DNA of 64,000 nucleotides from Zeimonas sediminis (GTDB taxonomy: Bacteria; Pseudomonadota; Gammaproteobacteria; Burkholderiales; Burkholderiaceae_E), in contig NZ_JAMQYE010000001.1 of the NCBI RefSeq assembly GCF_023721795.1, forward strand, positions 1,178,001-1,242,000, written 5' to 3'. The notes beneath the pieces are model-generated. The model was not told the origin of the DNA. It did no database searches and saw only the letters and a list, made by a program, of their open reading frames with translations. Position numbers and translations under genes: made by a program. The number at the start of each line of letters is the position of its first letter. Within the stretch, counting starts at the first letter, position 1. Positions 1 through 64,000 of this stretch are shown here, piece after piece.

Positions 1-340
1 GATGGGCGTGGCGATCGGCACCTCCACGCAGGTCGTCGTTCCGACCTGGCGCTCTGGCGTCTTCCTCGAGTTCGACGTCCGGCGCGGGCGCAGCGCGCTG
101 GTTAGCCTGCTCACGCCGGACGGCTCGCCCATGCCCACCGCGGCGCAGGTCACCGACAGCGCGAGCGGCCAGCGGCTGCCGGTCGGCCTGGGCGGCGAGG
201 TCTTCCTGACCGGCCTGCCGGACGGCGGCACGCGCCTGCGGATCGAGCTCCGCGGCAAGACCTGCGTGGTGGACGTCAAGCCCGAGGGCGACGACCCGGT
301 GCTCGAGCTCGGGCCCTACCGATGCGGCGGCGGAGCATGA
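1..340 (+). CDS. Fimbrial usher protein, C-terminal end (partial)
   Basis: The window opens inside this gene; only the last 112 residues are present. The segment looks like the C-terminal plug-proximal and CTD2 end of a PapC/FimD-type outer-membrane usher: a residue stretch on polypeptide surface (GSPMPTAAQVTDSASG), then a Gly-rich turn and a single Cys in GKTCVVDV, which is where ushers carry the C-terminal domain that receives chaperone-subunit complexes. The stop codon overlaps the start of the next gene (ATGA), so the two are probably translationally coupled. The following spore-coat-U protein is the typical subunit of this kind of secretion locus, which supports the call. The beta-barrel and N-terminal domains lie outside the window. 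Confidence 0.75.
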   Translation, partial: MGVAIGTSTQVVVPTWRSGVFLEFDVRRGRSALVSLLTPDGSPMPTAAQVTDSASGQRLPVGLGGEVFLTGLPDGGTRLRIELRGKTCVVDVKPEGDDPVLELGPYRCGGGA

Positions 341-831
341 AGCGCGTCGCCGCCTGGCTCGCGGCCCCTGCCGCGCTGTTGCTGGCGCACGAGGCGCGCG
401 CGCAGGTCGGCTGCGAGGTCGACGTGGCGCCGATCAGCTTCGGCGTCTACGACACGCTGAGCCCGGCCGCGAACCAGGCCGCTGGCTCGGTCACCGTCAC
501 CTGCCGCCTGCTCGACCCGAACGCCGCCGAGCGGATCAGCTATTCGATCGCGCTCGGCCCCGGCTCGGGCAGCTATGCGCGGCGGACGATGCGCGCCGCC
601 GGCAGCGCCGAAACGCTCGGCTACAACATCCACCTGCGCGCCGTCTCGCCCGCGACCGTGTGGGGCGACGGCACCGGCGGCACCGTGACCGCCTCCGGCT
701 CGATGACGATCAACAAGAACTCGGACAGGCGCCCGCTGGTGCTTCCGCTCGTCGGCGTGATCGCGCCGATGCAGCCCGTCTCTCCAGGTCTCTACAGCGA
801 CACGCTGACCGTCACCGTCACCTGGAACTGA
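337..831 (+). CDS. Spore coat U (SCPU) domain pilin-like protein
   Basis: Predicted secreted protein of 164 residues. The start at ATG 337 is chosen because it overlaps the usher stop (ATGA) and begins a good signal peptide: MKR, a hydrophobic Ala/Leu stretch, then an ARA cleavage site. An upstream in-frame ATG at 322 would place charged residues before it. The mature part begins with CEVDVAPISFGVYD, the hallmark of the spore coat protein U domain (Cys then xxFGxY), has a second Cys in VTVTCRLL and ends in TVTVTW-N, the expected final strand. Such proteins are usually subunits assembled by chaperone-usher systems; despite the name they have no link to sporulation here. It is the last gene of an operon whose front end lies outside the window. 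Confidence 0.85.
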   Translation: MKRVAAWLAAPAALLLAHEARAQVGCEVDVAPISFGVYDTLSPAANQAAGSVTVTCRLLDPNAAERISYSIALGPGSGSYARRTMRAAGSAETLGYNIHLRAVSPATVWGDGTGGTVTASGSMTINKNSDRRPLVLPLVGVIAPMQPVSPGLYSDTLTVTVTWN

Positions 832-915
832 TCGCCGCGGGCAGCGCACCGCCGCGGGAGCGGACGACCGACTCCCTGCACGGCGTGCCGGCACCTGCCG
901 AGGCGCGCCGCCGTC

Positions 916-921
916 TATAAT
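916..921 (+). promoter_or_regulatory. argG -10 box (TATAAT)
   Basis: A perfect TATAAT lies 57 nt before the argG start. No good -35 hexamer is visible 16-18 nt upstream, so this may be an activator-assisted promoter. Expected transcription start is near 928, which would put the inverted repeat at 931-953 at the very 5' end of the transcript. Confidence 0.55.
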
Positions 922-930
922 TTAAGGTTT

Positions 931-953
931 GGCTCGCCCGCCCCGGGCGAGCC
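931..953 (+). promoter_or_regulatory. 5' leader hairpin of argG
   Basis: Perfect 9-bp inverted repeat (GGCTCGCCC / GGGCGAGCC) with a 5-nt loop. It lies between the TATAAT box and the ribosome binding site (GAAAGG, 967-972). There is no U-run after it, so it is more likely a transcript-5'-end stabiliser or an upstream terminator remnant than an attenuator. Confidence 0.5.
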
Positions 954-978
954 TCGTTAAATCATCGAAAGGCGCCCC

Positions 979-2298
<1,320 letters not shown>

Positions 2299-2317
2299 TG
2301 CGGCGCGCGCCGCGACG

Positions 2318-4327
<2,010 letters not shown>

Positions 4328-4377
4328 GGCGAGGCGGGGGCCGGCGCGCCGCCCCCGCATCCGGTGGTGCCTCGCTC

Positions 4378-4383
4378 TACAAT
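4378..4383 (+). promoter_or_regulatory. -10 box (TACAAT) directly before the acetyltransferase start
   Basis: TACAAT lies only 7 nt before the ATG at 4391. If used, transcription would begin at or within a base or two of the start codon, giving a leaderless mRNA. There is no Shine-Dalgarno sequence before the ATG, which agrees with that, and no clear -35 box. Confidence 0.4.
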
Positions 4384-4390
4384 CACGCGA

Positions 4391-4879
4391 ATGCAAGCCG
4401 ACGCCCGAATCGTCGAGGTCGATCTCGACAACCCGATGCACGTTGCCGCCCTGCGCGCGCTGCTCGACGAATACGCGCGCGGCCCCGAGGGCGGCGGCGC
4501 GGCGCTGCCGGCCGACGCGCTGGCCCGGCTGCCGCAGGCGCTCGCCGACAGCCGCTGCTATGCGGGCTGGCTGGCCTTCGCCGACGGCGCGCCGGCCGGC
4601 CTGCTCAACGGCTTCCTCGGCGTGTCGACCTTCCGCGCGATGCCGCTGCTCAACGTGCACGACATCGTGGTGTCGGCGCGCTTTCGCCGGCGCGGCATCG
4701 GCCAGGCGCTGCTCGCGGCGGCCGAGGCCGGCGCCCGCGCGCGCGGCTGCTGCAAGCTCACGCTCGAGGTTCTGGAGGGCAACGCGCCGGCGATCGCCGC
4801 CTATCGCAAGGCCGGCTTCGCCCCCTACGAGCTCGACCCGGCCATGGGCCGGGCGCTCTTCTTCGAAAAGAAGTTCTGA
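4391..4879 (+). CDS. GNAT family N-acetyltransferase
   Basis: Predicted acetyl-CoA dependent acetyltransferase of 162 residues. The acetyl-CoA binding motif A is clear: VHDIVVSARFRRRGIGQALL, with the RRRGIG pyrophosphate loop near residues 98-103. The C-terminal motif NAPAIAAYRKAGFAPY is the classical GNAT motif B. The start at MQADAR is preferred over an upstream GTG because the promoter-like TACAAT sits just before it. The substrate cannot be told from sequence; many single-domain members act on small amines, amino acids or protein N-termini. It sits between uup and yajQ, with a further ribosome site (GGAGG) before yajQ, so yajQ may be cotranscribed. Confidence 0.88.
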   Translation: MQADARIVEVDLDNPMHVAALRALLDEYARGPEGGGAALPADALARLPQALADSRCYAGWLAFADGAPAGLLNGFLGVSTFRAMPLLNVHDIVVSARFRRRGIGQALLAAAEAGARARGCCKLTLEVLEGNAPAIAAYRKAGFAPYELDPAMGRALFFEKKF

Positions 4880-4897
4880 ACACGGAGGACCGGACCC

Positions 4898-5383
4898 ATG
4901 CCTTCATTCGACGTCGTTTCCGAAGCCGACGCGGTCGAGGTGCGCAACGCGATCGACCAGGCCAACAAGGAGATCGCGAACCGCTTCGACTTCAAGGGCT
5001 CCGACGCGCGCATCGAGCAGAAGGAGCGCGAGCTGACCGCCTTCGCCGACGACGAGTTCAAGCTCGGCCAGGTGCGCGACGTGCTGCTGAACAAGGCGGC
5101 CAAGCGCGGGGTGGACGTCCGCTTCCTCGACTTCGGCGACCCGCAGAAGATCGGCGGCGACAAGATGAAGCAGACGATCACGGTGCGCCACGGCGTGTCG
5201 TCCGAGCACGCGAAGAAGATCGTCCGGCTGATCAAGGACAGCAAGATGAAGGTGCAGGCCAGCATCCAGGGCGACTCGGTGCGCGTCACCGGCGCCAAGC
5301 GCGACGACCTGCAGGCGGCGATCGCGATGCTCAAGAAGGAGGTCACCGACGTGCCGCTCGCCTTCCAGAACTTCCGCGACTAG
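4898..5383 (+). CDS. yajQ: YajQ family nucleotide-binding protein
   Basis: Small cytosolic protein of 161 residues, full length for the family. It begins [11 protein letters not shown] and contains the diagnostic [10 protein letters not shown] motif near residues 28-37, followed by two related alpha-beta halves ending [10 protein letters not shown]. Family members bind cyclic di-GMP in Xanthomonas and have also been reported to bind nucleic acid, acting as signalling or regulatory adaptors. A strong GGAGG ribosome site precedes the start. It lies 18 nt after the acetyltransferase gene, so the two probably share a transcript. The exact ligand here is not shown by the sequence. Confidence 0.93.
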
Positions 5384-5449
5384 GCGCTCGCCAGTGAATC
5401 GGCGGCACGGCGTCGCTCCGGCGACCGCCTTCGGCCAGCGGGCGCGAAC

Positions 5450-6607
5450 GTGACCCCCACCAGGCCTCGGCGGATCCTGCCGGCGATCGCGCTGGCCCAG
5501 CTGGCCGGGGCTTCGCTCTGGTTCGCGACCAACGGCGTGATGGCGGACCTGCAGCGCGACTGGCAGCTGCCGGCCGCCGCGCTGGGCTGGCTCACCGCTG
5601 CGGTGCAGTGGGGTTTCGTGGCCGGCACGCTGGTCTTCGCGCTACTCACGGTCGCCGATCGGTTCTCGCCGCGCCGGGTCTTCCTCGCCTGCGCGCTGGC
5701 CGGCGCGGCGTTCAACGCACTCACCGTCTTTTCCCCCGAGCGGATCGAGCCGCTGCTGGCGATCCGTTTCGCGACCGGCTTCTTCCTGGCCGGCATCTAC
5801 CCGGTCGGCATGAAGATCGCGTCGGGCTGGTACGAACGCGGCCTGGGCGGCGCGCTCGGGGTGCTGGTCGGCGCGCTGGTGCTCGGCACCGCCTTGCCGC
5901 ACGGGCTCAGGGCGGTGGGCGCGGACTGGCCCTGGCGCGACGTCGTGCTGTCGGTGTCGGCGATCGCCGTGGCCGGCGGCTTCCTGCTGAATGCCGCGGT
6001 GCCCGACGGTCCCTTCCTCGCCCGCAGCCAGCGGGTCGAGCCGCGCGCCGTCGCGCTGATCTGGCGCGATCCGGCGATCCGCGCGCCGGCCTTCGGCTAC
6101 TTCGGCCACATGTGGGAGCTCTACGCGTTCTGGACCCTGGTGCCCGCGATCGTGGCCACCCGGCTGGCGGGCGCGCAGATGTCGCTGGCGGCCTTCCTCG
6201 CGATCGCCGCGGGCTTCCTGGGCTGCGCGGTCGGCGGCCTGCTCGCCAACCGCTACGGCAGCGCCCGCGTGGCCATCGTCCAGCTGGCGACCAGCACGGC
6301 CTGCTGCCTGGCCGCGCCGTTGATGCTGCGCGCCGACGGCTCCGTTTTCGCCGCCTGGCTCGCAATCTGGGGCATCACGGTGGTCGGCGACTCGCCGCAG
6401 TTCAGCGCGCTGAGCGCAGGCGCCGCGCCGCGCGAGTTCGTCGGCAGCGTGCTCACCTTCATCAACTGCATCGGCTTCGCGCTGACCGCGGTCCTCATCC
6501 CGGTGTTCGCGGCGCTGGCCGCGAGCTGGCCGCTGGAGTGGGTGCTTCCGATTCTTGCGCTGGGCCCGCTCGCCGGGCTTGCCGCGATGCGGCCGCTGCT
6601 GAGATAG
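5450..6607 (+). CDS. MFS transporter
   Basis: Integral membrane protein of 385 residues with about twelve hydrophobic helices. The cytoplasmic loop after helix 2 reads ADRFSPRRVF, the degenerate MFS motif A. Further features are GFFLAGIYPVGMKIASGWYERGLGGALG in helices 4-5 and a central loop before helix 7 (SQRVEPRAVALIWRD). The start is a GTG at 5450; no better upstream start is seen, and the ribosome site is weak. Substrate is unknown. The arrangement resembles CynX/NimT or YbfB-like small MFS members, but this is only a loose resemblance. It precedes an NCS2 permease gene by 67 nt. Confidence 0.85.
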   Translation: MTPTRPRRILPAIALAQLAGASLWFATNGVMADLQRDWQLPAAALGWLTAAVQWGFVAGTLVFALLTVADRFSPRRVFLACALAGAAFNALTVFSPERIEPLLAIRFATGFFLAGIYPVGMKIASGWYERGLGGALGVLVGALVLGTALPHGLRAVGADWPWRDVVLSVSAIAVAGGFLLNAAVPDGPFLARSQRVEPRAVALIWRDPAIRAPAFGYFGHMWELYAFWTLVPAIVATRLAGAQMSLAAFLAIAAGFLGCAVGGLLANRYGSARVAIVQLATSTACCLAAPLMLRADGSVFAAWLAIWGITVVGDSPQFSALSAGAAPREFVGSVLTFINCIGFALTAVLIPVFAALAASWPLEWVLPILALGPLAGLAAMRPLLR

Positions 6608-6674
6608 TCGCGGCTGTCGCTTCACCGGTGCGCCCTCCCGGAGTCGCAGGGCGATCGACGACAAGGAAAAGAAG

Positions 6675-7964
6675 ATGAGCGATTCGCCGTTCCCGGCCTG
6701 GCAACTCAAGCGCGAGGGCATCGTCGCCCCCGACGAGCGACTGCCGTGGCCGCAGACCTTCGCGATGGGCCTGCAGCACGTGGTCGCGATGTTCGGGGCC
6801 ACGGTGCTCGCGCCGCTGCTGATGGGCTTCGACCCGAACGTCGCGATCCTGATGTCGGGCGTCGGCACCCTGCTGTTCTTCGTGATCGTGGGCGGGCGGG
6901 TGCCGAGCTACCTCGGCTCGAGCTTCGCCTTCATCGGCGTGGTGATCGCGGCGACCGGCTACGCCGGCTCGGGGCCCAACCCGAACATCGGCGTCGCGCT
7001 CGGCGGGATCATCGCCTGCGGCGCGCTGTACACGCTGATCGGCGCGATCGTGATGAGCGCGGGCACCGGCTGGATCGAGCGCTTCATGCCGCCGGTGGTC
7101 ACCGGCGCGGTGGTCGCGGTGATCGGCCTGAACCTCGCGCCGATCGCGGTCAAGGGCGCGAGCGGCACGCCCTTCGACGCCTGGATGGCGGTGGTCACGG
7201 TGCTGTGCGTGGGCGGCGTGGCGGTGTTCACCCGCGGGCTGCTGCAGAAGCTGCTGATCCTGGTCGGCCTGGTGCTCGCCTACCTGATCTACGCGGTGCT
7301 GACCAACGGCCTGGGCCTGGGCAAGCCGGTCGACTTCTCCGGGCTGGCCGCCGCCGCGTGGTTCGGGCTGCCGAGCTTCGCCGCCCCGGTGTTCCGCGCA
7401 GACGCGATGCTGCTGATCGCGCCGGTGGCGATCGTGCTGGTCGCCGAGAACCTCGGCCACGTCAAGGCCGTGTCGGCGATGACCGGCCGCAACCTCGACC
7501 CGTACATGGGCCGCGCCTTCGTCGGCGACGGGCTGGCCACGATGCTGTCGGGCGGCGTGGGCGGCACCGGCGTGACCACCTACGCCGAGAACATCGGCGT
7601 GATGGCGGTCACCCGCGTCTATTCCACGCTGGTGTTCGTGGTCGCGGCGGCGGTGGCGATCGTGCTCGGCTTCTCGCCGAAGTTCGGCGCGCTGATCGCG
7701 ACCATCCCCGGCCCGGTGCTGGGCGGCGTGTCGATCGTGGTCTTCGGCCTGATCGCGGTCGCCGGCGCCAAGATCTGGGTCGACAACCGGGTGGACTTCA
7801 CCGACAACCGCAACCTGATCGTGGCCGCGGTCACGCTGGTGCTCGGCGCCGGCGACTTCACGCTGAAGATCGGCGGCTTCGCGCTGGGCGGCATCGGCAC
7901 CGCGACCTTCGGCGCGATCCTGCTGTACGCGTTGCTGGGCGGGGCGCGGTCGGAAAAAGGGTGA
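6675..7964 (+). CDS. NCS2 family uracil/xanthine permease
   Basis: Nucleobase:cation symporter-2 protein of 429 residues with about fourteen membrane segments. Typical motifs are the N-terminal QTFAMGLQHVVAMFGATVL, PSYLGSSFAFIGVV in TM3, the substrate-site region LVAENLGHVKAVSAMTGRNL with the conserved Glu of TM8, and GGVGGTGVTTYAENIGVMAVT in TM10. The AENIG signature is characteristic of the uracil branch (UraA, RutG), so a pyrimidine base is the likeliest substrate. A strong purine-rich ribosome site (AAGGAAAAGAAG) precedes the ATG. Two SDR genes follow 75 nt downstream on the same strand. Confidence 0.92.
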   Translation: MSDSPFPAWQLKREGIVAPDERLPWPQTFAMGLQHVVAMFGATVLAPLLMGFDPNVAILMSGVGTLLFFVIVGGRVPSYLGSSFAFIGVVIAATGYAGSGPNPNIGVALGGIIACGALYTLIGAIVMSAGTGWIERFMPPVVTGAVVAVIGLNLAPIAVKGASGTPFDAWMAVVTVLCVGGVAVFTRGLLQKLLILVGLVLAYLIYAVLTNGLGLGKPVDFSGLAAAAWFGLPSFAAPVFRADAMLLIAPVAIVLVAENLGHVKAVSAMTGRNLDPYMGRAFVGDGLATMLSGGVGGTGVTTYAENIGVMAVTRVYSTLVFVVAAAVAIVLGFSPKFGALIATIPGPVLGGVSIVVFGLIAVAGAKIWVDNRVDFTDNRNLIVAAVTLVLGAGDFTLKIGGFALGGIGTATFGAILLYALLGGARSEKG

Positions 7965-8039
7965 GCAAGGGAAGGGAGAATGGGTGAGTCCGGCACGCGG
8001 GCGTGGCGGGCCGATGGACGATCAACGAGGAGGAGCGGG

Positions 8040-8777
8040 ATGACATCGAATTTCCAGCGGGTCGCGCTGGTCACCGGGGGCAGCCGGGGCATCGGGCGCG
8101 CGATCGTGCAGCGCCTGTCCGGCGACGGCGTGCGCGTGCTGAACCTGGACCTGCAGGCCCCGGAGGCGCTGGCGCCGGGCGAGCACTACGAGCAGCTCGA
8201 CGTGGCCGACGGGCAGCGCGCGAAGGAGCGGCTCGCGGCGCTGGCAAGCGAGTGGCCGGTCACCGACCTGGTGAACAACGCCGGCATCGTCCGGCCGGCG
8301 TCGATCGAGGACGCCAGCGACGAGGACCTGGACGCGGTCGTCGCGGTGAACCTCGCCGCCGCGATCCGCTGCGTGCAGGCGGTGCTGCCGGGCATGAAGG
8401 CGCGCGGCTACGGGCGGATCGTCAACATCAGCAGCCGCGCGGCGCTCGGCAAGCCGCTGCGCACGGTCTACTCGATCACCAAGGCCGGCCTGCACGGGCT
8501 CACCCGCACGCTCGCGCTGGAGATCGGCCACCACGGCATCACGGTCAACGCGATCGGCCCCGGCCCGATCGCGACCGAGCTCTTCGAGCGGGTCAACCCG
8601 CCCGACGCGCCGGCCACGAAGCGGATCATCGAGTCGATCCCGGTCCGGCGCATGGGCACGCCCGACGACGTCGCGCACGGCGTCGCGATGCTGCTCGACC
8701 CGCGCTCCGGCTTCATCACCGGACAGGTGCTCTACGTGTGCGGCGGCATGACGGTCGGGCTCGGGCATGCTGCCTGA
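8040..8777 (+). CDS. SDR family oxidoreductase
   Basis: Classical short-chain dehydrogenase of 245 residues. The cofactor loop TGGSRGIG is at residues 12-19, NNAG follows near residue 80, and the catalytic Ser (INISSRAA) and YxxxK (YSITK) are all present. The residue after the second strand (NLDLQAP) is an Asp, which usually favours NAD(H). Start at 8040 is chosen for the GAGGAGG ribosome site just upstream; an earlier in-frame start at 7980 lacks one. Its 3' end overlaps the next SDR gene by 11 nt. Sequence resembles 3-oxoacyl-ACP reductase-like SDRs; substrate unknown. Confidence 0.9.
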   Translation: MTSNFQRVALVTGGSRGIGRAIVQRLSGDGVRVLNLDLQAPEALAPGEHYEQLDVADGQRAKERLAALASEWPVTDLVNNAGIVRPASIEDASDEDLDAVVAVNLAAAIRCVQAVLPGMKARGYGRIVNISSRAALGKPLRTVYSITKAGLHGLTRTLALEIGHHGITVNAIGPGPIATELFERVNPPDAPATKRIIESIPVRRMGTPDDVAHGVAMLLDPRSGFITGQVLYVCGGMTVGLGHAA

Positions 8778-9624
8778 GACCCGCCGGCTGCTCGAATCGG
8801 CGCCGTCGCCGGCGGCGGCGGCTGCCGCGTCGCGGCTGGACGGCCGGGTCGTGTTCGTGGCCGGCGCCGGCTCGGCCGGCCCCGGCTGGAGCATCGGGCG
8901 CGCCTGCAGCGTGACCTACGCGCGGCTCGGCGCCGCGGTGTGCGTGGTCGATCGCGACCGGGAGTCGGCCGAGCAGACCAGCGCCTGCATCGAGGCCGAG
9001 GGCGGCCGCGCGATCACGCTGGTGGGCGACGTGGCCGACCCGGAAGACGTGCGCAGGCTGTTCGCCGAGGCGCGCGCCGCCTTCGGGCCGATCGACGCGC
9101 TTCACCACAACGTGGGCATCGGCAAGGTCGGCGGCCCCTGCGACATCGCGCTCGATGACTGGGACCGCATCAACGACGTGAACGTGCGCAGCCTGCTGCT
9201 CGCCTCGCGCGAGGTGCTGCCGGAAATGGCCGAGCGCGGTCGCGGCGCGGTGCTGGCGATCTCGTCGGTGGCCGGCATGCGCTACGTCGGCTACCCGCAC
9301 CTCGCCTACAGCGTGACCAAGGCGGCGGTCGCGCACTTCACGCGGATGATCGCCCTGCAGTACGCGGCGCGGGGCATCCGGGCGAACACGATCGTGCCCG
9401 GCCTGATCGACACGCCGCGCATCGCGCAGACGGTCGCGAAGATGTTCTCGAGCGAGGGACTCGACGAGGCGCGAGCGGCGCGCGACCGGCAGGTGCCGAC
9501 CGGCCGCATGGGCAGCGCCTGGGACGTCGCGAACGCGGCGGCCTTCCTGGTGTCCGACGCGGCCGCCTACGTGACCGGCACCGAACTGGTCGTCGACGGC
9601 GGCCTGACCGCGAAGTTCGCCTGA
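8767..9624 (+). CDS. SDR family oxidoreductase (atypical cofactor loop)
   Basis: Second SDR of the pair, 285 residues. The glycine loop is altered to GAGSAGPGWSIG, longer than the usual TGxxxGIG, a form seen in some enoyl-reductase-like and catabolic SDRs. Other motifs are standard: HNVGIG in place of NNAG, ISSVAG with the catalytic Ser, and YSVTK. The N-terminus carries a 25-residue leader rich in Ala before the first strand. It begins inside the end of the upstream SDR gene, so the two are translationally coupled and may work on consecutive or stereochemically paired steps. It ends 8 nt from the convergent dxs gene with no terminator between. Confidence 0.88.
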   Translation: MLPETRRLLESAPSPAAAAAASRLDGRVVFVAGAGSAGPGWSIGRACSVTYARLGAAVCVVDRDRESAEQTSACIEAEGGRAITLVGDVADPEDVRRLFAEARAAFGPIDALHHNVGIGKVGGPCDIALDDWDRINDVNVRSLLLASREVLPEMAERGRGAVLAISSVAGMRYVGYPHLAYSVTKAAVAHFTRMIALQYAARGIRANTIVPGLIDTPRIAQTVAKMFSSEGLDEARAARDRQVPTGRMGSAWDVANAAAFLVSDAAAYVTGTELVVDGGLTAKFA

Positions 9625-9632
9625 GGCGCGGA

Positions 9633-11534
9633 CTACGCGCCGAAGCGGTCCCGGATCGAGCGCTCGATGCCGGCGCCGTCCAGGCCTTCGAGGCGCAGCA
9701 GCTGCGCCTGGTCGCCGTGGTCGATGAAGCGGTCGGGCAGGCCCAGCTGCAGCAGCGGCAGCACGATGCGCCGCGCGGCCATCGCCTCGGCGACCGCGCT
9801 GCCGGCGCCGCCCATGACCACGTGCTCTTCCACGGTCACGAAGGCCTCGTGCGTGCGGGCGAGCTCGACCAGCAGGTCGGCGTCGACCGGCTTGACGAAG
9901 CGCATGTTGACCACGGTGGCGTCGAGCGCCTCGCCCGCCGCCAGCGCGGGCGCGAGCATCGTGCCGAAGGCCAGGATCGCGATCCGCCTGCCCTCGCGCC
10001 GCAACTCGGCGCGGCCCAGCGGGATCTCGACGAACGCCTTGTTCACCGGCGCGCCGATGCCGGCGCCGCGCGGGTAGCGGACCGCGGCGGGTCCGTCGTG
10101 CCGGAACGCGCTGTAGAGCATCTGCCGGCACTCGTTCTCGTCGGACGGCGCGTACACGACCAGGTTGGGCACGCAGCGCAGGAAGGCGAAGTCGTAGGCG
10201 CCGGCGTGCGTGGCGCCGTCGGCGCCCACGAGCCCCGCGCGATCGAGCGCGAACAAGACCGGCAGGTTCTGCAGGGCCACGTCGTGGATCAGCTGGTCGT
10301 AGCCGCGCTGCAGGAAGGTGCTGTAGATCGCGACGACCGGCTTGAGCCCCTCGCACGCGATGCCGGCCGCGAAGGTGACCGCGTGCTGCTCGGCGATGCC
10401 GACGTCGAAGTAGCGCCTCGGGAAGCGCTTCTCGAACTCCACCAGCCCCGAGCCTTCGCGCATGGCGGGCGTGATCGCGACCAGCCGTTCGTCGGCCTCG
10501 GCCATGTCGCAGACCCAGTCGGAGAACACCTGCGTGTAGGTGGTCTTCGCCGGCGCCGAGGACTTGACGATGCCCTGCCCCGGGTCGAAGCGGCCGGGCC
10601 CGTGGTAGAGCACCGGGTCGGCCTCGGCGAGCTTGTAGCCCTGCCCCTTGCGGGTGACCACGTGCAGGAACTGCGGGCCGCGCAGCTCGCGCAGGTTCTG
10701 CAGCGTGGGGATCAGGCTGTCGAGGTCGTGGCCGTCGATCGGGCCCACGTAGTTGAAGCCGAACTCCTCGAACATCGTGCCGGGAACGACCATGCCCTTG
10801 GCGTGTTCTTCGAGCCGCTTTGCGAGCTCGAACAGCGGCGGCACGTTCTGCAGCACCGCCCGGCCCAGGTCGCGCGCCTTCGAGTAGAAGCTGCCGGAGA
10901 GCAGCCGGGCAAGGTAGCGGTTCAGCGCCCCGACCGGCGGCGAGATCGACATGTCGTTGTCGTTCAGGATCACCAGCAGGTCGATGTCGGGCGTGACGCC
11001 GGCGTTGTTCATCGCCTCGAAGGCCATGCCGGCGGTCATCGCGCCGTCGCCGATCACCGCCACGTGGCGCCGGCGGTCCGGCCCCTCGTTCTCGCCCTTG
11101 TTGCGCGAGGCGACCGCCATGCCCAGGGCCGCCGAGATCGACGTGGAAGAGTGCGCGGTGCCGAACGCGTCGTACTCGCTCTCGCTTCGCTTCGGGAAGC
11201 CCGAGATGCCGCCGAGCTGCCGAAGCGTGGGCATCTGCTCGCGCCGGCCGGTGAGGATCTTGTGCGGGTAGCTCTGGTGGCCGACGTCCCAGATCAGTCG
11301 GTCGCGCGGCGTGTCGAACACGTAGTGCAGCGCGATCGTGAGCTCGACGGTGCCGAGATTGGAGGACAGGTGGCCGCCGGTGCGCGAGACCGACTGCAGG
11401 ACGAAGTCGCGCAGCTCGCCGGCGAGCTCGGGCAGGCGCGCGCGCTCGAGCCTGCGCAGCTGGGCGGGCTCGTCGATCGTGGCGAGCAGCGGCCAGCCGG
11501 TATCGTCGCGCTTGGCGTCGGACATGTCGGTCAT
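9633..11534 (-). CDS. dxs: 1-deoxy-D-xylulose-5-phosphate synthase
   Basis: Thiamine-diphosphate enzyme of 633 residues that condenses pyruvate with glyceraldehyde 3-phosphate, the first and controlling step of the MEP isoprenoid pathway. Visible motifs: [15 protein letters not shown], the ThDP/Mg site [19 protein letters not shown], and [17 protein letters not shown] with the catalytic Glu. Near the C-terminus is the transketolase C domain ([23 protein letters not shown]). The start at 11534 is chosen because its ATG overlaps the ispA stop as ATGA; a second ATG lies three codons in. Third gene of the xseB-ispA-dxs operon, so isoprenoid precursor supply and prenyl elongation are co-expressed. 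Confidence 0.97.
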
Positions 11535-12493
11535 GAGCGCCTCAGCACGATGAGGTCCGCGAGCTCGCGCAGTCGCCGGCCGGACTCGCCGAGCGGTTCG
11601 ATCGCCGCGAGCGCCGCAGCGTGGAGCTCGGCGGCCAGGCGCTTCGCTTCGGCGAGGCCGAGCACCGACACGTAGGTCGGCTTGTTGCTGTCGGCGTCCT
11701 TGCCGGCCGTCTTGCCGAGCGTGGCCGCATCGCCTTCCACGTCGAGGATGTCGTCGACGACCTGGAAAGCCAGCCCGATCGCCCCGGCGTACTCGTCGAG
11801 CCGGGCCATGAGGTCGCCGAAGCCGCCCTGCCCGGCATTGCCCGGCCCGGCACCGCGAGCGCCCGTGCCCTGCGCGCCCGGCTCGCCGCACATCGCGCCG
11901 AGCCGCACCGAGGCGCGCAGCAGCGCGCCGGTCTTGCGCCGGTGCATGTCCTCGAGCGCGTCCCGGCTCATCGAGGCGCCCACCGCGCCGAGATCGATCG
12001 CCTGGCCGCCGGCCATGCCGCGCGAGCCGGCCGCCGCGGCCAGCTCGGCCACCATGCGCGCCGCCGCGGGCCGGTCGACCCCGGCCAGCACCTCGAAGGC
12101 CATCGCCTGCAGCGCGTCGCCCACCAGCATCGCCAGCGCCTCGCCCCACACCACGTGGACGGTCGGCCGGCCGCGCCTGAGCACGTCGTCGTCCATGCAC
12201 GGGAGGTCGTCGTGGACCAGCGAATAGGCGTGGATCATCTCGACCGCGCAGGCCGCCCGTTCGAGGGCCTCCCCGGGCGCCCCGACCGCCTCGCCGGCGG
12301 CCAGCACCAGCAGCGGGCGCACCCGCTTGCCGCCGCCCAGCACCGCGTAGCGCATCGCGTCGTGCAGCGGCACCGGATGCTCGTCGGCGGCAGGCAGCGC
12401 TGCCTCGAGCGCGCGCTCGACCCGCGCGGCATGCGCGGCCGTCCAGTCGGCAAAGGACTTGCCGCTAGCCGGCACCTGGATCCCTGCGCTCAC
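11531..12493 (-). CDS. ispA: Polyprenyl synthetase, farnesyl diphosphate synthase type
   Basis: All-trans prenyltransferase of 320 residues, making farnesyl (or geranyl) diphosphate from IPP and DMAPP. It has [12 protein letters not shown], the first Asp-rich motif DDLPCMDDD with bulky residues before it as in short-chain enzymes, and the second Asp-rich motif [14 protein letters not shown] Gly/Ala-rich insertion of about 20 residues lies before helix G (around [14 protein letters not shown]), absent in E. coli IspA. The start codon is GTG and overlaps the xseB stop as GTGA; the stop overlaps dxs as ATGA, so all three genes are tightly coupled. Confidence 0.95.
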
Positions 12494-12798
12494 GCTTCGT
12501 CGTCCTGACCGGCGTCAAAGGGCTTCAGGACGTCGGCTTCCAGAATACGGACTTGTTGCTCCACGTCGGCCAGCGCCTTGCGGGCCGCGCCGACCAGTTC
12601 GGCGCCCCGGCGGTAAGCCGCCAGCGACTGCTCGAGACTAAGGGATCCGCCCTCCATCTGCTGGACGATCGCCTCGAGCTCGGTGAGCGCCGATTCGAAT
12701 CGGTCGGGGGTGTCAGGCGCGGCGGGCGAAACGCCCTGGGAGCCGCCGGCACTGTCGGCGGCGTCGGGTCCCGCTTCGGGACTTTTTGTACGGGCCAT
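12490..12798 (-). CDS. xseB: Exodeoxyribonuclease VII small subunit
   Basis: Small helical subunit (102 residues) of ExoVII, which binds the XseA catalytic subunit and degrades single-stranded DNA. The core FESALTELEAIVQQMEGGSL, then SLEQSLAAYRRGAELV and the coiled LADVEQQVRIL, is the conserved XseB pattern. The N-terminal 35 residues are a low-complexity extension rich in Ala, Pro and Ser. Start at MARTKSP is taken because the homology begins shortly after. Heads the xseB-ispA-dxs operon, an order common in proteobacteria. No xseA is in the window. Confidence 0.93.
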   Translation of the reverse strand: MARTKSPEAGPDAADSAGGSQGVSPAAPDTPDRFESALTELEAIVQQMEGGSLSLEQSLAAYRRGAELVGAARKALADVEQQVRILEADVLKPFDAGQDDEA

Positions 12799-12997
12799 CG
12801 GAGGACGATCCTGCGCGCGATTCGGCAAAACCTCGATTTTACCCGGCTTCCCCAATCGGGGTATCCTTTCGCCTTTTGTCGGCTGCGGCCGGATTCCCCT
12901 CGCGGGACGTCCATTGCGGGCTCCCGGGCAGGGAAGTCCGCCAGTTCCGCCGCCGGGCTTGGTTCCGTCCTTCGACTTTTTTATCTGGAGGGTCAGG

Positions 12998-14104
12998 ATG
13001 TCGGATCTGGGTCGTCGTGAGTACCTCACCCCCTCGCGCACGCAGCTTCCCGTCTCTGCCTATTTCGACGAGGCGCTGTTACAGCGCGAGATCGAGACGC
13101 TCTTCCGCAAGGGACCGCGCTACGTCGGCCACGAGCTGATGGTGCGCGAGCCCGGCGACTACCACGCGCTCGAGGCCGAGCGCGGCGGGCGCGTGCTCGT
13201 GCGCAACGAGTCCGGCATCGAGCTGCTCTCCAACGTCTGCCGCCACCGTCAGGCGATCATGCTGAACGGCCGCGGCAACACCGGCAACATCGTCTGCCCG
13301 CTGCACCGCTGGACCTACGACCTGAAGGGCGAGCTGCTGGGCGCGCCGCACTTCGAGGAACAGCCCTGCCTGAACCTCGGCCGCACGCCGCTCCAGAACT
13401 GGCAGGGGCTGCTGTTCGAGGGCCCGCGCGACGTCGCGAAGGACCTCGCGAAGCTTGGCGTGCGCCAGGAATTCGACTTCTCGGGCTACATGCTCGACCA
13501 CGTCGAGATCCACGAGTGCCAGTACAACTGGAAGACCTTCATCGAGGTCTACCTCGAGGACTATCACGTGGCCCCCTTCCACCCGGGGCTTGGCCACTTC
13601 GTGACCTGCGAGGACCTGCGCTGGGAATTCGGCGACTGGTATTCGGTGCAGACCGTCGGCATCGCAGACGCGCTGAAGAAGCCCGGCTCGCCCACCTACC
13701 GGCGCTGGCACGAGCAATTGCTGAAGTTCAATCGCGGCGAGATGCCGCGTCACGGCGCGATCTGGCTCACCTACTTCCCGAACGTGATGGTCGAGTGGTA
13801 CCCGCACGTGCTGGTGGTGTCCACGCTGATCCCGCGCGGGGTGCAGCACACGACCAACATCGTCGAGTTCTACTACCCCGAGGAAATCGTGCTGTTCGAG
13901 CGCGAGTTCGTCGAGGCGGAGCGCGCGGCCTACATGGAGACCGCGGTCGAGGACGACGAGATCGCGCTGCGCATGGACGCCGGCCGCCGGGCGCTGCTCG
14001 ATCGCGGCGAGAACCAGGCCGGGCCCTACCAGAGCCCGATGGAAGACGGCATGCAGCATTTCCACGAGTTCCTGCGTCGCGAGCTGGGACCGGTCGGTGA
14101 CTGA
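12998..14104 (+). CDS. Rieske 2Fe-2S aromatic ring-hydroxylating oxygenase alpha subunit-like protein
   Basis: Protein of 368 residues combining an N-terminal Rieske domain and a C-terminal SRPBCC catalytic domain. The cluster ligands are C81, H83 (CRH), C100 and H103 (CPLH), giving the C-X-H-X16-C-X2-H pattern. The mononuclear iron site is DYHVAPFHPGL (D188, H190, H195). A GGAGG site 7 nt upstream fixes the start. No reductase, ferredoxin or beta-subunit gene is adjacent, so its electron donor is encoded elsewhere. It is divergent from xseB-ispA-dxs, a pairing I believe recurs in Burkholderiales, which hints at a link with isoprenoid or membrane-lipid metabolism, though the substrate is unknown. 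Confidence 0.9.
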   Translation: MSDLGRREYLTPSRTQLPVSAYFDEALLQREIETLFRKGPRYVGHELMVREPGDYHALEAERGGRVLVRNESGIELLSNVCRHRQAIMLNGRGNTGNIVCPLHRWTYDLKGELLGAPHFEEQPCLNLGRTPLQNWQGLLFEGPRDVAKDLAKLGVRQEFDFSGYMLDHVEIHECQYNWKTFIEVYLEDYHVAPFHPGLGHFVTCEDLRWEFGDWYSVQTVGIADALKKPGSPTYRRWHEQLLKFNRGEMPRHGAIWLTYFPNVMVEWYPHVLVVSTLIPRGVQHTTNIVEFYYPEEIVLFEREFVEAERAAYMETAVEDDEIALRMDAGRRALLDRGENQAGPYQSPMEDGMQHFHEFLRRELGPVGD

Positions 14105-14164
14105 CCGCGGCCCCGGGCCCGGCCGGCGGCCGGGCCGCGCGGCGCGCTTCACGGGCCGGCGCTG

Positions 14165-15151
14165 ATGCAGGCACTGTGGATGATCGCGGGCTCGCTCGCG
14201 TTCTCGCTGATGGGCGCCACGATCAAGCTGCTCGCGTCCTCGTCGTTCGGCGCCTTCGAGCTGGTCTTCTGGCGCGGCGTGGTCGGCATCGCGCTGATGG
14301 GCGCCTTCCTGCGCTGGCACCGGATCCCGGCGGCCTCCGGCCGCTTCGGCATGCACGCGTCGCGCTCGGTGATCGGCACCTTCGCGATGTTCTGCTGGTT
14401 CTACACGCTGGGCCCGCTGTCGATGGGCACCGCCTTCACGCTGAACTACACCTCGCCGATCTTCATCGCGCTGGCCGTGGCGGCGATGCTCTGGTGGCGC
14501 GGCGATCGGCACCCTTCCCGGCGCCTGCTCTACTTCGCGATGGCCGCGAGCTTCGCCGGGGTGCTGATGATCCTGCGCCCGTCCATCGGGCAGGGCCAGG
14601 AGTTCGCGTTCGCGGTCGGCCTGCTCGGCGCGGTGCTGACCGCGATCGCCTACCTGCAGGTGCGCGCGCTCGGCCGGGCCGGCGAGCCCGAGTGGCGCAC
14701 GGTCTTCTGGTTCTCGGTGGTCAACTGCGCGCTCGGGGCGCTGGCCGCAACGGCCAGCGACGGCTGGAGCCCGGTCGCGGCCAGCGACCTTCCGGCGCTG
14801 CTCGCGATCGGCATCCTGGCGGCGATCGGCCAGTTGTGCATGACCCGCGCATTCGGCCGGGGACGCACGCTGCTCGCCGCGAACCTGCAGTACAGTGGCG
14901 TGGTATTCGCCACCCTGCTGGGCTGGCTGCTGTTCGGCGAGTCGCACGACCTGCTCGAGCTGGCCGGCATCGCGCTGATCGTGGCCAGCGGCATCGGCGC
15001 GTCGCTGGTGCCGCAGCCGCCGGTCGGCACCACGGCTGCCGCGCCGGCTGCCGTCGGCAGCGACAAGGCGGCCGGCGCGCCGGCCGACGAAGCCGCCGCG
15101 CTCGACGCGGTCGCCCCGCCCACTCCTTCCGCAAGCGAATCGCCGCGATGA
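14165..15151 (+). CDS. EamA/DMT family transporter
   Basis: Drug/metabolite transporter of 328 residues with ten predicted helices in two EamA repeats. The first repeat begins MQALWMIAGSLAFSLMGATIKLLA, and the loop FWRGVVGI after helix 2 is typical. The second repeat includes FGRGRTLLAANLQYSGVVFATLLGW. The last 45 residues are a hydrophilic tail rich in Ala and Pro with no membrane character. Substrate unknown; relatives export amino acids, riboflavin or S-adenosylmethionine. The stop overlaps the sulfurtransferase start as ATGA, so the two genes are coupled. Confidence 0.9.
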   Translation: MQALWMIAGSLAFSLMGATIKLLASSSFGAFELVFWRGVVGIALMGAFLRWHRIPAASGRFGMHASRSVIGTFAMFCWFYTLGPLSMGTAFTLNYTSPIFIALAVAAMLWWRGDRHPSRRLLYFAMAASFAGVLMILRPSIGQGQEFAFAVGLLGAVLTAIAYLQVRALGRAGEPEWRTVFWFSVVNCALGALAATASDGWSPVAASDLPALLAIGILAAIGQLCMTRAFGRGRTLLAANLQYSGVVFATLLGWLLFGESHDLLELAGIALIVASGIGASLVPQPPVGTTAAAPAAVGSDKAAGAPADEAAALDAVAPPTPSASESPR

Positions 15152-16002
15152 TCCACACAACGCTGATCGATGCAGAGACCCTCGCCGCCATCCTCGACGG
15201 CTGCGTGATCGTCGACTGCCGGCACGACCTGTTCGACGAGGCGGCCGGCCCGCGCGGCTACGCCGAGGGCCACATACCGCGCGCATGGTTCATGCACCAG
15301 GACACCGACCTTGCGGGCCCGAAGAACGGGCGCAACGGCAGGCACCCGCTGCCCGACCGCGAGACGATGCGTCGCCGGCTCGAGGCGATCGGCCTGACCG
15401 ACGATCGGCAGCTGGTCGTTTACGACGCGCAGGGCGGGATGTTCGCGGTGCGGCTGTGGTGGCTCGCGCGCTGGCTGGGCCACCGCGCGGTGGCGGTGCT
15501 CGACGGCGGCCTGCCCGCCTGGACGAAGGCCGGCTTTCCGGTCACGCGCGAGGCGCCGAAGGCCCCCGCCGCTCCCGGCAGGCTGAGCGAGCGTCCGTCG
15601 CTGGCCCCGTCGGTGGATTCCGCCCAGGTGCTCGCCAACCTGGGCACCCGCGAGCGGCTGCTCGTGGACGCGCGCGCGCCGGAACGCTACCGCGGCGAGA
15701 CCGAACCGCTCGATCCGGTGGCCGGCCACGTGCCTGGCGCCATCAACCGGCCGTTCCAGCAGAACCTTCGGCCGGACGGCCGCTACAAGCCCGCCGAAGT
15801 GCTGCGCCAGGAGTTCGAGGCGCTGCTCGCGGGCCGCTCGCCGGACCGGGTCATGCACCAGTGCGGATCGGGCGTGACCGCATGCCACAACATTCTCGCG
15901 ATGGAGCTGGCCGGGCTGGGCGGCTCGATGCTCTATCCCGGGTCCTGGAGCGAATGGTGCGCGGATCCGGCCCGGCCGGTCGCCACCGGGGCCGAGCCCT
16001 GA
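15148..16002 (+). CDS. sseA: Sulfurtransferase, tandem rhodanese domains (3-mercaptopyruvate type)
   Basis: Cytosolic enzyme of 284 residues with two rhodanese domains. The N-terminal domain (VIVDCRHDLFDE, GHIPRAWFMH) is non-catalytic. The C-terminal one carries the active-site loop CGSGVTA with the catalytic Cys near residue 239. Loop CGSGVTAC is of the 3-mercaptopyruvate sulfurtransferase group rather than the CRKGVT of thiosulfate-preferring rhodaneses; prediction between the two is approximate. It moves sulfur from mercaptopyruvate or thiosulfate to thiols or cyanide. Start overlaps the upstream EamA stop. Followed 19 nt later by a P-loop kinase gene. Confidence 0.88.
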   Translation: MIHTTLIDAETLAAILDGCVIVDCRHDLFDEAAGPRGYAEGHIPRAWFMHQDTDLAGPKNGRNGRHPLPDRETMRRRLEAIGLTDDRQLVVYDAQGGMFAVRLWWLARWLGHRAVAVLDGGLPAWTKAGFPVTREAPKAPAAPGRLSERPSLAPSVDSAQVLANLGTRERLLVDARAPERYRGETEPLDPVAGHVPGAINRPFQQNLRPDGRYKPAEVLRQEFEALLAGRSPDRVMHQCGSGVTACHNILAMELAGLGGSMLYPGSWSEWCADPARPVATGAEP

Positions 16003-16021
16003 GCGACGCCGCGAGCCGGCC

Positions 16022-16609
16022 GTGAGCGCGAGCGCCCCCCGCCTGATCGTCTTCGCCGGGCACGCCGGCACCGGCAAGAGCACGCTCGCGCGGATCGCGA
16101 TCCCGCGGCTGCACGCGGCCACCGGCGAGAGCTTCTGCATGCTGGACAAGGACACGGTCTACGGCGCGTTCAGCTCGAAGGTCATGGGCCTGCTGACCGG
16201 CGACCCCGACGATCGCGACAGCCCGACCTACCTGGAGAACCTGCGCGACCAGGAGTACTCGGGCCTGCTCGACATCGCCCGGGAGAACATCGCGCTCGGC
16301 GTCAACGTGGTGCTGGTGGGCCCCTTCTCGCGCGAAGTGAAGAGCCGGCGCATGTTCGACGCGCGCGCGCTGGGCATGCCGGAAGACACGCCGATCCGGG
16401 TGGTCTGGGTGGCGCTCGACGAGGCCGAAGCGAAGCGCCGGATCGTCGCCCGCGGCGACCATCGCGATCGCTACAAGCTCGAGCACTGGGACGAGTACCG
16501 CAAGCGGCGCTTCGACCCGAACCCGGTCGAGTTCCCGGAGCTGATCCGGTACGACAACACGCATCGCGACCCGGCGCGCTTCGAGGCGCTGCTGGCGGCG
16601 CTTCGCTGA
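16022..16609 (+). CDS. AAA/P-loop kinase-like ATPase
   Basis: Protein of 195 residues with Walker A GHAGTGKSTL near residues 13-22 and a LID-like segment ALDEAEAKRRIVARGDHRDRYKLEHWDEYRKRR. This layout is that of small-molecule or zeta-toxin-type kinases. The phosphate acceptor is not evident. Start is GTG, with no alternative ATG nearby. It is the last gene of the EamA-sseA-kinase run and is followed by the R1-R2 repeat pair, facing the convergent ZIP gene. Confidence 0.75.
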   Translation: MSASAPRLIVFAGHAGTGKSTLARIAIPRLHAATGESFCMLDKDTVYGAFSSKVMGLLTGDPDDRDSPTYLENLRDQEYSGLLDIARENIALGVNVVLVGPFSREVKSRRMFDARALGMPEDTPIRVVWVALDEAEAKRRIVARGDHRDRYKLEHWDEYRKRRFDPNPVEFPELIRYDNTHRDPARFEALLAALR

Positions 16610-16639
16610 GCGCGCTCGCTCTGATGGTGGCGTGCGCCC

Positions 16640-16853
16640 GGCCCGGCGGCGGGGAAGGCGCGATCGGGACAAGTGGCTGCGCCCCTCGCCTTCGGCGAGG
16701 GGTTCCCGCGTCTGCCTCGTCCGCGCGGGGGCGCGCAGAACTCGGATCGCCTGCGGCGATCCTCAAACAGGCTGCGCGCCTTTTTCCCGCGCTCCCTTCG
16801 TCAGCACGCGGCGCGCCCCAATGTCCCGATCGCGCCTTCCCCGCCGCCGGGCC
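16640..16853. repeat. Structured intergenic repeat R1 (forward)
   Basis: Arms at 16640-16671 and 16822-16853 are a perfect 32-bp inverted repeat (begins GGCCCGGCGG, ends GATCGGGACA). The 150-bp core between them has five nested paired blocks: hairpin H1 CCCCTCGCC/GGCGAGGGG, then P4 GCGCGGG/CCCGCGC (16723-16729 with 16786-16792), P3 GGCGCGCAG/CTGCGCGCC (16730-16738 with 16772-16780) and hairpin H2 GGATCGCC/GGCGATCC. Core nearly identical to R3. Short conserved words flank the arms: GCGTGCGCC before and CTGGAGG after. Long open frames across it are artefacts of its high GC content. Confidence 0.93.
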
Positions 16854-16939
16854 TGGAGGACGCGCGGACTTCCCGGGGGGCGCGCTATCAGTGCGGCTGC
16901 CTGGAGGGTCGTTCAGCCCGCGCCCTTGTACGGACTCGA

Positions 16940-17151
16940 GGGCGGTGAGGCGGCCAGCCGGATGACGGACCTTGTGGCAAGCGGCGGGCTACCGAAGGAA
17001 GCGGCGATCAGGGCGGCCCCATGTCCGAGGCTCGCCGCAGGCGAGCCGAGTTTGGGGCCGCCCAGCCGCTGACGAGGTAGACGCCGGTACCCCTCGCCGA
17101 AGGCGAGGGGCGCAGCCACTGTCCGGCATGCGGCTGGCCGCCTCGCCGCCC
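16940..17151. repeat. Structured intergenic repeat R2 (reverse)
   Basis: Same family as R1 but inverted. Arms 16940-16971 and 17120-17151 pair at 28 of 32 positions; core 148 bp. Read on the minus strand it has H1 CCCCTCGCC/GGCGAGGGG, P5 CTACC/GGTAG, P4 AGCGGC/GCCGCT, P3 GGGCGGCCCC/GGGGCCGCCC and H2 GGCTCGCC/GGCGAGCC. The stems differ in sequence from R1 while remaining paired. Nearly identical to R4, including its arms and about 20 bp outside one arm. The 86-bp spacer from R1 (16854-16939) shows no further feature except one more CTGGAGG word. With R1 it fills the 579-bp gap between convergent genes. Confidence 0.93.
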
Positions 17152-17188
17152 GGACGCATGCCGGCAATCGAGACCCGAGCGAACGCCC

Positions 17189-17968
17189 TCAGTGAACGTG
17201 CAGCCGCGTCGTCAGCAGCGCCACGATCGCCACGCCGACCATCATCAGGGCGAACTGGACCTTCCATTCGCCGCGATGGCGCGAGTGGCGGTGCAGGTCC
17301 GGCACCAGGTCCGCCAGCGCCACGTAGATGAAGCTGGCGGCCGCCAGCACCAACACGTAGGGCAGCAGCTGCGCCGACTCGGCCAGCACGAAGTAGCCGG
17401 CCACGCCGCCGACGACCGCGGCCATGCCGCTGATCACGTTGAACAGCAGCGCGCGCTTGCGGGTGTAGCCGGCGTTCAGCAGCACGATGAAGTCGCCGAT
17501 CTCCTGCGGGATCTCGTGCGCGGCGATCGCCAGTGCGGTCAGCCAGCCGAGGTTGGCGTCGACCATGAAGGCCGCCGCGATCAGCACGCCGTCGGCGAAG
17601 TTGTGGATCGAGTCGCCGACAAGGATCAGCGTGCCGCCCGGCCCGGCGGCCTCGCGGTCGTGGCCGTGATGGTGGTGGTGACCGTCGCCCTCGTGGTGAT
17701 GGCTGTGCCGCAGGATCTCCAGCTTCTCGAGCAGGAAGAAGGCGATCAGGCCGATCAGCAGCGTCCAGGCGAGCGCGTGCAGGTCGGCGCCCGACTCGAA
17801 GGCCTCGGGGATCACGTGCAGGATCGAGGTGGCGAGCAGCAGGCCGGCCGACAGGCTGACCAGCTGCCGCACCATGCCGGCGAGCAGCGTCAGCGAGAGC
17901 GCGGCGGCGGCGAGCACGCTCGCGGCGCCGCCGAGCACCGTCGCGACGACGATCATTGCGAGGATCAC
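17189..17968 (-). CDS. ZIP family divalent metal transporter
   Basis: Membrane protein of 259 residues with eight predicted helices. A His-rich cytoplasmic loop lies between helices 3 and 4 (HSHHHEGDGHHHHHGHD, about residues 88-104). Helix 4 carries SIHNFADGVLI and helix 5 HEIPQEIGDFIVLLNAG; the His, Asn, Asp and Glu residues there form the ZIP binuclear metal site. Zinc, perhaps with iron or manganese, is the likely cargo. The longest frame begins with GTG at 17968; an ATG four codons in is possible. Its 3' end meets the R1-R2 repeats; it is divergent from the GST gene across 160 bp that I could not assign a promoter in. Confidence 0.92.
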   Translation of the reverse strand: MILAMIVVATVLGGAASVLAAAALSLTLLAGMVRQLVSLSAGLLLATSILHVIPEAFESGADLHALAWTLLIGLIAFFLLEKLEILRHSHHHEGDGHHHHHGHDREAAGPGGTLILVGDSIHNFADGVLIAAAFMVDANLGWLTALAIAAHEIPQEIGDFIVLLNAGYTRKRALLFNVISGMAAVVGGVAGYFVLAESAQLLPYVLVLAAASFIYVALADLVPDLHRHSRHRGEWKVQFALMMVGVAIVALLTTRLHVH

Positions 17969-18128
17969 GAGAAGAATCCCGGGGGAACGCGGTCAGGAGC
18001 CCGTCGTGCGGCGACGGACCTGTGTCCGGCTCGAGTCGCGAGGACCGCGTGAGCGTCGAGCCAGATGCGACAGTGTAACATCAAGGACCGGCCTTCCCGG
18101 ACCCGCAACATCAACAACGGAGAACCCG

Positions 18129-18755
18129 ATGACGATCGAGTTGTATGCCTGGAACACCCCGAACGGCCGCAAGATCAGCGTCGCGCTGGAAGAGATGGGC
18201 CTCCCCTATCACGTGACCCCGATCGACATCACGAAAGGCGCGCAGTTCGAGCCGCAGTTCCTGAAGATCAGCCCGAACAACAAGATCCCGGCGATCGTCG
18301 ATCCCGACGGCCCGGGCGGCAAGGCGGTCAGCGTCTTCGAGTCCGGCGCGATCCTGCTCTACCTGGCCGAGAAGACCGGCAAGTTCCTTCCGAAGGACCT
18401 TGCCGCGCGGATCCCGGTCTACGAGTGGCTGATGTTCCAGATGGGCGGCTTCGGGCCGATCCCGGGCCAGGTCCATCACTTCCTGGGCCTGCAGAGCGAG
18501 GAGGACCGTCGCTACGGCCTCGAGCGCTACACCAAGGAGAACCGTCGCCTGTACGGCGTGATGGACCGTCGGCTCGAGGGCCGCGACTGGTTCGCCGGCG
18601 ACCTCTCGATCGCCGACTTCGCGATCGTCGGCTGGGTGTGGCGGCACGAGCGGCACAAGGTCGACCTGGCCGACTTTCCGAACGTCAAGCGCTGGTTCGA
18701 GGCGATGATGGCGCGGCCGGGCGTGAAGCGCGGCTTCGAGGTGCCGCTCAGCTAA
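18129..18755 (+). CDS. Glutathione S-transferase family protein
   Basis: Protein of 208 residues with a thioredoxin-like N-terminal half (IELYAWNTPNGRKISVALEE) containing the ISPNNKIPAIVD cis-Pro segment and the FESGAILLYLAE glutathione site, and a helical C-terminal half. TPNGRK at the N-terminus resembles the YghU/YfcG subfamily, whose members act as disulfide reductases with glutathione rather than classical transferases. A GGAG ribosome site precedes the ATG. Divergent from the ZIP gene and convergent with polA; R3-R4 lie at its 3' end, so the ZIP-GST pair is flanked on both sides by repeat pairs. Confidence 0.9.
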   Translation: MTIELYAWNTPNGRKISVALEEMGLPYHVTPIDITKGAQFEPQFLKISPNNKIPAIVDPDGPGGKAVSVFESGAILLYLAEKTGKFLPKDLAARIPVYEWLMFQMGGFGPIPGQVHHFLGLQSEEDRRYGLERYTKENRRLYGVMDRRLEGRDWFAGDLSIADFAIVGWVWRHERHKVDLADFPNVKRWFEAMMARPGVKRGFEVPLS

Positions 18756-18793
18756 TCCCGGCGACTGCTCCTCTTCCTCTCTTTGCGTGCGCC

Positions 18794-19007
18794 GGGCGGC
18801 GAGCGGGGCAGCTGCGACGCCGGACAGTGGCTGCGCCCCTCGCCTGCGGCGAGGGGTTCCCGCGTCTGCCTCGTCCGCGCGGGGGCGCGCAGAACTCGGA
18901 TCGCCTGCGGCGATCCTCAAACAGGCTGCGCGCCTTTTCCCGCGCTCCCTTCGTCAGCACGCGGCTTGCCACAAGGTCCGGCGTCGCAGCTGCCCCGCTC
19001 GCCGCCC
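18794..19007. repeat. Structured intergenic repeat R3 (forward)
   Basis: Arms 18794-18826 and 18975-19007 pair at 32 of 33 positions (arm begins GGGCGGCGAGCGGGGCAGC). The arm sequence differs from R1, but the 148-bp core is almost identical to R1: H1 CCCCTCGCC/GGCGAGGGG, P4 GCGCGGG/CCCGCGC, P3 GGCGCGCAG/CTGCGCGCC and H2 GGATCGCC/GGCGATCC. The word GCGTGCGCC lies just before the left arm, as in R1. So the core was copied while the arms became locus-specific. It begins 38 bp after the GST stop. Confidence 0.93.
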
Positions 19008-19108
19008 TCGACACGACGTTCTGCATCGGGCCGGGCCGCCCACCCGGTTCGCGCACCCGGCAGGCCCGCCCGGCGGCTCGCTCGTCCCGAGCCCTTGCAC
19101 GAACTCGA

Positions 19109-19320
19109 GGGCGGTGAGGCGGCCAGCCGCATGCCGGACCTTGTGGCAAGCGGCGGGCTACCGAAGGAAGCGGCGATCAGGGCGGCCCCATGTCTGAGGC
19201 TCGCCTGCGGCGAGCCGAGTTTGGGGCCGCCCCGCCGCTGACGAGGTAGACGCCGGCACCCCTCGCCGCAGGCGAGGGGCGCAGCCACTGTCCGGCATGC
19301 GGCTGGCCGCCTCGCCGCCC
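19109..19320. repeat. Structured intergenic repeat R4 (reverse)
   Basis: Arms 19109-19140 and 19289-19320 pair at 30 of 32 positions; core 148 bp, inverted relative to R3. Almost identical to R2 in both core and arms; similarity even continues about 20 bp outside the left arm (CCCTTGnACGnACTCGAG). The loop of H2 is inverted relative to R2 (GCA versus TGC on the same strand), so the two are not merely copies. The 101-bp spacer from R3 (19008-19108) holds no recognised feature. With R3 it fills the 591-bp gap between the convergent GST and polA genes. Confidence 0.93.
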
Positions 19321-19346
19321 GGGCGGACGAACCGCCGGGCGCGCGC

Positions 19347-22190
19347 TCAGTGCGCCTGCTCCCAGTTCGCGCCGACGCCCACCTCGACTTCGAGCGGCAC
19401 GTCGAGCTTGGCGACGCCGGTCATCAGCCCGGGCAACCGCTCTCGCACGAGGTCGAGCTCGCCGTCCGGCACCTCGAGCACCAGCTCGTCGTGCACCTGC
19501 ATGATCAGCTTGCTCTGCAGGCCCTCGTCGTCGAGCCAGCGCTGCACGGCGATCATCGCCATCTTGATCAGGTCGGCGGCGGTGCCCTGCATCGGCGCGT
19601 TGATCGCGGCGCGTTCGGCGGCCGAGCGGCGCGGGCCGTTGGGGCTGTTGATCTCGGCCAGCCACAGGCGCCGGCCGAACACGGTTTCCACGTAGCCCTG
19701 CTCGTGGGCCAGCGCGCGGGTGCGGTCCATGTACTCGCGCACGCCGGGATAGCGGGCGAAGTAGCGGTCGATCCAGTTCTTCGCGGCGTCGCGTTCGATG
19801 CCCAGGTTCTGGGCCAGGCCGAAGGCGCTCATGCCGTAGATCAGGCCGAAGTTGATCACCTTGGCGTAGCGGCGCTGCTCGGCGCTCACGTCGGCCGGGG
19901 CCACGCCGAAGACTTCCGACGCGGTCGCGCGGTGCACGTCCATGCCCTCGGCGAAGGCGCGGCGCAGGCCCGCGTCGGCCGAGATGTGGGCCATGATCCG
20001 CAGTTCGATCTGCGAATAGTCGGCCGACACGATCTTCGCGCCGGCCGGCGCGACGAAGGCTTCGCGGATGCGCCGGCCTTCCGGCGTGCGCACCGGGATG
20101 TTCTGCAGGTTCGGGTCGCTCGACGCGAGCCGCCCGGTGACCGCGACCGCCTGCGAGTAGCTGGTGTGCACCCGGCCGGTCTTCGGGTCGACCATCTGCG
20201 GCAGCTTGTCGGTGTAGGTGCTCTTGAGCTTGGCGAGCGCCCGCCAGTCGAGCAGCAGCCGCGGCAGCGGGTAGTCCTCGGCGAGCTTCGCGAGCACCTC
20301 TTCGTCGGTGGACGGCGCGCCGCTGGCGGTCTTCTTGACCACCGGCAGCTTCAGGTTGCCGAACAGGATCTCGCCGAGCTGCTTGGGCGAGTTCAGGTTG
20401 AAGGGCTGGCCCGCGACCTCGTGGGCCTGCTTCTCGAGCGCCATCAGCTTGCGGCCCAGCTCGTCGGACTGCTTCGCGAGCGCCTGCACGTCGACCAGCA
20501 CGCCGTTGCGCTCGACCCGCTGCAGGATCACCGACACCGGCACCTCGATGTCGCGATAGATCGCGAGCAGGCGCTCGTCCTCGGCGATGCGCGGATACAG
20601 CGTGCGGTGCAGGTGCAGCGTGACGTCGGCGTCCTCGGCCGCGTACTCGGTGGCCCGCTCCACCGCCACCTGCTCGAAGCCGATCCGGCTCGCGCCCTTG
20701 CCGGTGACCTCGTCGTAGCGGATCGTGCGCCGCTGCAGGTGACGCTCGGCCAGCGAGTCCATGTCGTGCGAGCGATGGGCCTCGAGCACGTAGCTCTGCA
20801 GCAGCGTGTCGTGCTCGATGCCGGCCAGCCTCACGCCGTGGTTCTCGAGCACGTGGGCGTCGTACTTCAGGTTCTGGCCGACCTTGTGGTGCTTCGGGCT
20901 CTCGAGCCAGGCGCGCAGCTTGCCCAGCACGTGGTCGCGGCCGAGCTGCCCGGGCGCGCCGGCGTAGTCGTGCGCCACCGGCACGTAGCAGGCCTGCCAG
21001 GGCTCGACCGACAGCGACAGGCCGACGAGCTCGGCGCGCATCGGGTCGAGCGACGTGGTCTCGGTGTCGAAGGCCACCAGCTCGGCCTTGCCGATCCGGG
21101 CGATCCAGGCGTCGAGCTGCTCGTCGGTCAGCACGGTTTCGTAGACCGGATGGCCCGGCTGCTGCGCCGTCTCGTCCGAGCCCGTAGCCCGACCGGCCGC
21201 GGCCTCGCCCGTGCCGGCCGCGCCGCCGTCTGCCGGCCCGCCGGTCGGACCGCCGGCCGCCGGCCCCGCCCCGAACACCCTGGCGGGCTGCCTGGGCGCC
21301 TCGCCCTCGAGCTCGCGCAGCCAGGTGCGGAAGCCGCAGCGGGTGTAGAGCTCGCGCAGGCGCTCGTCGTCGTCGTCCGCCAGCACGAGCCCCGACTCGA
21401 ACTCGGCGAATTCCTCGGGAAGCTCGCAGTCGGTCTTGACGGTGACCAGCTTGCGCGCGGTCGGCAGCCACTCGAGCGACTGCCGCAGGTTCTCGCCGAC
21501 CACGCCCTTGATCTCGTCGGCGTGCGCCAGGACCTCGTCGAGCGAGCCGTACTGCTCGAGCCACTTGACCGCGGTCTTGGGGCCGCACTTGGGCACGCCG
21601 GGCACGTTGTCCACGGTGTCTCCGACCAGCGTGAGCCAGTCGACGATCCGCTCGGGCGGCACGCCGAACTTCTCGACGACCGCGTCGCGATCGAGCGGCT
21701 TCGGCGGCCCGCTGTCGCGGGTCATCGTGTCGACCAGAACGACCTTGTCGTCGACCAGCTGTGCCAGGTCCTTGTCGCCGGTGGCGACCACGGTCTTCAT
21801 GCCGCGCTCGCTCGCCTGCCGGGCCAGCGTGCCGATCACGTCGTCGGCCTCGATGCCCTCGACCATGACCAGCGGCCAGCCGAGCGCGCGCACCAGCTCG
21901 TGGATCACCGGGATCTGCTTGCGCAGGTCGTCGGGCATCGCCTTGCGCGTGGCCTTGTACTCGGGATACCAGTCGTCGCGGAAGGTGGGACCCGGCGCGT
22001 CGAAGACCACGGCGCCCATCCGGGCGCCGCCGCCCAATTTGCCGTCGTTGCGCAGACGCCGTAGCATCGCGACCATGCCGTAGACGGCGCCGGTCGGCTC
22101 GCCTTCGCCGTTCCGCAGGTCCGGCAGCGCGTGGAACGCGCGATAGAGAAAACTCGAGCCGTCGACCAGCAGAAGCGTTTCGTCAGACAT
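19347..22190 (-). CDS. polA: DNA polymerase I
   Basis: Three-domain polymerase of 947 residues, slightly longer than E. coli's 928. The N-terminal 5'-3' exonuclease begins LLLVDGSSFLYRAFHALPDL. An Ala/Gly-rich spacer of about 40 residues separates it from the 3'-5' exonuclease, whose motifs are intact: FDTETTSLD, NLKYD and the Tyr/Asp of YAAEDADV, so proofreading should work. Polymerase motifs A (ADYSQIELR), B (KVINFGLIYG) and C (QVHDELVLE) are all present. Start at 22190 agrees with homology. That ATG shares the tetranucleotide CATG with the start of the divergent LOG-family gene, so each promoter must lie inside the neighbour. Confidence 0.97.
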   Translation of the reverse strand: MSDETLLLVDGSSFLYRAFHALPDLRNGEGEPTGAVYGMVAMLRRLRNDGKLGGGARMGAVVFDAPGPTFRDDWYPEYKATRKAMPDDLRKQIPVIHELVRALGWPLVMVEGIEADDVIGTLARQASERGMKTVVATGDKDLAQLVDDKVVLVDTMTRDSGPPKPLDRDAVVEKFGVPPERIVDWLTLVGDTVDNVPGVPKCGPKTAVKWLEQYGSLDEVLAHADEIKGVVGENLRQSLEWLPTARKLVTVKTDCELPEEFAEFESGLVLADDDDERLRELYTRCGFRTWLRELEGEAPRQPARVFGAGPAAGGPTGGPADGGAAGTGEAAAGRATGSDETAQQPGHPVYETVLTDEQLDAWIARIGKAELVAFDTETTSLDPMRAELVGLSLSVEPWQACYVPVAHDYAGAPGQLGRDHVLGKLRAWLESPKHHKVGQNLKYDAHVLENHGVRLAGIEHDTLLQSYVLEAHRSHDMDSLAERHLQRRTIRYDEVTGKGASRIGFEQVAVERATEYAAEDADVTLHLHRTLYPRIAEDERLLAIYRDIEVPVSVILQRVERNGVLVDVQALAKQSDELGRKLMALEKQAHEVAGQPFNLNSPKQLGEILFGNLKLPVVKKTASGAPSTDEEVLAKLAEDYPLPRLLLDWRALAKLKSTYTDKLPQMVDPKTGRVHTSYSQAVAVTGRLASSDPNLQNIPVRTPEGRRIREAFVAPAGAKIVSADYSQIELRIMAHISADAGLRRAFAEGMDVHRATASEVFGVAPADVSAEQRRYAKVINFGLIYGMSAFGLAQNLGIERDAAKNWIDRYFARYPGVREYMDRTRALAHEQGYVETVFGRRLWLAEINSPNGPRRSAAERAAINAPMQGTAADLIKMAMIAVQRWLDDEGLQSKLIMQVHDELVLEVPDGELDLVRERLPGLMTGVAKLDVPLEVEVGVGANWEQAH

Positions 22191-22923
22191 GTCCAGCAGC
22201 AAGCAGGTGCCGCAGTTGCGAGCGATCACGGACCAGGATCGCTCGACCTCGCTGAAAGCGCGCGAGTCCTGGCACATCCTGGGAATTATCTCAGAGTTCA
22301 TCGAGGCGACCGAGCGGTTGGCCGAGGTCCGCCCCGCGGTCTCGATCTTCGGCAGCGCGCGCGTGCGGCCCGGCCACCGCTGGTACGAGTTCACCGTCGA
22401 CCTGGCCCGCCAGCTCTCCGACGCCGGCTTCGCGGTGATCTCCGGCGGCGGCCCCGGCATCATGGAGGCGGCCAACCGGGGCGCGTTCGAAGGACGCTCG
22501 GCATCGATCGGCCTGAACATCCAGCTGCCGCACGAGCAGCTCGGCAACGCTTACCAGGACATCTCGCTCGGCTTTCGCCACTTCTTCGCGCGCAAGGTCG
22601 CGTTCGCCAAGTACGCGACCGCCTTCGTCGCGGTGCCGGGCGGCTTCGGCACCCTCGACGAGCTGCTGGAGGTGCTCACGCTGATCCAGACGCGGATGGG
22701 CCGGCGGATCCCGGTGATCCTGGTCGACTCGCGCTTCTGGAAGGGCCTGCTCGACTGGATGCGCGAGCAGCAGGTCGCCAACGGCCTGATCTCGGCCGAG
22801 GACCTCGACCTGATCCAGGTGGTCGACCAGCCGGCCGAGGCGGTCGAGGCGATCTTCGACTTCTACCAGTCGCGCGGCTTCGTGCCGACGGCCGACGAGA
22901 GCGACAAGCTGCTGTACCTCTGA
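22189..22923 (+). CDS. LOG family protein (TIGR00730), Rossmann fold
   Basis: Cytosolic protein of 244 residues. It has the LOG family signatures SGGGPGIMEAANRGA and PGGFGTLDELLEVLT, where the PGGxGTxxE motif holds the catalytic Arg/Glu site for cleaving nucleoside monophosphates to base and ribose phosphate (cytokinin-activating or 5'-monophosphate phosphoribohydrolase). A preceding helical leader (SKQVPQLRAITDQDRSTSLKAR) is shared by proteobacterial members. Start codon ATG 22189 overlaps the polA start codon in opposite orientation. The next gene, thrB, begins after one intervening base, so they form an operon. Confidence 0.9.
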   Translation: MSSSKQVPQLRAITDQDRSTSLKARESWHILGIISEFIEATERLAEVRPAVSIFGSARVRPGHRWYEFTVDLARQLSDAGFAVISGGGPGIMEAANRGAFEGRSASIGLNIQLPHEQLGNAYQDISLGFRHFFARKVAFAKYATAFVAVPGGFGTLDELLEVLTLIQTRMGRRIPVILVDSRFWKGLLDWMREQQVANGLISAEDLDLIQVVDQPAEAVEAIFDFYQSRGFVPTADESDKLLYL

Positions 22924-22924
22924 C

Positions 22925-23896
22925 ATGGCCGTCTTCACGACCGTTTCGCGCGACGAGCTCGCGCGCTGGCTGCAATCGTTCGACCTCGGCGAGCTGCTCG
23001 GCTTCGAGGGCATCGCCTCGGGCATCGAGAACACGAACTACTTCGTCGACCTGGCCCGCGGCCGCTTCGTGCTGACGCTGTTCGAGCGGCTCTCCCCGCA
23101 GGAGCTGCCGTTCTACCTGGAGCTGATGAAGCACCTCGCCTCGCACGACATCGCCTGCCCGGACCCGGTCGCCGACCGGAAGGGCCGGCTCCTGTCGACG
23201 CTCAAGGGGAAGCCGGCTGCGCTGGTGACCCGGCTGGCTGGCCGCGCGCGAATGGATCCGGGGCCGGCGCACTGCGCGCTGGTCGGCGCGGCGCTCGCGC
23301 GAATGCACCTGGCCGCGGTCGACTACCCGGGCGCGCTGCCCAACCTGCGCGGCCTGCCGTGGTGGATCGAGACGACGCCCAAGGTGCTGCCCTTCCTGTC
23401 CGACGCGCAGGCGGCGCTGCTGCGCGACGAGCTCGCCACCCAGCAGCGCTTCGCGGCCGGCCCGGTCCACGCGGCCCTGCCCCGCAGCGCGGTGCACGCC
23501 GACCTGTTTCGCGACAACGTGCTGTTCGACGAAACCGCCGGCGGCTCCCCCCGGCTGGGCGGCGTCATCGACTTCTACTTCGCCGGCGTCGACACCTGGC
23601 TCTTCGACCTGGCGGTCACGGTCAACGACTGGTGCATCGTCGACGAGGACGGCCGCTTCGACCCGCCGCGGCTGGCCGCCCTGCTCGACGCCTACCGGGC
23701 GGTGCGCCGGCCCACCGATGCCGAGGCCGAGGCCTGGCCGACGATGCTGCGCGCCGCCGCGCTGCGCTTCTGGCTGTCGCGACTGTTCGACCTCCACCTG
23801 CCCAGGCCGGCCGAGATGGTCACGCCGAAGGACCCGACCGAGTTCGAGCGTATATTGTCGGCTCGCCGCGCGGACCCGGCAGTCCCGCTCCGCTGA
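22925..23896 (+). CDS. thrB: Homoserine kinase (ThrB type II, aminoglycoside phosphotransferase fold)
   Basis: Kinase of 323 residues phosphorylating L-homoserine in threonine synthesis. This is the form found in beta- and some other proteobacteria, built on the choline/aminoglycoside kinase fold and unrelated to the GHMP enzyme of E. coli. Motifs: GIENTNYFVD near the N-terminus, catalytic loop HADLFRDNVLF and the metal-binding segment GVIDFYFAGVD. Length is full for the family. One base separates it from the LOG gene stop, so they are cotranscribed. No hom or thrC gene is in the window. Confidence 0.93.
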   Translation: MAVFTTVSRDELARWLQSFDLGELLGFEGIASGIENTNYFVDLARGRFVLTLFERLSPQELPFYLELMKHLASHDIACPDPVADRKGRLLSTLKGKPAALVTRLAGRARMDPGPAHCALVGAALARMHLAAVDYPGALPNLRGLPWWIETTPKVLPFLSDAQAALLRDELATQQRFAAGPVHAALPRSAVHADLFRDNVLFDETAGGSPRLGGVIDFYFAGVDTWLFDLAVTVNDWCIVDEDGRFDPPRLAALLDAYRAVRRPTDAEAEAWPTMLRAAALRFWLSRLFDLHLPRPAEMVTPKDPTEFERILSARRADPAVPLR

Positions 23897-23924
23897 TCCG
23901 GCGCCACACCGCACTCCTCGTTCG

Positions 23925-24713
23925 ATGCAGATCAATCCGCTTCGCGCCTCCATCGGCTGGCGCTGGGTTCGAGACGGCTTTTCGCTGCTGAAGAGGCAGC
24001 CGATCGCGCTGCTCGCGATCACCTTCCTGAACCTGATGCTCCTGTCGCTCTCGGTCGTGATCCCGCTGGTGGGCGCGGTCAGCCCGCTGGTGCTGACGCC
24101 GGCGCTGATGGTCGGCCTGATGCACGCGGTGCGCGCGGCCGAAACCGGGCGCATGCCCTCGCCGGCGCTGCTGTTCGCGGGCTTCCGCGATGCGGGCGGC
24201 AAGGCCTGGCGGCCGCTGCTGGTCCTTGGCGCGTTCAACGCGGCGGCCACGCTGACTGCGCTGGCGCTGGCGGCGCTGGCCGACGGCGGCGAGCTGATGC
24301 GCCTGGCCACCGGCCGGGCGGGCAGCGACGCGGTCGTGCCGGACGACACCTCTCTGCTGTACGCGGCGATCGTGTTCGTGCTCGTCTACACGCCGATCCA
24401 GATGGCGATGTGGTACGCGCCGCTGATGGTCGCCTGGCACCGGGTGCCTCCCGCCAAGGCGCTCTTCTTCAGCTTCTTCGCGGTCTGGCGCAACAAGGGC
24501 GCCTTCCTGGTGTTCGGTGCGAGCTGGTTCGGCGTGGCCTTCGTGGCCTCGCTCGGCGTTCGCCTGCTGGACTCGCTGCTCGGCGACAGCCCGGTGCTGC
24601 TGTCGATGCTGCTGTCGCCGCTGTCGCTGGTGCTGATCACCGCGGTGTACTGCTCGTTCTGGGCCACCTATCGCGACGCGGTGGTCGACGCCCAGCTTCG
24701 CCCGCCCGGCTGA
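23925..24713 (+). CDS. BPSS1780-like membrane protein
   Basis: Predicted inner-membrane protein of 262 residues with about six hydrophobic helices, matching the conserved Burkholderiales family named after Burkholderia BPSS1780. The N-terminus RASIGWRWVRDGFSLLKRQPIALL is cytosolic and basic, then TM1. Helices 2-3 hold VGAVSPLVLTPALMVGLMHAVR. No catalytic motif is seen and its function is unknown. It follows thrB by 28 nt and ends 30 bp before the inverted-arm repeat at 24744-24866, on the other side of which uvrD converges. Confidence 0.75.
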   Translation: MQINPLRASIGWRWVRDGFSLLKRQPIALLAITFLNLMLLSLSVVIPLVGAVSPLVLTPALMVGLMHAVRAAETGRMPSPALLFAGFRDAGGKAWRPLLVLGAFNAAATLTALALAALADGGELMRLATGRAGSDAVVPDDTSLLYAAIVFVLVYTPIQMAMWYAPLMVAWHRVPPAKALFFSFFAVWRNKGAFLVFGASWFGVAFVASLGVRLLDSLLGDSPVLLSMLLSPLSLVLITAVYCSFWATYRDAVVDAQLRPPG

Positions 24714-24743
24714 ACCGCACGGGCCGTGCGCACGACCTTCCTG

Positions 24744-24866
24744 GAACGCGTGAAGGAATCGTAGCGAGCGGCCCGAGGTCGCGCCGAGAAGCGCAGCCGT
24801 ACGGAGGAGTACGGCGAGCATCGCAGGTGCGAGACCGGGCCGCGCAGTAGATTCCTTCGCGCGTTC
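24744..24866. repeat. Inverted-arm structured repeat, second core type
   Basis: Arms 24744-24760 and 24850-24866 are a 17-bp inverted repeat with one mismatch (GAACGCGtGAAGGAATC). The 89-bp core (24761-24849) is itself a long imperfect palindrome: outer block CGGCCCG / CGGGCCG and apical GCCGTAC / GTACGGC with a 6-nt loop. The core has no resemblance to R1-R6, but the design is the same: locus-specific arms around a structured core between convergent genes. The right arm abuts the uvrD stop codon. It probably doubles as a bidirectional terminator. I recall similar cores in other Burkholderiales, unverified. Confidence 0.82.
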
Positions 24867-27308
24867 TCAGCCGATCGGCTCGAGCTTGGCTACAGACAGC
24901 GCCAGCCACTTCATGCCCTGGCGCCCGAAGTTGATCTGCACCCGGGCGTCGTCGCCGCTGCCCTCTATGCCGACGATCACGCCTTCGCCGAAGCGGGCGT
25001 GCGCCACGTTCTGGCCGACCCGCCAGGGCACGCCGCGATCGAAGCGCAGCGCGGCGCGCTGCTCGGCCTGCGAGAGACGACCGTTGTCGCCGGCCTCGCG
25101 CCCGCCGCTGCCGAACTCGCGCCACGGACCCCGTCGCGCGCCGCCCCCGGGCGCGCCCATGCCCTCCCAGGCGCCGCCCCAGCCTTCGCGGGCGCTGCCG
25201 AAGCCGCGGGCCGCGGCGCCCCCAACGCGGGGCGTGAGCCACTTCAGCGACCCCTCGGGCAGCTCGTCGAAGAAGCGCGAGCGCAGGTTGTAGCGGGTCT
25301 GCCCGTGCAGCATCCGGGTCTGCGAGAAAGACAGGTACAGCCGCTCGCGCGCCCGGGTGATCGCCACGTACATCAGGCGCCGCTCTTCCTCGAGCCCTTC
25401 GGACTCGCTGGCCGAGTTCTCGTGCGGGAACAGGCCCTCTTCCAGGCCGGTGATGAAGACCGCGTCGAATTCGAGGCCCTTGGCCGAGTGCACGGTCATC
25501 AGCTGCACCGCGTCGGTTCCCTCGCCGGCCTGGTTCTCGCCGGCCTCGAGCGAGGCGTGGCCGAGGAAGGCGGCCAGCGGCGTGAGCCGCACCGCCGAGA
25601 CGCCCGGCGCGAGCACCTCGACGCCCGCATCCACCTCCGGGCCGGCGCCCTGCCGTCCGGCAGGCGACGGTCCCGCGCCGGCAGCGGGCGCCGATGACGC
25701 GCCGCCGGCCGGCGCGTCGGCCATCGCCACCCCGTCGCGGGCCGGGACGTCCTGCGAGATGCCTTCCTCGGCCAGGAAGGCGGCCGCCGCATTGACCAGC
25801 TCGCGCAGGTTCTCGATGCGCTCCTGGCCTTCCTTCTCGGTCTCGAAGTGCGCGACCAGGCCACTGCGCTCGATCAGGTGCTCGACCAGGTCGGTGAGCG
25901 GCATCCGGCGGGTCTCGTCGCGCAGCCTGGCCACCAGCCCGGTGAAGGCCGCCAGCTTGCTGGCCGCGGCCCCCGACATCGCCGCGACCGTGGCGAACAG
26001 GCTGCGGCCCGACGCGCGGGCGGCGTCCTGCAACTGCTCGATCGTGCGGGCGCCGATCCCGCGCGCCGGGAAGTTGACCACCCGCAGGAAGGCGCCGTCG
26101 TCGTCCGGGTTCTCCAGCAGCCGCAGGTAGGCGAGCGCGTGCTTGATCTCGGCGCGCTCGAAGAAGCGCAGGCCGCCGTAGACCCGATACGGGATGCCCG
26201 CCGAGAACAGCGCGTGCTCGATGACCCGCGACTGCGCGTTGGAGCGGTAGAGCACCGCGATGTCGTTGCGCGCGCGGCCTTCGCCCACCAGGCTCCTGAT
26301 CTCCTCGACCAGCCACTGCGACTCCTGGCCGTCGGTCATCGCCTCGTAGACGCGCACCGGCTCGCCTTCTCCGGCATCGGTCCAGAGATTCTTGCCCAGA
26401 CGCCTGGCGTTGTTCGCGATCAGCGCGTTGGCGCAGCCCAGGATGTGCCCGTGCGAGCGGTAGTTCTGCTCGAGCTTGATAAGGTTGGCGACCCGGTACT
26501 CGCGCTCGAAGGCCGCCATGTTGCCGACGTTGGCGCCGCGAAACGCGTAGATGCTCTGGTCGTCGTCGCCGACCGCGAACACGGCGGCCGAGCCCGCCGG
26601 GCCGCCGGCGAGCAGCCCGATCCACTTGTACTGCAGCACGTTCGTGTCCTGGAACTCGTCGATCAGGACGTGGCGGAAGCGGTGCTGGTAGTGCTCGCGC
26701 AGCAGCTGGTTTCGCTGGAGCAGCTCGTAGCTGCGCAGCAGCAGCTCGGCGAAGTCGACGACGCCTTCCCGCTGGCACTGGTCGTCGTAGGCGGCGTAGA
26801 GCTCGACCATCCGCCGGTTGTAGTCGTCGTAGACCTCGACCTCGCCAGCGCGCAGCCCCTGCTCCTTGCAGTGGTTGACGAAGTGCTGCAGGTTGCGCGG
26901 CGGGTACTTCTCGTCGTCGACGCCCAGCGTCTTGAGCAGCCGCTTGATCGCCGCGAGCTGGTCCTGCGAATCGAGGATCTGGAAGGTCTGCGGCAGCGCC
27001 GCGTCGCGGTGATGCGCGCGCAGCATCCGGTTGCACAGCCCGTGGAAGGTGCCTATCCACATGCCGCGCGTGTTGATCGGCAGCATGGCCATCAGGCGCG
27101 TGAGCATCTCCTTGGCGGCCTTGTTCGTGAAGGTGACCGCGAGGATTCCCTGGGGGCTGGCCTGGCCGGTGGAGATCAGCCAGGCGATCCGGGTGGTCAG
27201 CACCCGGGTCTTGCCGCTGCCCGCGCCCGCCAGGATCAGCGCATGCTGCGGCGGCAGCGTGACCGCCGCGAGCTGCTGTTCGTTCAGGTTGGCGAGAAGA
27301 TTGGACAT
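24867..27308 (-). CDS. uvrD: DNA helicase II, UvrD type
   Basis: Superfamily 1A 3'-5' helicase of 813 residues used in nucleotide-excision and mismatch repair. It starts SNLLANLNEQQLAAVTLPP (Q motif), with Walker A GAGSGKT at 28-34, motif II VLIDEFQDTN, motif III GDDDQSIYAFRGA and motif IV-VI segments including TVHSAKGLEFDAVF and LMYVAITRARERLYL. A Pro/Ala/Gly-rich insertion (near residues 530-565) interrupts domain 2B compared with E. coli. The C-terminal tail RVGQNVAHARFGEGVIVGIEG is the usual UvrD Tudor-like end. A consensus LexA box 35-50 nt upstream indicates SOS control. Confidence 0.96.
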   Translation of the reverse strand: MSNLLANLNEQQLAAVTLPPQHALILAGAGSGKTRVLTTRIAWLISTGQASPQGILAVTFTNKAAKEMLTRLMAMLPINTRGMWIGTFHGLCNRMLRAHHRDAALPQTFQILDSQDQLAAIKRLLKTLGVDDEKYPPRNLQHFVNHCKEQGLRAGEVEVYDDYNRRMVELYAAYDDQCQREGVVDFAELLLRSYELLQRNQLLREHYQHRFRHVLIDEFQDTNVLQYKWIGLLAGGPAGSAAVFAVGDDDQSIYAFRGANVGNMAAFEREYRVANLIKLEQNYRSHGHILGCANALIANNARRLGKNLWTDAGEGEPVRVYEAMTDGQESQWLVEEIRSLVGEGRARNDIAVLYRSNAQSRVIEHALFSAGIPYRVYGGLRFFERAEIKHALAYLRLLENPDDDGAFLRVVNFPARGIGARTIEQLQDAARASGRSLFATVAAMSGAAASKLAAFTGLVARLRDETRRMPLTDLVEHLIERSGLVAHFETEKEGQERIENLRELVNAAAAFLAEEGISQDVPARDGVAMADAPAGGASSAPAAGAGPSPAGRQGAGPEVDAGVEVLAPGVSAVRLTPLAAFLGHASLEAGENQAGEGTDAVQLMTVHSAKGLEFDAVFITGLEEGLFPHENSASESEGLEEERRLMYVAITRARERLYLSFSQTRMLHGQTRYNLRSRFFDELPEGSLKWLTPRVGGAAARGFGSAREGWGGAWEGMGAPGGGARRGPWREFGSGGREAGDNGRLSQAEQRAALRFDRGVPWRVGQNVAHARFGEGVIVGIEGSGDDARVQINFGRQGMKWLALSVAKLEPIG

Positions 27309-27343
27309 CGGCGCGTCGGCCCTCGGGGCTCAGGGGGCCAAAA

Positions 27344-27359
27344 CTGTGATTTTACACAG
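27344..27359 (-). promoter_or_regulatory. LexA (SOS) box over the uvrD -10 region
   Basis: On the coding strand this reads CTGTGTAAAATCACAG, a full match to CTGT-N8-ACAG, the LexA operator of enteric and other proteobacteria. TAAAAT inside it (27349-27354 forward) is a fair -10 box, so LexA binding would block transcription. Spacing to the uvrD start is 35 nt. uvrD is a known SOS gene in E. coli, and this is direct sequence evidence that it is here too. No good -35 was found. Confidence 0.85.
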
Positions 27360-27440
27360 TGCCGCGCCGGCCGACCGGCCTGCGAAGCCCGACCGCATGC
27401 GCCGCAACGCGGCGCACGGCGGAATGCGCAGCGCCCGGAC

Positions 27441-27908
27441 TCAGCGGCGTGCGCCGTTCTTGCGCGAACGCTGCGACCAGACCGGCTGGCGCGGGGTCAG
27501 GCTGCCCTGGCGGATCTCGACGCAACGGTTGGCCCAGTTCGCGCGCTCGTCCTCGACGTCGGCGATCGGCGCATTCGCGCCGTGGCTCACCCGCACGATC
27601 CGGTGGCTCTGAACGCCGAACTTCTCGAGCAGCGACGCCACCGCCTGCGTGCGATCCATGCTCAGCGCCACCGCCTCTTCCGGGTCTTCGACCGGATTGG
27701 CGTGGCCGGACACGATCAGGGTGCCGCCGGGGCCGGAATTGAAGCGCTCGGCGTGGTCGCGGATCAGGTCCACGTAGTTGTCGCGGACATCGGTCGAATC
27801 GCCGTCGAAGAAGATCCGGGTCGGCTCGGCGACCTGACGCGCCGCCTGGGCGGCCGCGGCGTCGACGGCGGAGGAGGTTTCGGGCGACTGACTCTGGTTC
27901 AACTGCAT
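27441..27908 (-). CDS. OmpA-like domain protein without export signal
   Basis: Protein of 155 residues with an OmpA C-terminal-like domain covering residues 30-135: RIFFDGDSTDVRD, TLIVSGHANPVED, ALSMDRTQAVASLLEKFGV and the closing NWANRCVEI. The conserved Arg and Asn near those motifs are present, but the usual TD of the peptidoglycan-binding loop is HAN. There is no signal peptide or membrane helix: the N-terminus is MQLNQSQSPETSSA. Start at 27908 is supported by AGGGAG upstream; a longer start at 27965 adds no signal either. So either it is exported by another route or the domain has a cytosolic role. Basic tail at the C-terminus. Divergent from an MFS gene. Confidence 0.7.
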   Translation of the reverse strand: MQLNQSQSPETSSAVDAAAAQAARQVAEPTRIFFDGDSTDVRDNYVDLIRDHAERFNSGPGGTLIVSGHANPVEDPEEAVALSMDRTQAVASLLEKFGVQSHRIVRVSHGANAPIADVEDERANWANRCVEIRQGSLTPRQPVWSQRSRKNGARR

Positions 27909-28063
27909 GCTGCACGATCTCCCTGCTGGAAGGTCCGATTTTAACAAATCGCTTTGAGGCAACATTTCTGACCGGACTGCAAAGGTTTAAGCTGGGCGTT
28001 TCGGCGACGATTCCGGCGCCGCCGCGCCCGGCAGGGCCCGGGCCGATCCGCAGGCCACCGACC

Positions 28064-29275
28064 ATGACCTCGCTGCTGCTCAACATCGCCCACGCCCTCG
28101 ATCACCTGGTGCTGCTGATCTTCGCCACGGCGGTGGGCGCGATCGCGGCCGATTTCGGCGTCGGGCGCTGGGAAGACCTGATGCCCTACACGGCCGGCGC
28201 CTTCGTGATGTTCGGCCTGGGCTCGGTGCCCTCGGGTCGGCTCGGCGACCTGTGGGGGCGCCGCTCGATGATGCTGGTGTTCTTCTTCGGCATCGGTGCC
28301 GCCACGCTGCTGGTGGCCGCCACGCAGAATCCGTGGCAGATGGCGGCCGCGCTCGCGCTGATGGGCGCGTTCGCGTCGATCTACCACCCGGTCGGCATCC
28401 CGATGCTGGTGCAGGGCGCCACGCGGCCCGGCCGAACGATCGGCGTCAACGGGCTGGCCGGCAACCTCGGGATCGCGCTGGCCGCGATCTCCACCGGACT
28501 GCTCGTGCAGTTCGCCGGCTGGCGGGCCGCCTTCGTGGTGCCCGGCGTCGTCGCGATCGCCTGCGGCCTGCTGTTCATGAAGGTGGCCCCGGCCGAGACC
28601 GAGTCGCCGGCCCGGCGCGCGGGCAAGGCGCTGGACATCTCGGCGCGCGACCGCCAGCGGGCCTTCGTCGTGATGACGCTGACCGCGGTCACCGGCGGCC
28701 TGATCTTCAACTTCACCACCAACGGCAACGGCGAGCTGCTGAAGTCGCGCCTGCCGCTGCTTCTCGAGCAGCCGGCGCTGATGGGGGCGCTGCTGGCCGG
28801 CGTGTACGGCATCGCCTCGCTCGCCCAGGTGGTGGTGGGCCGGCTGATCGACCGGGTGCCGATGAAGACGCTGATGCTCGCGATCATGGCGATGCAGCCG
28901 GTGCTGTTCGGCCTGGCCGCGGCCAGCCAGGGCTGGGCCTTCTACGCGGTGATGATCGTGTTCATGATCTTCGTTTTCGGCGCCATCCCCTTCACCGATG
29001 CGCTGATCGTGCGCTTCGTCGACGACCGGATGCGCTCCCGGGTCACCGGCATGCGGCTTGCGGTGTCCTTCGGGGTCAGTTCGCTGGCGGTCTGGCTGCT
29101 GGGCCCGCTGGTCAAGGCTTCGGGCTTCACGACCCTGCTGCTGATGCTGGCCGGGATCTCGGCGCTCGCCACGCTCTTCGCGGCGTGGCTTCCCGCCCAG
29201 CCGGCCCCGGTTCCGGCCCCCCTCCCGGCGTCCGAGCCGGCCGCCGCCTCGGGCCCGGCGCCGGCCCCTCGCTGA
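28064..29275 (+). CDS. MFS transporter
   Basis: Twelve-helix transporter of 403 residues. The loop between helices 2 and 3 is SGRLGDLWGRRSMMLVFF, a good MFS motif A, and the equivalent loop of the second half is GRLIDRVPMKTLM. Helix 4-5 segment GAFASIYHPVGIPMLV and the loop VNGLAGNLGIALA resemble the Fsr/YfnC-like fosmidomycin-resistance group, where the HPVG motif in helix 4 is typical. The final 25 residues are a Pro/Ala-rich tail. Substrate unknown. It is divergent from the OmpA-like gene and the SDR gene follows 163 bp later. Confidence 0.85.
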   Translation: MTSLLLNIAHALDHLVLLIFATAVGAIAADFGVGRWEDLMPYTAGAFVMFGLGSVPSGRLGDLWGRRSMMLVFFFGIGAATLLVAATQNPWQMAAALALMGAFASIYHPVGIPMLVQGATRPGRTIGVNGLAGNLGIALAAISTGLLVQFAGWRAAFVVPGVVAIACGLLFMKVAPAETESPARRAGKALDISARDRQRAFVVMTLTAVTGGLIFNFTTNGNGELLKSRLPLLLEQPALMGALLAGVYGIASLAQVVVGRLIDRVPMKTLMLAIMAMQPVLFGLAAASQGWAFYAVMIVFMIFVFGAIPFTDALIVRFVDDRMRSRVTGMRLAVSFGVSSLAVWLLGPLVKASGFTTLLLMLAGISALATLFAAWLPAQPAPVPAPLPASEPAAASGPAPAPR

Positions 29276-29438
29276 GGGCCCCTGCGGGGCTTCGAGCGAC
29301 CCCGGCCGGAAGCCGGACGGCACAGGCAACGGGAAGGTGGCCTTTCCGGAACGCCGGCCCGGGCCGCCGGGCCGCACCCGGTTCATGCTTTCGCTTGCCC
29401 CTGGAAACGTCCCCGATCTGACGGAATCGAGACCGATC

Positions 29439-30251
29439 ATGACCAGCCCAACGAACGAAGCCGGCTCCCGCGCCGGCGGCCCCTCGCCCAATGCCCTGTT
29501 CGACCTGAGCGGCCGCCGCGCCCTGGTGACCGGCTCGAGCCGCGGCATCGGCCTCGCGCTGGCCGAGGCGCTGGGCCGGGCGGGCGCCGCCGTGGTCCTG
29601 AACGGACGCGACCCGGCCACGCTCGCCGAAGCGCGCGAGCGGCTCGCGGCGGCAGGCATCGCCGCAGGCGTCGCGGCCTTCGACGTGACCGACGAAGCCG
29701 CGGTGATCGCCGCCGTCGACCGCATCGAGCGCGAGGAGGGGCCGATCGACATCCTGGTCAACAACACCGGCATCCAGATCCGCGCGCCGCTCGACCAATT
29801 CGACACGGCGGACTGGCGAAGGATCGTCGACACCAACCTGACCAGCGTCTTCCTGGTCAGCAAGGCGGTCGTGCAGGGGATGATCGCGCGACGGCGAGGC
29901 AAGATCGTCAACATCCTGTCGGTCAACGCCGAGGCCGCGCGCGCCTCGATCGCACCCTACTCGGCGACCAAGGGCGCGCTGCGGATGCTCACCAAGGGCA
30001 TGTGCGTCGACTGGGCGCGCCACGGCATCCAGGTAAACGGCCTGGCCCCCGGCTACTTCGACACCGAGCTGACCCGGCCGCTGGTGGCCGACCCCGACTT
30101 CACCGCCTGGATCGAGCGGCGCGTTCCGGCAGGGCGCTGGGGCCGGGTCGAGGAACTCGGCGGCGCGGCCGTCTTCCTGGCCTCGCAGGCGTCGGACTTC
30201 GTGAACGGCCACGTGCTGTTCGTGGACGGCGGCATGACCGCCGGCCTCTGA
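29439..30251 (+). CDS. SDR family oxidoreductase, gluconate 5-dehydrogenase-like
   Basis: Short-chain dehydrogenase of 270 residues. It has LFDLSGRRALVTGSSRGIGLA (TGSSRGIG loop near residue 30), ILVNNTGIQ, the catalytic Ser in NILSVN and YSATK. The N-terminal LFDLSG and IQIRAPLDQF segments resemble the IdnO/gluconate 5-dehydrogenase and 2-deoxy-gluconate dehydrogenase branch, so a sugar acid is a plausible substrate. Start at ATG 29439 is chosen as the last methionine before homology begins; upstream starts give only random sequence. The EamA transporter gene follows 31 nt later and may form an operon with it. Confidence 0.88.
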   Translation: MTSPTNEAGSRAGGPSPNALFDLSGRRALVTGSSRGIGLALAEALGRAGAAVVLNGRDPATLAEARERLAAAGIAAGVAAFDVTDEAAVIAAVDRIEREEGPIDILVNNTGIQIRAPLDQFDTADWRRIVDTNLTSVFLVSKAVVQGMIARRRGKIVNILSVNAEAARASIAPYSATKGALRMLTKGMCVDWARHGIQVNGLAPGYFDTELTRPLVADPDFTAWIERRVPAGRWGRVEELGGAAVFLASQASDFVNGHVLFVDGGMTAGL

Positions 30252-30282
30252 AGCTCGACCGACGCCCCCCGAAGCGCGCCCC

Positions 30283-31209
30283 ATGACCGACCCTGCCGCC
30301 ATCGCCGCCGCCCACGACCGGCGCGACCGGATCGCGCTGGCGGTGTCGCTCGGCCTGATCGTGGTCTGGGGAATCAACTTCTCGGTGCAGAAGGCGGTGT
30401 TCGAGGTGCTGTCCCCGACCGGCTTCCTGTTCGTCCGCTACCTGATCATGCCCGCCTGCGCGCTGGCGATCCTGGTCCACGCCTACGGCCTGCGCTTTCC
30501 GCGGGTGCCGGCCGAGGACCTGTGGGCGCTCGCCAGGCTCGGCTTCGTCGGGCACGCGCTGCACGTGGGCATGGTCACGCACGGCATCCACTGGTCGACC
30601 GCCTTTTCCAGCTCGCTGATCCTTTCCTGCGGGCCGATCTTCACGCTGCTGATCCTGCGCTGGGTCGGCCTCGAGCAGCTCACCCGCGCGCAGGTGGGCG
30701 GCGTGGCGCTGGCGCTGGTCGGCGTGCTGGTCTTCCTGTCCGACAAGCTGCTGGTGGGCCGCTGGCAGGCCACCGGCGGCGACCTGTTCCTGCTGGTGGC
30801 CGCCAGCTTCTTCTCCTGGTACACGGTGGCGGCCAAGCCGCTGATCCAGCGGCACGGCGGCATCACGGTGATGGGCTACGCGACGCTGTTCGGAAGCGTT
30901 CCGATCGTGCTGGCATCGCTGCCGGTGGGCCTCGCCACCGACTGGACCGCGGTGCCGCTGCCGATCTGGGCCGGGCTGCTGTGGGCCGTGGTGATCTCGG
31001 CCTTCGCCGGCTGGCTGGTGTGGGGCTGGGTCAACGCGGTGCGCGGCGTGGCCCGGACCGCACCGCTGATGTACCTGATGCCGCCGGTCGCCGGCCTGGT
31101 GGCATGGCTGGTCACCGACGAGCGTTTCACCGTGGTGAAGCTGGCGGGCGCGGCGATCACGCTCGGCGGCGTCGCCCTGGCGCAGTTCGCGGGACGCCAG
31201 CGCAACTGA
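30283..31209 (+). CDS. EamA/DMT family transporter
   Basis: Ten-helix exporter of 308 residues with two EamA repeats. First repeat: GLIVVWGINFSVQKAVFEVLSP with the loop FVRYLIMP; second: LVAASFFSWYTVAAKPLIQ and the GWVNAVRGVARTAPLMYLMPPVAGLVAWLV stretch with the conserved late-helix Pro. A charged N-terminus (AAAHDRRDR) is cytosolic. Substrate unknown. It is cotranscribed with the SDR gene upstream by position. Its 3' end faces a MarR gene, with a hairpin at 31253-31281 between them. Confidence 0.9.
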   Translation: MTDPAAIAAAHDRRDRIALAVSLGLIVVWGINFSVQKAVFEVLSPTGFLFVRYLIMPACALAILVHAYGLRFPRVPAEDLWALARLGFVGHALHVGMVTHGIHWSTAFSSSLILSCGPIFTLLILRWVGLEQLTRAQVGGVALALVGVLVFLSDKLLVGRWQATGGDLFLLVAASFFSWYTVAAKPLIQRHGGITVMGYATLFGSVPIVLASLPVGLATDWTAVPLPIWAGLLWAVVISAFAGWLVWGWVNAVRGVARTAPLMYLMPPVAGLVAWLVTDERFTVVKLAGAAITLGGVALAQFAGRQRN

Positions 31210-31252
31210 GCCGGCGCCTCGGCCCGGCCGTCGCCCCCCTCCTGCGGGCCGC

Positions 31253-31281
31253 GACCGGCGCGACTCGCGAGCGGGCCGGTC
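31253..31281. terminator. Hairpin between convergent genes
   Basis: GACCGGC (31253-31259) pairs with GCCGGTC (31275-31281), with a further CGCG/CGCG stem in the 15-nt loop. It lies between the EamA and MarR stops in a 76-bp gap. No T-run on either side, so termination efficiency is uncertain. Confidence 0.45.
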
Positions 31282-31285
31282 GGGT

Positions 31286-31813
31286 TCAGAGATCGGCGAG
31301 CGGCGTGTTGGCCGCCTCGGGCTCGACCCCGCTCATGCCGGCGACCACATCCTTGAGCAAGTCGTTCAGCAGCGCGAGCCTCTCCGGATCGAGGCGGCCC
31401 AGCGCGTCGGGCAGCAAGCCGCTGAGCGGCTTCGGCGCGCGCTCCATCACGCCCCGTGCGGCATCCGTCGGGTGCAGCAGGACGATCCGGTGGTCGAAGC
31501 GATCCCGCTCGCGGCGGATCAGACCCTGTCGGGACAATTGCTCGATCAGGTTGCTGGCGGTGGACTGGTGGACCGCCATCGACTGCGCGAGGTCCTTCAC
31601 CTTGATGCCCGGCGCGCCGACGATGACCGACAGCGCCCACAGCTGCGAGCCCGACACGCCGCAGCGCCGCTCGACCTCGTGGAAGTGCTGGCGCACCGAG
31701 CGGAAGATCACCCGGAAGCGCTTCAGCGCTTCGACTGCCTCGGGCGAGGGTCCGGCGGCCACGGCCGGGGCATCGGGCAGCGCAGCGGACGCTGCGGAGG
31801 CAGAAGTTGTCAT
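31286..31813 (-). CDS. MarR family transcriptional regulator
   Basis: Winged-helix regulator of 175 residues. The DNA-binding centre is GAPGIKVKDLAQSMAVHQSTASNLIEQLSRQGLI with helix-turn-helix near residues 75-110, followed by the wing RERDRFDHRIVLLHPT. N-terminal Ala-rich leader of about 25 residues is disordered. No metal- or drug-binding residues are obvious; the SGSQLW motif in the N-terminal helix is typical. It is divergent from purU across 150 bp, so it may control purU or itself, but I could not find a convincing palindrome in that gap. Confidence 0.88.
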   Translation of the reverse strand: MTTSASAASAALPDAPAVAAGPSPEAVEALKRFRVIFRSVRQHFHEVERRCGVSGSQLWALSVIVGAPGIKVKDLAQSMAVHQSTASNLIEQLSRQGLIRRERDRFDHRIVLLHPTDAARGVMERAPKPLSGLLPDALGRLDPERLALLNDLLKDVVAGMSGVEPEAANTPLADL

Positions 31814-31963
31814 CGGGGCGGCGCGCGGGAAATCGGGTTGGGGGCAATGCTTTCAACGCTCGCCGCAGCGCCCGGTTGACTCGAAGGGATACACTTGCGC
31901 CCGCAATCCTGCCCGGACCCGGATTCCGGCCTGCCCTCTTGACCCGCGGAACCTGGCAACGAG

Positions 31964-32803
31964 ATGAACGACGGCCACATCCTCACGCTCTCCTGTCCCG
32001 ACCGCCCGGGCATCGTCCACGCGGTTTCCGGCTTCCTGCTCGAGCAGGGCGGGAACATCCTCGAAGCCGGCCAGTTCGACGACCGGGACACCGGCCTGTT
32101 CTTCATGCGCGTGCACTTCAGTGCACCCCAGGCCGACTTCGCCGCAGCCTTCGCGCCGGTGGCCGAGCGCTTCGGCATGCGCTTTCGCTTCGCCGACGCC
32201 GCGCGGCCGATGCCGACGCTGATCCTGGTGTCGAAGCTGGGCCACTGCCTGAACGACCTGCTGTTCCGCTGGCGCTCGGGCCTGCTGCCGATCGACATCA
32301 GGGCGATCGTCTCGAACCACCGCGATTTCTACCAGCTGGCCGCGTCCTACGACATTCCCTTCCACCACGTGCCGGTCACGCCGGCCGGCAAGGCGCACGC
32401 CGAGGCGCGGCTGATGGAGATCGCCGAGTGCGAGGGCGTCGAGCTGGTCGTGCTGGCCCGCTACATGCAGATCCTGTCGGCGGACCTGTGCCGAAGGCTC
32501 GAAGGCCGGGCGATCAACATCCACCACTCGTTCCTGCCGAGCTTCAAGGGCGCGCGGCCCTACCAGCAGGCGCACGACCGCGGCGTGAAACTGATCGGCG
32601 CGACCGCACACTACGTGACGACCGACCTCGACGAGGGGCCGATCATCGAGCAGGACGTCGCCCGGGTCGACCACGCGATGGACGTGCCGACGCTGACCGC
32701 GATCGGCCGGGACGTCGAGAGCGTCGTGCTGGCGCGCGCGCTGAAATGGCACGCCGAGCACCGGATCGTGCTGAACGGCTCGAAGACCGTCGTGTTCCGC
32801 TGA
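31964..32803 (+). CDS. purU: Formyltetrahydrofolate deformylase
   Basis: Cytosolic enzyme of 279 residues that hydrolyses 10-formyl-THF to formate and THF, balancing one-carbon and glycine pools. An N-terminal ACT regulatory domain ([21 protein letters not shown], about residues 5-80) precedes a formyltransferase-like domain. The catalytic region [20 protein letters not shown] and [20 protein letters not shown] hold the Asn, His and Asp of the formyl site. In E. coli PurU is activated by methionine and inhibited by glycine through the ACT domain. Full length for the family. Divergent from a MarR gene. Confidence 0.95.
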
Positions 32804-32844
32804 GCCGCGGGCGGCGCCGGCGCCCCCCCGGGAGATCCCCGGCC

Positions 32845-32872
32845 GCATCGGGCGCGGCCTCGCGCCGGATGC
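32845..32872. terminator. GC-rich hairpin after purU
   Basis: GCATC + GGCGCG pairs with CGCGCC + GATGC around a 4-nt loop, with one G-G mismatch. It lies 42 bp after the purU stop and 83 bp before hmgA. No T-run follows, so it is a candidate terminator or 3'-end stabiliser only. Confidence 0.4.
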
Positions 32873-32954
32873 GAGAATGGCGCCATCGTCCGGCCAGGGC
32901 TCGTTCGCGAACGCCCGCCGGGGTTCCGCCTTGCGAAGACGATCGGAGGATGAC

Positions 32955-34331
32955 ATGGGCGCCACAGACACCGCGGCCCGCGGCAGCCTGCTCGGACAGG
33001 ATCCCGCAGGCACGCTCGCCTACCAGTCGGGATTCGGCAACGAGTTCGCCAGCGAAGCGCTGCCGGGCGCCTTGCCGGTCGGGCGCAACTCGCCGCAGCG
33101 CTGTCCCTACGGCCTGTACGCCGAGCAGCTCTCGGGCACGGCCTTCACCGCGCCGCGCGGCGCGAACCGGCGCAGCTGGCTCTACCGGATGCGGCCGGCA
33201 GCCGTGCACCGGCCATTCGCCCGGATCGACGACGGGCTGCTGACCAGCGACTTCGCCGGCCTGCCCACGCCGCCCAACCAGCTGCGCTGGGACCCGCTCG
33301 CGCTGCCGCCGGCAGGCGAACCGGTCGACTTCGTGCGCGGGCTTGCCACGATGGGCGGCAACGGCGATCCGGCGACCATGAGCGGCTGCGCGATCCACCT
33401 TTATCGGGCGAACGCCTCGATGCGCGACCGCTTCTTCTACGACGCCGACGGCGAGTTGCTGATCGTGCCGCAGCTCGGCCGGCTGCTGCTGGTCACCGAG
33501 CTCGGGCGGCTCGAGGTGGCGCCGCAGGAGATCGCGGTGATCCCGCGCGGCATCCGCTTCCGGGTCGAGCTGCCGGACCTGAAGTCGGAAGGCGGCACGC
33601 TCGACGGCGCGCGCGGCTACGTCTGCGAGAACTTCGGCGCGCCGTTCCGGCTGCCCGACCTCGGACCGATCGGCTCGAACGGCCTTGCCAATCCCCGAGA
33701 CTTCCTCGCGCCGGTCGCCTGGTACGAGGAACGCGAGGGCGACTTCGAGCTGGTCGCCAAGTTTCTCGGGCACCTGTGGGCGGCGCCGATCGGGCACTCG
33801 CCGATCGACGTGGTGGCCTGGCACGGCAATCACGTGCCGTACAAGTACGACCTGCGCCGCTTCAACGCGATCGGCTCGATCAGCTACGACCACCCCGACC
33901 CGTCGATCTTCCTGGTCCTGCAGTCGGTTTCCGACACGCCGGGCGTCGACACGATCGACTTCGTGATCTTCCCGCCGCGCATCCTGGCCATGGAGAACAC
34001 CTTCCGGCCGCCCTGGTTCCACCGCAACATTGCCAGCGAGTTCATGGGCCTGGTGCACGGCGCCTACGACGCCAAGCAGGGCGGCTTCGTTCCGGGCGGC
34101 GCGAGCCTGCACAACTGCATGACCGGCCACGGCCCCGACGCCGAGACCTTCGCGAAGGCCACGGCCGCCGACACCAGCCAGCCGCACTACATCCGCGACA
34201 CGATGGCCTTCATGTTCGAGACGCGCCTGCCGATCAGGCCGACGCGCTTCGCGCTCGAAGCCGCCGAGCTGCAACGCGATTACTTCGAGTGCTGGCAGGG
34301 ACTCGACAAGCACTTCAACGGAAAGCCATGA
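32955..34331 (+). CDS. hmgA: Homogentisate 1,2-dioxygenase
   Basis: Non-haem iron ring-cleaving dioxygenase of 458 residues converting homogentisate to maleylacetoacetate in tyrosine and phenylalanine breakdown. Recognisable segments: [26 protein letters not shown] at the N-terminus, the beta-barrel region [11 protein letters not shown], and the iron-ligand regions [27 protein letters not shown] and [14 protein letters not shown] in the C-terminal half. The ATG at 32955 has GGAGG 5 nt upstream; an earlier in-frame ATG (32877) is not needed for homology. The stop overlaps fahA as ATGA. A regulatory IclR gene lies just beyond fahA. Confidence 0.97.
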
Positions 34332-35641
34332 TCAACGAAACCCACGACATCGGCCTGCGCAGCTGGATCGCCTCGGCCAACACGCCGGGCACCGACTTCC
34401 CGATCCAGAACCTGCCCTTCGCGGTCTTCCGCCGGCGCGACAGCGCCGAGGCGTGGCGCGGCGGCGTGGCGATCGGCGACCAGGTGCTCGACCTGGCCGC
34501 CGCGCACGCCGCCGGCGCCTTCTCCGGCGAGGCGGCGGTCGCGGCCTCGCACGCCGCCGGCCCCTCGCTGAACGGCCTGATGGCCCTCGGCCCCCGCTAC
34601 TGGTCGGCGCTGCGGCTCGCGCTGTCGCGGGTCCTGCGCCAGGGCGCGGCCGAAGCGGGCACGCTGGCGCGCTGCCTGGTGCCGCAGCGCGAGGCCGAGT
34701 ACGCGGTGCCCGCGAAGATCGGCGACTACACCGACTTCTACGCCTCGGTGCACCACGCCACGAACATCGGCCGGCTGTTCCGCCCGGACAACCCGCTGAT
34801 GCCGAACTTCAAGTGGATCCCGATCGGCTATCACGGCCGGGTCTCGTCGATCGGCGTCAGCGGCCAGCGCTTTCGCCGGCCGAAGGGGCAGATCATGCCG
34901 CCCGGGCAGAGCTCGCCGATGTTCTCGGCCTGCCGTCGCCTCGACTACGAGCTCGAGGTCGGCGTGTGGATCGGCCCGGGCAATCCGCTGGGCGAGCCGA
35001 TCCCGATCGACCGGGTCGACGAGCACGTCTTCGGGCTGTGCCTGCTCAACGACTGGTCGGCGCGCGACATCCAGGCCTGGGAATACCAGCCACTCGGCCC
35101 CTTCCTGGCCAAGAACTTCGCGACCACGATCTCGCCGTGGATCGTCACGCTCGAGGCGCTTGCCCCCTACCGCACCGAGTGGACCCGGCCGGCCGAGGAC
35201 CCGCAGCCGCTCGCCTACCTCGACGGCGAAGGCGTCCGCCGCCACGGCGCGATCGACATGCAGCTCGAGGCCTGGCTGGAGAGCGCGAAGATGCGCGCCG
35301 ACGGCAGCGGCGCCTGCCGGCTGTCGCACACCAGCCTGCGTCACTCGTACTGGACGGTCGGCCAGATGGTCGCCCACCACTCGATCGGCGGCTGCAACCT
35401 GCAGCCCGGCGACCTGCTCGGCACCGGCACCCAGTCCGGCCCGTCGCTGGACGAGGCCGGCGCGCTGATCGAGCTGTCGGCGGGCGGAAAGAATCCGGTG
35501 AGCCTGGCCAACGGCGAGAACCGCACCTTCCTGGAAGACGGCGATGCGGTGATCCTGCGCGGGTGGTGCGAGCGGGAGGGGTTCGCGAGGATAGGGTTCG
35601 GCGAGTGCCGCGGCGAGGTGCTCCCGGCCAGCGGGGACTGA
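34328..35641 (+). CDS. fahA: Fumarylacetoacetase
   Basis: Final enzyme of tyrosine catabolism, cleaving fumarylacetoacetate to fumarate and acetoacetate, 437 residues. Shows N-terminal [22 protein letters not shown] and the catalytic metal site [20 protein letters not shown], then PVGYHGR-like [23 protein letters not shown] and [21 protein letters not shown], with the Asp/Glu calcium ligands and the catalytic His present. The isomerase that links the two steps (maleylacetoacetate isomerase, hmgC) is not next to them. Start ATG overlaps the hmgA stop, so the two are one coupled operon. Ends just before R5. Confidence 0.97.
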
Positions 35642-35697
35642 CGCTCGGGCTTGCCGCTCTTGTCGGGCGCCGTCGTTCGGTATCGATTCGCCCGGCC

Positions 35698-35903
35698 GGC
35701 GCTCGGGGGGATTCCGTTTCCGGACATACGGCTGCGCCCCTCGCCTGCGGCGAGGGGTTCCGGCGTCTACCTCGTCGCCGGCGGGTCGGAGCTCAACTCG
35801 CGAGCCCTGCGGGCTCGCTCAGACAGAGCTCCTCCCTTTTCGCCGGCTCCTTCGGTAGCCCGCCGCTTGCCCAATGTCCGGAAACGGAATCCCCCCGAAC
35901 GCC
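35698..35903. repeat. Structured intergenic repeat R5 (forward)
   Basis: Arms 35698-35726 and 35875-35903 pair at 28 of 29 positions (arm contains GGGGGGATTCCGTTTCCGG); core 148 bp. H1 as in R3 (CCCCTCGCC/GGCGAGGGG), P5 CTACC/GGTAG, P4 GCCGGCG/CGCCGGC, P3 GGAGCTC/GAGCTCC and H2 GCGAGCCC/GGGCTCGC. The stem sequences differ from R1-R4 but stay paired. The word CTGGAGG lies 4 bp after the right arm, as at R1. Located 56 bp after the fahA stop; with R6 it fills the 673-bp convergent gap to the IclR gene. The 158-bp spacer to R6 (35904-36061) holds nothing I recognise. Confidence 0.92.
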
Positions 35904-36061
35904 ACCCTGGAGGGTCGTGGCATGCGCGGCGCCAGACACGATCGGCACACCGGGCGTCAGCGCGCCCGCGTCCTAACGCAGCCGTAATGCTTCCGCATGC
36001 CGAAGCCCAAGGGCGCGAGCGAGGCGAGCGCCCTCGCGCTCCCGCACACACGCGACATCCA

Positions 36062-36269
36062 GGTCCGGCGGGGGCTCGGCTTCGCTGCGGACAGTGTGCC
36101 AGCCGAGCGCTTCCGAAGGGAGCGGCGATCAGCGAGGGCGCTGTCTGAGCGAGCCCGCAGGGCTCGCGAGTTGCGCCCGAGCCGCCGCGTACGAGGAAGG
36201 CGAGGGAAGCCCCCGCGCAGCGGGGGCCGCAGCACCCTGTCCGCAGCGAAGCCGAGCCCCCGCCGGACC
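36062..36269. repeat. Structured intergenic repeat R6 (reverse, divergent core)
   Basis: Arms 36062-36093 and 36238-36269 are a perfect 32-bp inverted repeat (begins GGTCCGGCGGGGGCTCGGC). Core 144 bp, the most divergent copy. Read on the minus strand: H1 GCCCCCGC/GCGGGGGC, P5 TTCC/GGAA, P4 GCGGCG/CGCCGC, P3 GGGCGC/GCGCCC and H2 GCGAGCCC/GGGCTCGC. Every stem except H2 has a new sequence compared with R5 while pairing is kept. GCGTGCGCCCGG lies at the outer side of one arm (36268-36279, minus strand), shared with R1 and R3. Confidence 0.9.
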
Positions 36270-36314
36270 GGGCGCACGCAAAAGCGGAGCGCGAGACCGG
36301 TCAGCCGAGCGAGC

Positions 36315-37169
36315 TCACCAGTCGAGCGTCTGGCCCATCGCCTCCGCCGCCGACTGCAGCTCGGGCAGCAGCTGCACCGCCTCGTCCATCGGCAGCCGCG
36401 ACACCGGCGCGTGGATCGACACGGCGGCCGCCACCCGGCCGTCGGCATCGTGGACCGGCACGGCCATCGCGAAGATGCCCGACAGGTACTCCTCGCGCTC
36501 GGTCGAGTAGCCCTGCTGGCGGATCTTCTCGAATTCCTCGAACAGCCTGGACGGATCGGTCAGCGTGTGCGGCGTGTTGCGCACCAGCGGGAGCTGGCGC
36601 ACCAGTCGCTCGCGGCTGCGCCGCGGCATGTGCGCCATGAAGAGCTTGCCGCTGGCCGACGAGTGGATCGGCACGGTGGTGCCAGCGGTGATCGTGATCT
36701 TCAGCGGCCAGGACGTCTCGACCCGGTCCAGGCAGAGCACCGTGTTGCCGTTGGCGATCGTCAGGTTGCAGGTCTCGCCGACCTGCTCGACCAGCTCCTC
36801 CAGGATCGCCCGGCGGGCAGACCTGGCGGGCGAGGTCATCAGCACCTCGCCCGCCAGCTGGTTCATCCGCGGCCCGCAGTGATAGCGCTTGCTGCCGGGC
36901 TCGCGCCCCACCAGGCCGGCGTGCTCGAGCGTTGAAAGGATCCGGAACACCGTGGGCTTGGGCAGGTCGACCGCCTTGCAGATCTCGGCCAGCTGCGGCG
37001 GCGCGTGGCAGGCGGCGATCGCCTCCAGCACCCGCATCGCCCGCAGGATCGCCGAGCCGGCCGGCACCGGGTCGGCGCCGGCCCGGGCCGTCGTGGATTC
37101 CGTGGAACCGGAGTCGGCGAGGTTTCCCCGCCCGTCCTCCCCCTCGATATCGTTGGTGAAATCGCTCAT
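36315..37169 (-). CDS. IclR family transcriptional regulator, likely of homogentisate catabolism
   Basis: Regulator of 284 residues with an N-terminal winged helix (LAEICKAVDLPKPTVFRILSTLEHAGLV, helix-turn-helix around residues 60-85) and a C-terminal GAF-like effector domain (SSASGKLFMAH, FAMAVPVHDADGRVAAAVSIHAP). The 35-residue N-terminal leader is low complexity. Start at ATG 37169 is my choice; a GTG at 37229 would add 20 residues. In Pseudomonas putida the hmg operon is controlled by an IclR-type repressor, HmgR, so the position next to hmgA-fahA suggests the same job here; this is inference. Divergent from leuS across 146 bp. Confidence 0.87.
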   Translation of the reverse strand: MSDFTNDIEGEDGRGNLADSGSTESTTARAGADPVPAGSAILRAMRVLEAIAACHAPPQLAEICKAVDLPKPTVFRILSTLEHAGLVGREPGSKRYHCGPRMNQLAGEVLMTSPARSARRAILEELVEQVGETCNLTIANGNTVLCLDRVETSWPLKITITAGTTVPIHSSASGKLFMAHMPRRSRERLVRQLPLVRNTPHTLTDPSRLFEEFEKIRQQGYSTEREEYLSGIFAMAVPVHDADGRVAAAVSIHAPVSRLPMDEAVQLLPELQSAAEAMGQTLDW

Positions 37170-37315
37170 TTCGGAAAGCGCCCGGTGGCTTCGTTTCGTT
37201 TTCGGGTGATCGGGGCGAAGTTTAACCACATTCGATCGCGGCCGTTCCGCATGCCGGCGCCCGTGTAAACTTGAAGGTTTGACCTTCCAGCCCCCTCCCG
37301 AGCCCCTTTCGCGCC

Positions 37316-39994
37316 ATGCAAGAGAAATACGACGCCCGCTCGGTCGAAGCCGCCGCCCAGGCCCAGTGGCAGGCGAGCGACGCCTACCGCGCTGTCGAGA
37401 ACGATCCGCGATTCCCCAAGGGCAAGTTCTACGCCTGCTCGATGCTGCCCTACCCGTCGGGCAAGCTGCACATGGGGCACGTGCGCAACTACACGATCAA
37501 CGACGTGATGTACCGGCATCTGCGGATGAACGGCTACAACGTGCTGATGCCGATGGGCTGGGACGCCTTCGGCCTGCCCGCCGAGAACGCCGCGATGAAG
37601 AACCGCGTGGCGCCGGCGAAGTGGACCTGGGACAACATCGCCTACATGAAGAAGCAGATGCAGGCGATGGGGCTGGCGATCGACTGGTCGCGCGAGGTCG
37701 CGACCTGCTCGCCCGACTACTACAAGTGGAACCAGTGGCTGTTCCTGAAGATGCTCGAGCACGGCATCGCCTACCTGAAGACCGGCACCGTGAACTGGGA
37801 CCCGGTCGACCAGACGGTGCTTGCCAACGAGCAGGTCATCGACGGACGCGGCTGGCGCTCCGGCGCGCTGGTGGAAAAGCGCGAGATCCCGATGTACTAC
37901 CTCGGCATCACCCGCTATGCCGACGAGCTGATCTCGGGCCTCGAGGGCCTGGGCTGGCCCGAGCGGGTCAAGCTGATGCAGGAGAACTGGATCGGCCGCT
38001 CGACCGGCGTTCGTTTCGCGTTCACCCACGACATCCGTGACGCCCGGGGCAAACTGGTCGACGACGGCCGCATGTACGTGTTCACCACGCGGGCCGACAC
38101 GATCATGGGCGTCACCTTCGTGGCGGTGGCGCCCGAGCACCCGATCGCCGAGGTCGCCGCCGCTGCCGACCCCGAACTCGCCGCCTTCGTCGAGGAGTGC
38201 CGCAAGGGCGGCGTGACCGAGGCCGAGATGGCCACCCGCGAGAAGGACGGCCGCCCGACCGGCCTCACCGTCACCCATCCGCTGACCGGCGAGCCGGTCG
38301 AGGTCTGGATCGGCAACTACGTGCTGATGAGCTACGGCGACGGCGCGGTGATGGGCGTGCCGGCCCACGACGAACGCGACTTCGCCTTCGCGAAGAAGTT
38401 CGGCCTGCCGATCCGGCAGGTGGTGGCGCGCGCCGGCCAGCCCGCCGGCACGGATTTCTCCACCGACGCCTGGCAGGAGTGGTACGCGCAGAAGGACGGC
38501 GTGGCCTGCGTGAACTCCGGCAGGTACGACGGCCTGCCCTACGAGGCCGCGGTCGACGCGATCGCCGCCGACCTGGCCGCGAAGGGGCTGGGCGAGAAGC
38601 GCGTGCAGTACCGGCTGCGCGACTGGGGCATCTCGCGCCAGCGCTACTGGGGCACGCCGATCCCGATCATCCACTGCGACGACTGCGGCGCGGTGCCGGT
38701 GCCTTACGAGGACCTGCCTGTCGTGCTGCCCGAGGACCTGATCCCCGACGGCAGCGGCAACCCGCTCGCGAAGAACGAGGCCTTCCTGAAGTGCCGGTGC
38801 CCGAAGTGCGGCAAGCCCGCCCGGCGCGAGACCGACACGATGGACACCTTCGTCGATTCGTCGTGGTACTACATGCGCTACTGCTCGCCCGACAACGCCG
38901 ATGCGATGGTCGACGCGCGCAACGACTACTGGATGCCGATGGACCAGTACATCGGGGGCATCGAGCATGCGGTGCTGCACCTGCTGTACGCGCGCTTCTG
39001 GACCAAGGTGATGCGCGACATCCGGGGCGACTTCCCGGGCGACGCCGCGCGCGGGCTGGTGAAGTTCGACGAGCCGTTCACCAACCTGCTGTGCCAGGGG
39101 ATGGTCCTCAACCACATCTTCTTCCGCAAGGGCGACAAGGGCGGCATCGAGTACTTCTGGGCCGACGACATCGAGTGGATCCACGACGAGACCGGCAAGC
39201 CGGTTTCGTGCCGCTCGAAGACCGACGGCGAGTCGGTCGAGTACGGCGGCATCGGCACGATGTCCAAGAGCAAGAACAACGGCGTCGATCCGCAGTCGCT
39301 GATCGACGAGTACGGCGCCGACACCGCTCGCCTGTTCGTGATGTTCGCCTCGCCCCCCGAGCAGACGCTCGAGTGGTCGGGCGCCGGCGTCGAGGGCGCG
39401 CAGCGCTTCCTGCGCCGGCTCTGGGCCTGCGGGCACGCGCGCCACGCCGCGGTGCGCGGCGCGGGGCCGGTCGACGCGGCCGCGCTCGACGAGGCCCAGA
39501 AGGCGCTGCGCCGCGAGATCCACACGATCCTGAAGCAGGCCGACTACGACTACCAGCGCAAGCAGTACAACACCGTGGTCTCGGCCGCGATGAAGATGCT
39601 CAACGCGATCGAGGGCGCGTCGATCGCCGACGGCCCGGCCGGCGCCGCGGTGCTGCGCGAGGCGCTGTCGATCCTGGTCCGGGTGCTGTACCCGGTCGTG
39701 CCGCACGTCACGCAGGCGCTCTGGCAGGACCTCGGGCTGGCCGACGCGCACGGCCCGCTGCTCGACGCGCCCTGGCCGCAGGTCGACGAGGCCGCGCTGG
39801 TACAGGACGAGATCGAGCTGGTGCTGCAGATCAACGGGAAGGTTCGCGGCTCGGTCAAGGTGCCCGCTCAGGCCGACCGCGCGGCGATCGAGGCCGCGGC
39901 GACCGCCACCGACGCCTGGGCCCGCCATGCCGAGGGTCGCTCGCCGCGCAAGACGATCGTCGTGCCCGGCAGGCTCGTGAACCTGGTGGTCTGA
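37316..39994 (+). CDS. leuS: Leucyl-tRNA synthetase
   Basis: Class I synthetase of 892 residues, charging tRNA-Leu. It begins [18 protein letters not shown] and has the HIGH-type motif [13 protein letters not shown] and KMSKS-type motif [10 protein letters not shown]. The CP1 editing domain (about 220-410) includes the [12 protein letters not shown] hydrolytic motif, so proofreading of misacylated tRNA is intact. A zinc-ribbon-like CRCPKCGKP also appears before the catalytic-core second half. Leader contains GAAGGT/ACCTTC, a 6-bp hairpin. Starts the leuS-lptE-holA-proA chain, with lptE 4 nt after the stop. Confidence 0.98.
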
Positions 39995-39998
39995 ACCC

Positions 39999-40502
39999 GT
40001 GGGCGCGCGGCGGCGACTGCTCGCGACCGGCCTGGCCGGCGCCGCCGCGCTGCTCGCGGGCTGCGGCTTCAAGCTCCGTCGCTCGGCCGCCCTGCCCTTT
40101 CGCACGCTGTACGCCGGCTTCGCCCCCACCTCGGCAATCGGTGCCGAGTTCCGGCGCCTGGTCCGGGTGGCCGAGGACACCGAACTGGTCGACGACCCCG
40201 CCCAGGCAGAGGCCAGGCTCGAGGTGCTTCGCGAGCAGCGCGAGCGCGAGGTCGTCGCCTTCTCGAGCACCGGCCGCCCGCGCGAGTACCAGTTGCGGCT
40301 GCGCTTCAGTTTTCGGGTCGTCGACGCTCGGTCGCAGGAGCTGCTGCCGCCGACCGAGCTGGTGCTGAGCCGCGACATCACGTCGACCGACATCGAGGTC
40401 GTCGCGAAGCAGCAGGAAGAAGAGCTGCTCTATCGCGACATGCAGTCCGACCTGGTCCAGCAGCTGCTGCGCCGCCTTGCGGCGATCCCGAAGCGGCCGT
40501 GA
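39999..40502 (+). CDS. lptE: LPS-assembly lipoprotein LptE
   Basis: Outer-membrane lipoprotein of 167 residues that plugs the LptD barrel during lipopolysaccharide insertion. Signal peptide RRRLLATGLAGAAALLAGC with lipobox LLAGC, Cys near residue 22. The mature part GFKLRRSAALPFRTLYAGF is the usual LptE opening, followed by the mixed alpha-beta body ending in LVQQLLRRL. Start is GTG at 39999, 4 nt after leuS; the stop overlaps the holA start as GTGA. leuS-lptE-holA is a widely conserved order, which confirms an otherwise poorly conserved protein. Confidence 0.93.
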   Translation: MGARRRLLATGLAGAAALLAGCGFKLRRSAALPFRTLYAGFAPTSAIGAEFRRLVRVAEDTELVDDPAQAEARLEVLREQREREVVAFSSTGRPREYQLRLRFSFRVVDARSQELLPPTELVLSRDITSTDIEVVAKQQEEELLYRDMQSDLVQQLLRRLAAIPKRP

Positions 40503-41533
40503 GCCAGGTTCGTCCCGAGGGGCTGGCGGCCGCGATCGCCCGCGGGCTGCCGCCGCTCGTGTGGATCCACGGCGACGAGCCGCTGCTGGCGCTCGAGGCC
40601 TCCGACGCGGTCCGGGCGGCGGCGCGGGCAGCCGGCGCGACCGAGCGCATCGTGTTCGAAGGCGGCCGGGGCTTCCGGCCCGAGGCGCTGGCCGCCGAGG
40701 CCGGCGCGCTGTCCCTGTTCGGCGACGGCAAGCTGCTCGAGCTGCGCCTGCCGGCCAAGCCCGGCAAGGAACTCGGCCAGGCGCTCGCCGAGATCGCGTC
40801 CCGCCTTGCCGACGCGGTCCGGGTGCTGGTGCTGAGCCCCAGGCTGGACCGCTCGGTCACCGACAGCGCCTGGTTCGCCGCCGTCGACCGGCACGCGCTG
40901 GTCGTGCCGGTGTACCCGGTCTCGCGCCAGCAACTGCCGCAGTGGATCGGCGCCCGGCTGGCGCGCCAGAACCAGCGCGCCGACCCGGCCACACTCGAAT
41001 TCATTGCCGAGCGGGTCGAGGGCAACCTGCTGGCCGCTCACCAGGAAATCCGCAAGCTCGCGCTGCTCTTTCCGGAAGGCGAGCTGCCGCCCGACGAGAC
41101 CCGCGCCGCGGTGCTCAACGTGGCCCGCTACGGCGCCTTCGACCTGGTCGATCCGATGCTCGCCGGCGACGCCGCGCGCGTGATGCGCACGCTCGACGGC
41201 CTGCGCGCCGAAGGCGAAGCGGGGCCGCTGGTGCTTTGGAGCGTGGCCGACGCGCTGCGCACGCTGTTGCGCCTGCACGAGGCGATCGTCGCGGGCCGCC
41301 CGCTGGCCGGCGAGTTGCGCGCGGCGCGCGTGTTCGGGCCGCGCGAGCAGCTCTTCCAGTCGGCCCTGCGCCGGCTCGACGCGCAGGCGGTCAGGGACGC
41401 GCTGCAAGGGGCGGCCCGGACCGATAGAATGATGAAGGGGCTTGCAGCGGGCGACGCGTGGCGCGCGCTCGAGACGCTCGCCCTCGCGATCGCCGGCGCC
41501 CCGCTGCCGGCCAGGAACGACCGTGGACCTTGA
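40499..41533 (+). CDS. holA: DNA polymerase III delta subunit
   Basis: Clamp-loader subunit of 344 residues that opens the beta sliding clamp. Region [22 protein letters not shown] matches the usual N-terminal block, then [30 protein letters not shown]. There is no intact Walker A, as expected, because delta lacks ATPase activity. Start codon GTG overlaps the lptE stop. The gene overlaps proA by 11 nt at its 3' end. Full length for the family (E. coli 343). Confidence 0.95.
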
Positions 41534-42812
41534 CTCCCGCACCCTCGACATCGACGCCTACGTGGCCGATCTCGGCCGCCGGGCCCGCCGCGCCTCGCGC
41601 GAGATGGCGCGCGCCGGCACGGCCGCGAAGAACCGCGCGCTGCAGGCCACCGCCGCCGCGATCCGCGACGCGGCCCCGGCGCTGAAGGCTGCCAACGCGA
41701 AAGACCTCGAGGCCGCCCGCGCCGCCGGCCACGATCCGGCCTTCGTCGACCGGCTCGCGCTGACCGACTCGGTGATCGCCGGCATGGCCGACGGGCTCGC
41801 GCAGATCGCCGCGCTGCCCGACCCGGTCGGCGAGATGAGCAACCTGCGCTACCGGCCCACCGGCATCCAGGTCGGCCAGATGCGGGTGCCGCTCGGCGTG
41901 ATCGGCATCGTCTACGAGTCGCGCCCGAACGTCACGATCGACGCGGCCGGCCTGTGCATCAAGTCGGGCAACGCCACGATCCTGCGCGGCGGCTCCGAGG
42001 CGATCCACAGCAACCGGGCGCTCGCCGAACTGATCCGCCGCGGGCTGGCGCAGGCCGGCCTGCCCGAGGACGCGGTGCAGCTGATCGCGACCACCGACCG
42101 CGCCGCGGTGGGCGCGCTGATCACCCGGCCCGAATACGTCGACGTGATCGTGCCGCGTGGCGGCAAGTCGCTGATCGAGCGGATCGCGCGCGAGTCGAAG
42201 GTGCCCACGATCAAGCACCTCGACGGCATCTGCCACGTGTACATCGACGACGCGGCCGATCCCGACAAGGCGATCCGCATCGCCGACAACGCCAAGACGC
42301 AGCGCTACTCGCCCTGCAACACGATGGAGACGCTGCTGGTCGCCGAGGGCATCGCGGCTCGGGTGCTGCCGCCGCTCGGCCGGATCTACGCCGACAAGGG
42401 CGTCGAGCTGCGCGGCGACCCGCGAACCCGCGAGATCCTCTCCGCCGCCGGCATCGGCTGCCTCGCGGCCACCGAGGAAGACTGGCGCACCGAATACCTG
42501 GCGCCGATCCTGGCGATCCGCGTGGTCGAGGGGCTCGACGCCGCGATCGAGCACATCGCTGCCTACGGCTCGCAGCACACCGACGCCATCGTCACCGAGC
42601 ACCACGGCCGCGCGATGCGCTTCCTGCGCGAGGTCGACTCGGCGTCGGTCATGATCAACGCGTCCACCCGCTTCGCCGACGGCTTCGAGTACGGCCTGGG
42701 CGCCGAGATCGGCATCTCCACCGACAAGCTGCACGCGCGCGGCCCGGTCGGGCTCGAGGGGCTCACCTCGCTGAAGTACGTGGTCTTCGGCGACGGCCAG
42801 GTGCGGAGCTGA
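41523..42812 (+). CDS. proA: Gamma-glutamyl phosphate reductase
   Basis: NADPH-dependent enzyme of 429 residues that makes glutamate semialdehyde for proline. Shows [23 protein letters not shown] and the aldehyde-dehydrogenase catalytic region [17 protein letters not shown] with the catalytic Cys. Start is GTG at 41523 ([10 protein letters not shown]), placed inside the end of holA with CAGGA upstream; the longer frame from 41442 would be out of line with homologues. Proline synthesis genes proC (52838) also lies in this window but far from it; proB is absent. HemJ-like gene follows 6 nt later. Confidence 0.95.
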
Positions 42813-42818
42813 GCGGCC

Positions 42819-43250
42819 TTGGGTTCCGGCTATCTCTGGATCAAGGCGCTGCACATCGTCTTCATGACGAGCTGGTTCGCCGGGCTGTTCTACCTGCCGC
42901 GCATCTTCGTGAACCTGGCGATGGTCGAGGGGCCGGGCGCCGAGCGGGACCGGCTGATGCTGATGGCCGGCAAGCTCTGGCGCTTCATGCAGCCGCTGAT
43001 GCTGCTGGCGATCGGCCTGGGCCTGTGGCTGTGGCTCGGCTACGGAGTCGGCGCCGGCGCCGGCTGGATGCACGCCAAGCTCGCGATCGTCGTGCTGCTT
43101 CTCGGCTACCACCACGCCTGCGGCCGGCTGCTGCGCCGCTTCGCGGCCGGCGCCAACACCCGCTCGCACGTCTGGTTCCGCTGGTTCAACGAAGTGCCGG
43201 TGCTCGCCCTGTTCGCGGTCGTGGTGCTGGTCGTCGTCAAGCCCTTCTAG
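42819..43250 (+). CDS. HemJ/CopD-like membrane protein (protoporphyrinogen oxidase family)
   Basis: Membrane protein of 143 residues with four helices, matching the UPF0093/HemJ pattern: LWIKALHIVFMTSWFAGLFYLPRIFVNLAM with the conserved His near residue 12, and LLGYHHACGRLLRRFAAG later. HemJ converts protoporphyrinogen IX to protoporphyrin IX for haem in many bacteria lacking HemG or HemY; databases often call it CopD family. The start is TTG at 42819, since the first ATG would cut the conserved first helix. It lies 6 nt after proA, so cotranscribed. Copper export is the less likely alternative. Confidence 0.8.
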   Translation: MGSGYLWIKALHIVFMTSWFAGLFYLPRIFVNLAMVEGPGAERDRLMLMAGKLWRFMQPLMLLAIGLGLWLWLGYGVGAGAGWMHAKLAIVVLLLGYHHACGRLLRRFAAGANTRSHVWFRWFNEVPVLALFAVVVLVVVKPF

Positions 43251-43350
43251 CGACCGGCCTGGTCCCGAGCCCCGACCCCGGCGCGCCGCCGACATCCCCG
43301 CGCGCGGCCGCTTTCCCTATCCCGCAGGTCCTGCCCCAGAGGAGAAGAAC

Positions 43351-43947
43351 ATGAAGACCATCCGCTACTACATGGCCCCGCAGTCGCCCTGGACCTGGCT
43401 GGGGCACGAGCGCCTGATCGCGATCGCGAAACGCCACGGCGCGGAGATCGACCTGCGCCCGGCCGACCTGAACCGGGTATTCCCGGTGTCGGGCGGCCTG
43501 CCGCTGGCCAAGCGGGCGCCGCAGCGCCAGGCCTACCGGCTGGTCGAGCTCGAGCGCTGGTCGAAGTTCCTCGGCGTGCCGCTGAACCTGCACCCGAAGT
43601 TCTTCCCGGTGGCCGGCGACGACGCGGCCCGGCTGATCGTCGCCGCCCGCGAGGCGGCCGGCGACGAAGCCGGGCTGAAGCTGGCCGGCGCGCTGCTGCG
43701 CGCGGTGTGGGTCGAGGAGCGCGACATCGCCGACGCCGGCACGCTGCGGGCGATCGCCGGCGAATGCGGCCTCGACTTCGCCGCGCTCGAGGGCGCGCGG
43801 GAGGCCGCAGCGCGGATCTACGACCGCAACACGCAGGACGCGATCGACGCGAAGGTCTTCGGCGCGCCCTGGTACGAGTACCGCGGCGAGCCGTTCTGGG
43901 GCCAGGACCGGCTCGACTTCCTCGATCGCGCGCTGGCCGCCGGCTGA
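43351..43947 (+). CDS. 2-hydroxychromene-2-carboxylate isomerase family protein
   Basis: DsbA-like protein of 198 residues. The N-terminus carries SPWTWLGHERL with the Ser that replaces the usual first active-site Cys and binds glutathione in the HCCA isomerase (kappa GST) family. The rest has the all-helical insertion and the late VFGAPWYEYRGEPFWGQDRLDFL motif with the cis-Pro. Family members isomerise naphthalene-degradation intermediates, but in bacteria without that pathway they appear to act on other glutathione substrates. No naphthalene genes here, so the true substrate is unknown. Ribosome site AGGAGAAG precedes the ATG. Confidence 0.88.
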   Translation: MKTIRYYMAPQSPWTWLGHERLIAIAKRHGAEIDLRPADLNRVFPVSGGLPLAKRAPQRQAYRLVELERWSKFLGVPLNLHPKFFPVAGDDAARLIVAAREAAGDEAGLKLAGALLRAVWVEERDIADAGTLRAIAGECGLDFAALEGAREAAARIYDRNTQDAIDAKVFGAPWYEYRGEPFWGQDRLDFLDRALAAG

Positions 43948-43984
43948 GCGCGCGCTTCGGGTCACCCTCCACAGGCCCATCGAC

Positions 43985-45214
43985 TTGGACTGGAATCTCT
44001 TCGCGCCCTGCCCGCGCGGCCTGGAGCCCTCGCTCGCGGCAGAGCTGGCCGGCCTGGGCGCAGGCGACTGCCGCGCGGTCGCGGGCGGCGTCGCCTTCTC
44101 GGGCGACCGGCGCGTCGCGTATATGGCCAACCTGCACTCGCGCCTGGCCAGCCGGGTGCTGCGCGAGGTGGGCCGGCGCCGCTACCGCGCCCCGGACGAC
44201 CTTTACCGGCTCGCCGCCGGCATCGAGTGGGAGCGCCACTTCGACGGCCGCCACACGCTGCGGGTGGACACCAGCGCGACCCGCTCGCCGCTGCGCAGCC
44301 TGAACTTCGCCACGCTGCGGATCAAGGACGCGATCGTCGATCGCCTGCGCGAGCGCACCGGCGACCGGCCCTCGATCGACACCCGCTCGCCCGATGCGCG
44401 GGTCTGGCTGTTCCTGGAGCCGCAGGAAGCCACGCTCTACCTCGACCTGTCGGGCGAGCCGCTGTTCAAGCGCGGCTGGCGCTCGGGGCGCGACGACGGC
44501 GGCGACGCGCCGCTCAAGGAGAACCTCGCGGCCGGCCTGCTCGTGCTGGCCGGCTGGACGCCGGAGCAGCCGCTGGTCGATCCGTTCTGCGGCTCAGGGA
44601 CGATCGCGATCGAGGCCGCCAGCATCGCCTGCGACCTCGCGCCAGGCCTGTCCCGCGGCTTCGGCTTCGAGCGGCTGCTCGACCACGACGCGGCCTTGTG
44701 GGCCGGACTGCGCGGCGACGCGATCCGGCGCGCGCAGGCCGGGGCCGCCCGCATCGAATCCCCGGCTGCCGGCAAGGCAGCGCCGACGATCGCCGCGTCG
44801 GACATCGATGCCGACGCGGTGTCGCGCGCCCGCCGCAACCAGGCGCGCGCCGGCCTGCCCGACGCGGCGATCCGCTGGCGGGTCGCCGACGCCGCGAAGC
44901 TGTCGCCGCCGTTCGCGCAGCCCGGACTGGTCGTCGCCAATCCGCCCTACGGCGAGCGGCTCGATGCCCAGGGTGCCGGGCAGCCGGCCCACGAGGCCGC
45001 GATGCACGCGATCGGCGATTGCCTCAGGCGATCCTGGTCGGGCTGGCGGATCTGGATGCTCAGCGCCGACCCGGCACTGCCGCGCCAGCTCGGCATGAAG
45101 GAGAGCCGGCGCACGCCGCTCTTCAACGGCGCGATCGAGTGCCGCTTCTTCAGGTTCGACGTGTTCGGGCCGCCCGAAAGGCCCACAGGGCAAGACAGGC
45201 CCAGCCGGCCATGA
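43985..45214 (+). CDS. THUMP-domain rRNA (guanine-N2) methyltransferase, RlmL-like
   Basis: Class I SAM-dependent RNA methyltransferase of 409 residues. It begins MDWNLFAPCPRGLEPSLAAELAGL, the typical RlmL opening, with a THUMP domain around residues 55-155 and the methyltransferase domain after it: VDPFCGSGTIAIEAA for SAM and VVANPPYGERL for the target base. Compared with E. coli RlmKL it lacks the C-terminal RlmK half, so it should make only the N2-methylguanosine of 23S rRNA. Start codon is TTG at 43985, since no ATG precedes the conserved block in frame. The 3' end overlaps DUF423 on the opposite strand by 65 nt. Confidence 0.9.
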   Translation: MDWNLFAPCPRGLEPSLAAELAGLGAGDCRAVAGGVAFSGDRRVAYMANLHSRLASRVLREVGRRRYRAPDDLYRLAAGIEWERHFDGRHTLRVDTSATRSPLRSLNFATLRIKDAIVDRLRERTGDRPSIDTRSPDARVWLFLEPQEATLYLDLSGEPLFKRGWRSGRDDGGDAPLKENLAAGLLVLAGWTPEQPLVDPFCGSGTIAIEAASIACDLAPGLSRGFGFERLLDHDAALWAGLRGDAIRRAQAGAARIESPAAGKAAPTIAASDIDADAVSRARRNQARAGLPDAAIRWRVADAAKLSPPFAQPGLVVANPPYGERLDAQGAGQPAHEAAMHAIGDCLRRSWSGWRIWMLSADPALPRQLGMKESRRTPLFNGAIECRFFRFDVFGPPERPTGQDRPSRP

Positions 45215-45554
45215 AGGCCAGCCCGCCTGCCGGCGCGATCGCGCCCAGCCCGCGCAGCCCGGTCAGGGCAAGCGCGTAGAGGCTTCCCGAGAAAACGAGG
45301 ATCCCGGCCACGAAGAGCCAGCCCGCGGCGCTGGCCAGCGGCCCAGGCCGCGTCGAGGCGGCCCACGCCGCGGCGATCAGCGCGAGCGCGTGGTACATCT
45401 GGTAGCGGGCGCCTGTCTCGAACACCGCGAGCATCGCCGGGTCCAGCCTCGCGCGCAGGCCGTGGGCGCCGAAGGCGCCGGCCGCCACGGCGAGCAGCGC
45501 GAACGACGCCCCCAGCCCGAAGAAGCGCAGTGCCGCGGAATCGGGATGGGTCAT
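45150..45554 (-). CDS. DUF423 family membrane protein
   Basis: Small membrane protein of 134 residues with four helices, of the widespread DUF423/YgdD family. Signature AVAAGAFGAHGLRARLDP after helix 1 and TGARYQMYHALALI before helix 2 are diagnostic; later GGLAFMAGWACLALWA. Function unknown. Its stop lies inside the methyltransferase gene on the other strand, so transcripts overlap at the 3' ends. It follows the DUF481 gene by 10 nt and is probably in one operon with it. Confidence 0.88.
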   Translation of the reverse strand: MTHPDSAALRFFGLGASFALLAVAAGAFGAHGLRARLDPAMLAVFETGARYQMYHALALIAAAWAASTRPGPLASAAGWLFVAGILVFSGSLYALALTGLRGLGAIAPAGGLAFMAGWACLALWAFRAARTRRT

Positions 45555-45564
45555 TGCACGTGCC

Positions 45565-46608
45565 TCACCACTGGTAGCCCAGGCCGAGCAGCCAGGTCGT
45601 GTCGGTCGAGCGCCGGCCCGGCGAAGGCTCCCGCTCCCAGTCCAGATTGACTTGCAGCGAAGCGGTGATGCCCGCCCGCACCGGCAGGCGCAGGCCGGTG
45701 CGGCTGCGCACGGTCATCTGCCCGGTGTCCTCCAGGTTCCAGAAGCCCTGCTGGTCGTGGAACATCTCGGCGCTGGCGAAGCCTATCCGGTGCTTGAAGT
45801 CCACGCCCCAGCCGGCGGCCGGGTGGGTGTCGTCCGGGGTGGCGATGCGATTCTCGTCGACCAGGTCGAGGCCGCCCCGCACCGACAACTGGGTGCGCTC
45901 GGTGTCGATCATCTGCACGCCGTAGCCGCCGCCGGCCGCGCTGCGCAGCGTCAGGTCCTTGAAGCGGTCTCGCTCGAGCGAGCCGCGCAGGTAGCGAAAG
46001 CGGGTCTCGGTGACGAAACGATCGTAGTTGCCCGTGGCCAGCCAGCGATCGGCGGTCGTCTGGCCGCCGTCGCTCTCGCGTCGCAGCTTCAGCCCCAGGT
46101 CGTAGCGCCAGTCCCGGGCCCTGGCCGCGAGGTCGGCTTCGCCCCAGATCCGCTGGCTGTCGCTGTTGCCCTCGGACCAGCCGGTGGAGAAAGTGACGCG
46201 CCCCTTCCGGGCGACGCCGTTCTCGGTTTCCTGCGGCGTGGGCTTGAGCAGCGCCACCCGCGACATCGGGACCTGCCGCGGCCCGTCGCCTTCGTCGATC
46301 GTCACCACGCCGGGGGCCGGGGCCGTGCCGAAGGTGGCGCGCCGGGGCTCGCCGCCCCACTGCGGCGACCAGGGCACCGGTCCGTCGGTCGAGAAGCTGG
46401 CCACCTCGGCGCGATCGATCGCGATCTCGCCGCCCCACCTCGTCGACAGCGTCAGCTTGTCGGGGGACAGGTGGCGGATCGTGCCGCTCAGGCGATCGCC
46501 GTTGCGAAGCACCACCGTGTCGGCCAGCGCCGGGCCGCCGGCCGCGGCGGCGCACAACGCGATCGCGACCAGGGCGCGCCGCGCGGACCGTGCTGAGCTC
46601 TCTGACAT
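45565..46608 (-). CDS. DUF481 family outer-membrane protein
   Basis: Secreted protein of 347 residues. Signal peptide [19 protein letters not shown] with Ala-rich core and cleavage after PALA; an N-terminal beta-rich domain ([25 protein letters not shown]) typical of YdiY-like proteins; then beta strands with alternating aromatic residues ending in [11 protein letters not shown], where the final aromatic residue suggests an outer-membrane barrel. Start at 46608 is chosen for the signal peptide; the long frame from 46704 has none. YdiY-type proteins appear under acid or envelope stress; function here is unknown. Divergent from infA. Confidence 0.85.
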
Positions 46609-46691
46609 TCCTGTGACTCCGGATGCGATCGCGTCCGTTATAGGGGATCGCCGCCGCGCGCGCAAATCCACTCGCAGGCCCGTCCGGCGAG

Positions 46692-46720
46692 CTGACATCT
46701 TCACCGAATCCCTGTATAAT
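46692..46720 (+). promoter_or_regulatory. infA promoter (CTGACA-17-TATAAT)
   Basis: CTGACA at 46692-46697 and TATAAT at 46715-46720 with an exact 17-nt spacer form an almost consensus sigma-70 promoter. It points to infA and yields a leader of about 250 nt (46728-46975), which holds several GC-rich hairpin candidates but no recognised riboswitch or coding frame. The 367-bp gap between DUF481 and infA is thus explained as promoter plus leader. Confidence 0.75.
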
Positions 46721-46975
46721 TTCGCCTATCGAAAGCCGATTTGCGCGGATATTCCAGGCCTAGAGCCTGCGCCCCGAACGGCGCGCCGGTTCCCGACCGG
46801 CACCTCCGATCCGCGAATCATTTCGCCGCCACGCCTGTTCCGCCGGAACCGGCGCCTGGCCGCCAGCCCGGCGGCCATCGCAGCGCGGCACGCCTGCCCG
46901 GCCTGGCCCGGTCCCTTGAAACCCCGCGACGCGCGTCGCCGTCGGCGCTCGCCGCATTCGTCCGGAGAAACAGAC

Positions 46976-47194
46976 ATGGCGAAGGAAGAACTGATCGAAA
47001 TGCAGGGCGTCGTCGAAGAGGTCCTGCCCGACACCCGCTATCGCGTCCGCCTCGACAACGGCCACGAACTGTCGGCCTACGCGGCCGGCAAGATGAAGAA
47101 GCACCGCATTCGCGTGCTGGCCGGCGACCGCGTCACGCTCGAGCTGTCGCCCTACGACCTCACGAAGGGGCGGATCCGCTTCCGCCACAAGTGA
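46976..47194 (+). CDS. infA: Translation initiation factor IF-1
   Basis: Single OB-fold protein of 72 residues: [21 protein letters not shown], then [42 protein letters not shown], covering the A-site of the 30S subunit during initiation. It stands alone with its own strong promoter and long leader, outside the ribosomal protein operon. Many Burkholderiales carry more than one infA copy; whether a second exists elsewhere cannot be seen here. TCCGGAGAAA upstream holds the ribosome site. A strong hairpin (47202-47229) follows the stop. Confidence 0.96.
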
Positions 47195-47201
47195 TCGGTG
47201 C

Positions 47202-47229
47202 GCGGCTCGCGGGCATCGCCGCGAGCCGC
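47202..47229. terminator. infA terminator hairpin
   Basis: Perfect 11-bp stem GCGGCTCGCGG / CCGCGAGCCGC with 6-nt loop, 7 nt after the infA stop and 40 bp before the convergent pilU stop. No T-run follows, as is common at this GC content; it may block both transcripts. Confidence 0.65.
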
Positions 47230-47269
47230 TGCCACGCGAGCCGCTCGCTCGCGCGGCCCGGCGCCGGGA

Positions 47270-48403
47270 TCAGACGATCCCGAGGTGCTCGATGCCGGCG
47301 TTCAGGTCGCGCTCGGTGCGCTTGCTGTTCAGCTTGATGTTCAGGCGAAGGTCGTTCACCGAATCGGCGTTGCGCAGCGCATCCTCGTAGCTGATGCGGC
47401 CCGACTCGAACAGGTCGAAGAGCGCCTGGTCGAAGGTCTGCATGCCCAGCTCGCGACTCTTCTTCATGATTTCCTTGATCTGGCCGACCTCGCCCTTGAA
47501 GATCAGGTCGGCGATCAGCGGGGAGTTCAGCAGGATCTCCACCGCGGGCACCCGCCCCTTGCCAGAGGCCATCGGGATCAGCCGCTGCGACACGATCGCC
47601 CGCAGGTTCAGCGACAGGTCCATCAGCAGCTGCGCGCGCCGCTCCTCGGGAAAGAAATTGATGATCCGGTCCAGCGCCTGGTTGGCGCTGTTCGAGTGCA
47701 GCGTGGCCAGGCACAGGTGACCGGTCTCGGCGAAGGCCACCGCGTGCTCCATCGTTTCGCGGTCGCGGATCTCGCCGATCATGATCACGTCGGGCGCCTG
47801 CCGCAGCGTGTTCTTCAGCGCGACCTCCCAGCCCTCGGTGTCGACGCCCACCTCGCGGTGAGTCACGATGCAGTTGCGATGCGGATGCACGAACTCCACC
47901 GGGTCCTCGATCGTCACGATGTGCCCGTGCGTGTTCTCGTTGCGGTGACCGACGATCGCCGCCAGCGTGTTCGACTTGCCCGAGCCGGTCGCGCCGACCA
48001 CGATCATCAGCCCCCGCTTGGTGAGCGCCAGCTCCTTGAGCACCGACGGCAACTGCAGCTGCTCGAAGCTCGGTATCTCGGTGTTGATGGTCCGCAGCAC
48101 GATGCCGACCCGGCCGAGCTGCATGAACGCGTTGACCCGGAAGCGACCGATCCCCGACGGGCTGATCGCGAAGTTCACCTCCTTGTGGGCCTCGAAGTCC
48201 GCCGCCTGCCGGTCGTTCATCAGCGCGCGGGCGAGCTCGATCGTGTGCTGCGAGGTCAGCGCGACGCTGGAGACCGGCTGCAGCTTGCCGTCGATCTTGA
48301 ACGCAGGCGGGAACTCGGCGGTCAGGAACAGGTCCGACCCCCCCTTGCTCATCATCAGTCGCAGCAGGTCGTGCAGGAATTTGGAGGCCTGTTCGCGTTC
48401 CAT
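47270..48403 (-). CDS. pilU: Type IV pilus retraction ATPase, PilU
   Basis: Hexameric secretion ATPase of 377 residues that works with PilT to depolymerise type IV pili. Walker A is VVGATGSGKSNTLAAIV near residue 136, Asp box HIVTIEDPVEFVH, Walker B DVIMIGEIRDRETMEHAVAFAETGHL, then the His box LATLHSNSANQALDRIINFFP. PilU is distinguished from PilT by its N-terminal SKFLHDLLRLMMSKGGSDLFLTAEFPPAFKIDG and the longer C-terminus. pilT lies 146 bp upstream on the same strand; the gap is filled by hairpin repeats. Confidence 0.95.
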   Translation of the reverse strand: MEREQASKFLHDLLRLMMSKGGSDLFLTAEFPPAFKIDGKLQPVSSVALTSQHTIELARALMNDRQAADFEAHKEVNFAISPSGIGRFRVNAFMQLGRVGIVLRTINTEIPSFEQLQLPSVLKELALTKRGLMIVVGATGSGKSNTLAAIVGHRNENTHGHIVTIEDPVEFVHPHRNCIVTHREVGVDTEGWEVALKNTLRQAPDVIMIGEIRDRETMEHAVAFAETGHLCLATLHSNSANQALDRIINFFPEERRAQLLMDLSLNLRAIVSQRLIPMASGKGRVPAVEILLNSPLIADLIFKGEVGQIKEIMKKSRELGMQTFDQALFDLFESGRISYEDALRNADSVNDLRLNIKLNSKRTERDLNAGIEHLGIV

Positions 48404-48417
48404 GAATGCTCCTTTAC

Positions 48418-48565
48418 TTCGCCGGCTCGACGTCCGCTTCGCGAACGTCGGCCTTCCGCAGGGAAATTTTGGCTCCGGCCGCCAGCTGCGCCGGCTCAAC
48501 GCCCGCTGCGCGGGCATTAGCCTTCGCCGAAATTTTCCGGGCTGACATTTCAGCCCGGAAAATTT
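48418..48565. repeat. Hairpin repeats between pilT and pilU
   Basis: Two imperfect direct copies of a 43-bp unit at 48418-48460 and 48487-48529 (31 of 43 positions match). Each contains a hairpin whose arms differ but pair: GACGT-CGC/GCG-ACGTC in the first and GCCCGC/GCGGGC in the second. Each copy is followed by AAATTTT. Next to the second copy is a 16-bp perfect stem, 48530-48545 with 48550-48565, loop CATT. The pilT stop codon and its last codons form one arm. No promoter could be recognised. Confidence 0.85.
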
Positions 48566-49593
48566 TCCTTGACCGTGGCCACGGCCCGCGCCTCGGCCAT
48601 CGAGATCCGGTTCTTGCGGACCAGGTCGGTCAGGCACTGGTCCAGGGTCTGCATGCCGAGCGCGCCGCCGGTCTGGATCGCCGAGTTCATCTGGGCGATC
48701 TTCGCCTCGCGGATCAGGTTGCGGATCGCAGGCGTGCCGATCATGATCTCGTGGGCCGCGACGCGCCCGTTGCCGTCCTTGGTCTTGAGCAGCGTCTGCG
48801 AAACGACCGCGCGCAGCGACTCGGACAGCATCGCGCGGACCATGTCCTTCTCTGCCGCCGGGAACACGTCGATGATCCGGTCGATCGTCTTGGCCGCCGA
48901 CGAGGTGTGCAGCGTCCCGAACACCAGGTGCCCGGTCTCGGCGGCGGTGAGCGCCAGCCGGATCGTCTCCAGGTCGCGAAGCTCGCCGACCAGGATCACG
49001 TCGGGATCCTCGCGCAGCGCCGAACGCAGCGCATTGTTGAACGACAGCGTCATCGGCCCGACCTCGCGCTGGTTGATCAGGCAGCGCTTGGATTCGTGCA
49101 CGAACTCGATCGGGTCCTCGACGGTCAGGATGTGCCCGTAGATGTTCTCGTTGACGTGGTTGATCATCGCCGCGAGCGTCGTCGACTTGCCCGAGCCGGT
49201 CGGGCCGGTCACCAGCACCAGGCCGCGCGGCGTCATCGCGAGCTCCTGGAAGACCTTGGGCGCGTTCAACTCCTCGAGCGACAGGATCTTCGACGGGATC
49301 GTCCGCATCACGGCGCCGGCGCCGCGCTGCTGCACGAAGGCATTGACGCGGAAGCGCGCGAGGCCGGGGATCGCGAACGAGAAGTCGCACTCCAGGTTCT
49401 CCTCGTACTCCTTGCGCTGCGAGTCGTTCATGATGTCGTAGATCATCCCGTGCACCTCCTTGTGTTCCATCGGAGGCAGGTTGATCCGGCGAACGTCGCC
49501 GTGCACCCGGATCATCGGCGGAAGCCCCGACGACAGGTGCAGGTCGGACGCCTTGTTCTTGACGGCGAATGCGAGCAGCTCGGCAATGTCCAT
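48550..49593 (-). CDS. pilT: Type IV pilus retraction ATPase, PilT
   Basis: ATPase of 347 residues powering pilus retraction and twitching. N-terminal DIAELLAFAVKNKASDLHLSSGLPP is the PilT PAS-like domain; Walker A is TGPTGSGKSTTLAAM near residues 129-143, Asp box HILTVEDPIEFVHESKRCLINQREVG, Walker B DVILVGELRDLETIRLALTAAETGHLVFGTLHT. Start at 49593 matches homologues. Order pilT-pilU with yggS divergent from pilT is common in proteobacteria. The C-terminal end ENFPG-stop is folded into the 16-bp hairpin of the neighbouring repeat. Confidence 0.97.
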   Translation of the reverse strand: MDIAELLAFAVKNKASDLHLSSGLPPMIRVHGDVRRINLPPMEHKEVHGMIYDIMNDSQRKEYEENLECDFSFAIPGLARFRVNAFVQQRGAGAVMRTIPSKILSLEELNAPKVFQELAMTPRGLVLVTGPTGSGKSTTLAAMINHVNENIYGHILTVEDPIEFVHESKRCLINQREVGPMTLSFNNALRSALREDPDVILVGELRDLETIRLALTAAETGHLVFGTLHTSSAAKTIDRIIDVFPAAEKDMVRAMLSESLRAVVSQTLLKTKDGNGRVAAHEIMIGTPAIRNLIREAKIAQMNSAIQTGGALGMQTLDQCLTDLVRKNRISMAEARAVATVKENFPG

Positions 49594-49686
49594 CACGGTC
49601 CCTCGGAATGCTGCAGTGTTCCTGTAATCTTGCGTGCCCGCCCCCCGGCACCGCGAGCGCCGGCGGAACGAACGGAGATCCAGACG

Positions 49687-50568
49687 ATGAACGGCAGCCC
49701 CTCCCCGTCCTCTCCTACGCCTGCGTTGCGCCAGAGCGACGCGGCGCGGGAAGAATCGAGCGACGCGGCGCCCCGGTCCCTGGCCGAGCGGCTGAACGGC
49801 GTTCGCGCGCGCATCGCCGGCGCCTGCCGGCAAGCGGGCCGCGACCCTTCGACGGTGTCGCTGCTCGCGGTCAGCAAGACCTTCGGCGCCGAGCAGGTGC
49901 TCGCGCTGGCCGCCCTGGGCCAGTCGGCCTTCGGCGAGAACTATGTTCAGGAAGCGACGGCCAAGATGGACGCCTGCCGCGATGGACGGCCGGATGCGGC
50001 GCCCGGACGGCGCGCGGGCCCCGAAGCGTCCTTCGAGCCGCCGCTCGAATGGCACTTCATCGGCCCGATCCAGTCCAACAAGACCCGGACGATCGCCGAG
50101 CGCTTCGACTGGGTCCATTCGGTCGACCGGGAGAAGATCGCGGCACGCCTGGGCGAGCAGCGTCCGGAGGGCCTGCCGCCGCTGCAGTGCTGCGTGCAGG
50201 TCAACGTGTCCGGGGAAGCGAGCAAGAGCGGCTGCCCGCCCGAGGGGGCGGTGGCCGTGGCCCGCGCGATCGCGGCGCAGCCCAGGCTGCGGCTTCGCGG
50301 CGTGATGGCGATTCCGGAGCCGACCGACGATCCATCGCTGCAGCGAAGCCGCTTCGCCGCTGCGCGGGAGGTTCTCGGGAAGATCCGCGATGCGCTCGCG
50401 ACCGGGCATCCGGAGTCGGTCGCAACGCTCGACACGCTGTCGATGGGCATGTCGGCAGACCTCGAGTCCGCGATCGCCGAGGGGGCGACGATCGTCAGGG
50501 TCGGGTCGGCCCTGTTCGGCGAGCGGCCGCGAAGGCCCGCGGCAACGCCGGGCGCCGATGCCCAATGA
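49687..50568 (+). CDS. yggS: YggS/PLPBP family pyridoxal phosphate homeostasis protein
   Basis: PLP-binding protein of 293 residues keeping free PLP low and supplying it to apoenzymes. Fold type III barrel; the PLP lysine is in VSLLAVSKTFGAEQVL, followed by FGENYVQEATAKMD and WHFIGPIQSNKTRTIAERFDWVHSVDR. Also LSMGMSADLESAIAEGATIVRVGSALFG. The N-terminus has a 32-residue extension rich in Ser, Pro and Ala that E. coli YggS lacks. A GGAGATC ribosome site precedes the start. Divergent from pilT. Ends near the hairpin at 50571-50591. Confidence 0.93.
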   Translation: MNGSPSPSSPTPALRQSDAAREESSDAAPRSLAERLNGVRARIAGACRQAGRDPSTVSLLAVSKTFGAEQVLALAALGQSAFGENYVQEATAKMDACRDGRPDAAPGRRAGPEASFEPPLEWHFIGPIQSNKTRTIAERFDWVHSVDREKIAARLGEQRPEGLPPLQCCVQVNVSGEASKSGCPPEGAVAVARAIAAQPRLRLRGVMAIPEPTDDPSLQRSRFAAAREVLGKIRDALATGHPESVATLDTLSMGMSADLESAIAEGATIVRVGSALFGERPRRPAATPGADAQ

Positions 50569-50570
50569 AA

Positions 50571-50591
50571 ACGGGGCCGGCAAGGCCCCGT
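50571..50591. terminator. Bidirectional terminator between yggS and rpsT
   Basis: Perfect 8-bp stem ACGGGGCC / GGCCCCGT with 5-nt loop, directly after the yggS stop. Seen from the rpsT side (minus strand) the stem is followed by TTTTCATT, so it fits a Rho-independent terminator for rpsT better than for yggS. The remaining 50592-50720 shows only weak GC hairpins. Confidence 0.65.
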
Positions 50592-50720
50592 CCGTGGCTC
50601 GACGCCTGGTCGAGCTTTCCGCCCCGGCGCCAGCGCGTCAGCGGCCGGGTGGTCGTCCGCCGGATCAGCGGCGGCGCAATCGAAGCGTCGCGAGGGCTCC
50701 GGCCCCCGCGAGGCCCGATG

Positions 50721-50984
50721 TCAGGCCATCGCCTTGATCGCGGCCGCCAGGCGGCTCTTGTAGCGCGAAGCGGCGTTCTTGTGAACGATCTTCTTGTCGG
50801 CGATGCGATCGATGACGCTCTGGGCGGCCTGCAGCGACTTGGTGGCGGCAGGCTTGTCACCGGCGGCGATCGCCTTGCGAACCGACTTGATCGCAGTGCG
50901 CAGACGCGAGCGCAGGCTGGAGTTGTGCGCGTTGCGCAGGACGTCCTGACGGGCGCGCTTGCGGGCCGAAGCGATGTTTGCCAT
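50721..50984 (-). CDS. rpsT: 30S ribosomal protein S20
   Basis: Small basic protein of 87 residues binding 16S r[44 protein letters not shown] and the C-terminal [18 protein letters not shown]. It is a three-helix bundle typical of S20. The gene is alone, with its own promoter (51073-51102) and a leader of about 80 nt containing the inverted repeat GTCCGC/GCGGAC, perhaps part of an autoregulatory site as in E. coli. Divergent from murJ; facing yggS with a terminator between. Confidence 0.97.
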
Positions 50985-51072
50985 GCGAGAATTCCGTGTC
51001 CGTTCGGTCCGGTTGCACCGTCCGCAACAGGTGGCGGACGACTCGAACCGGGAATTGTCTGGAAAGCCTTGA

Positions 51073-51102
51073 ATAATAACCGATTTCGCGACCCGATGAC
51101 AA
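51073..51102 (-). promoter_or_regulatory. rpsT promoter (TTGTCA-18-TATTAT)
   Basis: On the minus strand TTGTCA (51097-51102) and TATTAT (51073-51078) are separated by 18 nt, a good sigma-70 match. It drives rpsT and its upstream edge lies only 20 bp before the divergent murJ start, so the two promoters may overlap. Confidence 0.6.
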
Positions 51103-51121
51103 GCTGGCGCGCCACCGCCCG

Positions 51122-52726
51122 ATGAACCTGCTTCGCGCAGCGGCCACGGTCAGCGGGCTGACCCTGCTGTCGAGGATCACCGGCCTGGTTCGCGAGAACC
51201 TCACCGCGGCGATCTTCGGCGCCTCCGCCTTCACCGACGCCTTCTTCGTCGCGTTCCGGCTGCCCAACCTGCTGCGCAGGATGTTCGCCGAAGGCGCGTT
51301 CTCGCAGGCCTTCGTGCCGATCCTCGGCGAGGCCAAGGCCCGGGCCGATTCGGCAGCCAGCGCGGCGGCCGGCGGCGATGCCGGAGTACAGGCCGAACAG
51401 GCACGGCTCGAGATGCGGCGCTTCGTCGACCGCGTGGCCTCCGCGCTGTTCTGGACGCTGGTGCTGGTGTCGGCGGCCGGCGTCGCGGCCGCGCCGTTGC
51501 TGGTCACCGCGATGGCCTCGGGCCTGCGCGCGCAGCCCGAGGTGTTCGCGACCGCGGTCACGATGACCCGCTGGATGTTCCCGTACATCCTCTTCGTGTC
51601 GATGGTCGCGCTGGCGGCGGGCATCCTGAACACCTGGAAGCGCTTCGCGATCCCGGCCTTCACGCCGGTTTTGCTGAACCTTTGCTTCATCGGCGCCGCC
51701 CTCGGCCTGTCGTCGCGCTTCGACCCGCCGATCTACGCGCTGGCCGCCGGCGTCGTGATCGGCGGCATCGCCCAGCTCGCGATCCAGCTTCCGGCGCTCG
51801 CGCGCATCGGCGTGCTGCCGAGGATCGGAAGCCCGTTTGCCGCATTCGCCGATCCGGGGACGCGGCGGGTGCTCAGGCAGATGGGCCCGGCGCTGCTGGC
51901 GGTGTCGGTCGCGCAGATCAGCCTGATCATCAACACGCACATCGCGTCGCGGCTCGGCGCCGGGAGCGTGTCCTGGGTCTCGTACGGCGACCGGCTCATG
52001 GAGTTCCCGACCGCGCTGCTCGGCGTGGCGCTGGGCACGGTGCTGCTGCCCAGCCTGTCGCGCGCCGGCAGCCTGGGCGACGACGCCGAGTACCGGGCGC
52101 TGCTCGACTGGGGCCTGCGGCTGTGCGTGGTGCTCGCCCTGCCCTGCACGGTGGGGCTCGCGCTGATGGCCGAGCCGCTGACCGCGCTGCTCTTCCACTA
52201 CGGCCGCTTCGACGCCAACGACGTGGCGATGACGCGGATGGCGGTGGCCGCCTACTCGGTCGGCCTGCTCGGCCTGATCGCGGTCAAGGTGCTGGCGCCG
52301 GGCTTCTACGCGAAGCAGGACCTTCGCACCCCGGTGAAGATCGCGCTGTTCGTGCTGGTCGTCACGCAGTTGCTGAACCTGGTCACCGTGCCCTGGCTGC
52401 GTCACGCCGGGCTCGCGCTGTCGATCTCGGTCGGCGCGCTGGCCAACGCCGCGCTGCTGCTGGCCGGGCTATGGCGCCGCGGCGCCTGGCGGCCGCTGCC
52501 GGGCTGGCCCCGCTTCCTTCTCGCCACGGTCGCCGCGTCCGCGGCAATGGCCGTCGCGCTGGGCTTCTTCGTGCCCGGCGTCGACTGGATCGGCCTGCAG
52601 GCGCGGCCGCTCGCGCGGATCGCGCTCGTGCTGGGCACGGTGGCCGTGGCCGGCCTTCTCTACCTGGCCGTGCTCGCGGCCTTCGGGATGCGGCCCGCGC
52701 AATTCCTGCGGCGCAGCCGCGACTGA
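51122..52726 (+). CDS. murJ: Lipid II flippase MurJ
   Basis: Inner-membrane flippase of 534 residues with fourteen helices, moving lipid II to the periplasm. N-terminal [35 protein letters not shown] is the standard MurJ opening with the conserved Arg in TM1-TM2; later [25 protein letters not shown] and the YHYGRFD-like loop [14 protein letters not shown]. There is a hydrophilic Ala-rich insertion ([15 protein letters not shown], about residues 79-100) in the first cytosolic loop that lengthens it relative to E. coli (511). Essential for peptidoglycan synthesis. Confidence 0.96.
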
Positions 52727-52808
52727 CCCGCACACGCGAGCACGCACGACGCGAAACGAAGACAGGGGTGCGCGGGCCGCGCAGCCCGGCTCGGCGCGAC
52801 ACAACGCA

Positions 52809-52827
52809 ACTCAACTCAACTCAACGG
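52809..52827 (+). repeat. CAACT pentanucleotide repeat before proC
   Basis: Three tandem CAACT units plus CAAC, 11 nt before the proC start in the untranslated leader. Such tracts can slip in replication and alter spacing between the ribosome site and the start codon. Effect here unknown. Confidence 0.6.
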
Positions 52828-52837
52828 GGAACACTGC

Positions 52838-53653
<816 letters not shown>

Positions 53654-53663
53654 CGGCCGGGTC

Positions 53664-54605
53664 TCAAGGCAACCAGTGCTCGGCGGCGACGCCCGCGAAG
53701 ATCGCCGCGCCGAACCAGTTGTTGTGGTTGAAGGCGCGGAAGCAGCCGGCGCGGCTGCGGTCCCGGATGAGCGCGTAGTGATAGACGGCGATCACCGCGG
53801 CGATCGCCAGCCCGAGCCAGTACCATCCCTGGAAGCGTTCGACCGCGCCCACCGCGGCCAGCAGCGCGAGCGTGAGCGCGTAGCAGAGCATGACCGCGGC
53901 GACATCGAAGCGACCGAAGGTGATCGCCGCGGTGCGGATGCCGATCTTCAGGTCGTCCTCGCGGTCGACCATCGCGTACTCGGTGTCGTAGGCGAGCGCC
54001 CAGGCCACGTTGGCCGCCAGCATCAGCCAGGCCGACAGCGGCAGCGCTTCGAGCACGGCTGCGTAGGCCATCGGGATGCCGAAGCCGAAGGCAATGCCCA
54101 GATAGGCCTGCGGCAGCGCGAAGAATCGCTTGGTGAACGGATAGCTGGCTGCCAGGAATGCGGCGACCAGCGCCAGCTTCCACACCAGCGCGTTCATCGG
54201 CAGGACCAGCAGCGCGGCGAGCAGCGACAGCACGACGAAGACCGCGACCGCCTCCCACGGTTCGATCAGGCCGGCGGTGAGCGGGCGCTCGCGCGTTCGC
54301 TCGACGTGCAGGTCGAAGTCGCGGTCGGCCCAGTCGTTGATCGCGCAGCCGGCCGAGCGCATCAGCAGCGTGCCCAGCACGAACGCAAAGACCAGGTACG
54401 GCTCGGGCCGGCCGTCGGCGGCAGTCAGCAGCGCCCATAGCGTGGGCCACAGCAGCAGCAGGCTGCCGATCGGCCGGTGCATCCGGACCAGCCGCCAATA
54501 GAGGACCGGACGCGATGGCGGCTGCGAGGCCGCCGCAGGACTGGCCTGCGTCGCGTCGGCCCGCCCCGCCTCGGCGGCGCGGGCTCTTCGGGGCGTGGCG
54601 TTCAT
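53664..54605 (-). CDS. ubiA: 4-Hydroxybenzoate octaprenyltransferase
   Basis: Membrane prenyltransferase of 313 residues in ubiquinone synthesis, adding the polyprenyl chain to 4-hydroxybenzoate. First Asp motif [20 protein letters not shown] and second Asp motif [22 protein letters not shown] bind the prenyl diphosphate through magnesium. N-terminal leader of about 25 Ala-rich residues precedes [21 protein letters not shown]. Start at 54605; comEA-like gene ends 7 nt upstream, so it lies at the end of the heptose/comEA run. Linked in role with ispA (same window) through isoprenoid supply. Confidence 0.95.
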
Positions 54606-54612
54606 GTCGCGT

Positions 54613-54963
54613 TCAGGGCCGGGGCCTCTTCGGCGGCGAGGTCCCGCCGACGATCGTTTCCGCGCCGCCCGCCGGGCGGGCGCCCCGGACCACGAGACCG
54701 CCCTGCTGCATGCGGCGCAGGCTGGCCGGGCCGACCCCGCGCACCCGCTGCTCGAGCTCTTCGAGGTTGCGGAAGGGCGACTTGCGCCGCTCTTCCACGA
54801 TGCGTGCCGCCAGCGCCGGGCCGATCCCGGCGACCGCCTCGAGCTCCACCTGGGTGGCCGTGTTCGCATCGACGCCCGCTGCCGCCGGCGCGGCGCCCGC
54901 GAGCGCCAGGGCGAAGGCGAGTGCGAGGCATCGCAGCGCGGGCCTGGCTGCCGGTCGTGTCAT
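54613..54963 (-). CDS. ComEA-like helix-hairpin-helix protein
   Basis: Secreted protein of 116 residues. Signal peptide [20 protein letters not shown], then a ComEA-type DNA-binding pair of helix-hairpin-helix motifs: NANTATQ-like [56 protein letters not shown] 24-residue Gly/Pro-rich tail follows. ComEA proteins bind incoming DNA in the periplasm during transformation; with pilT/pilU also in this window, competence is plausible but unproven. ATG 54963 is preferred since GGAG lies 7 nt upstream; another ATG at 54987 lacks one. Confidence 0.85.
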
Positions 54964-55005
54964 CGCCGATCTCCGGGTTCGGACCATGCATCCGATTGAA
55001 CCCGG

Positions 55006-55995
55006 TCAGCCGCGATTGCGCCAGAGCCATTCGACGTAGGCCGAAACGCCTTCCTGCACGGTGGCGAACCGGTGCTCGCAGCCGGCCGCGCGCAGGCGCG
55101 TGGCGTCGGCCTGGGTGAAGCTCTGGTACTTGCCCTTCAGTGCCTCGGGAAACGCGATGTACTCGACGAGGCCCTGCTCGACCTGGGCGGCGAGACCCAG
55201 CGGCGCCTCGCCGCGCAGGCGACGCACCGTGTCGACGACGGTGCTGGCGATGTCGTTGAAGGGCTGTGCCTTGCCGGTTCCGCAGTTGAAGACGCCGCTG
55301 CGCTCCGGGTGGTCGTAGAAGAACAGGTTGATCGCCACCGCGTCGTCGACGTGCACGAAGTCGCGGGTCTGCCCGCCGTCGGGCCAGCCGTCGTGCCCCT
55401 CGAAGAGCTTGACCCGGCCCTCGGCCAGGAACTGGTTGAAATTGTGGAAGGCGACCGAGGCCATCCGGCCCTTGTGCGACTCGCGCGGGCCGTACACGTT
55501 GAAGTAGCGCAGCCCGACCACCTGGGTGGCGGCGCGGTCGCCGATGCGGCGCCTCACCACCTGGTCGAACAGCAGCTTCGAGTAGCCGTACACGTTCAGC
55601 GGCCGCTCGACGGCCGGGTCCTCGACGAAGCGGTCCGAGCCCCCGTAGACGGCCGCCGAGGACGCGTAGATCAGCCGGATGCCGTGCGCGCCCGCGTGCT
55701 TGAGCAACGCGAGCGAGTAGCGGTAGTTGTTCTCCATCATGTAGCGGCCGTCGGTCTCCATCGTGTCGGAGCAGGCCCCCTGGTGGAAGATGACCTCGGC
55801 GCCCTTGTAGCGGTCGAGCTGCTCGACGAACTCCCGCTTGTCGATGTATTCGGCGATCTCGCAATCGACGAGGTTGCGGAACTTGTCCGCGCGCGAAAGA
55901 TTGTCGACCGCGACGATCTCGCGCTCCCCGCGCGCGTTGAGCGCCCGGACCAGGTTGCTGCCGACGAAACCGGCGGCGCCGGTGACGATGATCAT
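55006..55995 (-). CDS. hldD: ADP-L-glycero-D-manno-heptose 6-epimerase
   Basis: NAD(P)-dependent SDR epimerase of 329 residues in lipopolysaccharide inner-core heptose synthesis. Rossmann loop [12 protein letters not shown] at the N-terminus, [23 protein letters not shown] diagnostic of HldD, and catalytic [12 protein letters not shown] with the Tyr/Lys pair. Start ATG overlaps the stop of the kinase gene upstream as ATGA. The pair makes and epimerises ADP-heptose in one pathway. Full length for the family (E. coli 310). Confidence 0.96.
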
Positions 55996-56954
55996 TCGAA
56001 CAACTCCTCGGGAAGCACCACCGCGGTGCCCAGCTTGCCGACGACGATGCCGCCGGCTCGGTTGGCCAGGCGCACCGCGGCCTCGACCGGGTGGCCTGCG
56101 GCGAGCATTGCCGCCACGACGGCGACGACCGTGTCGCCGGCGCCGGAAACATCGTAGACCTCGCGCGCCTGGGCGGGCACCGTCAGCGCGCCGTCGTCGG
56201 AGAACAGCGTCATGCCCTCCTCGGAGCGGGTGAGCAGCAGCCAGCGCAGGCCGAGCTCGCGCCGGATGCGCTGCGCGCGCCCGGCGAGATCGGCCTCGTC
56301 GCGCCAGGCGCCGACCACCTGCCGCAATTCGGCCCGGTTCGGCGTGAGCATCGTCGCCCCGGCGTAGCGCTGCCAGTCGTCGCCCTTCGGATCGACGACG
56401 ACGATCGTGCCGGCCGCGCGCGCCAGCCCGATGATCTCGCGGATCTGCGCGAGACCGCCCTTGCCGTAGTCGGAGAGCACCATCGCGCGCGCCTCGCCGA
56501 TCAGCGCCCGCAGCGAGTCGAACTTGCGCGCGAGCGCCTGCTCGCCCGGGGCCTGCTCGAAATCGATCCTCAGCAGTTGCTGCTGCCTGCCGATGACCCT
56601 GAGCTTGATCGTGGTGGGCAGCTGCGGGTCCACCGCCAGCCGGGCGTCGATGCCACGCTCCCGCGCCATCTCCGCCACCCGGCGGCCGGCCTCGTCGTCG
56701 CCGACCACGGCGACCAGGGTGGCGGGCGCCCCCAGCACGACTGCGTTCAGCGCCACGTTCGCGGCGCCGCCCAGCCGTTCCTCGCTGCGCCGGACCCGGA
56801 CCACCGGCACCGGCGCCTCGGGAGAGATCCGGTCGACGTCCCCGAACCAGTAGCGGTCGAGCATCAGGTCGCCGACCACCAGGATGCGTGCGTCGGACAG
56901 GTCGATCGCGCGCGATGCCGGGGCCGGGGCCGCCTCGTCCGGACGCTCAGCCAC
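55992..56954 (-). CDS. rfaE1: D-glycero-beta-D-manno-heptose-7-phosphate kinase
   Basis: Ribokinase-fold enzyme of 320 residues making heptose 1,7-bisphosphate. [50 protein letters not shown] is diagnostic of the HldE N-terminal domain; catalytic motif is [10 protein letters not shown] near the C-terminus. In E. coli this is fused to the adenylyltransferase; here the second half is absent, so rfaE2 must be elsewhere. Start is GTG 56954, chosen because AGGAG lies 7 nt upstream and it overlaps lapB only by 8 nt; an ATG at 56984 would lack that. Confidence 0.92.
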
Positions 56955-58134
56955 GCTCGAGCTCCTCGCTGCGCTTCGGCGCATAGGTGTCCCAGTGATT
57001 GCAGCCCGGGCAGTGCCAGTAGAACTGCCGGGCCTTGAAGCCGCAGTGGCGGCAGACGTAGCGCGACAGCCTGAGCGCCTGCGCGCGGATCAGTCGCTGG
57101 GTGAGCTCGACCTCGGCGCGCTCCCGGCCCTCGACCTGGGTCGCCTTCATCGCGAGCAGCTTCTCGAGCCCCAGCAGCGAGGGCGCGGCCTGCAGCGCCT
57201 GCTCGGCCCAGCCGCGCGCCGCGGCGTCGCCGTCGCGCGCCGCGCGCGCGCTGGCCAGCGCCGCGAACGCGTCGATCGACGGATGCTCGCGCTGGATCGC
57301 CTCGAGCGACGCGATGCCCTCGTCTCGCCGCCCGGCCATGTCGTGCGCGCGCAGCCAGCCCTCGGCAACCAGCGAGAAGTGCCCGGGGCTCTGCGACGCC
57401 AGGCGCCGCCATGCCTCGATCGCACCCTCGGGGTCGCCGCCCGCCAGCGCCACTTCGCCGGCGAGCACCCAGGCCCTCGGGTGGCCGGGGTCGACGCGCA
57501 CCGCTTCGTCGAGCTCGCGCCGCGCCTCGTCGTGACCGGCCGCCGGGTCGCCGAGCGCGCGCTGCGCCAGCTCGCAGCGGAAGTGCGCGATGTCCCTGCT
57601 GCGGTCCTCGCCCAGGTCGCGCTCCAGGCGCACGGCCAGGTCGATCGCCTGCGGCCAGTCCCGCACCATCTGCGCGATCTCGAGCCGGTGGCGCAAGGCG
57701 GCCGCGCCGTAGCGCGTGCCCTCGAGGCGATTGAACGCGTCTTCCGCGCGGTCGATCAGCCCGGCCTTCAGGAAGTCCTGGCCGAGCTCGTACAGCGCGT
57801 GCTCGCGCTCGGCGGCGTCGAGCACCGGACGCTCGGCCAGGTTCTGGTGGACCCGGATCGCGCGGTCGGTCTCGCCGCGCCGCCTGAACAGGTTACCCAG
57901 CGCGAAGTGCAGCTCGACGGTCTCGGGCTCGATCCGGACCACGTCGATGAAGGCGTCGATCGCCTTGTCGGGCTGCTCGTTGAGCAGGAAATTGAGGCCC
58001 TTGAAGTACGCGTCGGGCAGGCCGTCGCGAGGCCCGCTGCGACCCTGCCCGCGGCTTTCGTAGCGCGCCGCGAACCAGCCCAGGCCGAAGAAGAGCGGCA
58101 GCGTCAGCAGCCACCAGGTCTCGAGCTCGATCAT
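56947..58134 (-). CDS. lapB: Lipopolysaccharide assembly protein LapB
   Basis: Inner-membrane protein of 395 residues controlling LpxC turnover by FtsH and so LPS level. N-terminal membrane anchor LETWWLLTLPLFFGLGWFAARYE, then TPR helices (about residues 40-340, such as DAYFKGLNFLLNEQPDKAIDAFIDVV), then a rubredoxin-like zinc site: CRHCGFKARQFYWHCPGC. All four Cys are present. Start at MIELETWW is chosen by the anchor. lapA lies 13 nt upstream, and the heptose kinase gene overlaps by 8 nt, so this is one operon of LPS functions. Confidence 0.95.
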   Translation of the reverse strand: MIELETWWLLTLPLFFGLGWFAARYESRGQGRSGPRDGLPDAYFKGLNFLLNEQPDKAIDAFIDVVRIEPETVELHFALGNLFRRRGETDRAIRVHQNLAERPVLDAAEREHALYELGQDFLKAGLIDRAEDAFNRLEGTRYGAAALRHRLEIAQMVRDWPQAIDLAVRLERDLGEDRSRDIAHFRCELAQRALGDPAAGHDEARRELDEAVRVDPGHPRAWVLAGEVALAGGDPEGAIEAWRRLASQSPGHFSLVAEGWLRAHDMAGRRDEGIASLEAIQREHPSIDAFAALASARAARDGDAAARGWAEQALQAAPSLLGLEKLLAMKATQVEGRERAEVELTQRLIRAQALRLSRYVCRHCGFKARQFYWHCPGCNHWDTYAPKRSEELERG

Positions 58135-58147
58135 CGGCCCTCGCAGC

Positions 58148-58468
58148 TCAGACGCCCAGCCCGATGCCGGGGCCGATCGCGGCCTCCGCGGGCAGCGGTT
58201 CCGGCCCGGACTTCGAGGCCGTGGCATGACGCAGCTCGCGGCTCAGGCGCGCGATCTCGCGGCGCTGCCTGAACATGGCCGGCACCGCGGCGAGCAGTCC
58301 GATGACCACGCCGGCCGCGAAGAACACGAGCAGGAATATGACCAGCGGCGCGCGCCAGCTGAGGTCGCCGATCAGGAAACGCAGGTCCGTCGGCTCGGTG
58401 TTCGACAGTGCGAAACCGAGCGCGATCAGGAAGAGCAGGAAGTTGAAAAGCCAGGAAACGATCCGCAT
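58148..58468 (-). CDS. lapA: Lipopolysaccharide assembly protein A domain protein
   Basis: Inner-membrane protein of 106 residues with two helices: VSWLFNFLLFLIALGFALSN and APLVIFLLVFFAAGVVIGLLAAV, linked by TEPTDLRFLIGDLSWR. C-terminal cytosolic segment FRQRREIARLSRELRH is coiled. This is the LapA (DUF1049) pattern; together with LapB it tunes LPS synthesis through FtsH-LpxC. GGAGAG precedes the ATG. Cotranscribed with lapB (13-nt gap). Confidence 0.92.
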   Translation of the reverse strand: MRIVSWLFNFLLFLIALGFALSNTEPTDLRFLIGDLSWRAPLVIFLLVFFAAGVVIGLLAAVPAMFRQRREIARLSRELRHATASKSGPEPLPAEAAIGPGIGLGV

Positions 58469-58586
58469 CGGTCTCTCCGTTCGGCGCCTCGATCAGCCGC
58501 TATTCTGAACGAGACCGGCGCGATGGTGAAAACCGCGGGCGCTCCAGACGACGCGTGCGGCCGCGGAAGGGGCGCCGTTCGGGACC

Positions 58587-58901
58587 TCAGTCGGCCCGGG
58601 CCGCGTCCTGGTCCCTGCGCAGGCCGGCGTCGACTCGCTCGCGCAGTTCCTTGCCGGGCTTGAAGTGCGGTACCCGCTTCTCGGGAACGAGCACCTTCTC
58701 TCCGGACTTCGGATTGCGCCCGACTCGCGGCGGGCGGTGCGACAGCGCAAAGCTGCCGAAGCCGCGGATCTCTATGCGGTTCCCGTCGGCCAGCGTGCGC
58801 GCCATCGCGTCGAGGATGGTCTTGACCGCGAACTCGGCGTCTTTCGCGACGAGCTGCGGGTAGCGCTCGGCAAGCCGTGCGATCAGCTCCGACTTGGTCA
58901 T
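58587..58901 (-). CDS. ihfB: Integration host factor beta subunit
   Basis: DNA-bending protein of 104 residues. [32 protein letters not shown] starts the helical dimer body; the intercalating arm is [48 protein letters not shown], with the Pro at its tip. Start at 58901 (MTKSEL) gives normal length; an upstream frame to 58952 is not supported by homologues. Order rpsA-ihfB is standard in proteobacteria and is kept here, 157 bp apart. Confidence 0.95.
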
Positions 58902-59023
58902 CGTCGGGAGCTGGTTGTCGCCGTTCAGGTCTTCGCCGTTCCGTCCGGGCATGTCGGTGCGACGTCGCGAAACGCGTCGGATCGGTGGTTGGGATCGGGT
59001 GGGGGCGCGGGGCTGCGGAAGGC

Positions 59024-59051
59024 GCGCGCCGCCCGTGGCCGGGCGGCGCGC
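59024..59051 (-). terminator. Hairpin after rpsA
   Basis: Perfect 12-bp stem GCGCGCCGCCCG / CGGGCGGCGCGC with 4-nt loop TGGC, beginning 7 nt past the rpsA stop on the minus strand. No T-run. It may limit read-through from the highly expressed rpsA into ihfB. Confidence 0.6.
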
Positions 59052-59058
59052 AGCTCCG

Positions 59059-60750
59059 TCACTCCTTCGAGGTGTCGAGCTTGGCGCGCAGCAGCGCGCC
59101 CAGGTTCGTCGTGCCGCTCGCGGCGCCGCTCTCGGCCTGCATGCGCTGCAGGGCCTCGGCGGTCTCGACCGAATCCTTCGCCTTGATCGACAGGTTGATC
59201 GACCGGTTCTTGCGGTCGATGTTGACGATCATGGCCTCGACCTCGTCGCCTTCCTTCAGGTGCGTGCGGGCGTCCTCGACGCGGTCGCGAGAGATCTCGG
59301 AAGCGCGCAGGTAGCCCTCGACGTCGCCGGCCAGCTCGACGACGGCGCCCTTCGGGTCGACCGCCTTCACGGTGCCGCGAACCAGCGCGCCCTTCTCGTG
59401 CGTGGCGACGAAGTTGTTGAACGGGTCGCCCTCGAGCTGCTTGATGCCCAGCGAGATGCGCTCGCGCTCGGTGTCGATCGCCAGCACGACCGCCTCGACC
59501 TCGTCACCCTTCTTGAAGTTGCGGACCGCTTCCTCGCCCGCGACGTTCCACGACAGGTCGGACAGGTGCACCAGGCCGTCGATGCCGCCGGGCAGGCCGA
59601 TGAACACGCCGAAGTCGGTGATCGACTTGATCGTGCCCGAGACCTTGTCGCCCTTGCGGTGGTTGTCGGCGAACTCTTCCCACGGATTGGCGCGGCACTG
59701 CTTCATGCCGAGCGAGATCCGGCGGCGGTCCTCGTCGATCTCCAGGACCATGACCTCGACCTCGTCGCCCAGGGCGACGATCTTGCCCGGGTTGACGTTC
59801 TTGTTGGTCCAGTCCATCTCGGACACGTGCACCAGGCCCTCGATGCCCGGCTCGATCTCGACGAACGCGCCGTAGTCGGTGATGTTCGTGACCTTGCCGA
59901 ACATCCGCGTGCCCTGCGGATAGCGGCGGCCGATGCCGACCCACGGGTCGTCGCCGAGCTGCTTGACGCCCAGCGAGACGCGGTTGCGCTCCTGGTCGAA
60001 CTTGAGGACCTTGGCGGTGATCTCCTGGCCGACCTGCAGGACCTCGGACGGGTGACGCACGCGGCGCCAGGCCATGTCGGTGATGTGCAGCAGGCCGTCG
60101 ATGCCGCCCAGGTCGATGAACGCGCCGTAGTCGGTGATGTTCTTGACCACGCCGTTGACGATCGCGCCTTCCTGCAGCGTCTCGAGCAGCTTGGCGCGCT
60201 CTTCGCCCTGCGTGAGCTCGACGACGGCACGGCGCGACAGCACGACGTTGTTGCGGCGGCGGTCCAGCTTGATGACCTTGAACTCGAAAGTCTTGCCTTC
60301 GTACGGGGTCGTGTCCTTGACCGGCCGCGTGTCGATCAGCGAGCCGGGCAGGAAGGCGCGGATGCCGTTGGTCATGACGGTGAGGCCGCCCTTGACCTTG
60401 CCGGTGACGGTGCCTTCGATGACTTCGCCCGACTCGAGCGCCTTCTCGAGGTTGATCCAGGCCGACAGGCGCTTGGCGCGGTCGCGCGACAGCCGCGTTT
60501 CGCCGTAGCCGTCTTCGAGCGACTCGATCGCCACGGAGACGAAGTCGCCTTCCTTGACGTCGAGCTCGCCGCGATCGTCGTGGAACTCCTCGATCGGGAT
60601 GAAGCTCTCGGATTTCAGGCCGGCGTTGACGACCACGAAGTTGTGGTCGATGCGGATCACCTCGGCGGTGATCACCTCGCCCTGCCGCATTTCCTGACGG
60701 GACAGCGACTCTTCGAAGAGTTGGGCGAAACTTTCGGTTGCAGTGTTCAA
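59059..60750 (-). CDS. rpsA: 30S ribosomal protein S1
   Basis: RNA-binding ribosomal protein of 563 residues with six S1 domains; [26 protein letters not shown] is the first, and repeated [18 protein letters not shown] / [19 protein letters not shown] motifs mark the later ones. It helps load mRNA on the 30S subunit. Start is my choice of TTG at 60750 ([15 protein letters not shown]), matching the E. coli start [12 protein letters not shown], with GGAATCAACG upstream; GTG at 60777 is the alternative. cmk lies 109 bp upstream; the cmk-rpsA-ihfB order is conserved. Confidence 0.95.
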
Positions 60751-60859
60751 AACGTTGATTCCAGTGTTTGCTGACACGCCGGACGGCCGGTTCGACGGCC
60801 CGCGCGCGTGGCGACGGACCGAAGCGACAACCCAGCGGAGTTGGCGAAAATGCCGCCTT

Positions 60860-61537
60860 TCAGCGGCCCCTGCGCGCCCGCCACAACCCGAGCACCCGCT
60901 CGACGGTTTCGTCGATGTCGAGCGTCGTGGAGTCGACGACGTGCGCCCCTTCCGCGGGAGCGAGCGGAGCGATCGCCCGGGTGGCATCCCGGTGGTCGCG
61001 CTCCTGGAGATCCCGCAAAAGACCCGAGAGCGTAGCAGAAAATCCCTTTTCGATCAACTGCTTATACCGCCTCTCCGCGCGTGCTTCGGCGGACGCGGTC
61101 AGGAAGACCTTCAGGGCGGCGTCGGGAAAGATCACGGTGCCCATGTCCCGGCCGTCGGCGACCAGCCCGGGCGGCCTGCGGAACGCGCGCTGGCGCTCGA
61201 CGAGCGCGGCCCGCACCGCCGGCATCGTCGCGATCCGCGAGGCCTCGTTGCCGACGGCTTCCTCGCGGATCGCCTCGGTCGCATCGGCGCCGTCGAGCAG
61301 GATCCGCTCGCCGTCGAAAGCCACCGGCAGCCGGGCTGCGAAGCCGGCGATCGCCGCCTCGCCCGGCCCGGGGCCGGCCAGGCCGCGCAGGCTGCCGAGC
61401 GCGGTGAGTCGGTACAGCGAGCCGGAGTCGAGGTAATGCCAGCCGAGGGCCTGCGCCACCCGCTGGGCCACCGTGCCCTTGCCCGAGGCGGTCGGCCCGT
61501 CGATCGCGATGACCGGCGGCAGCCCGCCTGCGCTCAC
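60860..61537 (-). CDS. cmk: Cytidylate kinase
   Basis: Phosphorylates CMP and dCMP in nucleotide recycling, 225 residues. P-loop is [14 protein letters not shown] near residues 12-25; [17 protein letters not shown] and the [13 protein letters not shown] segment with the LID-type RRYKQL are present. The start is GTG at 61537, overlapping the aroA stop as GTGA. Typical gene order aroA-cmk-rpsA. Full length for the family. Confidence 0.96.
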
Positions 61538-62856
61538 TCGCGCACCTCGTCGATGCCCAGCCCCGCGCCGCGCGCGAGCGACACGAAACCGGGGAACGAG
61601 GTCGCCACCACCTCGGTGTCGCGGATCGTGATCGCTTCGCGGGCGCGCAGGCCGGCGATCGCGAAGGACATCGCGATCCGGTGGTCGTGCCGGGTGGCGA
61701 TCTCGCCGCCGCCGAACACCGCGGCGTCGCCGCCCCGGCCTTCGATGACGATGCCGTCCGGGGTCGGCTCGGCGCTCACGCCGAGCGTGCGCAGGCCGTC
61801 GGCCATCACCGCGATCCGGTCCGATTCCTTGACCCGCAATTCCTCGGCGCCGGTGACCACGGTGCGACCTTCGGCGCAGGCGGCGGCCACGAAGAGCGCC
61901 GGAAACTCGTCGATCGCCAGCGGCACCAGCTCGGGCGGCACGTCGATGCCGCGCAGCGCGCCGCCCCGCACCGTGAGGTCGGCGACCGGCTCGCCGCCCA
62001 CCTCGCGCAGGTTCTCCACCGCGATGTCGGCGCCCATCAGGCGCAGGATGTCGATGACGCCGGTGCGGGTCGGGTTGACGCCCACGTGCTCGAGCCGCAG
62101 CGACGAGCCCGGCGTGATCGCCGCGCCGACCAGGAAGAAGGCCGCCGACGAGATGTCGGCGGGCACGTCGATCGCCGTCGCGCGCAGCGGCTGGCCGCCG
62201 CGCAGCGAGATCGTCGCGCCGTCGCGCCCGACCGAGACCCCGAAGCCGCCGAGCATGCGCTCGGTGTGGTCGCGGGTCGGCGCCGGCTCGATGACCACGG
62301 TTTCGCCCTCGGCGTAGAGCCCGGCCAGCAGCAGCGCCGACTTGACCTGGGCGCTCGCCATCGGCATCGGGTAGCGGATGCCCACCAGCCGCTCGCAGGG
62401 CAGGATGCGCACCGGCGGCCTGCCGTCGCGGGTCTCGATGCGCGCGCCCATCAGGGCCAGCGGATCGGCGACCCGCCGCATCGGGCGCCGCGTCAGGCTC
62501 TCGTCGCCGATCAGCGTCGACTCGAAGCGCTGGCCGGCGAGCAGGCCCATCATCAGCCGCATCGCCGTGCCGGCGTTGCCGCAGTCGAGCGGCCCGTCCG
62601 CCTGCCGAAGTCCGCGCAGCCCGACGCCGTGCACGACCACCCTCCCCGCCTCGGGGCCTTCGATCGACACGCCGAGCGCGCGAAACGCATTCATCGTGGA
62701 CAGCGCGTCGGCGCCCTCGAGGAAGCCCGACACCCGGGTCACCCCGTCGGCGATCGCCCCCAGCATGATCGAGCGGTGCGAGATGGACTTGTCGCCGGGG
62801 ACCCGCAGGCTGCCCGCCAGGCCCCCGCCCGGCGCGACGCGAAAACTCTCTTTCAT
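61534..62856 (-). CDS. aroA: 3-Phosphoshikimate 1-carboxyvinyltransferase (EPSP synthase)
   Basis: Sixth step of the shikimate pathway, 440 residues. N-terminal [22 protein letters not shown] with the conserved Lys and Ser/Arg; [19 protein letters not shown] is the phosphoenolpyruvate-binding loop (GNAGTA). The [15 protein letters not shown] and [10 protein letters not shown] segments are also present. Residue choice GNAGTA (not GNASTA) is the glyphosate-sensitive class I pattern. Ends in overlap with cmk; tyrA lies 35 nt upstream. Confidence 0.97.
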
Positions 62857-62891
62857 CGTGATCCGATTCCTTCGATGCGCGGCGCCGGCGT

Positions 62892-63749
62892 TCAGCCCAG
62901 CCGCGAGCGCCAGCGGCTGGCCGCGGCGAAGACGTCGGCGAGGCGATCCCGGTCGCCCGCCTCGAGCGCGGCGATCACCTCGTCGAGCCGGTTGCGGAAG
63001 CGCGCCGCCGAGGCCAGGCAGGCCTCGCGGTTGTCGAGCAGGATGCCCGCCCAGAGCGAGGGCGACGAGGCGCCGACGCGCGAGGTGTCGCGCAGGCCCG
63101 CGCCCGAGTACTCGATCGCTTCCTCCGCGAGCTCGCCCGACGCGATCGCCGCCGACAATGCGAACGCGACCGCGTGAGGCCAGTGCGACACCTCGGCGAA
63201 CACCCGGTCGTGCAGTGCCGGGTCCATCGTGCCGAAGCGCGCGCCGGTCGGCGCGAGCATCTCGCGCACCGACTCGCAGTGCTGCCGGGGCGTCGCCTCG
63301 ACCGGGCACAACAGCCAGCGGCGGTCGCGGAACAGCTCGGCGCCCGCGGCCTGCGGGCCGCTCAGCTCGGAGCCGGCGATAGGATGGCCTGGCACGAAGC
63401 GCAGGAAGGCGTCGCCGAGCTCGCGCCGGGCCGCATCGATGACGCTGCGCTTGGTGCTGCCGCAGTCGGTGACCAGGGCCTGGGGTCCGAGCGCCCCGCG
63501 GATGCGCCCGAAGAGCTCCGGCATCGCGGGGACCGGCGCTGCCACGACCACCAGCGACGCGCCGGCCACCGCCGCCTCGGGCGTGTCGCAGGCCGTGTCG
63601 AGCAGCCCCAGCGCGCGCGCGACCTGCGCGTCGTCGCCGGGCGAGTAGCCGGCGACCTCGGCCACGGCTCCGCCGGCGCGCAGCGCCGCCGCGACCGAGC
63701 CGCCGATCAGGCCGACGCCGAGGACGGCGACCCGGTCGATCGTGGCCAC
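62892..63749 (-). CDS. tyrA: Prephenate dehydrogenase family protein
   Basis: NAD(P)-dependent enzyme of 285 residues converting prephenate (or arogenate) to the tyrosine precursor. N-terminal [19 protein letters not shown] is the Rossmann loop; [13 protein letters not shown] and [15 protein letters not shown] give the substrate-binding His region. Start is GTG 63749, and hisC ends 3 nt upstream. Lacks a fused chorismate mutase or ACT domain. It could prefer arogenate, which cannot be told from sequence. Confidence 0.93.
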
Positions 63750-63752
63750 GGA

Positions 63753-64000
63753 TCAGCGCCCCAGTGCCGCGGGGAGCGCGGCGAGGAACTTCTCGTTCTC
63801 TTCCGGCAGGCCGATCGACACGCGCAGCCACTCGGGCAGCCCGTACCCGGCCACCGGCCGCACGATCACGCCGGCGCGGAGCAGCCGTTCGTAGACGGCC
63901 GCGGAGTCGCCGACCCGCACCAGCACGAAATTGCCGTAGGAGGGCACGTACTGCAGGCCCAGCTCCGAGAAGCCCTTCTCGAGGCGCTGCTTGCCCTGCC
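63753..64000 (-). CDS. hisC: Histidinol-phosphate aminotransferase (C-terminal part)
   Basis: Only the C-terminal 82 residues are in the window. The segment SYGNFVLVRVGDSAAVYERLLRAGVIVRPVAGYGLPEWLRVSIGLPEENEKFLAALPAAL is the typical end of a class I/II aminotransferase of the HisC group, with the Arg that binds the substrate carboxylate (WLRVSIG). Placed between pheA-type genes and tyrA in related bacteria, this copy may also act on aromatic keto acids. The PLP lysine lies outside. Confidence 0.85.
   Translation of the reverse strand, partial: QGKQRLEKGFSELGLQYVPSYGNFVLVRVGDSAAVYERLLRAGVIVRPVAGYGLPEWLRVSIGLPEENEKFLAALPAALGR

Follow-up and report, generated by a model that had tools for sequence, protein, structure and literature searches.

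The window, a 64,000-nucleotide stretch of the Zeimonas sediminis genome, contains six half-elements (R1-R6) that form three inverted pairs, with the strands + - + - + -, each pair situated between convergent genes. R1 (16632-16862, + strand), which comprises outer arms, hairpin H1, the stems P5, P4 and P3 and hairpin H2, lies 3' of the + strand gene 16022-16609 and has its H2 motif at 16739-16769. R2 (16934-17157, - strand; H2 motif 17022-17052, sense loop TGC) lies 3' of the - strand gene 17189-17968, and together with R1 constitutes composite I (16632-17157). Composite II (18788-19326) consists of R3 (18788-19012, + strand; H2 motif 18893-18923), 3' of the + strand gene 18129-18755, and R4 (19103-19326, - strand; H2 motif 19191-19221, sense loop GCA, the inverse of that of R2), 3' of the - strand gene 19347-22463. 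In composite III (35688-36278), R5 (35688-35915, + strand; H2 motif 35795-35825) is 3' of the + strand gene 34328-35641 and R6 (36056-36278, - strand; H2 motif 36142-36172) is 3' of the - strand gene 36315-37169. All six copies were located where the original prediction had placed them, and the H2, P3 and P4 sequences it quoted are present in the six-copy alignment. The outer arms vary from copy to copy, with R2 and R4 having theirs in common. The prediction had mentioned neither the inverted pairing between convergent genes nor the arm differences nor the opposite-strand motif described below.

A pattern built from the words around H2 occurs 35 times in the same genome (G000), of which 30 occurrences were studied, the other five looking non-palindromic; many copies are also present across several further Burkholderiales families. 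In G000, 27 of the 30 copies are located behind the stop codon of a same-strand gene, with the H2 motif 105-197 nt past the stop; the exceptions are L063-, inside a predicted frame, and L047+ and L061-, which face a gene start. The corresponding figure for G007 is 23 of 28. A covariance model retrieved 27 copies in G000, 19 of which had been included in the model, and 24 in G007 (14 in the model), thus providing the further copies for which a search had been proposed. At least 14 of 19 G000 loci have an aligned, likewise copy-bearing counterpart in G007, such that many positions are old in the genus Zeimonas. Copies have also been gained and lost between congeners: the L061 locus carries a composite in G000 and one half in G007, and the element is absent at nine readable congener loci, two more being cut by contig ends. 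Opposite a full half in G000, G007 retains no more than a hairpin of about 14 bp, for which loss of the core is the preferred reading because the spacer is shared. G027 contains nine near-identical composites at different places. R3 had no match in plasmids, and among the at least 120 pattern matches listed in viral contigs, 80 loci were read, one of which (L239) combined a stem of 5 bp or longer with a family-like fold.

Rfam 15 gave no match in the window at the gathering score, and five matches in seven loci of relatives, all below that score; the view that the layout belongs to no described family is upheld to this extent. The literature covered, mostly outside subscription journals, yielded only the Beta-proteobacterial repeat element BRE as a possible relative. 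Further copies, covariation against an only approximated phylogenetic background, and no Rfam family were found, and the outcomes named in advance as contrary to the prediction therefore did not occur.

When folded singly, R3 and R6 are far more stable than their dinucleotide shuffles (200 shuffles; z -11.1 and -9.8, respectively). The RNAalifold consensus of R1-R6 comprises 77 pairs, 35 of which show a change on both sides in at least one copy. Across 34 such cores, drawn from three genomes, 97.6% of the cells are paired and 156 are changed on both sides. The corresponding number is 44.0 (sd 5.8) in 500 shuffles and no more than 15 when the partner is slid by 1-3 columns; these cells are not independent, because copies have core states in common through descent or conversion. 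The single architecture and the concerted change of the stems were thus borne out, and the significance of the changes holds against shuffles and slid columns, with the phylogenetic background only approximated.

The manner in which the paired positions change nonetheless does not support a selected RNA. The core stems alternate between G-C, A-T, T-A and C-G without wobble intermediates: the 526 varied cells comprise 515 Watson-Crick pairs, 0 G-U, 0 A-C and 11 others, hence no G-U on either strand. RNase P, used as a control from the same order and at the same mean identity, exhibits 53 G-U among 1010 varied cells (938 Watson-Crick, 4 A-C, 15 other). In the outer arms of 73 of 90 copies, 2062 Watson-Crick pairs were counted along with 9 G-U, 31 A-C and 32 others; the 17 copies left out as weak were from G027 (15), G020 (1) and G007 (1), and the arms of L062+, L107+ and L112+, picked outside the usual place, are included in these counts and excluded from the flank test described below. 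Among 12 aligned orthologue pairs, two of them with arms picked at the wrong place, there are substitutions, transversions and indels that are matched in both arms. Arm complementarity is 97% within a copy versus 66% across orthologues (10 pairs), the former value being high partly because the arms were chosen by complementarity. In G027 the arms are largely alike from copy to copy and the strict arm count left out 15 of 22 copies as too weak, so that arms both perfect and hypervariable are characteristic of certain lineages. R2 and R4 agree in 215 of 225 columns, and their H2 loops are mutually inverted on a preserved stem, the one case of exact loop inversion among copies with perfect stems.

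Host sequence outside the arms is affected as well. The flank behind the + strand gene upstream of R5, including its TGA stop codon (35638-35672, + strand), is the presumed template of an inverted copy that lies past the other end of R5, outside the arms (35928-35960, - strand), and scores 32, mismatched pairs of flanks having their 99th percentile at 25. By this threshold, such an inverted flank copy is present in 15 of 55 copies and not in the other 40. At two loci the flank copy fits only its own species, with own-species scores of 29-55 versus cross-species scores of 15-16. The lack of wobble, the symmetric changes, the loop inversion and the flank copies are all marks expected of DNA that folds back and is copied onto itself. 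The step in the original prediction from compensatory change to selection for a folded RNA is therefore not borne out.

Among the alternatives, a non-coding antisense RNA, transcribed outward from the composite spacer, folded via tandem G-A motifs and with covariation reflecting selection on the RNA, is unlikely, though the most probable of them. The conserved core loops are TC/TC in the sense strand and GA/GA in the antisense strand, with a covarying closing pair, and the antisense strand is the better RNA folder in 57 of 59 cores. Arm mismatches point in the same direction, A-C, which is G-U in antisense, being more frequent than G-U (31 vs 9, p 0.0007), and BRE, likened here by description only, is reported to overlap sRNAs (PMC3110155). 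Set against this RNA are the missing wobble in the core, the symmetric indels and transversions, the copied host flanks, and the lack of a sigma-70-like promoter in the two stretches of the window that were scanned (16600-19400 and 35620-36330). As to the core itself, the words CTCGTC, AACTCG and CTTCGG are conserved as had been claimed, but instead of being unpaired they are better interpreted as tandem G-A motifs of the opposite strand; likewise, single-stranded DNA, the alternative to RNA originally offered, is possible for the core, in the strand opposite to the one then analysed.

Slightly less probable is a structured 3' UTR of the upstream mRNA, in which the sense strand would terminate transcription, protect the 3' end or be the folded RNA proposed initially. 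The location behind same-strand stop codons and the very stable folds of R3 and R6 are in its favor; however, the sense strand folds less well than its complement, with G-U rare in its arms, five of the window's eight convergent gaps that reach 40 nt or more contain no element, and in congeners the same gene is not followed by one. Nor was an intrinsic-terminator-like site, with a T run after a GC-rich stem, found within 16600-19400 and 35620-36330. Insertion of the element into existing terminator hairpins, such that the arms would be those of a host terminator, was also considered. It is disfavored by the scores of only 8-16 of the other best inverted repeats in window gaps and by the end words seen by eye at many A/B copies, GCGCCCGG-like beyond the 5' arm and CCTGGAKG or CCTCGA beyond the 3' arm.

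REP/BIME elements of enterobacteria are palindromic, many-copy, intergenic sequences near 3' ends, often in inverted pairs with a spacer, and the family shares all of these traits. That it consists of such elements moved by a RAYT transposase is nevertheless very improbable, since its halves are about 220 nt long and branched, with nested stems and arms that vary between copies, instead of short single hairpins, and the RAYT domain (Y1_Tnp, PF01797) had no match in the copy-rich genomes G000, G004, G007 and G027, in contrast to 5 matching genomes among 14 controls and 14 among 41 relatives. A PF04986 profile gave no match over nine genomes, nor did its control.

Other known systems resemble the family in part. 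MITEs such as NEMIS/Correia or ERIC are non-coding, dispersed, with inverted ends, and are gained and lost between species; the family has the same properties, including presence and absence at orthologous sites (L061), but each of its ends is itself a branched palindrome and solo halves seem to occur. No target duplication came to light, nor, with PF01797 and PF04986 as the domains covered, a mobilising enzyme. Integron attC sites are found behind genes, vary in sequence while retaining their hairpin, and are folded from the bottom, antisense strand. The family resembles them in position, in hairpins kept despite sequence change and in the better-folding antisense strand; the convergent inverted pairs distinguish it, and neither cassette arrays nor an RYYYAAC/GTTRRRY core pair were noticed. 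NEMIS/Correia and ERIC are named as MITEs in PMC3110155, which describes BRE (Hot et al. 2011) as about 90 bp long, in head-to-tail tandem copies of variable number, some of them inside genes. BRE and the family are both GC-rich, many-copy, mostly intergenic, from the same bacterial class and endowed with features of mobile elements; the window copies, compared by description only, are inverted pairs and not head-to-tail tandems. PMC7202029 and PMC8794818 report that a single template switch in a quasipalindrome can alter several bases in pairs, correct a frameshift or invert a loop, and the former that template switching perfects quasipalindromes. The family likewise exhibits paired multi-base changes and an inverted loop; the published cases there are reporters and RNA genes, whereas here a dispersed DNA repeat is concerned, with copying seemingly extending into host flanks.

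On balance, it is probable that R1-R6 are paired palindromic DNA repeats whose arms are kept complementary by fold-back copying and that they represent a non-autonomous, BIME/MITE-like element. They would be members of a multi-copy palindromic interspersed family whose usual unit in Zeimonas is a pair of inverted halves separated by a short spacer. This unit follows stop codons and is situated for the most part between convergent genes, and in either half long outer arms enclose a hairpin-forming core. During replication or repair, a strand would fold back on the hairpin and the polymerase would copy one arm onto the other, at times continuing into the host flank; because one arm is copied onto the other, arm sequence could drift while pairing stays near perfect. 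The core words would be kept for a separate reason, probably so that the strand antisense to the upstream gene, with its tandem G-A motifs, can fold or be recognised. Spread was probably that of a non-autonomous repeat served by a putative enzyme. The covariation, the positions, the missing wobble, the symmetric changes, the loop inversion, the inverted flank copies and the presence or absence between species were observed; we infer template switching as the process, mobility, and single-stranded DNA as the recognised form. The interpretation originally given is partly supported. A bolder version, which we regard as doubtful, is a replication-coupled mobile element distributed across the order, served by a putative enzyme, in which an antisense DNA hairpin with tandem G-A pairs is the recognised form and fold-back synthesis in the life cycle rewrites the arms and at times copies the end of the neighboring gene, drawing on the surrounding host sequence.

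Covariation is the standard proof of functional RNA structure. In this family, matched arm changes do not prove a working RNA because the DNA was most likely copied back onto itself, making it a natural case of excellent covariation that is better explained by fold-back copying of DNA. Absent wobble, indels matched in both arms, loop inversions and duplicated host flanks would provide a practical means to discriminate DNA copying from RNA selection. The family may serve as a natural system for measuring bacterial template switching, and its conserved G-A motif points to a putative binding partner.

All six copies predicted in the window, R1-R6, are present, each with outer arms, a hairpin H1, nested stems P5, P4 and P3, and a hairpin H2. 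Paired in inverted orientation around a spacer, they make up three composites, R1+R2, R3+R4 and R5+R6, which occupy gaps of 579, 591 and 673 nt between convergent genes. Five more convergent gaps of 40 nt or longer occur in the window; they measure 75-350 nt and lack such a repeat. The adjoining genes looked ordinary by eye, one of them resembling DNA polymerase I on that reading. An Rfam search of the window gave no match at the gathering score, in line with the original prediction, whose author knew of no described family with this layout, and a tRNA search of the window gave none.

Covariation in the core, the conserved stems and words inside the outer arms, is strong and withstands both controls, shuffling and sliding of the partner columns. 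The predicted both-sided stem changes are real, but they are not RNA-like: core pairs switch among G-C, T-A, A-T and C-G without wobble intermediates. The 16 varied core pairs comprised 515 Watson-Crick, 0 G-U, 0 A-C and 11 other cells, compared with 938, 53, 4 and 15 in 34 varied pairs of RNase P from 30 genomes of the order, scored identically at a similar mean identity (0.741 vs 0.746). The wobble difference has a p of 2e-10, calculated on cells that are not independent because core states are common to several copies. Since RNase P varies little within the genus (10 varied pairs in 12 sequences: 111 Watson-Crick, 4 G-U, 0 A-C, 5 other), the control relies on the wider relatives. The outer arms of 73 of 90 copies agree with the core result (2062 Watson-Crick, 9 G-U, 31 A-C, 32 other), and H2 mismatches in genus copies at least 70% paired were 1 G-U, 3 A-C and 7 other.

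Four features point to fold-back copying of the DNA. Orthologous arms differ by identical substitutions on the two sides, transversions included, and also by indels on both, most clearly in the locus pairs L050/L112, L054/L099, L055/L100 and L064/L109. In 10 orthologous pairs, arm complementarity was 97% within a copy, partly by construction, vs 66% across orthologues, and core identity across orthologues was 84-94%. R2 and R4 agree in 215 of 225 columns and provide the one case found of an inverted H2 loop on an identical stem. In 15 of 55 copies the host sequence flanking the arms reappears in inverted form outside the opposite arm, with about 0.6 expected at the threshold used (the 99th percentile of mismatched pairs or higher). 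At the R5 locus, the flank at 35638-35672, which includes a stop codon, recurs inverted at 35928-35960. Own-species flank matches scored 32 and 55 at this locus and 29 and 51 at L054/L099, whereas cross-species matches scored 15-16, the background level, at both; copying thus continued after the species split. A third locus gave a weaker contrast (17 and 39 vs 16 and 25). In E. coli, template switching is known to perfect quasipalindromes, and the origin and upkeep of RNA stems have been attributed to it in a proposal (PMC7202029, PMC8794818). Most likely, DNA copying maintains the pairing of the arms.

Several features favour the antisense strand, as DNA or RNA alike, relative to the sense strand of the upstream gene. 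Conserved internal loops place TC opposite TC in sense and GA opposite GA on the other strand, the latter a tandem sheared G-A motif, and one GA/GA loop has a covarying closing pair. With RNA parameters the antisense strand was the better folder in 57 of 59 cores and 76 of 90 whole copies; with DNA parameters the counts were 54 and 79. Arm mismatches in sense were more often A-C than G-U (31 vs 9, p 0.0007), and the H2 loop was TGC or TTC in 38 of 59 genus copies, which reads GCA or GAA in antisense. An antisense RNA remains as a rival to arm maintenance by DNA copying.

In the Z. sediminis genome, 27 of the 30 copies examined follow the stop codon of a gene on their own strand, their H2 motif 105-197 nt past it, and 21 of these face a convergent gene; in the congener G007 the proportion behind a same-strand stop codon was 23/28. 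A role at transcript ends also remains as a rival, against which stands a scan of two window stretches that found no terminator-like site; no sigma-70-like site was found in the same two stretches either. Of the other three copies, one is unclear and two face a gene start; because each of these two is the second half of a composite that lies between tandem genes, the composite appears to be the unit gained.

One such composite lies between two tandem genes at L061 of Z. sediminis; G007 has one half, and neither composite nor half was found at nine readable congener loci, two further loci being cut by contig ends. Behind the first gene in G007 (L136), a bare hairpin, about 14 bp long, occupies the place of the composite's second half; the outer arm ends are those of that half, the spacer is common to both, and a core deletion is likely. 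At the R5 locus a copy is present in G007 and absent at six more distant loci (one cut), some possibly not orthologues. Copy-carrying G007 loci align with 14 of 19 Z. sediminis loci, in some with the opposite half, which argues against recent movement in the genus. Single halves seem oppositely oriented in the two species at L060/L111 and L065/L114, so either half of a composite may survive. The 1.7-kb stretch between R2 and R3, with two divergent genes (L052:5182-6899), is inverted in G007 (L097:4515-6231), the arrangement that recombination between inverted copies would give. In G027, from another family, nine composites at separate sites are nearly identical, and one of them lacks most of its spacer. 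The number of CAGCAGGT repeats varies between the G027 spacers (L077, L079-L083, L085, L086), and outside some copies at these loci pieces of arms or ends recur in tandem.

A pattern search of the Z. sediminis genome for the H2 motif and the words on either side of it (AACTCG-hairpin-CTCRRACA) gave 35 hits, and the reversed control pattern 0. A covariance search of this genome and its relatives extended the predicted family: the model, built on 34 cores of subtypes A and B (19 from Z. sediminis, 14 from G007, 1 from G006), found 27, 24 and 10 copies in these genomes. Of 41 genomes, 14 gave matches, and 13 of these belong to the same genus. In a further core subtype (L048, L059, L104, L105), H2 is long and has many CGCT and GCGT words. 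A stricter pattern matched in 167 of 300 genomes of the order, one or two matches per genome being the control level, and gave clear multi-copy sets in several families (e.g. G081, G122, G226, G238, G300, G304). At twenty loci of seven other genomes the words flank lineage-specific hairpins, mostly nested within further stems; thus the words span families and the stem sequences do not. In copies from G226, G122, G315 and G116 (L115-L118, L127-L133) an AT-rich hairpin of the type CTTTCTTT...AAAGAAAG stands at the start of the gene-proximal side, and GGCGACCC often comes next. One of 80 viral contigs examined among the matches listed, IMGVR_UViG_2829208299 (L239:10241-10268), carries a copy with the family fold. 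A domain search of the Z. sediminis genome did not find PF01797. The family is most likely a palindromic, paired, non-autonomous interspersed element, similar to BIMEs and MITEs.
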